In this document: positions 1-64,000 of the stretch, in pieces | Layout of the letters: every line of letters begins with the position of its first letter | Numbering within the stretch: the stretch's first letter is position 1 | Assembly (NCBI GenBank): GCA_032622095.1 | Contig: CP136061.1 | Coordinates: 38,259,797 to 38,323,796, forward strand | Origin: Siphonodentalium dalli | Taxonomy: Eukaryota > Mollusca > Scaphopoda > Gadilida > Siphonodentaliidae | Length of the DNA: 64,000 bases | Direction of reading: 5' to 3' | Notes under the pieces: model-generated | What the model was told of the DNA's origin: nothing | Database searches by the model: none | Seen by the model: the letters and a program-made list of their open reading frames with translations, nothing else | Position numbers and translations under genes: made by a program

Positions 1-1762
1 GTTGCCATAATCGTAGTTACGATTACAGTTTCGAGAAGCCAGGCATGGACACGCGAGCTTTGCATGCAATCGTAGTTACAAGTTTCACGATAATGACACA
101 ATTAAGAACACAACAATCACGACAAACAGAACCATAGTACCATAGTGTGAGAGACAATAAGTTTGAACGGCACTATTTTCTTACAAACAAACTCGCATTC
201 ATTAATTCTCCGAAAATGTTTTTGGACTCTCTCCGAAAAAAATGCTATAAGCTATTCATAATTCTTATCAGTAGTAGTATTTGTCAATTGACGTGCTGGA
301 GTAACACACCCGCTTGGGTCAAATCATTTTGATATCGATGCCCAAATGTATAGTATAGAAGTTGGGCTGATACAGAGAACCCCATGTATAGATGTTCCTC
401 GCGGGGCTTAGAAGAATGTTGAGATATTTGTTTCGTGACTCGATTTATTTGAAATGTAATAATGATAAAAATAAGACACTTTTTTCGATTTTGCAACCAC
501 TCAATGTTAACAATTGGTGGGTATATTAGTTTTAAAATAAATATTTAATGAAGGAATAATGTAAATAGTCGGCCGTTTAACAGATTGTATTCCGACAGCC
601 ATCTTCCGCCGATCATTCACAGTTCAACTAGATAGGCTTTTGGTCACAAGCAAAGTTAGAGACTCCAGTGCCAAGAACGTATGTCACTATAGTGCAATCT
701 CTAAACAGCCGCTTCAGACAACGTGACAGCTGCTATCCGGACGTCATGGTGAGCGAGATATTTGTTACTGGAAAGTGAAAGGTGTTATGTCCATGTTACG
801 AACATCTATTAAATGGTTCAGGTATGCTAGATGTTCAAAATCAGGAGAATAACCCATACATATTTGGCGTTGTAAATGTCAGTTATAAATATGAGTTTAT
901 AACGCTTACTGATATTTGTTTGTGCATTTTGGTGTAAACATATTTATTCTCTAAATCATGCACATTAATTAACAAGATAATGGTACACATATAACATAAA
1001 GACACTTTTATTAGATAATGGGATTTGGCAGAAAGCAGGATGCTTATATCAGCCATGTCCCCATTTTTAGCATTCACAGGTGGTGTCTTTATTGATTATT
1101 CATAATGTTCTGTTCCCAGTTAGATTTTGCTTTCACGTTCAATGTTTCTATCTTATTAGCGTTGTCAGCCATCTGGGGCATAGACCGTCAAACAGTAACT
1201 CATCACGGGTCACTGCTAGGCAGTCCATGCATCAGATGACCGGAATTGTTACATGTATGTGACCTGACTCCAGACCCCACCCCATCATTTTCTAATAATC
1301 GTAGCTCAAAGTTTCGAAATCAAAACGACAAGAGAGTTGTGCATTTTCACAGCTTATGTGCTAGGTTATCTCGTCAGAAACGTTTATATAATCTTTTACA
1401 CAAGTTTAAAATCAAAACCGCAATGACTTGATTAGTGAATATGTTCATGGCCTTGGATTCAGGACCCTCAACAATATCATGCATTAGATAGCACGTTTTC
1501 TTCGATTCGACTCAAGAATATTTCCTACTTGAACAATCGTATCTATGTATATTGATATCCCATTGATTTGCGTGCGAATTCATTCACCATCTGGAAGATC
1601 TCGGTTCTGTATCACCAGCGAATACCATGTACCAGACACCGCTGTAGAAGTTGACTGACTACTGAGGCGCCCACTTCTGGCGACCCCGACGACATAGAAA
1701 GTTCTCAACATAGAATCACCGGCAATACATACAGTCTTTACTATACAGGTTTCACCCTATAT
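1..1762. other. No gene recognised (3' flank of globin gene 1)
   Basis: AT-rich DNA with only short chance frames. Apart from the diverged 49-bp repeat family member at 640-880 I see nothing interpretable, and no obvious polyadenylation signal for globin gene 1. Confidence 0.6.
640..880 (+). repeat. Diverged single-unit copy of the 49-bp repeat family with its flank
   Basis: Contains ATGTCACTATAGTGCAATCT and CAGCCGCTTCAGACAACGTG, then GCTGCTATCCGGACGTCATG and ATATTTGTTACTGGAAAGTG, paralleling the loci at 40.6 and 48.1 kb. Confidence 0.6.
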
Positions 1763-1885
1763 CTATTCCTTGTCTATCGAATTCTTCAAATCATCCATGA
1801 ACGCACCCCACGCTGCTTTGGCACTATCATTGAATTCGTCGCCCAAAGTGGTGGACATAAGGCTACATATCACAGCACCAGCTTT
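1763..1885 (-). CDS. Globin gene 1, exon 3 (helices G-H)
   Basis: 40 codons and TAG, starting KAGAVICSLM and ending NSIDKE. It follows a polypyrimidine tract and CAG acceptor. The pattern AGAVICSLM...GDEF...AKAAWGAFMDDL is the G-H region of globins, with the AW pair in helix H. It aligns without gaps, except for two residues, to the final exon of globin gene 2. I did not find a canonical AATAAA close downstream. Confidence 0.92.
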   Translation of the reverse strand, partial: KAGAVICSLMSTTLGDEFNDSAKAAWGAFMDDLKNSIDKE

Positions 1886-4800
1886 CTGGAAAAAAAAATA
1901 CAAGACACCATGATCATTGACATTAGCGTCGTCACCACCTTCAGAAGATACCGTCACCGCCATAAGTAGAAGCAACACTACCACGACCAATACCATCACG
2001 TACCGCCGTTGCCCAAAACTCTATTTACTATACCACCACAAAAACAAAACAACACTTGATCCCACCATAAAACCGCTATCATCAAGTTTGGATATCAAGA
2101 GACCATTGTTACAGAATCACGCTGGCCAGGAATTATTATGGCCATTCTTTTTTTGGCCATTTCTGATTTGTTTATGGTCCATTTTTCAGACACTTTCATA
2201 AATTGAGACAATTATATAAACACCACGCAATATAACTGAAACAAGAGGATTCTGGGATATCCCCATGGTGAAAATTGAAATATGGGCAGGTCGGAAACCC
2301 AATTTTGAGAAAAAATGTGATGAACCAACAAATTACTTGACAATTCTAACGAACGACGGACGGAAATCAAAACATTTTCAGATAAAGAAAGAGGGACAAC
2401 TCTTGAACGTAAAATGTGAACAACGTCAGCGAACCCTCTTTGGAAATCCCTCATGGTGCCAAATTTGTATACTACATTTCATTTAGAACCGATAACCCAT
2501 GGTTCAGATATAAGAGCGGACCGACGGAAATCCAACATTTTCAGATAAACAAAGAGGGATAACTCTTGAATGGGAAATTATAATCAACGTAAATGAACCC
2601 TCTGTTGAAAGCTCTCATGATACCAAACTTTTATACCAAATTTCATTGAGAACCGACCACCCATGGTTGAAACATATGAGCGGACGGATGGACGTCCGGA
2701 CGGACGGCTGGACGTACTGGCCAAAGTATACTGCACATACACATGCATACTTGTGGGGTGCGATCTTTTGTTTGAGTAAATTGTGGGGTGCAACCCACAA
2801 CTGACGATTTTTTAAAGAGCGTATTTTTAAAGAGCGGACGGACGGACAGACGGACGCATGTGATCCAGTATGCCCCCATCTTTTGGGATGGGGTATAAAT
2901 GTGAGTTGGACAATGGAAATGCGCACGGATAGGAACCCCAATAAGTCTCGTCGGCAACGAATATCAAAGCAGTGTAAAGTGCTGTCACTTGATTAAGAAC
3001 GTACACCGTTCTAACGTTTAATAGTCATGGTTTTGGCAAGTAAGCATGCGTGGTTTTGGATAAATTGTTACGAAACTGCTGATTACCAGTAAATATTACC
3101 CATGTGGATAGTTTGTTTATATCTAATTTGTAACTCTTTATGAATGGAGGAAATTAAAGCATATACATATCTCATTGAGATCTGGCGATAACGTGATAGG
3201 CGATTGTACAATATATATAGCTTTGAAACTTTTTGGCCAATAAGTTTGGCCAAATGAGTTTGTTTTTGGCCATCTGAATATGTATATACATGTATATCCC
3301 AACTAGAATATAATAGCTAACGACTAAACAAAGCTAGTGTTACTGCTATGTAAAGCATTGCTCCATGTTGCGAGGTGGTTTATTTTGCAAAATAAACTTT
3401 AGATTTCACTTTGCCAATATCTTTCATTTCTCAGATTGCTGTATGAAGATTATTTGCCTTCCCATAACTTATCACATATACCAAATGGGGTCGAATTGTA
3501 CTTTTATGTGTGACTAATCCGGGAGACCTGTGGCTTACAATGCGTTTAAAGAACCCAAGGATTCAAGAATATCAAGGTCCCCCATCTGTCATCAGCAAGG
3601 TGGATTTGACAATCCTGCCCAACAAAACTTATACAACTGGACAACAGTTCGAGCTAATTCATGCTAATGGGCTGCTTTAATGTTATGTATATTACTGATG
3701 TCTTTGCTGTGTAGTTTTGGTTTACGTTTTGTCCAGGCATACTATTCCACAATTATTTCGGCAATATTCCTTGACATTAACAGCAGCGCACTACCTGGAC
3801 TGTGTTTTAACCCTTTACCCAACAGAACGGCCCTGTGTAAATGCATTCTCTTATATATGCGAGTCGACCATATGTCGCCTCGCATATATAAGAGAATGCA
3901 TTGGCTTAACACATATTAATTGTTAAAAAATGTAAAAAAAAAAAAAAAAAAAAAATTTTTAGGCCAATGCATTCTCTTATATATGCGAGGCGACCTATGG
4001 TCGACTCGCATATATAAGAGAATGCATTGGCACAGGGCATAACTGTAACTATCACAATGTGGTCAATGAGCCGGTTCCAATGTTATGTATATTATTGATG
4101 TCTTTGCTGTGTACTTTTGGTTTACGTTTTGTCCAGGCATACTATTCCACAATTATTTCGGCAATATTCCTTGACATTAACAGCAGCGCAATACCTGGAC
4201 TGTGTTTTAACCCTTTACCCATCAGAACGGCCCTGTGCCAATGCATTCTCTTATATATGCGAGTCGATCATATGTCGCCTCGCATATATAAGAGAATGCA
4301 TTGGCTTAACACATATTAATTGTTAAAAAATGTAAAAAAAAAATAATAATTTTTTTTTAGGCCAATGCATTCTCTTATATATGCGAGGCGACCTATGGTC
4401 GACTCGCATATATAAGAGAATGCATTGGCAAAGGGCATAACTGTAATTATCACAATGTGGTCAATGAGCCGGTTCCAATGATATCCATATTTTTATGGTT
4501 CTATTGAGACAGAGCCAATATAATTTAGGCTGTTGCAGCTTTATTTGGCCGGGTTTGGCCGGTTTGTTGGGTAAAGGGTTAAACCACTACCTAACCCCAT
4601 AAATTTTCGACCATGCGCATGACTGGTCTCTCTTATCTTGTTATTCGTATGGCATATACTAATGTATACGATAATGGGTAAATCCTCCCACATTATAGAG
4701 GAGGGAAATCGCCGACAAGAAAGTTCGGGTAGTATGAGAAATAATCTCTTTAAAAACACTTCCACCTTCAAGGCTCAAGTTTAAAAAAAATACTTCTTCA

Positions 4801-5560
4801 AATATCTCCGTTATTTCGTCAATAATGCTATCCTCAATCCTAGCCGCGCGTGGCGCCTGTTTTTGCAAACAAGACATTTTAATTGCATTTATGAAACTTA
4901 CTTCCATATATTCACCGCCAATTTTAATATGTCGGTGGTATTTTCCGTGTCTTGAGAGAAAGTCAGCTGTTTTTGCATCGTCTCCGAAAGCCGCTATCAT
5001 GTCGCCTATTCTCGTGATCACTTTTCCCGCCTGCACATTCAGAAGGTCGGTGGTCTTCCGTTCATTCACGCTCTTACCTTTAAACTTCGCAAATAGATCT
5101 TGTAGCTCTGGATATGTGTCAAACAAACTGAAATCGTGAATTTACACTTGTGACAAGGGCGCGACGACAGGGGTTGTGGACCCCCCCCCCCCCAAAAAAA
5201 TAATTTGGCCTGAATTTTCAATAGTTAGGAATGTTCATACCTGATAAAACTGATGGGTTCTGATATTTTTATTTTCTAATTAGTATTTACTATGACATTT
5301 GGACCAATGTCGAAAATGTCCCCACTTTTGGTTGTATTGTATTGTTTATTTGCAAAGTCAACATCAAAGTTGCAACATGTTACAACGTATATACATATAT
5401 ACAAACAATACATAACATGTATGTACATCAATACATTCTTCCATCATATTATAATGGTATTAATAATAAAGGCAAATAATGCTAATACATTAAGAAATAT
5501 GATTTCTTATATTGTATACAAGTCATATAATATTTATCTCCTATATATTTTGAGACTTCC

Positions 5561-5605
<45 letters not shown>

Positions 5606-8600
5606 CGAAAACGGCTGCGCGGATCGAGCTCAAATTTCGAATATAAGTGTAAAAAGCCACGGGGATCGTCGACGTCGCATTTTGGACGAGCTTTGAGCAC
5701 TCATTCTCCACTCCCAATCAATAAAATCACCGCAAACACGGCGGGGGTTAATCAAGTGATAATTTAATGAGCGTTTGTATATGACGCGTCGCTATAAAAG
5801 AGCGTTTGTTTACAATTCAACGCAACGTTATTGCTCGAAATTTAGCATCGACAAAAATTAATTTCTGTTGTCAAAAACATAATTACGTGTTGGACTCTGT
5901 CATTTTAAGAATATGTGAGTATTACACACATACACACCAAGTCTCAACTTAAAATTTTGAAAAATAAGAGTTTTATCGACATAAATCGATTTTAATGGGA
6001 AATCCTATGTTAAAATTTAGCATCTAAAACATTTAATTTCTTCCATCTAAAACATAATTACGTGTTGGAATGTGTCATTTTAAGAATATATAAGTATTAC
6101 ACGCAGTCACACGAAGTCTCAGCTTGAAATTTTGAAAAATAAAAGTTTTATCGACATAAATCGATTTGAATGCGAAATCATGTGTTAATAAATTTTGGGG
6201 CTCAGCTGTTCTTTGTGTTTTCTAAGCGGCTTCATATTGGGCCCCAGTGTTATTATTTTCGATACACTGTTGAAAATTCTATGGAAGCAAAATGGTCAAC
6301 TCGGGACGGGTCAACCGATTGAGCCCAAACTTGCTACCTATGGGTACATTTGTCCCGAAAGTGTCACGGACGGGTCAAATCGTCATCCCGATGAGACATT
6401 TACCTTCAACTGGTCAATTCAAGGTCAAATTAGGTAAAACTGGCGGATGTCTGTACTTTTGTCCGAGGAGTGTTTTGGACGGGTCAAATCATGACCTGAC
6501 CTTGACCTACAAAATTGTCAATTCAAGGTCAATTCGGGTAAAACTTGCCGATTTCCACGAAATCTGGTACAAATGTAGCACAAGTGTCTCGGAACCTGTT
6601 GCAATTGCTTTTTCGAACAAAGCCATGGGACGAATGGCGCCAGTGGCGGGCTAACCTGCTAGTATTATATATAATACAATATAATACTTTAGTCATGGTA
6701 ACTTTTTAAACGCTAAGTTTAAGAAAATTCTCACTCTTTTCAATATACTTATATTTAGCAGTGACAATAATCTGTATAATTTATTTCTGTATGGATTTGC
6801 CCAGTAATACTTCGGGATATATATTTCTCGCAGATCGTTAAGGTCTGTACACAAAATAACAAAATGGTATTTATCAGACATGTTCGCCACATAACGGGCA
6901 TTTCGTGTCTTTACGTGTACGTTTATTCCATTATTATTGGTCTAACAGTTGAAAACCTTGAGGTACCCGTTGGAAATATCCCACTCAGTGCAAGGGGGTG
7001 GACTGTAGTTTCCAGGACTTCGGAACTTCAGTCTAGTTCAACTGGGATGGAGTTGTAAATACGAAGTTGGACAACGCCAACATAGATGTTCTAGTGACCA
7101 TGACATGTTCGTATATGCGCGTACGAATATGTGATTGCTGTTCGATGTATCATATATGGCAATGAATGTGAGCAGAATAAAACAGGGTCACCATTTTCGT
7201 TTCACGTAGAGGCCCTTGAAACAAGTGAACTTGAAATCAAATTGCTCCTGAGTCTTAATATTGTTAGGGAATGGTGTGTTTCCTCTGTTCCAGTGTTTCC
7301 GTCGTTTCAGAGCAAAATAAAAAAAATAAAAATATATAGTCTAACCACTGTCCCAGTTTGTTTCGTGATGTTTACACTGAATCAACTTGAAATGAAATTG
7401 CTCCTGGGTCTTAATATCGTCTCAGAAGAACGTAAACAAAAACTTTAAAAAAATATATAGTCACGGGATGTCTGTTTCCACTTGTTTCCACTTGTTTCAA
7501 GGGCCTCTACATGAAACGAAAATGGTGACCCTGTTTTATTCTGCTCACATTCCTTGCCATATCTACGATGTATCAAAGTATTCATATATGTATTTAATGT
7601 ATATAATTGGGACCACACAACCACATTAGATATACAATTCAATCGCCATTGACACTCTAAGATCTAAGATACATTCTTGTTTATATCGGATTATTTATAT
7701 TCGGTAACCACCCAACCTTCGCTGATAGTATTTGTCATCATGACTCTAGACAACGATGCTCAACAAAGCGGCTTTGGCAATTCCATTTGTACATTATACT
7801 GAATGCAAATTTCAAAAGCTGAGGTTATAAATGTATATATTGCTTTATATAGTACTTCCATGATACATTATCGACCCTTTTGGTTATTCATAATCGGACT
7901 AACTCCAACTAACCAACCAACCGATCAGCCAACTTTTGATTATATTATTTGTCGCTAGAATTTGTGGTCTTTATAGTTGTCGTTTTGCAATATCCGTATG
8001 ATTACGGCTTCAATAAACGAGTCTAAACTAAATATGGACACGCGACCTTTATGTGTATTATTGACCACTGCATATGACCTGATATCAACATAATTAGGTA
8101 TAAACAAATCACAGCAAACATAATCGTATCACTTTACTGCGAGCTGCAATAAGTTTGAACGACACACGGACTCGTATAAGCTATTTGTAATTCTTATAAT
8201 TAGTAGTTATATAATCGAAATGTGTTAAGTTACTGAGCTTTCAACCAATAGCCCAAACATAAATCTGCGCTTCTGCATTAATTTTATCAAACACCACGTG
8301 TTTTAAACTGTCACTGCTACTGACAAAATAGTATACAACTGAAGTAGAAAATTGGCACAACTAAGATATTCGCTATGGTGTGAGTTTTATCAAACACCAC
8401 CGCATATGTCAAATAGAATGACATAATGTTTAACATATGTTTGCAGTTGAAGTCAAAGACAATAGGTCACCTTGGGTGGTGTGACATTCGTTGGTATTTC
8501 ATTTTTTCTCAACCGGTGTGATGTCAGCAATTGCATAAATACTTCCTCCGTTTTGGTAGGATTTATCGGCGATATCCTCACCTAATCGGTCCAATCGTCA

Positions 8601-11600
8601 CGTCTGGGACCAAGTAATTACCAATGTAATTCAACGCATTATCAACACAGGGGAATTGCACCAAACGCAATATGTTAATAATCATGGTGTCAGACAAGTA
8701 AACTAGCTTCCTCGCCACGTTAGATGCCATTGTTTCACTGCAGGGCGGGTTGCAGAGCGTGCATAATCATCACATGGAATCCAGTTCTTGTTGCATAATA
8801 CGTAGAAAATGCACACAAGGAAACTGATCCGACCACTACGAGTGTCAATGTGCCGACACATGCGTAATATGAATGCGCACACAGTATATATATGCACAAG
8901 AGGTGCATTATGCTGTATAACATGCATCTAATAAGTCATAATCATTCATTGTAGCAACCACCCACCGAGGTATATATGCGAGAGTGCTGAATTCTTCGTC
9001 TGAGCTCTGGCCAATTATCAGTATAGGAGGCCGTGCATGCAGTGACCTCCACCATCGAGACCTCTAGATACACGTAGGACATGTAAACATTCGTATCTAG
9101 TTCAGTTTGAACAAAGATATATTGTATTGTCGGAATTATATCATAAACGACAACCCGACATAGTGTTTAAGTTACAACCACCCATCTCCCTCATACCACA
9201 AAACGAAATACAAATACATTAGTTGTAGCATGCTGAACGACATCACACACAACACGTCTAGTGTGTATGGTTTGTTACAGCTGAAGGTACCCTTCATACT
9301 TAAACATTAATGTTTTAACCCTTTACTTAACAGAAGGGCCCTGTGCCAAAGCATTCTCTTATATATGCGAGTCGACCATAGGTCGCCTCGCATATATAAG
9401 AGAATGCATTGGCTTAACACATTACAAATTATAAAATTGTTAAAGAATGTAAGAAAAAATGGTAAAAAGTGTTAAAAAATATTTTTTTTTAGGCCAATGC
9501 ATTCTCTTATATATGCGAGGCGACCTATGGTCGACTCGCATATATAAGAGAATGCATTGGCACAGGGTATAACTGTAACTATCACAATGTGGTCAATGAG
9601 CCGGTTCCAATGATATCCATATTTGTATGGTTCTATTGAGACAGACCGAAGATATTTTAGGCTGTTGAAGCTTTATTTGGCCGGTTTTGGCCGGTTTGTT
9701 GGGTAAAGGGTTAAGACAATGAGACAGAAGGACACACGCATGTGAAGACACATTGAAACATTGAGCATACGTGTGATTTCGTTTCTCAGATTCTCAATTT
9801 GGGAAATGACTGCGGTAATATGTCCATAAATTGTGATCGCCGCGTGTGGCCTGTCAAATTGTGTGATTGTTCCTCTTGCACGCCCGGTTACACGGTGGGC
9901 ATACACACAGGTACCCTGGTGCGAAATCACTACCATGTGTATATACCTTGTATTAAGGTATATAATGATGGTAGTGTTCTCGAACCAGGGGACCTGTGTC
10001 TATACACCTATACGAACGACCCGAGATATGTATTGTCGATGGAGACAATATAGGGAATTAACGACTATTTAGAAAATGTCTGTATAGGGGCACTGACCTG
10101 GTAAACTCATTATCGATAAACAGAGTGTGTCCACTGTGCGAAACATGATATTATGTGCAATATAGGTGATTTCCACGTGAACGGGCTCCCCTAGACGAAT
10201 TAAACGGACGTAGTCATATGGGCTTGCAGCCGAAAAGTCCACATTATGTAATGCAAAGTTAGGAGATGAATTCCACGTTATCTTGAAGTTTGAAAAATTA
10301 AAGTTTCGAGAGTAAGATACAAATCTATTTCAAAAGACCAAACACTTTGAAGTTGAACCAATTATTCAATCAAAATAGCGAGCGCAAAACAAAACACCTT
10401 TTGATATTTATTAAAAAGATTTTGGAAATTTTCAGAAACTCCTGAGTCTTACGCGCATGTTCACATTTGTAGGTGCTCGAGTACACACATGTATGTAAGT
10501 AAATATAAATTGATATACACCATAGACCATAATGTTGGTAAATATATTATCTGATTATGATGAGTAAACAAGTATACATCTATTAAACGCGACATCGATG
10601 TATTATATATATATAGTATACCATGCATTCTCTGCTTAATGATTTGTTGGGTATGTATACATGTACATGTATTGATGATACGTAGTTGTGTCATATGTAT
10701 TGTCTCTGTAATGCCTTTTATGATGACAAGAGTTACTATTAAATTAAATTCAATTGAAACGGCGATGTCCCCCCAAACAGGCACAACATGTTCCCCTGGA
10801 CCACAAGCCCAATATGAACATTATTATGTTGAAATCACATTATAAAGAGGGTGAGTCTGGTAAGTCATGTCGATGAATAAGGTAGATTAAATCATGTCAA
10901 TAATGTGGTCAATATGGGCTTATGTCGTATGGAAATATTCCCATTGTGGACGCCAAAAAACCCCAGAGTTTTATTCCCATATATAGAGCGTGTATTGAGG
11001 TTATATAATTCCAATATGAGCTTATTTCGCTCATTAAAATAAGACCGTTGTGTCGTTATTTTCACAAGAACAGGCTGGTGTGGCACACCTTATTAGTGAT
11101 TAAGTAGTCATTATCGCATGGTTTCGTGCACAAAAGCTACCCGGCATCTCTCAATCGTGCAAAAAGGCACCCATGATCTTCCAAAATGTGCACAAGAGTC
11201 CCACATCATCTCAAAGTGTCGTTCCTTTGCGGCTCAAAGCCACACTCAAAGCGGATGCAATAACCTTAAATTTCCGTTGAAATTTCACTCGAAAATCACA
11301 AATTATGATTGTAATAATAATTAACAGACGACTGATTCAGAATTGCGTCTTTGGTGATATTTTGATATGCTGGGTGACTTTTTGCACATTTGAGAGATCA
11401 TATGTGACCTTTTCTACGTTTGGGATATCATGGGTAGCTTTTTGCCCGAAATCATGCGACAGTGAATAATTCGGCCTTATTAGATTAATTACACTTATTA
11501 GATTAATAAAGGATATACAACGAGTCCTCGGTTAAATTGGGGACGAGTTGTAGATTCTATTTATTACATGATCCAAAACCTCGTCAAAACATACTTAAAT

Positions 11601-14177
11601 CAGCAAATGGGACGCGAAACTAACATCGGCTTCTAGAAGGTACCCTTCAAGTTTGTCAAGTTTGCATGGTATGGTTTGCAGGCATTTTGTCGTAGAAAAC
11701 GATATGGTGCCATAATATGAACAGAAACAAGCACACACAGTGCATCTGTACCACAGCTATAACTACGTGCGAAGTAAAAATCCCTGTAGTTCCACCTGTA
11801 GCAATGCTACCGGAATTTGCCTGTCAATAACATGCAATTATCTCGCAAGAATGAATCATACAAGTGTTAGAAGGCAAATTCCAGTAGCACCGTTAGAAGT
11901 GGATACATAAATTTTACTTCTCATGTCGTTCGATTTGGTAAAGATGCTTGTTATGTGCATGTTTCCATTCATATTCTGGCAGCATGTGGTTTTCTATGAC
12001 GAAATGCCCGTAAAAACATACCGTGCAAACTTGCCAGCGTATGAACGTGCCCTAAGACATGCAATGACATTTCACGTAACTCTGCGTTGTTTGCCCGCGT
12101 AAAGAAATAGTCCTAGATAAAGAAAGACAATTTGGCGTATTTAATGGCGTATATTTAATGACATAACTTTCAAACTCTTCATTCATTATAGTTTGTTGGA
12201 AAAATATTGGAAGCCAATTATTTTGAGACGTAGCGTTGGAAATGTAAACGGACGACAAACCGGAAGTCAAATGTCACCTGGCACTATTTCCTGTTAAACG
12301 AACAATTAATATCGCAATTTAATGAATGGGTTATCGTATGTTTTTCATGACGGGAGCTTCCTGAGTGTTTGCGAAAACCCTGTGCCAATGCATTATCTTA
12401 TATATGCGAGTCGACCATAGGTCGCCTCGCATATATAAGAGAATGCATTGGCCTAACAATTTTTTTATTATTTTTCATAATTGTTAAAGAATGTAAAACC
12501 ATATTTACATATTCACTTTACAGTTGAACACAACCCGATACAGTAATGTAATTGAAAGTCGCAGTCAGACGAGATAATATTGAAATTTTATATTATTTTT
12601 TATAATTGTTAAAGAATGTAAAACCATATAGCATCATGTAATACATTAGAAGTTACAACACGTACATGTACATCAGACGAATACAATCATATCAATACAT
12701 ATCTATATGTGCTCCATGAAACCTTAACAGGACCGTACGAATAAAATCATATCAATACATATCTATATGTGCTCCATGAAACCCTAACACGACCGTGTAG
12801 ATGACAAGTTTAGAGAAATTCGATTATCTGGCAAGATAAATTATATGAACCGTATATACACCATTTCTGTCGACGAAGAGATAATGAACTAATATCGATA
12901 ACATAAGCCATCACATGAACATGTGAAACATTTGTGCTTATAATACTCGAAATTTCTTGTTACACGCACTTGCGAACCTGGCAGTGTCAGTATACAGTGT
13001 TGTCGAAAGTATGAACTATATTGTTTGACATACAGTTACATCTTGATTTAAATTTTAGTGAATATCAAAGCGATTCCAATGTAAGTTATGTTGACAGTAA
13101 AAAAAACCCCTCAATTTGTGTGTGTTTAAGACCCGAGAAAAAACCATTTACAACACGTACATGTAAAGGTCTGCACCCGTGATACTGGTACACTAGGCAA
13201 AATTTGCCCAGAAAATGAAAACAAAAAAATTGTGAACAGTTATATTCTTGGCATCTGGAAATTATAAAAATAGAGAATTGTTTCGAATTAATTTAAATAT
13301 ATGCAGCTGCGGAAACTTGAAATTTGAAAAAGAGCTTCAAAATATTCTACCAGAAAATCAACGCATTAAAGATACGGTTGGCCTTGGCGGTGGGTATCCT
13401 GTGAAAATATTTCCACCCGTCAAAAACCGCCACAAACAGAAAGAACATCAAAATGTAGACAGACCTTGTCCGTATACAAATAAGAAATATCGCATAAACT
13501 GTGTGATATTGACATATGTTTGACCATTGTTATGTAAACAACAGCATAAAAAGTTACTTTCCTGGTGTTTGTTTATATTATGATGGTAAACATAAAGAGC
13601 GTTCTTTTTTGGTGAATTCCTGATATGGAATTAATAAAGAGCGTTTATGCCATTTATGTGTGATTAGCCAGTAGCATTCTGCTGTCTTCTGTAACACAAT
13701 CAGACTCTTGCTTAGGTAAAATATAGTAGGTCTTGATGATAACATGCTGTTTACGCGATGGTCATGGTATATATGAACGAAACTGTATGCGTTTTAATGT
13801 TTTTCTGTTTACGGTGATTGGAACACATATCAATATTTTCGACAACAAAGGCCGCACGTGCCTTTAATATATAACTGACAAATTGTGGTCATCCCATAAC
13901 TGTATTCCGATTTCAATTTTGATTATATATTTTGTATTGCACCACCATCGTATTTAACCACCGTAAAAAGTCTATGTCATGTAATGTTTGTTTTATGATG
14001 TATGTTTCAGAGCAAATAAAACTAAGAATTTTATAATTCCCCGTGTAGTTGCGTAACATCTCTGTTGTCTTACTTGTTGTAGAAAATCTTCCCCTTATCC
14101 TCATTAGATCCACCCACTTTGGCGGCAAACGCCGTCCACGTCGAAGTAATGATCGCCTGCTGCTCTCCGTTAACCAT
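1763..14177 (-). CDS. Globin gene 1, complete, three exons
   Basis: Single-domain haem globin, a reversible O2 binder expected in the cytosol (no signal peptide or membrane segment). Joining 14177-14074, 5127-4902 and 1885-1763 gives 150 residues, the usual globin length. Intron 1 is phase 2 (two bases AA in exon 1, T in exon 2, giving Asn35) and intron 2 is phase 0, matching the ancestral B12.2 and G-helix globin introns. Visible landmarks: Trp14 in helix A, Phe47 (CD1) and Phe50 in the FAKFKGKS motif, Gln67 at E7, Val71 at E11, His95 at F8 (RHGKYH), and the H-helix AAW. All splice sites are GT-AG with strong GTAAG donors. The start ATG has A at -3 and G at +4. Distal Gln instead of His is unusual but known in some invertebrate haemoglobins. 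A tandem paralogue lies at 53-60 kb. Assigning exon 1 across an 8.9-kb intron is inference, but phase, length and helix fit are all exact. Confidence 0.9.
2350..2690 (+). repeat. ~167-bp tandem duplication leading into a GGAC-rich tail
   Basis: Two diverged copies of a block beginning GACGGA-ATCAAAACATTTTCA with AACTCTTGAA and AACCCTCT-TTG. They are followed at 2690-2950 by (CGGA)n-like runs and GGGATGGGGTATAAATG, a layout common in dispersed mollusc repeats. No gene is seen in 2200-2950. Confidence 0.7.
2957..3678. other. Intronic DNA without recognised features
   Basis: Within intron 2 of globin gene 1. No exon or repeat family recognised. Confidence 0.55.
3679..4480 (+). repeat. ~400-bp direct tandem duplication with 4-base microhomology
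   Basis: 3679-4078 and 4079-4480 are nearly identical. The junction joins GGTTCC-AATG inside the MITE to AATG-TTATGTAT of the host flank, so AATG is present at both breakpoints. Differences are a few substitutions and the poly-A spacer length. Confidence 0.85.
3811..4578. mobile_element. piggyBac-like palindromic MITE, tandemly rearranged copy
   Basis: Starts after TTAA (3807-3810) and ends before TTAA (4579-4582). The left end CCCTTTACCCAACAG recurs at 4211, exactly 400 bases later, because a segment containing host flank plus most of the element was duplicated. Four palindromes are present instead of two (about 3836-3904, 3962-4031, 4236-4304 and 4360-4430). Confidence 0.78.
4902..5127 (-). 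CDS. Globin gene 1, exon 2 (haem pocket)
   Basis: 226 bases: one base completing a split codon, then 75 codons ending GGEYME. It begins after a TTTCAG acceptor and ends GAA|GTAAGT. It carries the whole haem pocket: FAKFKGKS (CD corner), VQAGKV (E7 Gln to E11 Val) and SRHGKYH (proximal F8 His). The open frame runs on past the donor to 4659, but that part is intronic. Confidence 0.93.
5562..5602. repeat. AT microsatellite
   Basis: Uninterrupted (TA)n. Similar shorter runs are at 21950-21964, 28957-28982, 29549-29566 and 60218-60247. Confidence 0.95.
5838..6188 (+). repeat. ~175-bp tandem duplication
   Basis: AAATTTAGCATC recurs at 5838 and 6013. Both copies carry CATAATTACGTGTTGGA, TGTCATTTTAAGAATAT and GTTTTATCGACATAAATCGA. 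Confidence 0.9.
7153..7565. mobile_element. Foldback MITE with 8-10-bp target duplication
   Basis: CGATGTATCA occurs on both sides (7143-7152 and 7566-7575). The arms of about 90 bases are inverted copies, including AGCAGAATAAAACAGGGTCA and CACGTAGAGGCCC. The duplication length fits hAT (8) or Mutator-like (9-10) insertion. The ~230-bp centre holds two diverged copies of a CTTGAAAT-AAATTGCTCCTG segment and no gene. Confidence 0.7.
7576..9318. other. Intronic DNA without recognised features
   Basis: Inside intron 1 of globin gene 1. Short frames near 8700-8930 lack codon bias and plausible splice context. Confidence 0.5.
9319..9710. mobile_element. piggyBac-like palindromic MITE, intact reference copy
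   Basis: Flanked by TTAA on both sides (9315-9318 and 9711-9714). The ends CCCTTTACTTAACA and TGTTGGGTAAAGGG form terminal inverted repeats beginning CCC, as in piggyBac elements. The length is 392 bp, the same as the copy at 40949. The core 9350-9567 has a ~68-bp near-perfect palindrome at each end (GCCAATGCATTCTCTTATAT...). No coding capacity. Confidence 0.8.
9907..10002. repeat. Foldback repeat, family with GTATTAAGGTA centre, copy 1
   Basis: Arms ACACAGGTACCCTGGTGCGA and its imperfect complement surround a centre GTATTAAGGTA. The same arm core (CCTGGTGCGA, ACC-AC-CAT) and the same centre occur at 32985-33068. Confidence 0.65.
10003..11112. other. Intronic DNA without recognised features
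   Basis: Inside intron 1 of globin gene 1. The 107-codon minus-strand frame near 10461-10784 is AT-driven and not protein-like. Confidence 0.5.
11113..11460. mobile_element. Foldback element with repeat-bearing arms
   Basis: The left arm starts TCGCATGGTTTCG and the right arm ends with its near-complement CGAAATCATGCGA. Each ~100-base arm is built from about three copies of a ~32-base unit (GTGCAAAAAGGCACCCATGAT-like). The AT-rich centre has no gene. Confidence 0.55.
12384..12452. repeat. Solo copy of the palindromic module
   Basis: One palindrome of the GCCAATGCATT...AATGCATTGGC type preceded by CCCTGT, followed by the usual AT-rich spacer (AATTGTTAAAGAATGTAAAA). The partner palindrome and any TTAA/TA terminus are missing. 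A second copy of the spacer lies at 12585-12630. Confidence 0.7.
12678..12796 (+). repeat. 60-bp tandem duplication
   Basis: Two copies starting CGAATA-AATCATATCAATACA at 12678 and 12738, with only a few differences. Confidence 0.9.
13370..13863 (+). mobile_element. 494-bp TTAA-flanked MITE, copy 1
   Basis: Flanked by TTAA (13366-13369 and 13864-13867). The ends read AGATACGGTTGGCC and the complement of AGGCACGTGCGGCC. It is about 90% alike, by eye, to the reverse complement of 49366-49860. It contains paired AAAGAGCGTT motifs but no gene. It is distinct from the palindromic TTAA family. A piggyBac-like or Kolobok-like origin is suggested by TTAA alone. Confidence 0.75.
14074..14177 (-). CDS. 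Globin gene 1, exon 1
   Basis: Encodes helices A and B: 34 codons starting MVNGEQQAIITSTW and ending in KIFYN plus two bases of the next codon. The donor AA|GTAAGA follows at once. The invariant helix-A Trp is residue 14. No upstream in-frame ATG competes, and the TATA box and initiator sit 26-60 bases upstream. Confidence 0.88.
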
Positions 14178-14200
14178 GATTGTATAAACCTGCAAAGTCG

Positions 14201-14236
14201 ACTGAGTGCGGAAAAACGAAACGAGCAATTTATATA
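14201..14236 (-). promoter_or_regulatory. Core promoter of globin gene 1: TATA box and initiator
   Basis: Read on the minus strand, TATATAAA occupies 14236-14229. TCAGT, the invertebrate initiator consensus, occupies 14205-14201. The TATA start lies about 33 bases upstream of the initiator A (14203), the canonical spacing. This predicts a 5' UTR of about 26 bases before the ATG at 14177. TSS mapping would test it. Confidence 0.6.
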
Positions 14237-14239
14237 AGA

Positions 14240-17200
14240 CCTGCTGTCTGCCCGTGCTTTTGTAACAACTCTTTAGGAAGATAAATACGCCTGGCGTACG
14301 TGAATGGTATCATGGTTAGCGCGTCAGTTGGCCCGTGGCGAAATTAGGAGTATAACATGGCCTTGCGGTCGCGATGCCTTAGACCTAGGTCTGAGGCATT
14401 AAGGTCAAGATCGAGGTTACCTCTCCATCACCTCAGTCAGAACATAATGATAATCAAAAACAAATGTCCCAGAACATTTTATACAAATAATTAATGCTGA
14501 ATAATTTAATTAAAGTTATTATAATAACAGAACACCGGGTGAAGCAATAATGCTTTCAAAAACTGCCCTTGGCTGTTCGAAACCTGAACATATATGTTCC
14601 AATTGTTTGTTCATCCCAGTCTGGTTCCGAGGATCAGAATTATGGATGACCATAAGGGTTACAATTACAAGTGTTAATTTACATATTGTAGAATGTGAGA
14701 ACGTATTTCCAATTGCAAAACTAAGAATTTATTTGATAATGTTCAAAATTCATATTATAGAATGTTAAAAGGTATTTTTAGTTTTTAGTTCCCATAGTTG
14801 CATTAGTCGCGGAACGGAAACAAGTATTTTTAATTGTAAAATCTAAGAATTCATATCGTAGAATGTGAGAAGTTATTTTCCGTCGCCAAATTTTAAATTG
14901 CGAATTGTAAAAGATAGGCCTAGTTTTCAATCGTATAAACACTTCATTTAGAACACAAACCTCGTAAATTACATGTATATCGTATAATGCTAAAACGATA
15001 GAGAAAACAAGTAAACTCATTTGATAAGTTTACCTTCCACAAAGCTCCATTCAATTCACGAAAATATAAACTACGATCTTCAAAAAAATTAGCTTTTAAT
15101 AGCTGGAAGTTAGTTCCTTGAATTGTGACCTTGATGGCGCATTCAATATTGTAAGGAAGGGGATGCTATAAAATATATTTTGAAAACTGATCGATCCCTC
15201 CGGGTAATAGTAAAAACCGCCTGATATAGACCGCAACCGACCGCCCAGCCCTCGCAGATAAGTGATTCGTGTACTAAAACTAAGTTAAATTTTTTTCTGA
15301 TGTTTTGATTTCCCAATCAGTATTTAGGATGAACTTATTTTGCCGAAAAGTCGCATATTTTCGATCCATTTTTGGATTGAAATATTCCAATCTCAGAGGA
15401 GTCTCAACGTGGAAATTTCCAGGAATTTGTATGCATGTGGTACCAGTTGGAATCCCAACACAAGGGGCGGGGTTTTGTTTTGTATTGAGGAGTGCAATTG
15501 GACATTTTAAAGTGAACGCCCAATGGAGACCCCCTAGTCATGTCCCTGCTAAAGCTGTGTGGCTGTTTTCAAACTAAACTAAACTAAAATATAGATTTTT
15601 TAACATCCCAGTTTCATTCCGAGTATGAAAATTGTCGATAAATATATCAAATTTACACCTATGTAGACTTAATATGCAACAAAAAATAGTGATATAATTT
15701 AGAAACACATCGTCATCAGTTTTTGTTCAGCGTAGAATAATAAATGGCGTCCCTTGTTATTCTGTTCCTGGTATTGTTAAAGTAAAGAGCGTTTATCTAA
15801 CTTCGGTGCGAAACAATTTAAAGATGCACATTCCGAATTAATTCTCGCAAATTAGTATTTTTTTTGGCTTCGGGGGTAAACAAATATCTGATTCGAGTCG
15901 TGGAACCCACCCATCAAAGCTCAGAGTTACCAGATATGGATTTAAAAATCTATTATGTTTCACCACCGACGCTTTTAGGTGGCCCATTAAAAAGTCGAAG
16001 AGAAGGCGATGTCGGACCAAATTGCTGATGAAGATGGATAACTCTAAAATCAATATATGTGTGAGATATTTGACAAACCGGCAAGATTTCGTTGAACAAA
16101 ATGTTGATAAATAAAAATAGGCTTTGGGCAATTTTATACTATAGTTGACTGTTTGTAGCATTATTTGTTGGCAATTAATCGATTCTGATAACTGAAGCGG
16201 CTTTTCAAAAGGTGTTGTTATTGTTGTTGGAATCTGATGACATGGGGACTATCGAATCGGATTATGTACCTTTAAAGTGACGTTGATTCTCTGCTGGTTG
16301 TAATCGAATGATGAGCATAGAATAAGGTTATTTTCATAAATGTTTTATATCCAAATTGGCAGCAGCCGACTTCATTGTTGAGTTCGTCCCGAACAGATGA
16401 GTATTTGTTACAGTTCTCCGTAGTTTTCTGAAATTGTATGACCGGCGTGACTGGAATGTTCAGCAATTTAGTTGAATGCCACATTTTTTCGGCGGTCGAA
16501 GGGCACTTTCGTATAGGATATGCAAAGTTAACAATATATTTTCAACAGTATAGCTTTCAGAATTGGTCACTTTTTACAAACCAAAATACGGGGAATAACA
16601 AACGAGTGCATTCAGGACCGTGGCTGTAGGGTCCGATTGGTGGTATCTACCTGCATCTGCACCCCGAGTTCATCTTATACCTCAATATTTCCAGCTTTTG
16701 GAATATTCCAACCTAACACCCCTCTAATTAGGTTAGTAATGTCAATTTCCCCATTAATTACTGGTTGCAAAATGAAACTAAGATAACATTAGCCTTTCGA
16801 AGTTTAAAACAAACTTGTGCCTCGATCATTGTATCATATTAGCTAACAAATTCAACATAGTTTTGGTGTGACATTTCGCTCATATCGTGTCAGCCATGTA
16901 ATTTCAAACTTGAAAGTCTTGACCAAAGCTGGGGGTGAGAAAAGAGACACCCACAATTACCTACCAGCCCCCTAACTTTGGTAAACACGTTAATTTGTTA
17001 GAAATTTCCCAATTGAATCAACAGCAGGTAGAAATTCCAAACACTATATATGAAATTATTTTATTCTGATATAATTTAATTTTGTCATGGTGTTCAGTGT
17101 ACAATTGGTATTCCGAAAGGAAATGGCTCAAATTCAAGTTTTCCCAGAATTGAGTTGTTTTGTGTTAACGATGACACATGTTCGATGTATATTATGACAC

Positions 17201-18646
17201 CGTGAAGACAAAATCTCTACGTTTTCTATACCAAAAAAATACATAGTTTAGTTGCCCGTTGAAGGTTATTAAACGCAAACATATATCGCAATTGACAAAA
17301 AAACTTACCCCACACACTTGACAGGTAAGAGTACTTCTCGCTTATAAATTTCAAATCAAAATATGCTCGCTGTCGTAATTATCGATTTTAGCTGTCGGTA
17401 GAACCGGGCTGTCCGTATTAGCCAGTACGATTAATTTAGCTCGACGATACCGAGAAACTACTGCTAAACCACTGGTCTGGCTGGACGAAGTTTATATCAG
17501 AGATGACGAATGCGTCACTTAGAAAAGTGGTCGCGAGTTTAAACCACATATTTTGCTGTCAAACGGCGGTTTAGACCTAACGGTTTACGTATAACTGGTT
17601 TAAACCGAAGATGACTAATCCGGCCATAAAGTTATAACATGTTTTCAAGTGTTTTCGTCCTAACAAAAATCCAACAATCGTCTTTTATATAGAGTGACAT
17701 TGTTTCAGTCAACCCAAAAATCGGTTGGTAATAAAGACTAATTACTTATGAATTGTGTGGATTTTCATGTACGCTTGAGCCATACTAATGATGTCGCAGC
17801 CAATGTACCTGGTATATCAAATTAAACTCGCTGATTGGTGTCATATAATTGTGTTCTTCTTACTGTATTATGTAACCTCGTGTTCGAGGCATGTTACTAT
17901 TAGCTAAAAGTTGGGGCATTTGCGCTTACCAAAGCTGGTGATTATCTTAATAATCACTGGGTATTATTTTAATATTCCCCGGTCAGTGTTATAATAATAT
18001 TGCGAAATCGGCTCACATAATGATAATAATGATAATATTTTATTCTCAAACTGATATATACACCATTAGAGAACACAATAATGACTCCTCCCGACCTGCC
18101 TCAGACAATGTATATGCGTACCAATTTATATATAAATAACAGTAGATGAAAATAAAAATAATAATAATCGTAGATTTATGGACAGGCCGAGAGAGCGCCT
18201 ATTTATAAACACATGCACCGAGCCATGCCGGCTAGATTACATAATTATACATGAATACATAGATAATCTGAAAGAAATATGCAAAACTAAAGTGTTAGAC
18301 ACTCCATGGTTCGCTGCTGCACATGAGGGTGGGCAACTAATTTAGTGATTGTAAGGTCGGGGGCTAATTATTATCTATTTATGTTTATATAACACACGTA
18401 TCAGCATTTACTTAGTATGTCTGAATGCTTTATTCTCTGATCAAAATATGACAATGATATCGAGAAATGGAAAGTATATACACAGAGGGTGGAGAAGAGG
18501 AACATAATGCATTATATACACAATATACAGTGTTCTCCCGATTGACATGGCGCAAGTTCATCATCATTTAGTGCATATATCTTTAACCCTATTTCTATAC
18601 TTTATAATAATTAGTAATTTAAGAGTAGTTCCCATTACATAGATAA
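14240..18646. other. Intergenic, no gene recognised
   Basis: Upstream flank of globin gene 1. A weak A-box-like GGTATCATGGTTAGCGCGTC near 14309 lacks a B box. A short (AACTA)n tail at 15571-15588 may end a SINE-like fragment. Otherwise featureless. Confidence 0.5.
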
Positions 18647-18706
18647 TGTTCAGATGATAAGTTCAACAAACGACCATATCGTTTGTTGAACTTATTATCT
18701 GAACAT
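18647..18706. repeat. 60-base near-perfect palindrome
   Basis: ATGTTCAGATGATAAGTTCA pairs with its complement at the other end across a 5-base loop (CCATA). One mismatch is visible. Its neighbourhood holds no gene. Confidence 0.75.
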
Positions 18707-20199
18707 TTTCCACTAATTAATATGAATCCTTCAGCTCTTGTATTATCTATTAGTCTTCCTGCCATCGGCTAATTTTTGCTGAACATTCATAGGAATAATA
18801 GGCCATTTTCATGTACACAATCATAACTGAGTGCGAGAATCCCTTTAGTATATAACGTGTTAAAACAGCTGGAACAATTACTGATCAGAGATTTAGGGTG
18901 GATACACACATGCATGTAATATCTGTAATTATCGTGTATTTGGCGTTATACATGGATTATACAGACAATGTAATATGTGTCCACTGACAACCCAATCATT
19001 GCCGACGTGTTGATCGCATTGAGATTTAGTTCCAATTAAGTCAGAATGTAGAGAAACCGCTATCTTGGACCGAGTCGCCAGGCCACTTAAAATAATTGTT
19101 CGTGTGATAACCCATATGGTGGACGTTTTATTTAAATAATTACCAGTCCTCTCTTGATATTTATAGCAGTGGAGGATCAGGATTTCCCGACCCAGGGGCT
19201 ATATATGATCCCCGACTTGGGGCTATATATGATCCCGAAAGCTACCAGGCGGGGTGGCTATCTCTGAGCTATTTAAGTAAAACATATTATATAGTACCTT
19301 CTGGCCCAGATTATTCCGACCGATACATTCAACTAAGTCCCTTAGCGATTTGAAGCCAAACAAGCGTCATGGTCGAAAATGTTCTATATCAAGTCTGTAT
19401 ATGCCAGACGTGTCGCTTCTGGTGTTCGTGCAATAATAAAATGCCAGATATCACACAGACTTGAATAATTTCCGCGTCCGTAAGAGAAGACATGTTTTGG
19501 ACTGGCCTTAAATGTCCTGATAGCAGACAGTTTGACTTCGATTACCACTACTCACTTGTCTGGCCTGTTAACAATGAACTGCTCGCGCGCAGGTGATTAA
19601 TATTGTCAATTATTGGTGTGGCCATGTAAAATACATGTATTTTACATACATAAATTACATGCATGTGTGTATCCACCCTTACAGACTATACATGGTCTTC
19701 ACATCGATATTGTCCGTCATTGTCCGTAATTGTCCGTCATCACAGCAGGTACATAACGCTCTGGGGGTAAATTGGAGTAAGTAATAAGCTGTTTGAATCT
19801 GTGACAGAAGTGTTTGCTTATCGCCGAGCACATTAACGTGGCAATGATCTTAACTGTTGCTATTGTATCTGAATGATACTCGCGTACAACTGTATCTAAG
19901 TTGATATTCCTGATGTTCAGTCACGAATACAGATACGTTACGTTTCACACGTTAGGGGTTCCGTTATATATATTCACCAGCCGAGACTAAGCACCCGGTG
20001 TATCTATAGTATCTGATCTCGTTGAGAGAGAATCAACAATCTTATCCATATAATACTGCCGATCATGCGTGTTGATACCCAGCCTGTTCATATAGCTCAT
20101 ATTAAACTTATTTAAAAAACACAAAGAAACCCACTGCATATAGACATTATTTAAATCTGAATTACTACGGTGTGTTACTTGGTCATTTTTCTCCACACT
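18707..20199. other. Intergenic, no gene recognised
   Basis: A two-copy GGGGCTATATATGATCCC repeat at about 19195-19240 and a 22-base perfect palindrome around TACATGTA near 19626 are the only structures seen. Confidence 0.5.
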
Positions 20200-20600
20200 A
20201 TTAGATTCATCGTATATCATGGATATGATTATATATAAATTTGACGAACATCGACGACCAAAATTCATTTGATCAATTTGTGCCACCTCCCCCATCACTG
20301 ACTAGAACGGCACAAAATTTTCGTCCTTAAACCAAACGATTAAATTTCTCGTATTATCATGGAGATGATTATATATAACTTTAATGGAATTCGGCAAAAA
20401 AAAACTTTTGACTATTTTTCTGCCCCGCTCCTTCAAAGCCCCCGACTCGAACGGCAACACTTTTGCATCTTTATACCTCACAATTAGATTCCTCATATAT
20501 AACGGCGATGATTTTATATAAATTTGATGGAAATCGGCGCAAAATTATTATTACCGATGCCAGTGCCCATCTCCCATAGGGACATATCTTGAAAACGAGT
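20200..20600 (-). repeat. Degenerate ~147-bp repeats, with another copy near 21690
   Basis: Blocks around ATCATGGAGATGATTATATA and AATCGGCG-CAAAA recur at about 20215, 20355 and 20500, and again at 21700-21760. No gene. Confidence 0.7.
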
Positions 20601-22026
20601 ACAAATATAAATTAAACAAATATTTAAATTTAAAACATGCGCGTCATTTTAACAAAACGCATCGCTATATATACCACACGTTACAAGTGAGATCACATAA
20701 TCAAATACCTCCTCACATCTAAGGCCATAATTCACAAACGCGTTATAATATTATAATATACAAGTCGTTCAAAAACTCTTCAAAAACTTCGAAACCAGAC
20801 GCGGAACAGACCGGAACATGGGTACCACTTTATCACAAGAGAGGAGAAAATCCATGTCGCCCCTCTTTTCTTATAATGAACGATAATTATTTTCAATGTA
20901 TTATATATATCCCATCATCGTATATTGAAATGCAGATTAATATAGTTATTACAATTCAAATAATCTAAATTATTGTATGGCACATGCGTGGTGGACATTT
21001 AGAAATATAGGTGTTGAATCGTTGACCAAATAAATGTACATGTATGTGTATATAATGATATGAGTATGACAAAGATTGTCATTAATGTGTTTGTTAGTTT
21101 GAAATCGGGGGTGGGTTGGTGGGTTCAGATACAAAAGTAATGTGGGTGTGATAAATTGTGAGCCTCAGGAGTTGGACGTTATATGTTGGGCTTTTTAATA
21201 TACAATGCGCGGTTTACCAGTGTTCGTCTACTGCCAAAATTATGTGTTCGGTCTTGTGTAGTAATATGGTTTCAAATATTTATATCTCAGTTGATTCAGG
21301 CATGGGCAGACTAAAATACAATGATATTCATCCCCTAAAGCATCTTTGCATAAAGTACATAATCGTTCGTTGTATGTGTAACTGTCCGCGAGCTAGTTTT
21401 GACTGACAGTCAGTGGTTTCTGGTACCAAAGCTGATAAGAGGGAACACACCTTGAATTTATTGCAGAAATGTAGAAAAAGAGTGGCGACTTGCATTCAAA
21501 TATGCCATTGATTTTGGTAGATTTGTATTGTAACGTATGATATCTATAAGTTCTTTGAAGTGGCGTGCTCGTTTTAAATTTAAATAGTTTTTAATTTATA
21601 TTTTTACTCGTTTTAACGAGACGCCCCTATGTTCTCTCCCTCGGTCACACCCCTGGTTCGAACGGCAACACATTGACATATTTACACGCCATTATATTCA
21701 TCCTATCATGGAGATGATTATATATAAATTTTGTGGAAATCGGCGACCAAACAAAATCAATTCCTCTTTTACTGCCCCTTGTCTCGGACAGTGTCAATTT
21801 AGAAATGCTTATCCCGGACCATTATCTTACTTGTAAACGAGGACTCCTGTAGATCCCGTTTGTTGGCATTTTGATGATCCCCTGTTCATTTCTATAGCGG
21901 GCAGACGGACATACTTTTGCAAATATAGATAAATGTATACTGTATATAAATATATATATATATATCATTCTGTCCGTGGTTGGCGGATATATTCTGCTGC
22001 AATGAGTTCTTTGTGACGATAATCGG
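20601..22026. other. Intergenic, no gene recognised
   Basis: Besides the repeat copy near 21700 I see only AT-rich sequence with short chance frames. Confidence 0.5.
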
Positions 22027-22996
22027 GTTCTACTGGGGCTGTTCTGTGGCTGTTATACTGGGGCTGTTCTACTGGGGCTGTTCTGTGGCTGTTCTACTGG
22101 GGCTGTTCTGTGGCTGTTATACTGGTGCTGTTCTACTGGGGCTGTTCTGTGGCTGTTCTACTGGGGCTGTTCTACTGGGGCTGTTCTGTGGCTGTTCTAC
22201 TGGGGCTGTTCTGTGGCTGTTATACTGGGGCTGTTCTACTGGGGCTGTTCTGTGGCTGTTCTACTGGGGCTGTTCTGTGGCTGTTATACTGGGGCTGTTC
22301 TACTGGGGCTGTTCTGTGGCTGTTCTACTGGGGCTGTTCTACTGGGGCTGTTCTGTGGCTGTTCTACTGGGGCTGTTCTGTGGCTGTTATACTGGGGCTG
22401 TTCTACTGGGGCTGTTCTGTGGCTGTTCTACTGGGGCTGTTCTGTGGCTGTTCTACTGGGGCTGTTCTACTGGGGCTGTTCTGTGGCTGTTCTACTGGGG
22501 CTGTTCTACTGGGGCTGTTCTGTGGCTGTTCTACTGGGGCTGTTCTGTGGCTGTTCTACTGGGGCTGTTCTGTGGCTGTTCTACTGGGGCTGTTCTGTGG
22601 CTGTTCTACTGGGGCTGTTCTGTGGCTGTTATACTGGGGCTGTTCTACTGGGGCTGTTCTGTGGCTGTTCTACTGGGGCTGTTCTACTGGGGCTGTTCTG
22701 TGGCTGTTCTACTGGGGCTGTTCTGTGGCTGTTCTACTGGGGCTGTTCTGTGGCTGTTCTACTGGGGCTGTTCTGTGGCTGTTATACTTGGGCTGTTATA
22801 CTGGGGCTGTTCTGTGGCTGTTCTACTGGGGCTGTTCTACTGGGGCTGTTCTGTGGCTGTTCTACTGGGGCTGTTCTGTGGCTGTTATACTGGGGCTGTT
22901 CTACTGGGGCTGTTCTGTGGCTGTTCTACTGGGGCTGTTCTGTGGCTGTTCTACTGGGGCTGTTCTGTGGCTGTTCTACTGGGGCTGTTCTACTGG
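22027..22996 (+). repeat. 25-bp minisatellite (about 970 bp)
   Basis: Built from two words, CTGTTCTACTGGGG (14) and CTGTTCTGTGG (11), mostly alternating to give a 25-bp unit, with occasional doubled 14-mers and a TTATACT variant. Since 25 is not a multiple of 3, all three plus-strand frames stay open for about 300 codons. These translations (WGCSVAVLLGLF...) are by-products. There is no start context, splice site or codon signature. Confidence 0.95.
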
Positions 22997-23193
22997 AGAT
23001 TTTATTTCTGAACATGTCTGAAATAGACGTACTTTTAGTAGTCACGTTAATTTCACCGCTATATATGGACCTAACATTAAATAAAAACGTCCCGGTACCG
23101 ATATCACGATAGAGTCGTGCATAATTGGCTTGTCGAACTGATACGGACGACGGATAGCCCAAAATAACGCAACACCAGAATATACAGAACATA

Positions 23194-23651
23194 TGTGACC
23201 CGCCATATCAAGTCCAGTCGTAAGTCGGGATATTTTTACCCTGTGCCAATGCATTCTCTTATATATGCGAGTCGACCATAGGTCGCCTTGCATATATAAG
23301 AGAATGCATTGGCCTAACAATTTTTTACAATTTTAATAATTTGTTCTTGTATTCTTTAACAATTTTATAATTTTACCCACACAGAGCCCCAGACAAACAT
23401 GAGCAGACGACACTCTTCTATATGCTTCTGTATATGTGTGGCGCTCCCTACAGGGTATTGGATGTTTTTTATTTTATGTCCTAAAAATTGTAAGAAACAT
23501 TTATTTAATAAAAATGATAAAAAATTGTTAGGCCACTGCATTCTCTTATATATGCGAGCCGACCTATGGTCGACTAGCATATATAAGAGCATGCATTGGC
23601 ACAGGGTAAAAAAATCCCGACTTACGACTGGATTTGATATGGCGGGTCACA
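23194..23651. mobile_element. TA-flanked element with the same palindromic core
   Basis: The termini are TGTGACCCGCCATATCAA and its complement, extended to inverted repeats of about 50 bases, with TA on each side (23192-23193 and 23652-23653) as for Tc1/mariner-type insertion. Inside lie the palindromes found in the TTAA MITEs (23245-23313 and about 23529-23603), bounded by CCCTGTGCC and GGCACAGGG. The outer ends share nothing with the TTAA family. Confidence 0.7.
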
Positions 23652-23775
23652 TATTTTGTCGATATAACATATGGAGGGTGTTTTGCCTGTGTATATCTCG
23701 CTTATCATGTCACCTGGTTGGATCGACCAATGAGGACTCTCCGTTGGTAGAGGCATATCAGGAGACATCGGGTCG

Positions 23776-23919
23776 TCATCTTTGTAGCCCGTCCCATATG
23801 GAATCCATATCCCCCCTCAGGGTTCCCATGTGGGGTCGATGTCCGTCATTTTGTTTTTCATGGAACTCTGCCGCCTCGGGTATATTTCCGGTGTGTTTTG
23901 GCGCCAAGAAAAGGGATAT
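23776..23919 (-). CDS. Weak candidate exon, unknown product
   Basis: After a CCGACAG acceptor the minus strand is open for 47 codons and a TGA, containing PKHTGNIPEAAEFHEKQNDG and ending SIWDGLQR. The segment is GC-rich relative to its flanks. It lies just beyond the TA-flanked palindromic element at 23194-23651. There is no recognisable domain, and chance is a real alternative. Confidence 0.18.
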   Translation of the reverse strand: MSLFLAPKHTGNIPEAAEFHEKQNDGHRPHMGTLRGDMDSIWDGLQR

Positions 23920-24226
23920 CTGTCGGAAATCAAGTTCTGTTAATTTAAAGATATAGTACCATATACCAAAACCTGCATGTGATATATTTGAGAAATTCTA
24001 AACACTCATAAATTAACTATCAAACTCAAGTTTGTTGTCCTGCTTCTGGTGATTAGTTATGGACTCAATTCGTTGACGTTCAACGCCCATGACGCGTCAC
24101 TGTGACGTTACATAAGTTAATAGCCATAGACAACAAATTTACTTACTGGCAGGTAATGAACTTCGTATAAGTAATTCAAATTCTCACACGGAAAATATGA
24201 TATGTGGGTGACATGATAAAATCGTT

Positions 24227-24360
24227 ACAGGGCTCGATGTTGCCGGCTACGGTGACATATGAGGCTCAGCGAGATTAATATCAGGCTCGGCTAGCGCATC
24301 GCCAGATATTAATCTCACTTCGCCTCATATGACACCGTATCCGGCAACAACTCGCCCTGT
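24227..24360. repeat. Foldback repeat with ~58-base arms
   Basis: ACAGGGCTCGATGTTGCCGG at the left pairs with CCGGCAACAACTCGCCCTGT at the right, and the pairing continues through TGACATATGAGGC and GAGATTAATATC. A few mismatches occur. Confidence 0.75.
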
Positions 24361-24677
24361 ATATAACTTATAATATCATGGTCGTACCTGCCATTTTGGC
24401 GCGAAAGTTTTTGTTGAATTTTCGGAATCTACGGGCTCGCTTACATACGTTTTGCTATTCAGATAACTTGTAAATATGTCAAGTATAAATGCCATTTTTC
24501 GATGTTTATCAGGGAAATTGACATTCTTAAATGTCGTATCTGGGTTCACCGCGAAACATTTTCGTTAATTTTAAAATGTCGTAATTTTAATTTTCGAAAC
24601 CGTTCCCGATAGGATCATTCTGAATGGATTGTTTTGAAGAAGAATGACCGGAGGGCGTATCCTCCTTATCCCGAGTG

Positions 24678-24774
24678 ACAGAGACTAACGAAGACTAACG
24701 GAGACTAACGAAGACTAACGGAGACTAACGAAGACTAACGGAGACTAACGAAGACTAACGGAGACTAACGAAGC
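24678..24774 (+). repeat. 10-bp tandem repeat
   Basis: About ten alternating copies of GACTAACGGA and GACTAACGAA. Confidence 0.92.
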
Positions 24775-25087
24775 CGCGGGAATCGTCAAAATTAAATGTC
24801 TCATAGACAATATTTAGATTTTTTAACATTCTAAAGTGTCGTACATGTATATCAATATCAAATCATGTTTTCTCAACAGATAGAAGATAATCGAGTATGC
24901 AAGTGTATCTTTTATAACAACTGTGATATAAAGTGTTATTTTCCAAATGATTGGCAGATACCAACTCTAGTTCCAAAGGTAAATAGTTTATTGTCTCTCC
25001 TGAACAATTTGATTTTCCTGAGGTACGACCTTTTTGAGGCCCACCGACGATATAACCATGTGTTAAATATATCCACAGCTTGTTGTA

Positions 25088-25274
25088 TTAAGTAGGCGGG
25101 GGCGGTGCTGTTGTTGCTGCTGGGGTGGAGATGGAAGACACCGGACTGGAGTGGTATTCGGGTGTCTTAGGTCGTAATGTGTCCAACTCCAGCTCGAGGT
25201 CTGCGGCAGGGACGTCTGGGGTGACATCGGCGTCCCTATCTCCGCTGGCCAAGATGAAGACGGTTTCATAGGAG
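25088..25274 (-). CDS. Candidate last exon of an unidentified gene
   Basis: After a TTTCCTCCATAG acceptor the minus strand encodes about 61 residues beginning SYETVFILASGDRDADVTPD and ending in a Pro/Thr/Ala-rich tail before TAA. The composition (acidic stretch, LELELDTLRPKTPEYHSSP, proline-rich end) resembles a cytoplasmic or disordered C-terminal tail. The segment is clearly more GC-rich than its surroundings. Another frame over the same bases is also open (ending with a poly-Gln run), so the frame is my choice based on the splice site. I do not recognise the family and found no upstream exon. It is not a globin. Confidence 0.4.
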
Positions 25275-26404
25275 CTATGGAGGAAATATGATTAAATACG
25301 TACTCACTATGTGCGTACAAGTTAAGACTTTTTCAGGATATATATTGTCGCGAATATCTCGCGGGTGTCTCATTGTTTCAGTATGCATTTATTATGACCG
25401 CGTTAATTGCTTTCGATATTGAATGTACGTGTGAACAATGGCTGGGCCACTTTCGGGGGTCTATTTAATCCGATTAGTATAGTTTTGGTCCGCATGTAGA
25501 GGCCTTCCTGGTGTTGTGAATGAGAAACTTTACGAGATAAGCTTTAGTTGTTTTAATAATGTGAAGGACGACAGTTTTAACGGAATGATGAGTTGGTGCA
25601 TTCATGCAACTTTGAAGGAATTATGAATAATTAGTCTCCAATAATCGGAAGCCATGGATTCGCTCAACCATTTAGTTGTTTTAATAATATGTGGTGAATT
25701 AACCCTTGTCGGAAATGATTGATTGATTGATTGATATTGCTTGTAAACCATTTATTGTTCGTCCGACTTAGCGTGGCATCTTGTCAGTAATTTGTTTTTA
25801 ATATGTTCATTGGGAACCATTATGTGTTGTGCGTACTTGGGTGAACTAAATGTGACTGGAAACGTACTCGGTATTTGTGTACTTGACCATTTAACGAAGA
25901 TCGATAATGTTGGCCTGATTAGTATTCTGCATGCAATTTGATACACTATTCGGACCTCTATTTTAATAGAAATTAGAGCACAATCCCATTCTTACAATCG
26001 TCCCCTGATTTTTGGTAAAGCACACCAATTCCCAAGGCAGCCGAAGGAATAGTTCAGTGATTATCCCATTGTTAGGCATTCGTAACTCATAACAGACAAA
26101 TCGCACGGGCGCTTCAAAGTGGGACCAGTCCGTGTTGTGTCGGACATATCTATTCATATTCAACGGCGATCAGTGCATGTTAATCACGTATATATAAATT
26201 ATGTGGGATAAATTGTGCTCTAAGTCGGTCAGAGCACGCGAATAGTTTTTTACCAGAATAAATATCGTCTTCGTCTCGATCGATTCTGGTAAATAACAAT
26301 GTTTGTGTTCTAACCCTTACAGTGAACAAAAAGAAAAGATACAAGGCAGCCGACAACAATTCAAATGTCGTATAAGAGACCCGAGAAACGAACCCGAAGT
26401 GATA

Positions 26405-27025
26405 GTTGAGGTCGGATGGGAATATCTTGACGACAGACACAAGCAGCACAAATTTATCCAATTCTTCAAAATTAAAACCGGTAGGGCGTCACCTTACATT
26501 AGTAACATGGTACCCCCAGAGTGTAACACACTACATGACCACACTGCTAGAAATACAAATAAACGCCCCCGATAGTGATTGTGATTACCATATGCAATCC
26601 TTTCTTCCGTCGACTATCCGTTCGTGGAATGTACTCACTGACTGTTAAAAAAGCAACGTCAATAGACGATTTCAAACGCAAGCTTAACCCTGATATATCA
26701 ACTTTTTCAGCTATTCTAGTACAGCTCAAGTATACCACACCAGACTGAGATTAAGAGGTAGCAATCTTAACAGCGATCTAAACGATAACCACCTCAGAGA
26801 CTTAACATATTGCATGCGTGGTTGCATTGAAACTGCTAGACATTTGTTTCTGGAATGCGCACAGTATACCTCTCACAGAGAAGAACTTCTTACTACCCTA
26901 TCTGGTGTAACAATAGCTATTAACCTATTACTATGTTGATTTGCCGAATTGTCATATGAAATTAATAAACAAATCTTCATGGCAGCTCAGAAATTTATAA
27001 TAATAATCAGTAATCGCTTTCAATG
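26405..27025 (+). pseudogene. Non-LTR retrotransposon ORF2 C-terminal fragment
   Basis: Across shifted plus-strand frames one reads the typical RT C-terminal order: GWEYLDDRHKQHKFIQFFKI, ASPYISNMVPP, TRNTNKRP, SFLPSTIRSWNVL, DDFKRKL, then a Cys/His region CMRGCIETARHLFLECAQY and an end near AAQKFIIISNRF. At least two frame changes and a stop make it a relic. It ends a few bases before the TTAA-flanked MITE at 27038, and faces a convergent RT fragment beyond that MITE. Confidence 0.78.
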
Positions 27026-27037
27026 ACGCTTTCTTAA

Positions 27038-27367
27038 CCCTTTACCCAACAAACCGGCCAAAAACGGCCAAATAAAGCTGCAACAGCCTAAATTATCTTG
27101 GGTCTGTCTCAATAAAACCATACAAATATGGATATAATTGGAACCGGCTCATTGACCACATTGTGATGGTTACAGTTATGCCCTGTGCTAATGTATTCTC
27201 TTATATATGCGAGTCGACCATAGGTCGCCTCGCATAGATAAGAGAATGCATTGGCCTAAAAAAAATCTGTTTTAACACTTTTTTACCATTTTTTCTTACA
27301 TTCTTAAACCATTTTATAATTTGTAATGTGTTAAGCCAATGCATTCTCTTATATATGCGAGGCGACA
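27038..27367. mobile_element. piggyBac-like palindromic MITE, right-truncated
   Basis: TTAA at 27034-27037 is followed by CCCTTTACCCAACA and the usual internal sequence with one full palindrome (27187-27256). The second palindrome stops midway at GAGGCGAC and runs into unrelated sequence next to the RT fragment ending at 27405. The right TIR and flank are lost. Confidence 0.75.
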
Positions 27368-27404
27368 GTCTATGCCACTTTAAGATCTTTAACGGTAATG
27401 CAGA

Positions 27405-27890
27405 CTAGTTGCTGATGTCAACACGGCATGTTGAAGCTATGTAAGTTTGAACAAAATTGAATAACTTTCTATTTAATTTGACATTTAGCGAGATGTCACC
27501 AATAAGTAGCTCTCCGACAGTGATATTTGACATACCTACTAAACCTGTTCAATTATTTGCTAGAGTAATTATATGACATGTGAACAGCCCACAACAAAAG
27601 AAATAATGACTTGCATCTTCAATTGGATGACCACATCGACAACTTGGATTGTCACTAATAAAGTTGCAAAATTTGTCAGTATTTAGGTCGCTACATAAGT
27701 TGCGGAGAATACAATGGATTATGTTCAGTCGTCGTTTTCCTATATTGAAATGATCATGGGGTTTCAGTACTATATTGGTTGATGCTAATTTTGTTTTGAA
27801 AACGTTTAGTGAGCAACTAGTTCTTACTTCTTTGTTAATATGTGTTCCTCAATATTCTACCTCACAGTATAGGGTGTGATCCCAGCTGGA
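27405..27890 (-). pseudogene. Non-LTR retrotransposon ORF2 C-terminal fragment
   Basis: The minus strand encodes FKTKLASTNIVLKPHDHFNI, GKRRLNIIHCILRNLCSDLN, the Cys/His box PSCRCGHPIEDASHYFFCC, and an end near KLFNFVQTYIASTCRVDISN with TAG at 27405. It is broken by a stop after LANN. It parallels the 54838-55122 segment (GKRKINTIHCKIRNHCSDLR, CPCNLDIEDANHYFHVC), so both belong to one family. Confidence 0.78.
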
Positions 27891-27930
27891 TATGGCATGT
27901 TTTTGTGACTTTTTGAGCCAATACCTCAAT

Positions 27931-28190
27931 AATGGAGCTTCGTGGTCCAGTGGTTAGGCTGTCGGACTTGCATTTTTGTAAACAAACGATATGTGTTCGC
28001 AACGCCGCTGGTCTTTTTTGAGTCCTCACACAACAGTGGCTTGACCGCTTCGAGCGACGTGCCATTGTCGGATTGCTCGCATTTTCAAATCCCTCGCCAA
28101 GTTGTGACCCTTGAGCAAGGTCGCTCGTATTGTGTCGGCTTCGCATCACTCATGCGTTAAACGAGTACCAGTCAGCGTGTCATACTGATG
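27931..28190 (+). mobile_element. tRNA-derived SINE with conserved central domain
   Basis: The 5' part carries a Pol III A-box-like TGGTCCAGTGGTTAGG and a B-box-like GTGTTCGCAAC about 40 bases on. The body contains CCCTTGAGCAAGGTCGCTCG followed by AAACGAGTACCAGTCAGC, resembling the central domain shared by V-SINE/Meta-type SINEs (CTTGAGCAAGGCAC...GGGTACC). It stops just before the long-TIR element at 28199. The resemblance is from memory of the family pattern, not a search. Confidence 0.6.
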
Positions 28191-28198
28191 AGTATCAG

Positions 28199-28812
28199 CA
28201 CCCCCGTGTACGTGGTATCGCCAAAACCGAGGGTATCGCCAAAACCGAAAATATGGGAAAGTCATTTTCACGTATATGATATGGGGATATGTTTGTTTCT
28301 CACCGTAATACAGACATCGAGCATCGTATGTGTATGTCCACACGAAGCATGAGTATTTATCCACTAGTTGTCAATCAGTTTTCCCAGATCAGACCATTAA
28401 TTCTTTTTTGGAGAATTTTTTCAATGGTGTTTTTGCTTTTGCTCACTCAAATTTTCGAGAACAACCATTCACTAGTATAGTTCCTGGACTTCCACGCTTC
28501 CAAACAAATGCCGGTATATAGTTGAATCTGTCAATGAAGCATAGGATTTAACAGAATTTAATAAATCCTTGTCGTTCTCAATATCCGCGCGATATGAAGG
28601 GACCACTGTCGGTCCATAAAGATGCGAACGGCACAGATGAAGATGCGCCAAACGCCGAGTTTCTGTGCAGTAAATATGCGTATTATTTAAGGAGTTCTGA
28701 TGAGTTTTCGAGTGTTTTTATGTGTATCTGAGACTGATCAATTGGACTGCGAATGTCATCTGAAATATGAATCCATAACTTATTCGAAACATTGTGTGCA
28801 TATATATCATCA
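28199..28812 (+). repeat. Left terminal inverted repeat of the 3.96-kb element
   Basis: Direct comparison with the reverse complement of 31549-32158 shows near-identity along its whole length with small indels. The inner limit is around GTGTGCATATATAT. Confidence 0.88.
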
Positions 28813-30033
28813 CAATGTGCTATGTGTGGCACACGTGTGTGCCTTCTTATCCGGATGTCGATGGGCCTCTATGTGTCTATGTACAAAACCATGTTTAAAC
28901 AAAATCAAACCAGACCATGCGGTTTTGATCAATAACTTATCTTCCTCATATATGAAGCTATATATATATATATATATATATATTATTATTTATTATTATT
29001 GTACTTTATTTCAGACTCGAGGTCCATATATGAATTTGAAAGTAAACAAAAAACCAAAATAAACTAAACATAGTTTCGAATGAGTCAAGTACGAAACCGA
29101 CTAGTTGAATAGAATTCTCGAACTAAGATGTCCGTTGGCCATTTCCTTGGATTCAGTATTATGTTCTTCGCGATATAATTTGGAAAATCAACTCTGAATG
29201 ACGAGTAACTTCAATGCTTTGTCGAAAGTTTCTCACAGTCAGTAACGCGAATACCAAAACTACGCTGTATGTAGCGAATTATATCGTTTGTGGTAGTCTC
29301 CGGTGTCAATCTGGAAATGAAAACAGGTTTTCCGACGACGAACCATCGGTTTCAATTCCGACACACACTGCTCTGATGTTCCAAGCACTAATCTTTTCCG
29401 CGGATATTCTCCTCGATTGGGTCGATTCCGTCTTGATGGTTCAAATCCTTTCACTACCTGGGTTTGCAAAACCTGTGCATATGATGCGTTCTCCAGTGGT
29501 TTGGTAGACTCTATATCTTGTTTATTCGTTTTCAGAACTTTCTTTTCTTTTTATATATATATATATATCTGGGGAAGTGTTATGTTGCACCAACACACCA
29601 CTGTCACATTCCTATAACCGAGTGGATGAATTAGCCGACTAAAAGACAGAACATGTTATCTTCGGATGTAGCCTAGTATGTTCGCGGATAGAGCACGTAT
29701 ACATATTTATCTTTTTTCCTGTGATGTTTTGTATAAGAATTATCATTGGAAATTGCTCGCTTGACCGCCAGCATGTGCCATGGTATCCATTTTTCTCTGT
29801 TGAATGGTTTGACAGAGGTTAAGACCCCCCCCCAACAAAACAAATACTATCATTGAAGACAAATACATTTATGATGCATGACACGTTATACTCATCATCG
29901 GGTCTCGTGAATGTTTGCACGAGTGGAGCTATAATCGCAACAATTATCTCTGTCTGTGAACAAAGCAAAAACAGCCAGTCCGCATAAAATCACCGGGCGC
30001 GGAATGCTTAATTAAATTATAATTAATCCCTTA

Positions 30034-30748
30034 GTGTCGGCGCACACGGTCCCGGTTGTCCCCGGTTTATCCCGCAGCTGGGTAAAACGGGGACAACCGG
30101 GATCGTGTGCGCCGACGCTTTGGGCCGGTTTTTGTCGGATCTGATTTAACCGGACCGATCAAACTGAGTTTGATTTCATCCGTAAAAAACGGCTCGTGAC
30201 GATGGCAACGCGCGTGTTTTGCTTGCCACATGACCAAAACATCATTCAAAATGTCGGAATAGTTAGCAGCGACCGCTATTCGAAAATTATGTCTAGAATT
30301 CTGACAAATCGACAAGTAACAACTGCTGGTAGACCTATGGGCAGAAAATAGGTGCCCGTATATAGATAGTAATCGCAACAAGAGGGCGGTAACTGTGGAC
30401 AGGTAGTTTACGCCAATTTACGGCTATTGGCAGTATTCACAGTATTTCCCGTAACCTCAAATTCAATATATTATTATTAATATTATATATTCATTCAGTT
30501 TATTATTAATAAATATTAGTCTTTAGAAATACATATTAATATAAATCACCACGACTAGCTATAGTAAATGTCTAGATCGGCTGACCACACCAGTTGGCTA
30601 TTTACTACAGTGACCATCTATAGGCATAGCATGCATATGACCGGAGTGAAAATCGGACTCGTGTGCGCTGAACCCCCCGATTTTATCGGGCCCGATTTAT
30701 CCCGCAGCCGGATTTACCGGACACAATCGGGATCGTGTGCACCGACAC
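30034..30748. mobile_element. PIF/Harbinger-type MITE nested in the 3.96-kb element
   Basis: TTA occurs on both sides (30031-30033 and 30749-30751), the typical 3-bp PIF/Harbinger duplication. The termini read GTGTCGGCGCACACG and CGTGTGCACCGACAC. Each end is itself a foldback: 30034-30118 pairs with itself around CCCGCAGCTGGG, and 30660-30748 pairs around CCCGCAGCCGG. The 715-bp body has a minus-strand open frame (30067-30381) with no recognisable domain. Confidence 0.75.
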
Positions 30749-31548
30749 TTAATCAGTCAATTCATCCGGTCCCTTATGCGTTGCGCGGATATTTTGTGGC
30801 ATCTCGAATTTAGTATTATGAAACACCATGTCTGAATCAGATGCGCCATTGGAAATTGTGCCCATAGACGAAGCGTTAGGGAACGTCAGATGCGACTTGA
30901 CGCTGAACAACCATAACAATTTTGGTTAGAACCATAAACCAAACTCAGGACGGAGACCCTGATAAGATAAGATTCATTTCGGTTAAACATACATATCCTT
31001 GGGCTAAATTAAAAAAGTTGTAAACTATAGTGCAATTTACATGTGCACATGACAATCATGGCAGTATACATGGCAGTTCCACAGTGAAGTGTTTAGTATA
31101 CATAGCAGTAACTTTGTTGCGTGTGTGTGTACATATATGTTCTGATGTTTGGAGTGTTAACATAGAATCGTTACAATTTTATCTGATGACTCTTAAAAAA
31201 TTGCATAATTTGGAGCAATACGATGTATGTATAATCCATAAGATGATTCGGTTTTATTGTCTCGTAACTGTCTACTCGAGTGGGAACGAGTCATAAAGTC
31301 TGTAAAATAAACATGATTATAACAAATCGTTGTTACGCCGTATCGTGTCGTCCGGCATGCGTGGTATATATATACAAACTCCAAGCATGTTAATACTAAA
31401 CGAATAACCGATTAGCTGCATGCATGCGAACGGCAGCATTCACGTGCGTGTGGTCAAGGCATCGCGTTATCCTTCATTCACGTTCTTGAGATCGCAAATC
31501 TGAATGATGAGATGGATGTTCAATTAATTTCAATTGAAACACATTCAT

Positions 31549-32158
31549 AATATATATGCACACAATATTTCCAATATGTTATGGATTCATATTTCAGATG
31601 ACATTCGCAGTCCAATTGATCAGTCTCAGATACACATAAAAACACTCGAAAACTCATCAGAACTCCTTAAGTAATACGCATATTTACTGCACAGAAACTC
31701 GGCGTTTGGTCGCATCTTCATCTGTGCCGTTCGCATCTTTCTGGACCGACAGTGGGACCTTCATATCGCGCGGATATTGAGAACGACAGGGATTTTTTAA
31801 ATTCTGTCAAATCCTATGCTTCATTGACAGATTCAACTATATACCGGCATTTGTTTTGGAAGCGTGGAAGTCCAGGAACTAAACTGTGAATGGATGTTCT
31901 CGGAAATTTGAGTGAGCAAAAGCAAAACCACCAATGAAAAAAATCGCCAAAAAAAAAAAATGGTCTGATCTGGGAAAACTAAATGACAACTTGTGGATAA
32001 ATACTCCTGCTTCGTGTGGACATACACATACGATGCTCGATGTCTGTATTACTATGAGAAACAAACATATCCCCATATCATATACGTGAAAATGACTTTC
32101 CCATATTCTCGGTGTTGGCGATACCCTCGGTTTTGGCGATACCACGTACACGGGGGTG
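31549..32158 (-). repeat. Right terminal inverted repeat of the 3.96-kb element
   Basis: Inverted partner of 28199-28812. It contains a longer A run near 31950 and a few substitutions, so the insertion is not brand new. Confidence 0.88.
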
Positions 32159-32163
32159 ATCAG

Positions 32164-32984
32164 AGCATGTTCTGATCAAACTAGAGCAGCGCCTGCAATG
32201 GATGCAGTCGGTTCATTGGTTGGCTTGTAAAAATGACTGGATTAATATGGTAATGTTTAAAAGCGTGTTAGCGCGAGTAATTGGTTAATTGTTATATAAA
32301 ACTGGCTATTATTATTTAATAAACATTGAATTCATTACTCGGGAGAATTCCGTGATTGGACGCGATGAAACGAAAAAATGGCTCACAAAGTCACTTAGAT
32401 CGCGCAACTTCGAGTTGGGACCCTCAACTACAGTGACAAACATTATTAAGTAACAGGTAATAACTAAGAAATATGTTACCTGCACTGCATGTGTTTTCAA
32501 TGTTCTAAACTTCCCAGTCACAACATAAAAAGTTCCCGGGTTTTGTACCGTTCTCTATACGGGCATAGCTGGAGTTGAGATTCATGATCTAGGGTGTAAC
32601 ACGTCGAAGAAATGGAAGGCCAAATATTTAAAAATTCGAATTGTACGGACAGTATATTTCGTGCAGAATGACCGCTTCACAAATAACGAAAGAAATAGTT
32701 TTACTTTTGAACATAAAAAATAATCGTTGCAATAAATTCCGAACTCAATAAACTCACATTCCTGCTGTCATGTAAACATAATATGTTACCTTTTCATTTA
32801 TGGTATGGATATTATACAGATCTGATGTCGTCCGCGGGTTAGATACGGAGATTTGTCGCCTGTCGAGACGGAATGTCACCTGAAGGCTTTTATGTCCGAG
32901 GGTGACATTCAGGTCGAGAGTGCCAACATATTTATTATCCGATACATGTACCTAAATCGCATCCCATGAGTGCTTTCGTTCACA
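32164..32984. other. No gene recognised
   Basis: Right flank of the 3.96-kb element, with no exon-like segment. Confidence 0.5.
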
Positions 32985-33068
32985 TGTCCTCTGGTGCGAC
33001 AACCCCACCATGAGTGTCCACAGTATTAAGGTAGACACTCGTGGTGGGGTTGTCGCACCAGGGGACCC
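32985..33068. repeat. Foldback repeat, family with GTATTAAGGTA centre, copy 2
   Basis: Inverted arms around CTGGTGCGACAACCCCACCA with the loop GTATTAAGGTA. It shares arm and centre sequence with 9907-10002 in spite of unrelated flanks, so this is a dispersed foldback family. Confidence 0.65.
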
Positions 33069-33461
33069 GTGCTTTCGTTCGCAGTTAGTTTTATTAATGA
33101 CATTTTTTGTACTTGTTTAGGTGCATGGAACTGATAAGTTAGTATTCGGGCGTTATGCCAACTGGAGAAATGTAACATTCTACAAACATCGCCGAAAATT
33201 TTCAGGAAATCGACCATAATGCTCCGTAGAAAACATCGTCTTAACTACGCTTAATTCTAAATATTTACATCTTGATTCGGGACGCAACTATCGGGGATAA
33301 ACTAACATAAATTATTTCGCCATTGAGAGTCATTGCATGTAGTTAATATATAAGAATGACGGTGTGTTTTGTCAATTCGGATTAATATTCCAAAAAAGTT
33401 ACTAGTATAAGAGTCGCTTATGTCCGATTTTCGGCTCCCGTGGGAAAATCATGAACAAATA

Positions 33462-33497
33462 TAGAGACCATGCTGATGAGCCAGCATATGGTCTCTA
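33462..33497. repeat. Short hairpin
   Basis: TAGAGACCATGCTGATGAGC pairs with GCCAGCATATGGTCTCTA. The stem is about 15 bases with a two-base bulge. Confidence 0.6.
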
Positions 33498-33971
33498 CTT
33501 GAGAAACAAATTTGTTAGATCTCCTGGGGTCGCGACTGGGTGGTCAGATGACGTCACAAAGTTGGCCACCTTGCTCATTTTCTTAAGTTCGTTATTGTTG
33601 GATTTCACGATAAAAATATAATTGACAATCCTTTTGTAAAGTGCATGGTGTGACGCCATGTTATATTTATATATGAAACATGTCCTCTCGGTCAAATATG
33701 GCCGCCAAAATGGCGACCGGAAGTGGGAAAATTGATGATTTTCCATATAAGTCGCCTATACCATTTCCGATTGTATCGAACTGGTGACGATTAGAGAACA
33801 TATCTCTCGCCAATCTTGATAACTAATCACTTAGGCATCAAAATAATTGATTTCTTGGACCATAATCTTGACATACAGATTGCATATAATATGCAAATTT
33901 AAACTGGAATCCGATGTATTCCACCAAGAATATGACATCTATATTGCATGTAATATGCAGACTGCATAAAA

Positions 33972-34130
33972 TATGCAACTTCTCCTGAACGGAACTGATA
34001 TATACCAAGCCATCGAAGCTCGCATAGAATATGCACCATGAATATGACACCTATGCAACTTCTCCTGAATGGAACTGCTATATGCCAAGCCATCGGAGCT
34101 CGCATAGAATATGGCATATATATTGCACGC
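33972..34130 (+). repeat. 80-bp tandem repeat, two copies
   Basis: TATGCAACTTCTCCTGAA recurs at 33972 and 34052, followed by GCCAAGCCATC-AGCTCGCATA in each. The surrounding 33830-34180 has further short TGCATATAATATGCA-type symmetric words. Confidence 0.8.
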
Positions 34131-34828
34131 AATATGCAGGATAATGGTGCACGTGAAGTGACACCCAATTGGAATCTTATGTATTCCCTATATACATGTA
34201 CACCAAGTCTTGACTTTCGACGTACCCGAAAATTGGATGAAATATTGTCGAATTAACGCTCTTTATTCAATCTAAACACTTGACTGAGCAGTGGACAAGT
34301 GAACGATGCACAACACATACACAAATAACATCTTCGATAACCCGAAGACGTCAAATAATACCTAAATAAATGTTTTGACATTATTTTAACTTCGCCAAAC
34401 TTCGAAATCCAAAACTTCGACAGAGGCTAGATTGAAATCAAATGTTCCAATTAATGGTGATCAATTCATTCTTGACGCTACGGTCAGAAATATGTCAGAT
34501 ATGGCCCGGAGTCAGATAATTCTACGAATAAAAATGCCACCGTCTTTAATACCGACAAGACTAACAAGTGATTAATCTTTCACACGTGATGCATTCGCAC
34601 TTGGAAAGCATCTACAAAGGATGCCGCTCGTCCAGTGGCGATATTCGGTAACATGATCCTCCCCGCATGGTTTGCTGCTTATCACAACTGATATACAATG
34701 GACGAACCCGGCAGACAAACCAGTTTAAACTGGACTGAACAGATTTCTATCTTATAGCGATCTCAGAGTCTGCACATCGTCAGTCGAGTCGAAATTGGCG
34801 GTGGACGCGCATTCCGGATACATAGAAT

Positions 34829-35070
34829 GATTGCATGAAATTTGCAAATCCAACTGACCACAAAAGTGGCAAAGACGAATATGGAATCCTATGAATTCCT
34901 GATAATCAGAATGATTGCATGAAATGTACAAATCCAACCTACCACAAACGTGGCAAAGACAAATATGGAATCCTACGCATTCCTGATATACAGATTGATT
35001 GCATGAAATTTGCAAATCCAACGATTCCACACAACGTGGCTAAAACTACCATGGAATCCTATGTATCCTA
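34829..35070 (-). repeat. 84-bp tandem repeat, three copies
   Basis: Starts at GATTGCATGAAATTTGCAAA recur at 34829, 34913 and 34997. The period is 28 codons, which keeps a minus-strand frame open (repeated YQECVGFHICLCH-like peptide). I read it as a minisatellite and not a Cys/His protein. Confidence 0.85.
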
Positions 35071-35761
35071 TGTAATACATGTAAACAGACTATAAAAATG
35101 TCGTCTTATATAAATTAATGCGCTATGTCCCTGATGAGTAGTCGCGCAAAAATAGACACGAAACACTAGCTTAACCTTAAAGTGACTATCCGAATTCAAG
35201 CAGTGTAGGGCACCACGATTAACATAACGCTACCTCCAGTCGTATGCTGACGGTTGGGTATGCATACACCATTTTATATACAAATACGATAGTTTAAAGG
35301 AAGTGGTATGAATTTTCAACAAAATATACTTTTTTATTTTCTAACTATTTCCTTAAAGAAAATTGGAATTAATCGGTGTTGGAAATGAGTGGGATCATTA
35401 TGTAAGGTATTTACATCTAACTTGATCCAGATAATGTCAACTTAATCCAAGATGGCTTCAAAAATGGCGGCCAAAATTCGATAATTTTAGCCCCTTTCAC
35501 CCAATTACGTTTCTGTCATGCAGAAGGAGAATGAAGAGACTAATTTGCTTCTTCAAAGTAAATACTCGCCATGTTATAACACATTCCTGTTAGTTGTCTT
35601 ATCGCAATGACTCAAAATGCGATTTAATATGACAATTATTTTCTAAAATAAGCATCGTGAAAATTCGCCGAGCGATATATTTGTGTATACATCAAATAAT
35701 ATGTCCTCTACAGGAGAACGATATTTCGGTGTTAGATGTATGAATGAATGTACTCTATTAA

Positions 35762-36102
35762 CCCCTGGCCATAGATCGCCTCGCATATATAAGAGAATGC
35801 ATTGGCTTAACACATTACAAATTATAAAATTGTTAAAGAATGTAAGAAAGAATGGTAAAAAGTGTTAAAACAAGATTTTGTTTAGGCCAATGCATTCTCT
35901 TATATATGCGAGGCGACCTATGGTCGACTCGCATATATAAGAGAATGCATTGGCCAGGGCATAACTGTAACCACCACAATGTGGTCAATGAGCCGGTTCC
36001 AATGATATCCATATTTGTATGGTTTTATTGAGACAGACCCAAGATAATTTAGGCTGTTGCAGCTTTATTTGGCCGTTTTTGGCCGGTTTGTTGGGTAAAG
36101 GG
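35762..36102. mobile_element. piggyBac-like palindromic MITE with left-arm deletion
   Basis: TTAA is present on both sides (35758-35761 and 36103-36106), and the right TIR TTGGGTAAAGGG is intact. At the left only CCC of the terminus remains before the sequence jumps into the middle of the first palindrome (CATAGATCGCC). About 60-80 bases including half a palindrome were lost internally. Confidence 0.75.
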
Positions 36103-36106
36103 TTAA

Positions 36107-37431
36107 GATAATCCGAAGTTATTAATATGTTATTGCAATCGAGATGGCTGCCAATGTGGCGGCAATATATCCCACTGTGTAAGAATTACACATATGCAAA
36201 TCATTATCGGACATGGACTTTCGGTGAGAACATACCATGCACTATATAAAAACCGAAATATATGTTCAAGCACGATAAGTATATGGACTTGTGCCAAATT
36301 CGATTCTGATATTATATAAATAGTTTAATAGAGACCAATATGGTATATGGAGAGAATAATGAAGCTGTCACCTTCAGGCGCTGTCAGTTACCAGAGCTCA
36401 AATGATGCATTTTATCGCCATACGTTCATGCATATAAATAACTATTGAATATATCTGCTCGTATACTAAAATGTCTAGCGACGGACTCAATCATATCACT
36501 GTGTGTAGCTAGCAGTGACTGGCTTAAACCAGGAGATCGCCCGGGGCCTTATTCGGATAGTATAGCTATACGTTAATCTTGCCCATTTCACCATGGTACA
36601 TGTATACCGCCTGTTTCTGACATAATAGCCATAAAAACCCAGTCTTCGTAAAATGAATTACTCTTGGTAATTGGTATGGAAAATCGACACAAAATGATCG
36701 CTTCTACCATTCTGGCAAAGATATATTTGGAGGAAGAAATGTTGATGATTGCTTGGTGCTTAAACTGCTTCTTGTCACCAGTTCATACAAAGTGTAGGTA
36801 CATTTCCACGTGTGCATTAATATGACGATCAACATTGCATCGTGATAAATTTGAACTAGAACTCAAGCAATATATTCACTTGTATTACAGCGATATTAGC
36901 ATATTTTTGTATTACTACATGTATGCATATAATTAGTTTGTCTCATATACAAGTAGCGCTGATGTATTTCTGGACCATCACACTCTCGTTAGATGGGGTG
37001 AATGTAAAATGATTCCCGGAAATGACTCACATAAGCCTGCACAATTGATATCTAATCCAGTCCACGATGAAACGTATACTTATTGTTGTTATGTTATTCA
37101 TTGAATAAATACTGTTAAAACTAAGGTATATCTGATCAAACTGGATTGATTGTCAAGTGAATATGTATGGAGCTCTTCGTACAATAGCCGCCCCATTACC
37201 GTTTATATTTCTGCTGAAGTTGATCTATACATTCCTTTGGTTGGGGTTAATTATCATGATGCATGAATGCAGCATAATATATACAATTTATGGGATATAG
37301 CCAGACTAATCTGATAACTCCTAGTCGAACAGAATGACAACAGTTTGAGGAATTATGATATAGCTGGAGCGGCATATATAATATGATCTGAAAGATGCCA
37401 TTATTATAGTGAACCATGGCCACCTTCATAG
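36107..37431. other. No gene recognised
   Basis: AT-rich. Exons joining the candidate at 37492 were looked for here and not found. Confidence 0.5.
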
Positions 37432-37491
37432 TTACGCGTGCTAATTCAACTTCCTTCATTTCATTTGGTTTATGATAACGTTCTGCCTCAG

Positions 37492-37740
37492 AATCAACAT
37501 GGCCCGACACGAGCTGTTATTAACTCGAACTATTACTTCACATTGTGTTGTAAGAAGTTAGTGGACTACTTTGCCCATTATGTCATTCGGTATTCAGAAC
37601 CTGGATTCCAGAGTATATTGGACATAATAATTCAAACTGATGATATGACACCAGAAGACCCATCACTACCAATGGATTATACACCAGTTTCCCACCGTGT
37701 GACCGTACAGTTCGTCAAACCACAGGAATTAGTAATATAA
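37492..37740 (+). CDS. Candidate terminal exon or fragment, unknown product
   Basis: After a CTGCCTCAG acceptor the plus strand encodes 82 codons ending in TAA. The peptide starts NQHGPTRAVINSNYYFTLCC and ends HRVTVQFVKPQELVI. Residue composition is balanced, with hydrophobic/polar alternation and an acidic loop (QTDDMTPEDPS), unlike the low-complexity chance frames nearby. The frame is also open upstream to 37432, so the exon start is uncertain. No family is recognised. It could be an exon of a gene with distant exons or a relic of a mobile-element protein. Confidence 0.4.
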   Translation, partial: NQHGPTRAVINSNYYFTLCCKKLVDYFAHYVIRYSEPGFQSILDIIIQTDDMTPEDPSLPMDYTPVSHRVTVQFVKPQELVI

Positions 37741-38352
37741 TAAGTATCGCCTGTCTATTTTTGGCTCATATCTATAACGATTACCCTTCACATTCTGTAG
37801 TAATCAAAAACTGCAGGGTTGGATATGCAGAGCAGTTGCGCAGTCCCTGTTGATTTCGATAAACTTCAAAATAATCATTAATCAATTGGGGCCAGCAGCA
37901 AAATCATAACCATTGCCAATAACTACTTTCTTGTTGAACTGTACAAACGCAATGCATTGTCCCACTAAACTCCTATGCCTAAATCGTAGAAATCAATTTG
38001 CTTTGTCCCCATATCCGGTTGTAACAAGCAATCTGATTAGCTACAACGCCACGTTTAAATCACCATGTCCCCCCCGTCACCCTTGACAGCGGGGTATAAG
38101 AGAACGTGCGCCAAACATCGGGGGTATATGAGCCCGTGAAACATCGGGGGTATATGAATGACCCATGAACTGGCAGTTTCCACCAATCGTGACGTTGCTC
38201 CCGCACGCCGAATTTGACGTCACCTGACGCCGGATCCTTAGATCAGCTATTGAATTATTCTTATTGGTGTGAATTAATCGGAAAAAAACTATGAAAAACA
38301 CACTTAAATTAAAGAAACATGGTTATTGTTGTGGGGACAAAATCGTTATCTC

Positions 38353-38477
38353 CGGCAACACCGTGGGGTACATGGAGATTTAATACCTGGATGTCTCTTT
38401 TCGAATTCCTCGGCTCCGCCTCGGGGTTCAAAATCGACATCCATGTATTAAATCTCCATGTACCCCCGATGTTGCCG
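38353..38477. repeat. Foldback repeat with ~50-base arms
   Basis: CGGCAACACCGTGGGGTACA and its complement enclose a short loop around GAATTCCTCGGCTCCGCCTC. The arms include ATGGAGATTTAATAC. Both strands show the same open peptide WRFNTWMS, a result of the symmetry and not a gene. Confidence 0.78.
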
Positions 38478-38559
38478 AATATAACTAATATTATACTATC
38501 AATGGTCCATAACATGCCATCCGTCTTCATACCAAGACATCTTTCGTATTAAATTAACA

Positions 38560-40610
38560 CGAGGACAGACAAGAACCAGACACTTCGTTGCATGATAATG
38601 TTTATTTCAACTGAATAAACATGTCCTGGGATCTCAGTAACCTATAGTAACGTCACATATGGACTTCATACATGGCATGAAAGTGGTTGGACTACTTTAT
38701 TGAATATCATCATCCACAATATTCACAATATATCACATTAATCTTGATACGGGACACTACCCCTTATACGATTATATTATCCACCTATGGGGGGGTCTAT
38801 TCTATTTTGATATGTCGTGGTTATCAATACGATTGGAACCTGTCAAGTTCAGCAAAACGAGGTTCAAATGGTGTTACCGTGCAAATTTAATTCAAGGTTA
38901 CATGGCATCTATCAGTGAGACAAGCAGGCCAAATGACAACCATATAATTAATTATATTATTGTTTGTGTTTTGTAAACAATGATGTGTTGTTTCTTGCCA
39001 AGAATAATGGTATAGCTGAGAAGTACAATCCCCACCTCATAGATATCACAATAAATAGTTATGTATTGCTATCATATATGATACACTATAGGCATTTTCT
39101 ACTGATGAGATGTCATGAAAAGAACTAACACCAAAGCTTATCTGCATCAATTGCATTTGATATGGTAACCACCATTATTTCTCAATTAGTTCTCTGGCCT
39201 AGAGTATAGCACAGAAGGCTAGACATTGAGATGGTAATATTTGTCCATCGATCTAAGATGGAGGTCTACACATACTTTCTAATTTCACATAGAGAGTTGG
39301 ATTTTCTCTTCAACTCCCACCTCATTTACTATCAGGAAACTTGAATAGATGGCACGTATGCAGTATAGGACATCCGTTAATTTACATAAGAACTTAAAGC
39401 TATGCGCATTTACTGAAAAGTATCCGACTAACCCATGTAGGAATGCCAGGGCGACATTTGGTGGTGTAACGAACACTGACTTTTGTATTTTGACTGCCAT
39501 TTTGGTAGCCATCTTGGATGAAATTGAATAGTTCTGTTGAAGTTTGATAATAATTCCGTATGTGGCACAAATATTTCCCTCTCACTGAATTCCGCTCATT
39601 TCTTGAAATCTATTGCTAGAATATCGGAATTTATTTTGACAAAATGCAATAATTCGGTTGTCTAAATTGGATTTGTGATAGATCGTACATGTTTTGTACA
39701 ATACAATTGATGCATCACACTGCTGAAGTAATAAGACAACACTGAATCGTCACAATTCGCAGTCGCTACCAAGCGGAAGATCATTTCCATGAGATTCTTG
39801 AAAATCGCAAAATTGTTGATTTTCTGGTGCCATTTTGGCAGCCATCTTTGACTAGAATAACATTTTCCCGTGAATTTGGGTACTTTACTTTGAGAACTAC
39901 TATTGATGAATTCCCCATACTGAAAAACATGTATAACAATTAAGAAATATGCGCAGAATCCGTCAGTTCTTAGGACAACCCTACATCTGAACTGAGCTGA
40001 CAATGACGTCATCTTTGTGACGTCATCATTCCCTCCATTCGCGGACCCATGAAGTCTAACAAACTTTTCTGGACAAAGTAAGTGATACCCTATCATAGTC
40101 TCTACATTTGTTCAAAAAATTCCCATGGAAGTACATAAGCGACTCTACTATACTGCTTTGAGCAAGATTATTCTCAATTTCTATTTGAGCACCATATCGG
40201 AGTGTTTCACATCACTCTAACATCGTACCGTCCTAGGATATCTGTTCGACATGAGTTAGAATTTTGACATTCGCCCTTTATTTACCATCATTTGGAAACA
40301 ATCATTTTGAAATTGGAAAATGCAATGTAAACCAATAACCAATAGACGTATTCTGCAATTTTGGCATATTCTTGGACTACGTATAGTTTTGAGTGCGGTC
40401 TCGATTCCGACCCGAATATCAGGTCCCTGGCGTGAGCTTGTTCCGTTCCACATCCCACGTCATGATGGATAATATTATTATCACAAAAAGGAATTTCGTT
40501 GGATTATATCAACTGTCTATTTGAAGTATTAGCAGATTGGGCCGTCGCAAATCAATTAAAAACGTCGCAGAGTGAATATTACAACAATTACCAAGGCCAA
40601 TAATATACAT
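38560..40610. other. No gene recognised; probable old dispersed repeats
   Basis: Several GCCATTTTGG-AGCCATCTT words (near 39500 and 39830) suggest decayed repeat copies. The 144-codon minus-strand frame at 39662-40096 has no domain or codon bias that I can see. Confidence 0.45.
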
Positions 40611-40757
40611 CTACGTCACCAATGTAATCTCTGAACGGTCGCTTCAGACATTCGGGAACCTACGTCACCAATGTAATATCTAAACCGTCGCTTCAGACGT
40701 TCAGGAACCTACGTCACCAATGTATTATCTAAACAGTCGCATCAGACGTTCGGATAG
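40611..40757 (+). repeat. 49-bp repeat, three units (family also at 48.1 kb and 0.7 kb)
   Basis: Three units beginning CTACGTCACCAATGTAATCT and ending with a CGCTTCAGACGTTC-like segment. The same unit, also in three copies, is at 48142-48288, and one diverged unit is at 678-727. All three loci continue into related downstream sequence (ATATTTGTTGCAAGAATT-like). Confidence 0.88.
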
Positions 40758-40948
40758 CTGCTTTATGAAACGCATGCAAGTAATATTTTTGTTGCAAGAA
40801 TTGTACTTACAGGTGAAAGGAATTATGGGTTTAAAAAACAGGTAGACCACCTAGAGCAGGACAGATTGTCTACTATTATATACTAGGGGATTGCAGGAAA
40901 ATAATGTGAATAATTAGTAAATTATTAGTGCCCCTTTAAGTCATTTAA

Positions 40949-41340
40949 CCCTTTACCCAACAAACCGGCCAAAACCGGCCAAATAAAAGCTTCAACAGCC
41001 TAAAATATCTTGGGTCTGTCTCAATAAAACCATACAAATATGGATATCATTGGAACCGGCTCATTGACCACATTGTGATGGTTATAGTTATGCCCTGTGC
41101 CAATGCATTCTCTTATATATGCGAGTCGACCATAGGTCGCCTCGCATATATAAGAGAATGCATTGGCCTAAAAAAAATCTTTTTTTAACACTTTTTACTA
41201 TTTTTTTTACATTCTTTAACAATTTTATAATTTTTAATCTGTTAAGCCAATGCATTCTCTTATATATGCGAGGCGACCTATGGTCGACCCGCATATATAA
41301 GAGAATGCATTGGCACAGGGCCCTTCTGTTGGGTAAAGGG
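40949..41340. mobile_element. piggyBac-like palindromic MITE, full-length copy
   Basis: 392 bp with CCCTTTACCCAACA at the left and TGTTGGGTAAAGGG at the right, inserted in the opposite orientation to the 9319 copy. The left flank is TTAA; the right flank reads TTAT, a one-base decay of the duplication. Open frames inside (CILLYMR...) are translations of the palindromes and not genes. Confidence 0.78.
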
Positions 41341-41929
41341 TTATAATAATTACTAGTAACCTTAGGTAAACAGCGCCAATTGCATGACACTCTCCGGATA
41401 AAGATATCGCATGTCTTATAAGCTGATAAACGCTCTATAGTATAATTATGTTTCTAACGATTAGTGACTATGTATAAGTCATTTGAGATCAACGGCACCT
41501 ATAGGCCGTGATATTCCCAGTGTCATGTTATACCTTTATCTACCAATTTTCAATATCTTTTGAGCTGATAATAAACGCTCTTTTATTGAATCTGCAATTT
41601 ATTAGTTCCCATTTAAGTAGTTATCTGAGGTCAACTGCGCACACCCCGTGACATTCCCCTGTTCATGTGAACATAAGTGTACCAAATTGTCTACATATCT
41701 TCTAAACTTATAAGGAAAGCTCTTTATTGCTCAATTATGCCCCATTAAGTCGTCTGACGTAACCAAATTGACTGATGACACACACGATTGTAGGAACATA
41801 TCGTCACCACTGAAAACGATATAAAGAAAGCCGATCAACGGCGCTCACAGTTTACCCGGAATTTGGCTCAGGTGTTTCATAATGACGGGTGCCGCGGGAC
41901 AACATATCCTCTCGCAAATACGCACATAA

Positions 41930-42095
41930 TCTACCTATAACGTGAAATATGTACATACTGTGATTATTTGATTCTGAAATAAGCAGATAACGGAGTCATA
42001 TTCGTTATGTTGTTTTGTGGAGCGGACCACAATGAAAACACGTTAAAGAGCGTACACCTCAACAGTCGTGGGTTGGATTAATTGTGTCATTGTCC
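41930..42095 (+). repeat. Dispersed ~130-bp unit, copy 1 of 3
   Basis: Contains TTATTTGATTCTGAAATAAG, a TTGTTTTGTGGAGCGG segment, and TAAAGAGCGTACACC. Related copies border the 30-bp array on both sides. Confidence 0.65.
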
Positions 42096-42100
42096 GCACA

Positions 42101-42202
42101 TAAGCTGCTTAGACTCGCCTAATTATGATTCGATAATGAGACTAAAATATTCTCATTTTCAGCACATTATCGAATCAAAATGAGGCGATTATAAGCAGAT
42201 TA
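42101..42202. repeat. Foldback repeat, ~45-base arms
   Basis: TAAGCTGCTTAGACTCGCCT...GATTCGATAATG pairs with CATTATCGAATC...AGGCGATTATAAGCAG. Several mismatches are present. Confidence 0.65.
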
Positions 42203-42844
42203 TCTACCTAAACCAAGTTCTTATACTAGTAAGCAGATACTGTGTGGGTTTTCTGGAGAACAGGCTGCGCTGAAAGCACATTCGCCGTCCGGGAAACATA
42301 TTACGTGTTTATCAGGCAAATTATCGCCTTGATAACATTTGGCAAATCAGTTATATCTCAGAACCGATTTTCCTGAAATTGTTCTTGTATTCAAAATTGT
42401 TCTTGAATTCAAAAGCTCAAATAATTTGTCTTAAGGGGTTAAAGTATTTGGAGTGGGGGAGGGGGTAGTTTAAAATCGTATAACTCTGTCCCTATTCACA
42501 CAAGGACCTCTCAATGTGAGACCCAATGGTTTAGTGATTTTGGAGGATATGTTTAGGAGTGGAAGTTAACTTATTGGAAGCAAAAGTGTTAAATCTCTAT
42601 CTCTGCCACTTTTGACCTGCCGGATATTCAAATTTCATTCACTTCTAAAGAGAAATCATAGTTTGTTGACAAGCCAGACTGCTTAGAACGACATGTGGGA
42701 TTCCATATCATATTTAAATTGAACTTGGCTCAACCGGACATGAGATGATATATTTTTAAATGCGCCAATGTGACAGAGTTATTCAGTGTATTTTGTGCAA
42801 CTTGAAAATAACAGAAACATATCCTCGTGCAAATAGGTTCACAT

Positions 42845-42990
42845 TGGATCTAAATATTCACATACGTTCACATTGAACTTGTTTGATTCTCAACTAAGCC
42901 CATAGTGGAATTAGACCCTTTATCCGTTTTATGGTGCGGCCACGGTGAAAAAAAAGTTATAAAGAGCGTACATCTGGTAAGTAGATCTAG
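42845..42990 (+). repeat. Dispersed ~130-bp unit, copy 2, left border of the 30-bp array
   Basis: Contains TTGTTTGATTCTCAACTAAG, CCGTTTTATGGTGCGGCCAC and ATAAAGAGCGTACATC, ending some 28 bases before the minisatellite. Confidence 0.65.
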
Positions 42991-43017
42991 GTTAATATAG
43001 AGCGTAAACAAACAAAT

Positions 43018-46000
43018 ATATATTCATATAGCTCCATAGTCGGCCAATTATATTTATATAGCTCCATCGTCGGCCTATTATATTCATATAGCTCCATAGT
43101 CGGCCTATTATATTTATATAGCTCCATAGTCGGCCTATTATATTTATATAGCTCCATAGTCGGCCTATTATATTCATATAGGTCCATAGTCGGCGTATTA
43201 TATTTATATAGGTCCATAGTCGGCCTATTATATTTATATAGGTCCATAGTCGGCCTATTATATTCATATAGCTCCATAAGTCGGCCTATTATATTCATAT
43301 AGATCCATAGTCGGCCTATTTTATTTATATAGCTCCATAGTCGGCCTATTATATTTATATAGCTCCATAGTCGGCCTATTATATTTATATAGCTCCATAG
43401 TCGGCCTACTATATTAATATAGGTCCGTAGTCGGCCTATTATATTCATATAGCTCCATAGTCGGCCTATTATAACCATATAGCTCCATAGTCGGCCTATT
43501 ATATTCATATAGCTCCATAGTCGGCTTATTATATTTATATATGTCCATAGTCGGCCTATTATATTCATATAGCTCCATAATCGGCCTATTATATTTATAT
43601 AGGTCCATAGTCGGCCTATTATATTCATATAGGTCCATAGTCGGCCTATTATATTCATATAGGTCCATAGTCGGACTATTATATTTATATACATGTAGGT
43701 CCATAGTCGGGCTATTATATTCATATAGGTCCATAGTCGGCCTATTATATTCATATAGGTCCATAGTCGGCCTATTATATTCATATAGGTCCATAGTCGG
43801 GACTATTATATTCATATACGTCCATAGTCGGCCTATTATATTCATATTGCTCCATAGTCGGCCTATTGTATTTATATAGGTCCATAGTCGGTCTATTATA
43901 TTCATATAGGTCCATATTCGGCCTATTATATTCATATAGGTCCATAGCCGGCCTATTATATTCATATAGGTTCATAGTCGGCCTATTGTATTTATATAGG
44001 TCCATAGTCGGTCTATTATATTCATATAGGTCCATATTCGGCCTATTATATTCATATAGGTCCATAGTCGGCCTATTATATTCATATATGTCCATAGTCG
44101 GCCTATTATATTCAAATTGCAATATATATAGGTCCATAGTCGGCCTATTATATTCATATAGGTCCATAGTCGGCCTATTATATTCATATACGTCCATAGT
44201 CGGCCTATTATATTCATATTGATCCATAGTCGGCCTATTGTATTTATATAGGTCCATAGTCGGCCTATTATATTCATATTGCCCCATAGTCGGCCTATTA
44301 TATTTATATAGGTCCATAGTCGGCCTATTATATTCATATAGGTCCATAGTCGGTCTATTATATTTATATAGGTCCATAGTCGGCCTATTATATTTAAATA
44401 GGTCCATAGTCGGCCTATTATATTCATATAGGTTCATAGTCGGCATATTGTATTCATATAGGTTCATAGTCGGTCTATTATATTTATATAGGTCCATAGT
44501 CGGCCTATTATATTTAAATAGGTCCATAGTCGGCCTATTATATTCATATAGGTTCATAGTCGGCATATTGTATTCATATAGGTTCATAGTCGGTCTATTA
44601 TATTTATATAGGTCCATAGTCGGCCTATTATATTTATATAGGTCCATAGTCGGCCTATTATATTTATATAGGTCCATAGTCGGCCTATTATATTCATATA
44701 GGTCCATAGTCGGCCTATTATATTTATATAGGTCCATAGTCGGCCTATTATATTTATATAGGTCCATAGTCGGCCTATTATATTTATATAGGTCCATAGT
44801 CGGCCTATTATATTTATATACATGTAGGTCCATAGTCGGGCTATTATATTTATATAGGTCCATAGTCGGCCTATTATATTTATATAGGTCCATAGTCGGA
44901 CTATTATATTTATATACATGTAGGTCCATAGTCGGGCTATTATATTTATATAGGTCCATAGTCGGCCTATTATATTTATATAGGTCCATAGACGGCCTAT
45001 TATATTCATATAGATTCATAGTCGGCATATTGTATTCATATAGGTTCATAGTCGGCATATTGTATTCATATAGGTTCATAGTCGGTCTATTATATTTATA
45101 TAGGTCCATAGTCGGCCTATTATATTTATATAGGTCCATAGTCGGCCTATTATATTCATATAGGTCCATAGTCGGCCTATTATATTTATATACATGTAGG
45201 TCCATAGTCGGGCTATTATATTTATATAGGTCCATAGTCGGCCTATTATATTTATATAGGTCCATAGTCGGACTATTATATTTATATACATGTAGGTCCA
45301 TAGTCGGGCTATTATATTTATATAGGTCCATAGTCGGTCTATTATATTTATATAGGTCCATAGTCGGCCTATTATATTTATATAGGTCCATAGTCGGACT
45401 ATTATATTTATATACATGTAGGTCCATAGTCGGGACTATTATATTTATATAGGTCCATAGTCGGGCTATTATATTCATATAGGTCCATAGTCGGCCTATT
45501 ATATTCATATATGTCCATAGTCGGCCTATTATATTCATATTGCAATATATATAGGTCCATAGTCGGCCTATTTTATTCATATAGGTTCATAGTCGGTCTA
45601 TTATATTTATATAGGTCCATAGTCGGCCTATTGTATTCATATAGGTTCATAGTCGGTCTATTATATTTATATAGGTCCATAGTCGGCCTATTATATTTAT
45701 ATAGGTCCATAGACGGCCTATTATATTCATATAGGTCCATAGTCGGCCTATTATATTCATATACGTCCATAGTCGGCCTATAATATTCATATACGTCCAT
45801 AGTCGGCCTATTATATTCATATTGCAATATATATAGGTCCATAGTCGGCCTATTATATTCATATAGGTCCATAGTCGGCCTATTATATTCATATACGTCC
45901 ATAGTCGGCCTATTATATTCATATTGCTCCATAGTCGGCCTATTGTATTTATATAGGTCCATAGTCGGCCTATTATATTCATATTGCCCCATAGTCGGCC

Positions 46001-48010
46001 TATTATATTTATATAGGTCCATAGTCGGCCTATTATATTCATATAGGTCCATAGTCGGCCTATTATATTCATATAGGTCCATATTCGGCCTATTATATTC
46101 ATATAGGTCCATAGTCGGCATATTGTATTCATATAGGTTCATAGTCTGCATATTGTATTCATATAGGTTCATAGTCGGCCTATTATATTTATATAGGTCC
46201 ATAGTCGGCCTATTATATTTATATAGGTCCATAGTCGGCCTATTATATTTATATAGGTCCATAGTCGGCCTATTATATTCATATAGGTCCATAGTCGGTC
46301 TATTATATTTATATAGGTCCATAGTCGGCCTATTATATTTAAATAGGTCCATAGTCGGCCTATTATATTCATATAGGTTCATAGTCGGCATATTGTATTC
46401 ATATAGGTTCATAGTCGGTCTATTATATTTATATAGGTCCATAGTCGGCCTATTATATTTATATAGGTCCATAGTCGGCCTATTATATTTAAATAGGTCC
46501 ATAGTCGGCCTATTATATTCATATAGGTCCATAGTCGGCCTATTATATTCATATAGGTTCATAGTCGGCATATTGTATTCATATAGGTCCATAGTCGGAC
46601 TATTATATTTATATACATGTAGGTCCATAGTCGGGCTATTATATTCATATAGGTCCATAGTTGGCCTATTATATTCATATATGTCCATAGTCGGCCTATT
46701 ATATTCATATTGCAATATATATAGGTCCATAGTCGGCCTATTATATTCATATAGGTCCATAGTCGGCCTATTATATTCATATACGTCCATAGTCGGCCTA
46801 TTATATTCATATTGCTCCATAGTCGGCCTATTGTATTTATATAGGTCCATAGTCGGCCTATTATATTCATATTGCCCCATAGTCGGCCTATTATATTTAT
46901 ATAGGTCCATAGTCGGCCTATTGTATTCATATAGGTTCATAGTCGGTCTATTATATTTATATAGGTCCATAGTCGGCCTATTATATTTATATAGGTCCAT
47001 AGACGGCCTATTATATTTATATAGGTCCATAATCGGCCTATTATATTCATATAGGTCCATAGTCGGTCTATTATATTTATATAGGTCCATAGTCGGCCTA
47101 TTATATTTAAATAGGTCCATAGTCGGCCTATTATATTCATATAGGTTCATAGTCGGTCTATTATATTTATATACGTCCATAGTCGGCCTATTATATTCAT
47201 ATAGGTCCATAGTCGGCCTATTGTATTTATATAGGTCCATAGTCGGCCTATTATATTCATATTGCCCCATAGTCGGCCTATTATATTTATATAGGTCCAT
47301 AGTCGGCCTATTATATTCATATACGTCCATAGTCGGCCTATTATATTCATATTGCTCCATAGTCGGCCTATTGTATTTATATAGGTCCATAGTCGGCCTA
47401 TTATATTCATATTGCCCCATAGTCGGCCTATTATATTTATATAGGTCCATAGTCGGCCTATTGTATTCATATAGGTTCATAGTCGGTCTATTATATTTAT
47501 ATAGGTCCATAGTCGGCCTATTATATTTATATAGGTCCATAGACGGCCTATTATATTTATATAGGTCCATAGTCGGCCTATTATATTCATATAGGTCCAT
47601 AGTCGGTCTATTATATTTATATAGGTCCATAGTCGGCCTATTATATTTAAATAGGTCCATAGTCGGCCTATTATATTCATATAGGTCCATAGTCGGCCTA
47701 TTTTATTCATATATGTTCATAGTCGGCATATTGTATTCATATAGGTTCATAGTCGGCATATTGTATTCATATAGGTTCATAGTCGGTCTATTATATTTAT
47801 ATAGGTCCATAGTCGGCCTATTATATTTATATAGGTCCATAGTCGGCCTATTATATTTATATAGGTCCATAGTCGGCCTATTATATTCATATAGGTCCAT
47901 AGTCGGTCTATTATATTTATATAGGTCCATAGTCGGCCTATTATATTTAAATAGGTCCATAGTCGGCCTATTATATTCATACCGGTCCATAGTCGGGCTA
48001 TTATATTCAT
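43018..48010. repeat. 30-bp minisatellite, ~166 units (5 kb)
   Basis: The unit is GGTCCATAGTCGGCCTATTA plus TATTCATATA. The first ~0.55 kb mostly has GCTCC in place of GGTCC, a distinct subfamily. Two length variants recur: +6 bases (CATGTA; seven cases, e.g. 43690, 44820, 45191, 46613) and +12 bases (TTGCAATATATA; near 44114, 45538, 45821, 46709). Three single-base insertions (near 43279, 43800, 45430) break the phase. Higher-order repetition is visible: the block beginning at 45821 recurs at 46709. Frames up to about 705 codons are open on both strands because the unit is 10 codons without stops. Confidence 0.95.
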
Positions 48011-48011
48011 A

Positions 48012-48140
48012 TACGTTCTTATTGGATTATTTGATTCTGAAATAAGCCCATATAATGGACTTATTTTCGTTATTCCGTTTTATGGCGCGGGCTACATCCC
48101 TTATGCATCTAGTAAGTCGTGAGTTGGTTTACTCGTGAAA
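48012..48140 (+). repeat. Dispersed ~130-bp unit, copy 3, right border of the 30-bp array
   Basis: Starts where the minisatellite stops: TTATTTGATTCTGAAATAAG, CCGTTTTATGGCGCGGGC, then TAAGTCGTGAGTTGG, parallel to copies 1 and 2. Confidence 0.65.
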
Positions 48141-48141
48141 C

Positions 48142-48288
48142 CTACGTCACATATGTAATCTCTAAATCGTCGCTTCAGACGTCCAGGAACCTACGTCACA
48201 GATGTAATCTCTAAATCGTCGCTTCAGACGTCCAGGAACCTACGTCACAGATGTAATCTCTAAACCGTCCCTTTAGATGTTCGGATAG
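48142..48288 (+). repeat. 49-bp repeat, three units (second locus)
   Basis: Units begin CTACGTCACAGATGTAATCT. The array directly follows the right end of the 30-bp minisatellite. A further short duplication (GTTATCCGGAACTCATGCAG) follows at 48290-48340. Confidence 0.88.
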
Positions 48289-48653
48289 CAGTTATCCGGA
48301 ACTCATGCAGTGGATGCGCTGTTATCCGGAACTCATGCAGTGTATGAGCTGTATATTTGTTGCAGGAGTTATTATACTTACGAGTAAAAGAGAGTATATG
48401 CATTTTACAAACATTTATAAAATGGTTGAAGTGTGTTGATGTTAAAAATAGAGGCAAAACAGACACATATTTTCCTTGCCAATTAAGCAAAACCGTTTTG
48501 TGTTAGAGATTATATCCGTGACTTTGGTTCCTGGCCCTGAATGTTTTAATTGAAGCACTCCAATCGCATAGACTTGTTTAAAACATAACGCGACGTCACA
48601 GTGGACATAGAAGACCGTGAGCTGATCAGTATCCGATTGTATCGCATACTCAT

Positions 48654-48737
48654 AACCTTCCAATCTATTCGGGGTCCAGGCTAATATTTTTAGCGAACCT
48701 TCCAATCTATTCGGGGTCCAGGCTAATATTTTTAGCG
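48654..48737 (+). repeat. Perfect 42-bp tandem duplication
   Basis: 48654-48695 and 48696-48737 are identical (AACCTTCCAATCTATTCGGG...TTTTTAGCG), so the event is recent or is a slippage/assembly effect. Confidence 0.95.
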
Positions 48738-49365
48738 ACATCTATTTAACCTTTAATTATATTATAGTGTATAGTGCTTAGAACGAGAACTTCTACGCTA
48801 AAGACATTCTTTTGTTTGATATTAATTGTTCCAAGCTTTTATTTGCTATACATATAGTTTCAATGTTTCAGAGTGACTCCAAAACACATTTGTCAATCTT
48901 TTATAACACATAGATGAAATTTTGTATTTATTGGTCTAGCTTCTATGACGCAATTTGTTTTCAATATTGTTCCAACAGAACCAGGGGGGGGGTCGGAAAT
49001 TGTTTGCAGGCACGTATGATGATTTTTGACTTTCGACCCTTGTTGGGACCCACCCACCCCCGCGTCCAATTTTTTTTACGTTTTCGGCAGTTTTTTCCGA
49101 CCATTTTTGGACATCCACCCCCTTTTAACACTAAAACAGAGATTTGCGGGGGGGGGGGGGATTCAACGTAAACAGCTGTAAATGAATTTATGTGCATACT
49201 ATTAGTAATGGATGTTAACATTGACATGTAAATAGGAACAAGTCATTTTGGGGTCATTCGGTCAAAAAAAAAACAGCCATCTTGGATTTCAAAATTCAAA
49301 CCATTATCATGGGCTACAGGCTATACTGTTTGTCTGATCATCATGAAATTTGTCATTTATGTTAA

Positions 49366-49860
49366 AGGCACGTGAGGCCTTAGTTGTCGAAAATATTCAT
49401 ATTTGTTCTAATCACCGTAGACAGAAAAACATTAAAACGCATACAGTTTCGTTCATATATGCCATGACCATCACGTAAACAGCAAGTTATCATAAAGACC
49501 TACTATATTTTACCTAAGCAAGAGCCTGATTGTGTTACAGAAGACATCACAATGCTACTGGCTAATCACACATAAATGGCATAAACGCTCTTTATTAGTT
49601 CCTTATCAGGAATTCACCAACAAAGAACGCTCTTTATGTTTACCATCATAATATAAACAAACACCAGAAAAGTAACTTTTTATGCTCTTGTTTACATAAC
49701 AATGGTCAAACATTTGACAATAACATACTGTTTATGCGATATTTCTTATTTGTATACGGACAAAGTATGTCTACATTTTGATGTTCTTTCAGTTTGTGGC
49801 GGTTTTTGACGGGTGGAAATATTTTCCACAGGATACCCACCGCCAAGGCCAACCGTACCT
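49366..49860 (-). mobile_element. 494-bp TTAA-flanked MITE, copy 2 (inverted)
   Basis: Flanked by TTAA at 49362-49365 and 49861-49864. The ends AGGCACGTGAGGCC and the complement of AGGTACGGTTGGCC are better preserved than in copy 1. The open frames in both copies (KIFPPVKNRHK...) come from the shared repeat and are not taken as coding. Confidence 0.75.
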
Positions 49861-50344
49861 TTAATATTGACATATAGATGTGTTTTAAGCCAAACTCATT
49901 GCAAAAACAGTCTAAAAGACTTGCAGGAAAAATATTTTTGATTTGTGGAATCAATTGTTTGTTAGTCCTATAGGTGCCCGGTAAAACTGTTTTCCACCCC
50001 TCCCTGACAGAACCAAGTATTAGACGGTGTTAAATTGAATATTACTTGTTGTTCATATTGAATGCATCTTTGTTTTGTCAGAAAAATGATGGAACGTGGT
50101 TCATATATCTGTTCAGCATAGGTTTGTGTCTACATTCGCATTACACGGAACTAACGAACTCGAAGGATTTCTACACGTGAAGATTAAAATGAGGATAATG
50201 GCATAAACTACCTACGTTAGTTCAAATAACATGATATTTGGGTTGGGATGGAGATGTCAAATACCAAACATTTAACATAATATGAGCCCTCATATTTGTG
50301 CAATATCGCACTTTAAACAACAGGTGTAATCACCATTACCAATA

Positions 50345-50833
50345 TCTCACCACTGAGCAAGCCTGAGGTTATTGTGCCTGTCATTTGCAGAATGAGGTCC
50401 ACAGAGAATGAATTTAGTGACGCTATCCCGCAAAGCTGGCAAGCTTCACTACATTCACCCTCTGGGGACCTCATTCTGCTTAGGCCTTATCTTCTCTGGA
50501 AAGTTTCTTTGTTATCAAATTTCTACATAAACTTCTTCTCATAGATTCGATTTCTTTTTTAGTTTAGTTTCTCTATGTCCCCAAATTGGCAGACGACACA
50601 TTGGATAATTGAGGTTTACAATGAGTGTACATCACAATATTCGCCATTTTGAAAACTTCAATCTGAGTCTGTGTCTCCCATAGCAGTAGAGGCCGTGCAG
50701 AATGAGGTCCCCGATTGTGAATATGGTGATGCTAGTCCGCTGTGCGAGATAGCGTCACTAAATTTACCCTCTGGGGGGCCTCATTCTGCAAATGACAGGC
50801 ACACTAACCTCAGGCTTGCCACTGAGATGGTTA
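50345..50833. mobile_element. Foldback element whose two ends are themselves palindromes
   Basis: Outer inverted repeats of about 50 bases (AAGCCTGAGGTTATTGTGCC and complement) enclose two separate palindromes, 50388-50479 and 50697-50789, both starting GCAGAATGAGG. The ~210-base centre is plain AT-rich DNA. The target duplication is not clear. The layout is the same as in the palindromic MITEs but the sequence is unrelated. Confidence 0.65.
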
Positions 50834-51009
50834 CTGGAAATCGCGATCGTGTGGCACCCCAAAGATTGATAACGACAAATATTCCATGCCAGAGAAATGA
50901 ATCATGTCGATTCTTATATATTTTGTTATAAAACATAATATCTAAAATGTTTGTGGGAAAAAACAATTTGATACACAATTTGTTCACAAATAAGAATTTG
51001 ACCAAACGT

Positions 51010-52440
51010 TAATCTTTAATAGTATAATTCATACTAATTATTTGAAAAATATAGTGGCATTATTTGATATGTCTTTGTATCCCTGTTGTCTGTTTCACAT
51101 GTTTCAACATGGCTATTGCGTTGTATTATGTCTAATTCAATTTAAACTCGGCACGCTCGGGGATACGTGAAAAATAGGATGGACCAACTCATGTACACTA
51201 CAATAAAGGCACACAATGCGACACACATGACTATAACAGGTTGATTCACCCACTATTGGAGATGAGAGAGAGAGAGAGAGAGGAAAAGACAACAGGGTTA
51301 AGGAAACATAATACTTGTTTTAGACTAGAACAAAGTAAATTATCAATAGCCAGGTATAGGTGCGTCTTCTTGTTAATTCGAACTTCTTGCATCGACTGGA
51401 CGTATACTTGACACTTTTAACCTGATCGATTACAAGTTATTCGCACAACCCAAACTCTACTAAATTCGTCATAATTCAATCAAACTGCGTTCGCGAAAAT
51501 CTGCTGAACTGCACCGGCTGTACTGCTGAACGGGATTTTGAACTGCTGAGCGGGCATGGCGGGCGGCCAATAGGTGTCCCCTTTCTGTAGTGGGGTATAC
51601 AACACTTATATTAACTTATATTATAAGCCATTTGCACAACCCTCGGCCGACTATCGTCGCTATATAATTGAGTTCATCGACTGGACGTATAATTGACACT
51701 TTTCGCACAATGAACCACTACAGATAAGAATTACGAATAGCAAATTGTAGTCGTAACTTTTTCGGACAGTCCCCATTTACAGTCCCATTACTTTTTTTTC
51801 AGAATTGATGACTTCGAGTTCGTTTGTGAGAAAATTGTGCTTTCCAATCGCAGTACGGGGATTACTGTTCTGGTTGCCCTGATTATTTTGTACTTAACTA
51901 TGTTGTTATCAAGACATAGATTAGCGCTTTAACTTTCACAAGATTCTCGTGTTTCACTAATAGATACAAATTAAGGCCACATTCGATCACAATTTAAGGA
52001 CATAATCTCAGAGTCACCACCCACTTTGAGGAGATCAGAAACTATCGGGAACTTATTAATATATGATTCATTTATTTGTGAGTTTTGTTGAATATCTGAA
52101 ACCGTAATCGTAACTACGAATATATAAACACGACAATGAGTAGAAAGAACACAAATTATAGTAATTCTTATCTGTAGTAGTTTATTATGCGAAATTTGTC
52201 AATTAATTTATACGATTGGCAGGAGTATCAAATATGTAGGTTAAATAACTGTTAATAATCCCCGAACAGCGTTATCAATATTATTACGTCACATATGTAC
52301 CAAATATAATACGGAATATAATATACTAAACATCATATATCGGTGCTTACTAAAACAGGTGAACACCGTTTAGTTGACTTTGTAGAGAAAACAGATACAG
52401 CCGTTTCTCGTCTGGGTGATTATCCCGCCAATATTATAGT
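51010..52440. other. No gene recognised
   Basis: Only a GA microsatellite and short frames. Confidence 0.5.
51264..51283. repeat. GA microsatellite
   Basis: About ten GA dinucleotides in a row. Confidence 0.9.
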
Positions 52441-52524
52441 TTATCGATGTTTGAAGTTCAAAGTACAATGTGGTCACATCTAAACTTGACTAATTGTAAA
52501 CGAATATCAATGAAAATAGATAAC

Positions 52525-52756
52525 CTAGCGTACGGAGGGTCTATAACTGAAAAGTGGGGTGGGTCACATTCGTCGTCATGGAAATCGAAGTGTTCTCTAC
52601 AGCAAACGATCTTCCCACGTGTCGGTAGCACAACTATGCCATTTGTGAATTCAAATACGTGGGTTTGCATCATGTCCATGAATTTTATGCACAGCGCTGC
52701 GACTTCTTGAATCTGGAAGAACTCAGGCGACAGCCCGACCCACATGCGCATGGAAG
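52525..52756 (-). CDS. Candidate internal exon, unknown product
   Basis: The minus strand is open from a possible AAAACAG acceptor at 52757-52758 to a possible AG|GTTATC donor at 52523-52524. It encodes a protein-like segment including SPEFFQIQEVAALCIKFMDM, GIVVLPTRGKIVCCREHFDF and DECDPPHFSVIDPPYAR. The segment is richer in G/C than the flanks. It lies about 0.7 kb downstream of globin gene 2 on the same strand. Overlapping frames on the plus strand are also open over 52629-52926, so strand and frame are uncertain. I recognise no domain. Confidence 0.28.
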
Positions 52757-53416
52757 CTGTTTTGTATGGCACACATCGACACGCGATTCACGTCCAACCA
52801 TTCACGAAGGAAAATGGAACGGACTTACTATTTCAGAGTGAACACGTGTTAGACTGGCTCCCGACACCCAGAATACTGCAATACTATGCCAACTATACCA
52901 GTGCTTATATACGATCACAAAAATAAGCTAAATTTGGCGATTTCGAAATGGTGACCTCGCGATACGTTCAACCCGCAATTAAATGGTCAGTTAAGGTTAA
53001 TTTGCATATTTATACCCGATTACATGAATTCCAGGTGTTGCGATATGTGGGCAGACGATTATTTGCTAGACAAGCTCTTGCCCGTAAACATTCAAGCCGA
53101 AACAGTCCCCCCCCCCCAAGCAAGAAAGGAATGCATGGTCATTTGGTAACTATCGCGTGTCATTGTTACAGTGACGTCATCTGGTCTGTATAACCTGTAT
53201 GCACTATAATTAGTATCTCGCACGGACACTGTGTTTCAGAAGAAACTCCGCTGACCATTGACATAGCCATTGGCCTTTGACAGTCAACGCGGCTTAAATT
53301 GCATTGCTCGTGGATGAAGTTGAATGTCCTCACTCTCAAGTCATCACATATATCGACGAATCGACATATATGTTCAGGCGATCTACACCAGCTTACTCCC
53401 TTCACACGTGTTGTCT

Positions 53417-53533
53417 TTACGCATTTTTGATTGCGTCCCTGAGCTCTCCCATGAACGCCACCCATGCAGCCTCAGCCTTGAAGTTTCCACCCAACTTAGC
53501 GGCCATCATTGCGCACAACACCTTACCAGCATT
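53417..53533 (-). CDS. Globin gene 2, exon 3 (helices G-H)
   Basis: 38 codons and TAA, from NAGKVLCAMM to RDAIKNA, after acceptor ATTCCAG. The arrangement AGKVLCAMMAAKLGGNF...EAAWVAFMGEL matches gene 1 exon 3 almost position for position, two residues shorter. The codons are richer in G/C at third positions than the flanking DNA, as expected for selected coding sequence. Confidence 0.92.
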   Translation of the reverse strand, partial: NAGKVLCAMMAAKLGGNFKAEAAWVAFMGELRDAIKNA

Positions 53534-56500
53534 CTGGAATGATATAAATACTTTGATTTAAACAATATTTTATTTCTTCCCAAAATTATATAATTATAAA
53601 ACATGACACATGTATGAATAGAAGACAAGAAGGGAGGAAGAGGATTTGACAACAAGCATCAGATGCTTATATAGAGCCATCTCCTCAGAGGAGAATAGAT
53701 TACATATAGTGTTCAGTGAGAAGTGGAAGTTAAGATTTAGTGATAGGAAGAGATACAGAACATGATTAGAAGATAAATGAACAGTTGGGTGAGAACAGAG
53801 GAAAAAAGCAATTAACACATATATTTACAATGATCACTACCCTTATGCATGTTATTGTTTTACATAGAAAAATTTAAAACTATTTGTGTCGAGTGGAGTC
53901 AATAGTTTGCCAGTACCTTAATATGGCTTTTTTTTTTATTTATTTAAGTTTGTTTTTTTGGGTCGAGTTATTGAAATTATTGCTACATTGTTAGCTATAT
54001 ACATGTATATGATTTATTTCTATATCATTTTTTGTTTGTGTCTCTGAAGACTATCAAATTCGAGCAGCTACTTATTGTGAATATCAGAAATACAATTGGC
54101 GATTAACGAAATCGATTGCTTGTTAGTATAAATGTTTGAGTTGCCTCAAATATGGCCTTATTGAGTCTTTTGGGAAATGAAGTAGATCCCTTAAGTAGAT
54201 CCCTTAATATAAATACTTTCATAAGCATCGGTGTTTTATGTCTATCACAACCCGCAGGCTGTTTACGGTTCGTAAGCAATGCACGTTTATTTGTGACGTC
54301 ACTAATTTCCTGTAGTCCTTCAACCTGATTTTTCGTTTCAACATCCGGGCAATTCGGACACATAGGGAATAACCTCGACCCAGCGTGTGAAATTAATTGA
54401 CAAAGTATAAAAGAAAGTTATTTTCTTACTTTACTTTAAACATATTTTAATGTATCTAGAAAATATACATAGGGATCAGGACACAAGTTACAAAACTTAC
54501 AAACTTGCCCCTCTCCTAATACAATCATGGAGCATACATAAAAATACATAGCAGATATAGCACAGAGTGGTTATAAAGGAAGTGCAGAGTGTGTGTGCTG
54601 CGGATGTCGGGTTTCCATCTGTATTCCAATCTCGGTTATGAAGAAAAACCTAGAACTCAGTTTGAAAGATGAATGGGGAGATTCACCATGTTATCATGCA
54701 TGGGTTTGTTCAAAACGCTTTGTTTTAGCTATAACAGATTGAGTAATGCGGAAAAGAGTAATGTTCTTGTGGTTTGATATACCTTTAACCACATGTAAGA
54801 ACTGATTTTCTTCTAATGATTTAAAACCATTAATACTTCAATTTCGGTAAAAGTCAATTCTGTGATCTACAAATAAAGGGCAAACATGAAAATAGTGATT
54901 GGCGTCTTCAATGTCTAAGTTACAGGGGCATATATGCGACTCTGATATGTGATTATCGAACATATCCGAACGGAGATCACTACAATGATTCCGAATTTTA
55001 CAGTGTATTGTATTAATTTTCCTTTTTCCTATATAAAAATAAGATGGGGGTTTTATTATTGGGTCTATAATCCCTAAATTGGCTTTGAAATCTGAAATGG
55101 AGGTTGCATTGATTATATACACAGGTAATGTGTTCCATTCCAGAACAACAGATGGGAGAAATTACTGTTTAAAATGTTCAGCATGAGCGAAATAGGAATA
55201 CAATTTATTTGGGAATCTAATTTTATAATCCGATCGTTCTCTGGAGCGTGCTGGTAGGAGATATGTCAGATACAAAGGGGCGTCTTCATTGATCATTCTG
55301 TACATTGCTTGCAAATGGCGATGTTGTCTGCTCCTGTGTAGTGTACGCCAAGCCATAACTTGTTAAGTGATACTGAACGGTTTAGGTCGGTTACGATTCT
55401 AGCGGCGTCTTTATGTATTCGGTCGAGTTTATCCAATAAATAATCGGGTGCTGAATCCCATACGACGTCAGTATAACCCAAAATAGGTAGAATATACGCA
55501 TTGTAAAAAAATTCCAGTGTCTTTCTTTCGAGATCGTTTTTAAATTTCCTCAATTGTGATAGTCTAGAGGCAGCTTTTTTTGCTGCGTATTCTATTTGTT
55601 TGTTCCATTTTAAATTTGATTGAAATTCAAGACCAAGGTGCTTATGCGATTCGTCAAAGGAAATAGTTTCATCCTGGAATATTAAATTTGGGGAGTTATC
55701 TTGAAGCATGGATGAGAAGGATATTGCCTTGGTTTTCTTGGGGTTGAACGAAACTAACCAGTTATCGGCCCATAGACTGACCATTTTGAGTTCCTCGTTT
55801 AGTTCTGATTGTAGGTTGTTAAGATTGAAGTGAGAAACTGTGAGACATGTGTCATCGGCATACATTCAAACCGTTGTTGTGAGGTTCTCTGGTAGGTCAT
55901 TAATGTATATTTAAAATAGGAAAGGCCCAAGGATTAGTCCTTGGGGAACACCGCTGTGATGGTTTCAAAGTCAGAATAAGTGTTATTAATTCGGACCATT
56001 TGCTTCCTGTTAGTGAGATAGTCCTCCAGCCATTTAGAGTAGTTTTGGCAATCAACCCTCTGTGTCAGACTCTCTCGAAGGCTTTAGAGATATATAAAAA
56101 CTTTACCCAGGCATGGTAGAAGGGAAATTGGTAGGTAATTAGCGCTATCTGCGGAATCTCCATTTTTTAAGATAGGAATCACATTGGCTTTTTTCCACTG
56201 TGATGGGAACTTTCCCGTCTGTAGAGATTTTTTTTAAATTAAGAAAAGAGGGTGGGCTATAGCGTTAGCCGTGCCGTGGAGCATTTTTGCACTAACTCCG
56301 TCATAGCCATAGCCTTTGTTGGCTTTAAGTGATTTGATCGCAGATATGACATCATCGACTGAAAATTTAAGATCAGATAATTCTTTATTGCATCGTGAAC
56401 TGAAATCTGGTAATTTATGATCATTCTGGTCAATCGTGGAATTTGAAATGAATTATTCAGGCACTCGGCTTTTCCCAAATCGTTTGAGACAAAAGCTTTG

Positions 56501-58809
56501 GGAAAAGCCGAGTGACTGAAGTTATTTTCTTCATCGATCAGCCTCCCCACTGCAAAATAAAATCAACCTCATTAAAAACTAAATGATGAATGTGGATTTA
56601 GTTGAAATAGGCTCACGCCAACGTGGTGACGCAATTTCCGTAACAAAATACCGGCCCAACTAAAGTTTGGATCGCAAAAGATACATATATAATAGGGTCA
56701 TGCATCTATAACTGAACGAACCACAATTCGCACCACAGTGTCCATTGAAAATTTGAAATACCTGGTATTAAGCTAGCCACAGTACATTTACATATATGCG
56801 ATATTTGTCAAACGAATTATCGGCCGGGATGTCTCCAAATTGCATGGTACAATACCGAACATGGGCAAAACGTATATGGCCGGTTAACTATTACTAAACA
56901 CATTGGCCATTACGCAGGTGTTGTGATTCAGATGAACTAGAACTCCTGATTCGAAATGCTTGTATCAGGATTTCTCCACTGGATCTCCCTAGGTCGTATT
57001 ATAGGCCCTAATTTGTTTTCGAATTTTAACTCTAGAACATATATGCATTTACGTAGTCATCTCAGTACAGGGAAATTTATGGAATCCAATGTTGTTGATA
57101 AATTATGCAAAACTTACGCTGTCTTGCATTGTCAGTGTGGAGTTGGGGGGGGGGGGGGTCATCAAAATAAACATTTGTGCCATCCATTTCCTCCGATCTT
57201 GTTTATAAAGGCTTCACCGTATACATGGTATATCTATTGGCGTTGTTTAACGTACAGTAATGTCGTAAACGTAATTCCGTTGTAGTCAGAGATCCGGGGT
57301 CAGGATGATGGGGTGGGGCGGGGGGGGGGGGTATTATTTATAAAAATACGTGTGTGTATAGACGGGCATTTTCTTGTGAGGAATATAATTATGTTGTCCA
57401 AAGTTATATATACACAGGTATCTCCATGATATCAGGAATATAATTATATTGTGCAAACGTGTCAAAGTGGTGCCGTCAGATCAGTAATGGGCTGGAGTGT
57501 GGCACCAAACTTAAGAAAGACGTTTTTATCACAAATTTACTCCATTTTATAATTATAGGCTCTGTCATGAAACATACATTTATTGGGTCATGGATAGACG
57601 TTTCGCGGGTTGTCCATATGTACTGACGTAATCATATTAACATTGAAAAACAGTACAGGTAATTCGACATGTAGGTTTTGAACGGGTGGCATATGATATC
57701 TACGGGCGTAGCCAGAGTAAAGATTCATGGCATGATCTATCTATATCCATGTACCATATCCAATAATTCCACGTTGGGCGAATGGCATGCACAGCAACCA
57801 AATCAAAATATTGTTTGAAATATAGAGTCGTCTTCGATTAACACGAAGTAGGTCGGGAGCTGTACCGAGTAAGCCCATGGTACGTGCCCAAATATATGAT
57901 ACCCGGAAAAGGGATATCTCACTTCATATATATTCATAGGCTAGACCACAAACTGTGTTCATGCTCGAATGCCCGAATGTCCGATTTAACAGAGTACGTT
58001 TGTCTGCTGATAGGAACAGTGTGTACACCTACACACATCGATCAGGAATTAACCGCGCAATTGAAGCGATCTCACCAAAACTTCAACAATAGGAATCTCA
58101 CGTTATGTATAATTCCGGTATTTCACTAATTTGCAACTTCACTCTTTGGGACGATTAACCTTCTGAACATACTGATACGCAGAGTGCACCGGCTATGCAC
58201 GCATACTACTTATACACATGTGCAATGTTGTCTGAGTTCGCAATATGTGATATTTATCAGAGTGTGTGCAGACATTGGCTGAGTATGAAGTGTTCCTTCA
58301 TTCCTATATGCGTGAGCAATTATCACTTCGGTCGGAATTTCACATCGATATATCCCTATATATATGCTTTATTCTCTGATCCAAGATATAATATATATGG
58401 ACATTGAGAAAACAAAAATGTAGTTTTTTTCCCAAAAGATAGACAGCAGAAAATAAAGAAAGACATCACATATATACAGTATATATATCAATCCCTGGTT
58501 TTTCTTCTCATAGCCCGGTGAATTCATTATCACAATTGTCATCATCATCATCGCCATCACCATATTCATCACGTCGTCATAATCATTCTCATTCTCATCA
58601 CGTCATCTTCATCGCCATATTATCATCTTTGTCCTCTTCTCCACCGACCATAGTCGTCATAATCAATATCATGCATAATAGCGTAGTCGTTATATAATAT
58701 TAGTAATAATAATAATATTCATAATAATAATAATAATAATCATCATTATCATCATCACCATCATCATCACGATCACCCTCATCGTCATCACCATTGTCAC
58801 AGTCAGCAG

Positions 58810-58860
<51 letters not shown>

Positions 58861-58986
58861 CATCATCATCACCTCATCGTCATCACCATTATCACAGTCA
58901 GCAGCAGCATCATCATCATCAGCATCATCATCATCACCATCATCACCATCATCATCATCATCATCACCATCATCACCATCATCATC

Positions 58987-59018
<32 letters not shown>

Positions 59019-60177
59019 AAGCAAGTAGTCTTAATTGCCCCCAACTGAGATCTAACTTCCGATCAGTTCCGATCAGTTCCGATCAGTTCCGATTTTCTCT
59101 CATATAGGGGTTTAATGTTTGAACCAGAAGTTCCTAACCAACCTCATCTAATGCAGACTGTGATGGCGGTATCGACCGATCTGACCACTTCGGCTATAGG
59201 GACATCCTTAAAGGGATCCCGTTCACCAAGAGGTAAGCTGTGTAAAAGTTTGAACACGGGTTCGAAATATAACTCATTCGGTTACAGGAGTATTCCTTAA
59301 TTCGAAAACATGACCCAAAAACGAACAGCTTGTCAAAATCCTATCCAACAATATTTGAAATTCATGCACTTCAATTTGTCATATAATCCGAAGATTATGA
59401 GCATCGTATCATAAATCAATGAATACATGAAGACGATACGACCCTATGCACATTCAACTTTACTGAGGTTATATATTACCATCTATTAATATAATTTATT
59501 ATATTGTTCAATGTACAATGTACAATTATATGTTATTATGTTTGCATACTGTCCTTATAAGGATGGTTTGCCAATTAAACTTATCTATGCAAAACAAACA
59601 ACAAAAAATGATTGCAAACGGATTACGTAAATACATCTGAAAACGGGCTCCGTGCGTTATTTGGGGGCTGATTGTGTTCGCAACAGGTGACATATATATC
59701 AGATTTATGACGACACGGGTTTGGAGTGTATTTATTTCTTAAAATGTACTTACTTACGTCAACAAATTTTCATCAAAATGCCATGTATCGATCAGAATGG
59801 CACACCGAGATTTCCCTCAACTCAGATCAAATCGGTTTCGATTTTCGCCCATATCAGGATTCGAACCGTGCCAACACAGACTTCGAAATAGCCTAACGCG
59901 ACGACAAGATCAAACCCAATACGCAAATACACTCGAACGTGAATGTGAACTTACGTCCATGTATTCGCCACCAATGTTGATGCCCTTGTGGAATTTGCCG
60001 TGGTGAACCTTGTGAGCGCCCCATTTTCCGGCGTCTCCGAGGGAACCAACCATTTCTTCAATCTTTCCGACGACCTTTCCACCATGATCTTTAAGAATGT
60101 CGGTGTTGAGCTCGGCGGCGCTTTTGCCCTTGAACTTTGGAAATTGCTCTATGTTGTCAGGAAACATCTCGAAGAGC
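53417..60177 (-). CDS. Globin gene 2, partial (exons 2 and 3)
   Basis: Second haem globin, paralogous to gene 1 and in the same orientation. Exon 2 (60177-59955) and exon 3 (53533-53417) join in phase 0 and give 112 residues from mid-helix B to the C-terminus. Landmarks: LFEMFPDN, Phe at CD1 in QFPKFKGKS, His at E7 (DHGGKV), Val at E11, His at F8 (HHGKFHKG), and EAAWVAFM in helix H. Exon 2 starts with one base completing a split codon, so an exon ending in phase 2 like that of gene 1 is required. I could not find it between 60178 and 64000, so it is presumably beyond the window. Intron 2 (about 6.4 kb) holds non-LTR retrotransposon sequence on the same strand. No frameshift or stop is seen, so the gene appears functional. 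Confidence 0.88.
54103..54363 (-). pseudogene. Second non-LTR RT C-terminal fragment
   Basis: A minus-strand frame ends LNKAIFEATQTFILTSNRFR and a stop. The ending resembles the AAQKFIIISNRF ending of the fragment at 26.4-27.0 kb and the FVQTYI ending at 27.4 kb. This suggests the extreme 3' end of another copy of the same family, next to the larger copy. The N-terminal half of the frame (CPNCPDVETKNQ) may be unrelated. Confidence 0.4.
54620..56560 (-). pseudogene. 5'-truncated non-LTR retrotransposon (reverse transcriptase ORF), decayed
   Basis: Pieces in different frames reconstitute the order of a Jockey/CR1-like ORF2. Around 56500-56250 is the region before the RT domain, with a KGYGYDGVSAK-like stretch. 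GVPQGLILGP is at about 55950. At 55865-55293 is MYADDTCLTVSH, the catalytic YADD box, followed by the thumb and C-terminal domain (FNPKKTKAIS, HLGLEF, YILPILGYTDVVW). At 55356-54838 are RRSRQHRHLQAMYRM-like and CPCNLDIEDANHYFHVCPLF segments, the terminal Cys/His domain. The last piece reaches about 54660. Several frameshifts and stops break the frame and no endonuclease domain is seen, so the copy is dead and 5'-truncated. It sits inside intron 2 of globin gene 2, on the same strand. Exact family not assigned. Confidence 0.82.
56570..58530. other. Intronic DNA of globin gene 2, no feature recognised
   Basis: G-runs at 57144-57157 and 57318-57330, otherwise nondescript. No globin-like exon. 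Confidence 0.5.
58736..59023 (+). repeat. CAT/ATC trinucleotide microsatellite
   Basis: Dense (TCA)n with CAC and CGT interruptions. A larger block beginning CCTCATCGTCATCACCATT is duplicated about 115 bases apart. It gives poly-His and poly-Ser translations on the plus strand, rejected as genes. Sparser repeats start near 58530. Confidence 0.93.
59056..59095 (+). repeat. 10-bp tandem repeat, ~4 copies
   Basis: Consecutive CGATCAGTTC units. Confidence 0.85.
59955..60177 (-). CDS. Globin gene 2, exon 2 (haem pocket)
   Basis: 223 bases: one base, then 74 codons from LFEMFPDN to GGEYMD. The acceptor is TTATAG|G and the donor GAC|GTAAGTT. His E7 and His F8 are both present, unlike gene 1. It shares KFKGKS, the HGK-F/Y-H proximal segment and IGGEYM with gene 1 exon 2. 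Confidence 0.92.
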
Positions 60178-60216
60178 CTATAACAAATTATGTTTATCGA
60201 TGTACACCCCGTATGG

Positions 60217-60249
<33 letters not shown>

Positions 60250-60251
<2 letters not shown>

Positions 60252-61080
60252 GTGATGATTGTTACTCGCATGTTCTCACGTATCAAACAAATGATACAAG
60301 GCCTTCACTACCTTCTCATGCATACAGTAATGCCCAAAGTAATTGACCACTTAACCACAGCAGAATTATGCGTAATTTTTCAGGATTTAGTCGGAAATAT
60401 GGCTTGTTGCCATTCATCGGAAAGCTCTCGGCGCAACGAGACTTACACTAATTGATATTCATTTATTATGGGCTCTCATTTCCCGAAAGGTGTCACCATA
60501 AATAATTTCAGCAACCACGGTATTTATGTAGCCCAAATATTCTAATTCCAGGACCACATTGTTGCGGGGTCAATACAGGGGACAAAATATGATTTCTTCA
60601 CATTTTGCTCATGCTACCCAACGTTATTGGTATGAATGTATCGGTCTAGTTCATGTGATGTTCATTAGTCTAACCTTCTTAATCTATGTTCAATTTAACC
60701 TTTTCTTCATTCGATTCCAGAGACATTTAGTTAGTTGAGTGGTATTGAAAATGGTAAAACGTTGCCAGATAATCGTTTAATTTTTTAGCTGTGACGTGTT
60801 CCGTTAATCGTGAACGTATTTTCCCGCTGATTCAGCTAAATGTGCCTGCTTCAACTTATCGAAACTTGTCATATATTGTCACCATATGTATGCATGTTTG
60901 TGACCCGTGGCATATCTTCCATTGGATTGCTTGTTATTGTGGTCATATGGCGTATGTTGCGCGAGTACATGACAACCCCCCCCCCAACAAAAACTATATT
61001 CGGTGATGCGTTTGACAAATAGTCGGATACCTTATGTCACGTCACATTTGTTGCTTGCTAAAAGCGATCTGAAAACACAT
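60250..61080. other. No gene recognised
   Basis: Expected to belong to intron 1 of globin gene 2. Searched by eye for a helix A-B exon ending in a phase-2 GTAAG donor, without success. Confidence 0.5.
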
Positions 61081-62359
61081 TTGTTATGCTTAGTATGTCA
61101 TCTGTTATGCGTAGTATGTCATCTGTTATGCGTAGTATGCCATTTGTTATGCGTAGTATGTCATTTGTTATGCGTAGTATGTCATGTGTTATGCGTAGTA
61201 TGTCATGTGTTATGCGTAGTATTTCATGTGTTATGCGTAGTATGTCATGTGTTATGCGTAGTATGTCATGTGTTATGCGTAGTATGTCATTTGTTATGCG
61301 TAGTATGTCATCTGTTATGCGTAGTATGCCATTTGTTATGCGTAGTATGTCATTTGTTATGCGTAGTATGTCATGTGTTATGCGTAGTATGTCATGTGTT
61401 ATGCGTAGTATGTCATTTGTTATGCGTAGTATGTCATTTGTTATGCGTAGTATGTCATTTGTTATGCGTAGTATGTCATTTGTTATGCGTAGTATGCCAT
61501 TTGTTATGCGTAGTATGTCATTTGTTATGCGTAGTATGTCATGTGTTATGCGTAGTATGCCATGTGTTATGCGTAGTATGTCATTTGTTATGCGTAGTAT
61601 GTCATTTGTTATGCGTAGTATGTCATGTGTTATGCGTAGTATGTCATTTGTTATGCGTAGTATGCCATTTGTTATGCGTAGTATGTCATGTGTTATGCGT
61701 AGTATGTCATTTGTTATGCGTAGTATGCCATTTGTTATGCGTAGTATGTCATCTGTTATGCGTAGTATGTCATGTGGTATGCGTAGTATGTCATTTGTTA
61801 TGCGTAGTATGTCATTTGTTATGCGTAGTATGTCATTTGTTATGCGTAGTATGTCATTTGTTATGCGTAGTATGTAATGTGTTATGCGTAGTATGTCATT
61901 TGTTATGCGTAGTATGCCATTTGTTATGCGTAGTATGTCATGTGTTATGCGTAGTATGTCATCTGTTATGCGTAGTATGTCATTTGTTATGCGTAGTATG
62001 TCATTTGTTATGCGTAGTATGTCATTTGTTATGTGTAGTATGTCATTTGTTATGCGTAGTATGTCATTTGTTATGAGTAGTATATCATTTGTTATGCGTA
62101 GTATGTCATGTGTTATGCGTAGTATGTCATTTGTTATGCGTAGTATGCCATTTGTTATGCGTAGTATGTCATGTGTTATGCGTAGTATGTCATCTGTTAT
62201 GCGTAGTATGTCATGTGTTATGCGTAGTATGTCATTTGTTATGCGTAGTATGTCATTTGTTATGCGTAGTATGTCATTTGTTATGCGTAGTATGTCATCT
62301 GTTATGCGTAGTATGTCATTTTTTATGCGTAGTATGTCATGTGTTATGCGTAGTATGTC
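61081..62359 (+). repeat. 21-bp minisatellite, ~61 units
   Basis: The unit is TTGTTATGCGTAGTATGTCA plus T. Units differ mainly at two positions: T, G or C before TGTTATG, and TGTCAT or TGCCAT. Runs of variants repeat (for instance units 2-6 and 11-15 have the same order), showing block duplication. The unit is 7 codons, so open frames (VMRSMSF, LLCVVCH) persist. Not considered coding. Confidence 0.95.
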
Positions 62360-62914
62360 TATTTTCAGGCTGTGATCAGTGGGTTCTTACTGACTACAGT
62401 TGCGATCAAAATTTAACAATAAACCATATGGAGAATATTTCATTATATTACTCGAACGTTGATATTATAACGTCACTAAACGGCCATCACGTGCTATTAT
62501 ATGAAGACAAGACAAATCATTATTGCAATATAGTCGATATAGTTATGCTTCTAGATTCATTATTTGAAAAAAATATGCTTTATAATGCCACTGATACTAT
62601 GCAGCCTGCACTGCAACATGTTGCATATTTGAGTCAAATGAATACTTATCACCAAGACTACAGTTTCATAATGCGACTATATTGTAAGTTTCATAATGCG
62701 ACTATATTGTAAGTTTTTGTTTTATTGATATATCTTATCAACAGACAAGTGATCATGGCAAATTTTATATCATAACGAGTTCTACTGTGATATATACACT
62801 GGCAAAATTATACCCCAACAATCATCGCCGTCAAGAGTATATCATACATCTATCATGAGAGTGTGTGTGTTCTATTGAACGCGTTATGGGGTTGTCATCC
62901 ATTCTATGATGATC

Positions 62915-63800
62915 ATTCCGTCTTTATGTTGTGTTCATTCACCTTTATATGGAATTCAGTCGCCTTTATGTGATGTGCACATGTCGTTATATGGTGTCCA
63001 TTCATCGTCATATGATGTCCATTCACCTTTATATGTTGTGCACATGTCTATATATGGTGTGCATTCACCTTTAAGATGGTAATCGCTATTCTTTAAATTG
63101 TGTCAATTCACCTTTATATGTGGTGTGCAAATGTCTTTATATGGTGTCCATTCACCTCCACGTGGTGTCCATTCTCATTGCTATGGTGTCCATTCGCTTT
63201 ATATGATATCCATTCAATGATGATATTATTTATGTGATGTTTATTCGCATGTATATGGTGTCCATTCACCTTTATATGTGTTTTACCTTTATATGGTGCT
63301 CGGTCACGTTTATGTGATGTACAATTACCTTTATACTTATATGGTGTCTGTTCACCTTTATATGGTGTCCATTCACCTTTATATTGTCTCCAGTCATCTT
63401 TATTTGATGTAAAATTTACCTTTATATGGTGTTGGTTCACATTTATGTGGTGTTGTGTTTCCCTTGTATGATGACCATTCACCTTTATGATGATTGCTGT
63501 TCTTTAAATATATCTTGATGTGCATTCTCCATCATATGGTGGCCAGTCACCAATATATGGTGTCCATTTATATGTATGTGCTGTGTTTTACCTCCATATG
63601 GTGCTCAGTCACCTTTATATGGTGTATATTCACCAGCATATGGTGGCCATTGCACTTTATATTTGTACATGTACCTTTAGTATGTGTATGTACCTCTATG
63701 TGGTCTGTATTTAACTATATATGATGTGGTTTTTACCTGTATATGGTATCATTTACCTTTATATGGTGTCCATTTACCTTTATCTGTACATGGCGGCCGT
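62915..63800. repeat. Degenerate ~21-bp tandem array
   Basis: Imperfect copies of a CCTTTATATGGTGTCCATTCA motif follow each other with many indels. The minus strand reads repeated GHHIKVN-like peptides. It lies 0.55 kb from the 21-bp array but has an unrelated unit. Confidence 0.85.
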
Positions 63801-64000
63801 TTATGATGATTGCCGCTGTACTTTAAATGATGTTCATATAACTTGTTCTTACATGATTCTATCCTTATTCCATTCAATAAACCCATTCTATAAATTGTGA
63901 TATTAAACGTTCGTTTAATAACAGGAAATAGTGCCATGTCACCTTTGACTACCGACTTGTCGTCTGTTTACATTCCGTACGCTACGTCTCAAAATACTAC

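Follow-up and report, generated by a model that had tools for sequence, protein, structure and literature searches.

A palindromic core common to TTAA- and TA-flanked MITE families in the genome of Siphonodentalium dalli

Related systems and the shared core

Non-autonomous DNA transposons usually agree at their ends and differ inside. In the Foldback and Galileo elements, the inverted repeats are the ends of elements that belong to one superfamily. The core described here is carried by at least four families of MITEs (referred to as A, B, C, and D), whose ends are unrelated or differently composed; it recalls Foldback and Galileo (PMC3573991) by its long, internally repetitive inverted repeats and its structural fluidity, but its inverted parts are internal and common to several families. 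Another partial parallel is provided by the conserved domain of the V-SINEs in the MER6 DNA transposon (PMC6887750), where one domain is present in differing elements and has been spread by a burst of a DNA transposon. Unlike the present core, this domain comes from SINEs, i.e., from retroelements (PMC6887750).

The closest precedent is that of the CMITE families of Acropora corals, and the present case is a striking large-scale instance of this known kind. CMITEs are TTAA MITE families with piggyBac-type ends and differing terminal repeats, whose internal region is common to several families, is more conserved than the ends and is of unknown origin (Wang et al., 2010; PMC2872659). The same study mentions CMITE tandem arrays and piggyBac transposons in the Acropora genome, and an estimate of about 1,600 CMITEs in A. 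millepora (PMC2872659). TTAA sites, piggyBac-type ends, a common internal region, tandem arrays, and the presence of piggyBac in the genome are all found again here, and the internal region is likewise more alike between families than the ends are. The two systems are likened by their organisation and not by their sequence: in contrast to the CMITEs, the core here is made of a 69-bp palindrome, usually as two inverted copies around an AT-rich spacer, its exact arm occurs 270,224 times, as compared to about 1,600 CMITEs in A. millepora, and one carrier, family B, has TA-type flanks and unrelated ends, so that TTAA target sites are not common to all carriers. With respect to the CMITEs, the palindromic structure, the TA-type carrier, and the much higher copy number are new.

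Families A, C, and D also resemble piggyBac-type MITEs in general by their TTAA flanks, their CCCTTT start and the transposase domains present in the genome, and differ from them by an internal sequence that is common to several families. A palindromic module common to TTAA and TA MITEs was not found described in the literature searched, a scope outside which most subscription journals and the repeat databases lie, and the letters of four motifs were not found printed there. The usual rule, according to which ends are alike and insides different, is inverted here at a very large scale and across TTAA-type and TA-type elements. With 156,842 exact core boundaries in one genome, this amounts to a natural experiment in which to ask if the winners among MITEs are decided by their internal sequence, and one that bears as well on the assembly of new MITE families from old parts.

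The palindrome unit, its carriers, and its abundance

The near-palindrome is present as 15 units, 13 full-length and two half-length, in the window, i.e., in the whole 64-kb stretch of DNA that was analysed, where the carriers are five family A elements, one TA-flanked element (family B), and one broken element (Table 1). As claimed in the initial annotation, units are mostly found as inverted pairs with limits CCCTGTGCC and GGCACAGGG; the full core runs from the outer boundary CCCTGTGCC through a palindrome, an AT-rich spacer, and an inverted palindrome to GGCACAGGG. The consensus of one palindrome type, referred to below as the young type, has Watson-Crick complements at 32 of its 34 position pairs and departs from this at an A/A within the 3-base centre and at one T/C adjoining the central 5-bp stem. 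The T/C non-pair confers a polarity on the unit, which is kept in all seven pairs of the window and is broken in one sampled element outside it (C1_137524). When folded as a single DNA strand, the core at 9339-9567 reaches -98.6 kcal/mol versus a mean of -20.4 for its shuffled versions (z = -22.8). A structured RNA is unsupported by an Rfam search of the window, in which no family reached its gathering score, and a read-through Pfam scan of positions 20000-23000 returned no match.

The five TTAA-flanked elements that had been listed in the window are all present, but they are not equal: two are complete, two are damaged, and one is duplicated internally, over ~370-400 bp that take in the upstream flank (3679-4048 versus 4079-4446). 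In addition, the palindrome at 12384-12452, previously taken for a lone copy, is preceded by end sequence of family C and hence belongs to a truncated C element. Further inverted repeats were observed outside the module units, at 7127-7589, 20575-21631, 30028-30124, and 32981-33071, and are possibly other MITEs or foldback elements. The window also contains long minisatellite-like arrays in which several reading frames are open (21950-23112, 42987-48045, and 60973-62712), as well as two globin-domain exons (Pfam PF00042), both on the minus strand, at 4659-5138 (E = 2.4e-9) and 59910-60272 (E = 1e-8); lying ~55 kb apart, these possibly form part of one multi-domain globin gene or of a cluster.

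Table 1. Elements carrying the palindrome unit in the window
Feature	Position	Strand	Palindromes and remarks
Family A element, TTAA ends, internal tandem duplication	3807..4582	+	3837-3905, 3963-4031, 4237-4305, 4361-4429
Complete family A element, TTAA at both ends	9315..9714	+	9345-9413, 9493-9561
Truncated family C element, single palindrome	12343..12500 (right limit approximate)	+	12384-12452; formerly regarded as a solo copy
Complete family B element, TA at both ends	23192..23653	.	23245-23313, 23532-23600
Family A element, one end lost near the centre of one palindrome	27034..27367	-	27187-27255; 27335-27367 (half)
Family A element, reduced at its left tip to TTAACCC, which joins the first palindrome at its centre	35758..36106	+	35768-35806 (half), 35886-35954
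Complete family A element, flanks TTAA and TTAT	40945..41344	-	41099-41167, 41246-41314

In the whole 2.23-Gb genome (nine contigs), where copies were counted by exact pattern search, the 27-bp palindrome arm has 135,127 forward and 135,097 reverse occurrences. A chance origin is excluded, since ~4e-7 exact arms would be expected genome-wide at the same base composition and the reversed pattern, used as a control, has no match in the genome. At two exact arms per unit, these numbers correspond to ~135,000 perfect units, or ~0.42% of the genome, and units in which one arm or both are exact number between ~135,000 and double that. The density of palindromes is higher in the window than in 20 arbitrary 10-kb loci, which together contain 25 palindromes, confined to seven of the 20 loci. 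No exact arm was found in the viral contigs, a set from which records close to the window's genome may be absent. On contig C1, module copies were seen to be evenly spaced by ~14.6 kb between 735 and 780 kb, and by ~11.2 kb between 794 and 921 kb; this even spacing suggests that the elements lie within large tandem arrays.

That the core is common to elements with truly different outer termini, as first noticed in the window, is borne out by the comparison of the TA-flanked family B with the TTAA families A, C, and D. The latter three have TTAA ends starting CCCTTT, of the piggyBac type, and the termini seen in them (CCCTTTACCC, CCCTTTCATG, and CCCTTTSAGTG) show a CCCT or CCYT start; for Kolobok, another TTAA superfamily, 5'-RR ends are given (PMC9587614). 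Family A elements have TTAACCCTTTACCCAACAGAAGGG at their left end and a long right arm that terminates in GGTTTGTTGGGTAAAGGGTTAA. Family C is characterised by ends of the TTAACCCTTTCATGACGGGAGC types, mostly another palindrome centre, and sometimes 97-bp tandem units, and is probably older than the other carriers, judging from its sequences. Family D has ends of the TTAACCCTTTSAGTGCCA types, and the D elements read contain a single palindrome. TTAA is found at both ends in 12 of 14 rows for family A, in six of seven for family D (one of the seven being without palindrome), and in part of the rows for family C; exceptions to this double TTAA are the window element at 40945-41344, C1_740713, and C1_212032. 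Family B is symmetrical, with TA followed by TGTGACCCGCCATATCAAATCCAGTCGTAAGTCGGGA and a T-run. Its ends start with TGTGACCCGCC and its flanks are mostly TA, with TA/TA target sites in four of five complete elements and TT in one; in the element of the window, the terminal repeats are 37 bp long (23194-23230 and 23615-23651). The TGTGACC ends of family B are not known to fit any familiar transposon type.

Carriers could be followed genome-wide through the two to six letters that precede each of the 156,842 exact boundaries, on which the junction labels rest (GG for A-left, TTTA for B-type, and CATATA for D-type). These three labels, which do not extend to A-right and C junctions, identify 45,184 A-left, 25,271 B-type, and 13,964 D-type junctions, and the remaining 72,423 boundaries carry no label. 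The initial annotation had proposed beforehand that the TA-flanked copy be checked for being a local chimera, and the 25,271 B-type junctions rule out this origin for the TA form. Exact B termini number 13,257 in the genome. For the stretch spanned by the list of junctions, 51 of these termini are listed; an exact B junction lies next to 38 of them and is missing at 13, two of these 13 having an exact core boundary beside them. Conversely, no more than 38 of the 100 listed B-type junction places lie next to an exact B terminus; three of the junction places that were fetched (L052-L054) show B ends to either side. A foldback-like repeat with CACCCTCTGGGGACCTCATTCTGC in both orientations was also observed at 7700-8700 of locus L036 and at other loci.

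A probable passenger core and competing readings

The best reading is still that a cassette was exchanged among families of elements, which had been one of two origins initially suggested for the core, and families C and D also carry the cassette. The module is probably a passenger, i.e., the internal core of non-autonomous MITEs, taken up by a few founders and amplified in trans, rather than a transposon itself. Its source would be the older TTAA family C, whose palindromes are diverged (C-type copies differ by ~9% from their consensus); this direction, from C to A, B, and D, is drawn from divergence among five copies, and a lineage outside the sample could alter it. A sub-lineage of C would have gained the present palindrome type; one C-ended element that carries the young type was found (C1_153452). 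New ends would then have become attached to the core in a few rare events, for which the likely route is a template switch or a recombination accompanying the repair of a gap, and in which the DNA would have broken preferentially at the centre of a palindrome. Finally, each founder would have been amplified in trans by the transposase recognising its ends, namely piggyBac transposases for A, C, and D, and a postulated TA-type transposase for B.

Several observations made on individual copies bear on such a scenario. Truncation breakpoints tend to lie close to the centre of the palindrome, at most 6 bp away in 11 of 17 cases (p = 0.004), or in 11 of 19 (p = 0.014) once two further units are counted; they come from a hand-made list that draws on 27 partial units, depends on BLAST detection, and omits a unit at an N stretch, a unit at a locus edge, the copies from duplicated loci, and two unclear units. 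Internal re-duplications are seen at L053 and L060, and collapse to one palindrome in the family A element L051. The existence of a D element without any palindrome (C1_137524:2121-2308) indicates that D ends exist apart from the core, and one B terminus without adjacent core was read (L036:8126); as these are one case each, the order of events rests on few. No hybrid with ends from two families was seen by eye among the annotated elements, which form a small sample. Relatedness extends to the spacers of all four families: these AT-rich stretches show best between-family matches of 78-96% over 40-132 bp, and the match between the A and B spacers scores 65 bits versus 35 bits for the best of 200 block-shuffled controls.

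Another possibility, to be taken as tentative and on the doubtful side, is that the palindrome pair aids transposition or escape from silencing in cis, whether as a site for a transposase or a host factor or as a hairpin that favours excision, so that founders holding the pair win whatever their ends. An alignment of 13 of the 15 family A elements, from which two near-duplicates were dropped, speaks to this point. The palindromes hold fewer variants common to two or more elements, with 1 such column among 138, than does the right arm, with 12 among 157 (p = 0.0035, a value to be used only as a guide since the elements are related), whereas private variants are equally dense in both (12 of 138 versus 15 of 157 columns, p = 0.84). 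Resident copies therefore mutate alike everywhere, and the uniformity of the palindromes seems to have been set among the source elements, either by constraint or by recent replacement. A role in cis would agree with constraint, as it would with the palindrome consensus being the same in A, B, and D despite their differing ends, and with the two complementary pair changes by which the old and young centres differ. However, uniform palindromes can also be explained by a recent capture from one source, the 13 elements that show the shortage of shared variants are not independent, and a single palindrome is found in the D elements read and in the collapsed element L051. It is quite unlikely that the pair would be a portable transposition enhancer for the transposases of two superfamilies, with selection at the level of the sources keeping the palindromes identical; if true, elements acquiring the palindrome pair would win the amplification race while their ends and arms diversify.

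It could also be considered that A, C, and D form a single lineage, in which the ends diverged by drift and the core was kept, and that only B took the core from outside. All three families indeed start with TTAACCCTTT or nearly so and have the boundary, the palindrome, and the spacer in common, with both palindrome types being represented in C. This descent is nonetheless unlikely: drift alone would not spare the core, one D-ended element is devoid of it, and BLAST searches with end probes of each family (E up to 0.05) gave no match at the elements of the other families, although the palindrome and the boundary are nearly identical across families.

A core that is itself mobile and was inserted several times into other MITEs, the second origin initially suggested, is highly improbable, even if its boundaries CCCTGTGCC and GGCACAGGG are sharp and common to the carriers, and TA precedes and follows the core boundaries in the B element of the window. 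Indeed, 95 of the first 100 consecutive boundary places on contig C1, a series that includes tandem arrays and is not a random sample, belong to family A (34), B (25), C (8), or D (28); these assignments were made by junction for 65 places, as opposite-strand partners less than 450 bp from a labelled boundary for 15, and by reading the letters for the last 15. The rest consists of three unread places, which sit in one tandem array, and of two places without family (L056 and L059), which are duplicates of each other; the flank of this duplicated locus matches none of A-D, as a mobile core would predict, but its other half is lost. Among these 100 places, no core was shown to be free-standing and no insertion of the core in unrelated DNA with its own target-site duplication was found; consistent duplications flanking the core were not seen by eye in A, C, or D either.

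Lastly, it is hardly credible that hairpin pairing continually corrects the arms of resident copies by intra-palindrome conversion, as had been envisaged from their near-perfection, since none of the 24 changes in 37 full young-type copies and none of the 31 changes in five full old-type copies is mirrored in the opposite arm, and since the T/C non-pair is unrepaired in all 37 young copies, including one that has G for C and still no Watson-Crick pair. The young-type sample corresponds to the 37 of 50 units that are exactly 69 bp long, near-identical array copies at C1_540608 beyond 2400 being left out, and 23 of these copies are identical to the consensus. Pairing may still have mattered once, in a founder where one arm was perhaps copied, given that the two arms match each other more closely in the young type than they do in the old consensus, and that the centres of the two types differ by complementary changes. 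The alternative that had been offered for the near-perfect arms, recent activity, fares better, in that the recent amplification of uniform sources explains them more readily.

Transposase sources in the genome

Amplification of a passenger core in trans calls for transposases able to recognise the ends of its carriers. The piggyBac transposase domain (PF13843) has at least 128 matches in this genome, from 116 scored of 649 candidates, with many open frames of 500-720 aa, and was found in none of 14 control genomes; the piggyBac transposases of the genome could thus move families A, C, and D. Among the 25 longest frames in ~300 kb, inspected by eye, none was recognised as a DNA transposase and some are LINE-like. 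Long LINE-like reverse-transcriptase frames, also judged by eye, were observed at loci L048 and L032.
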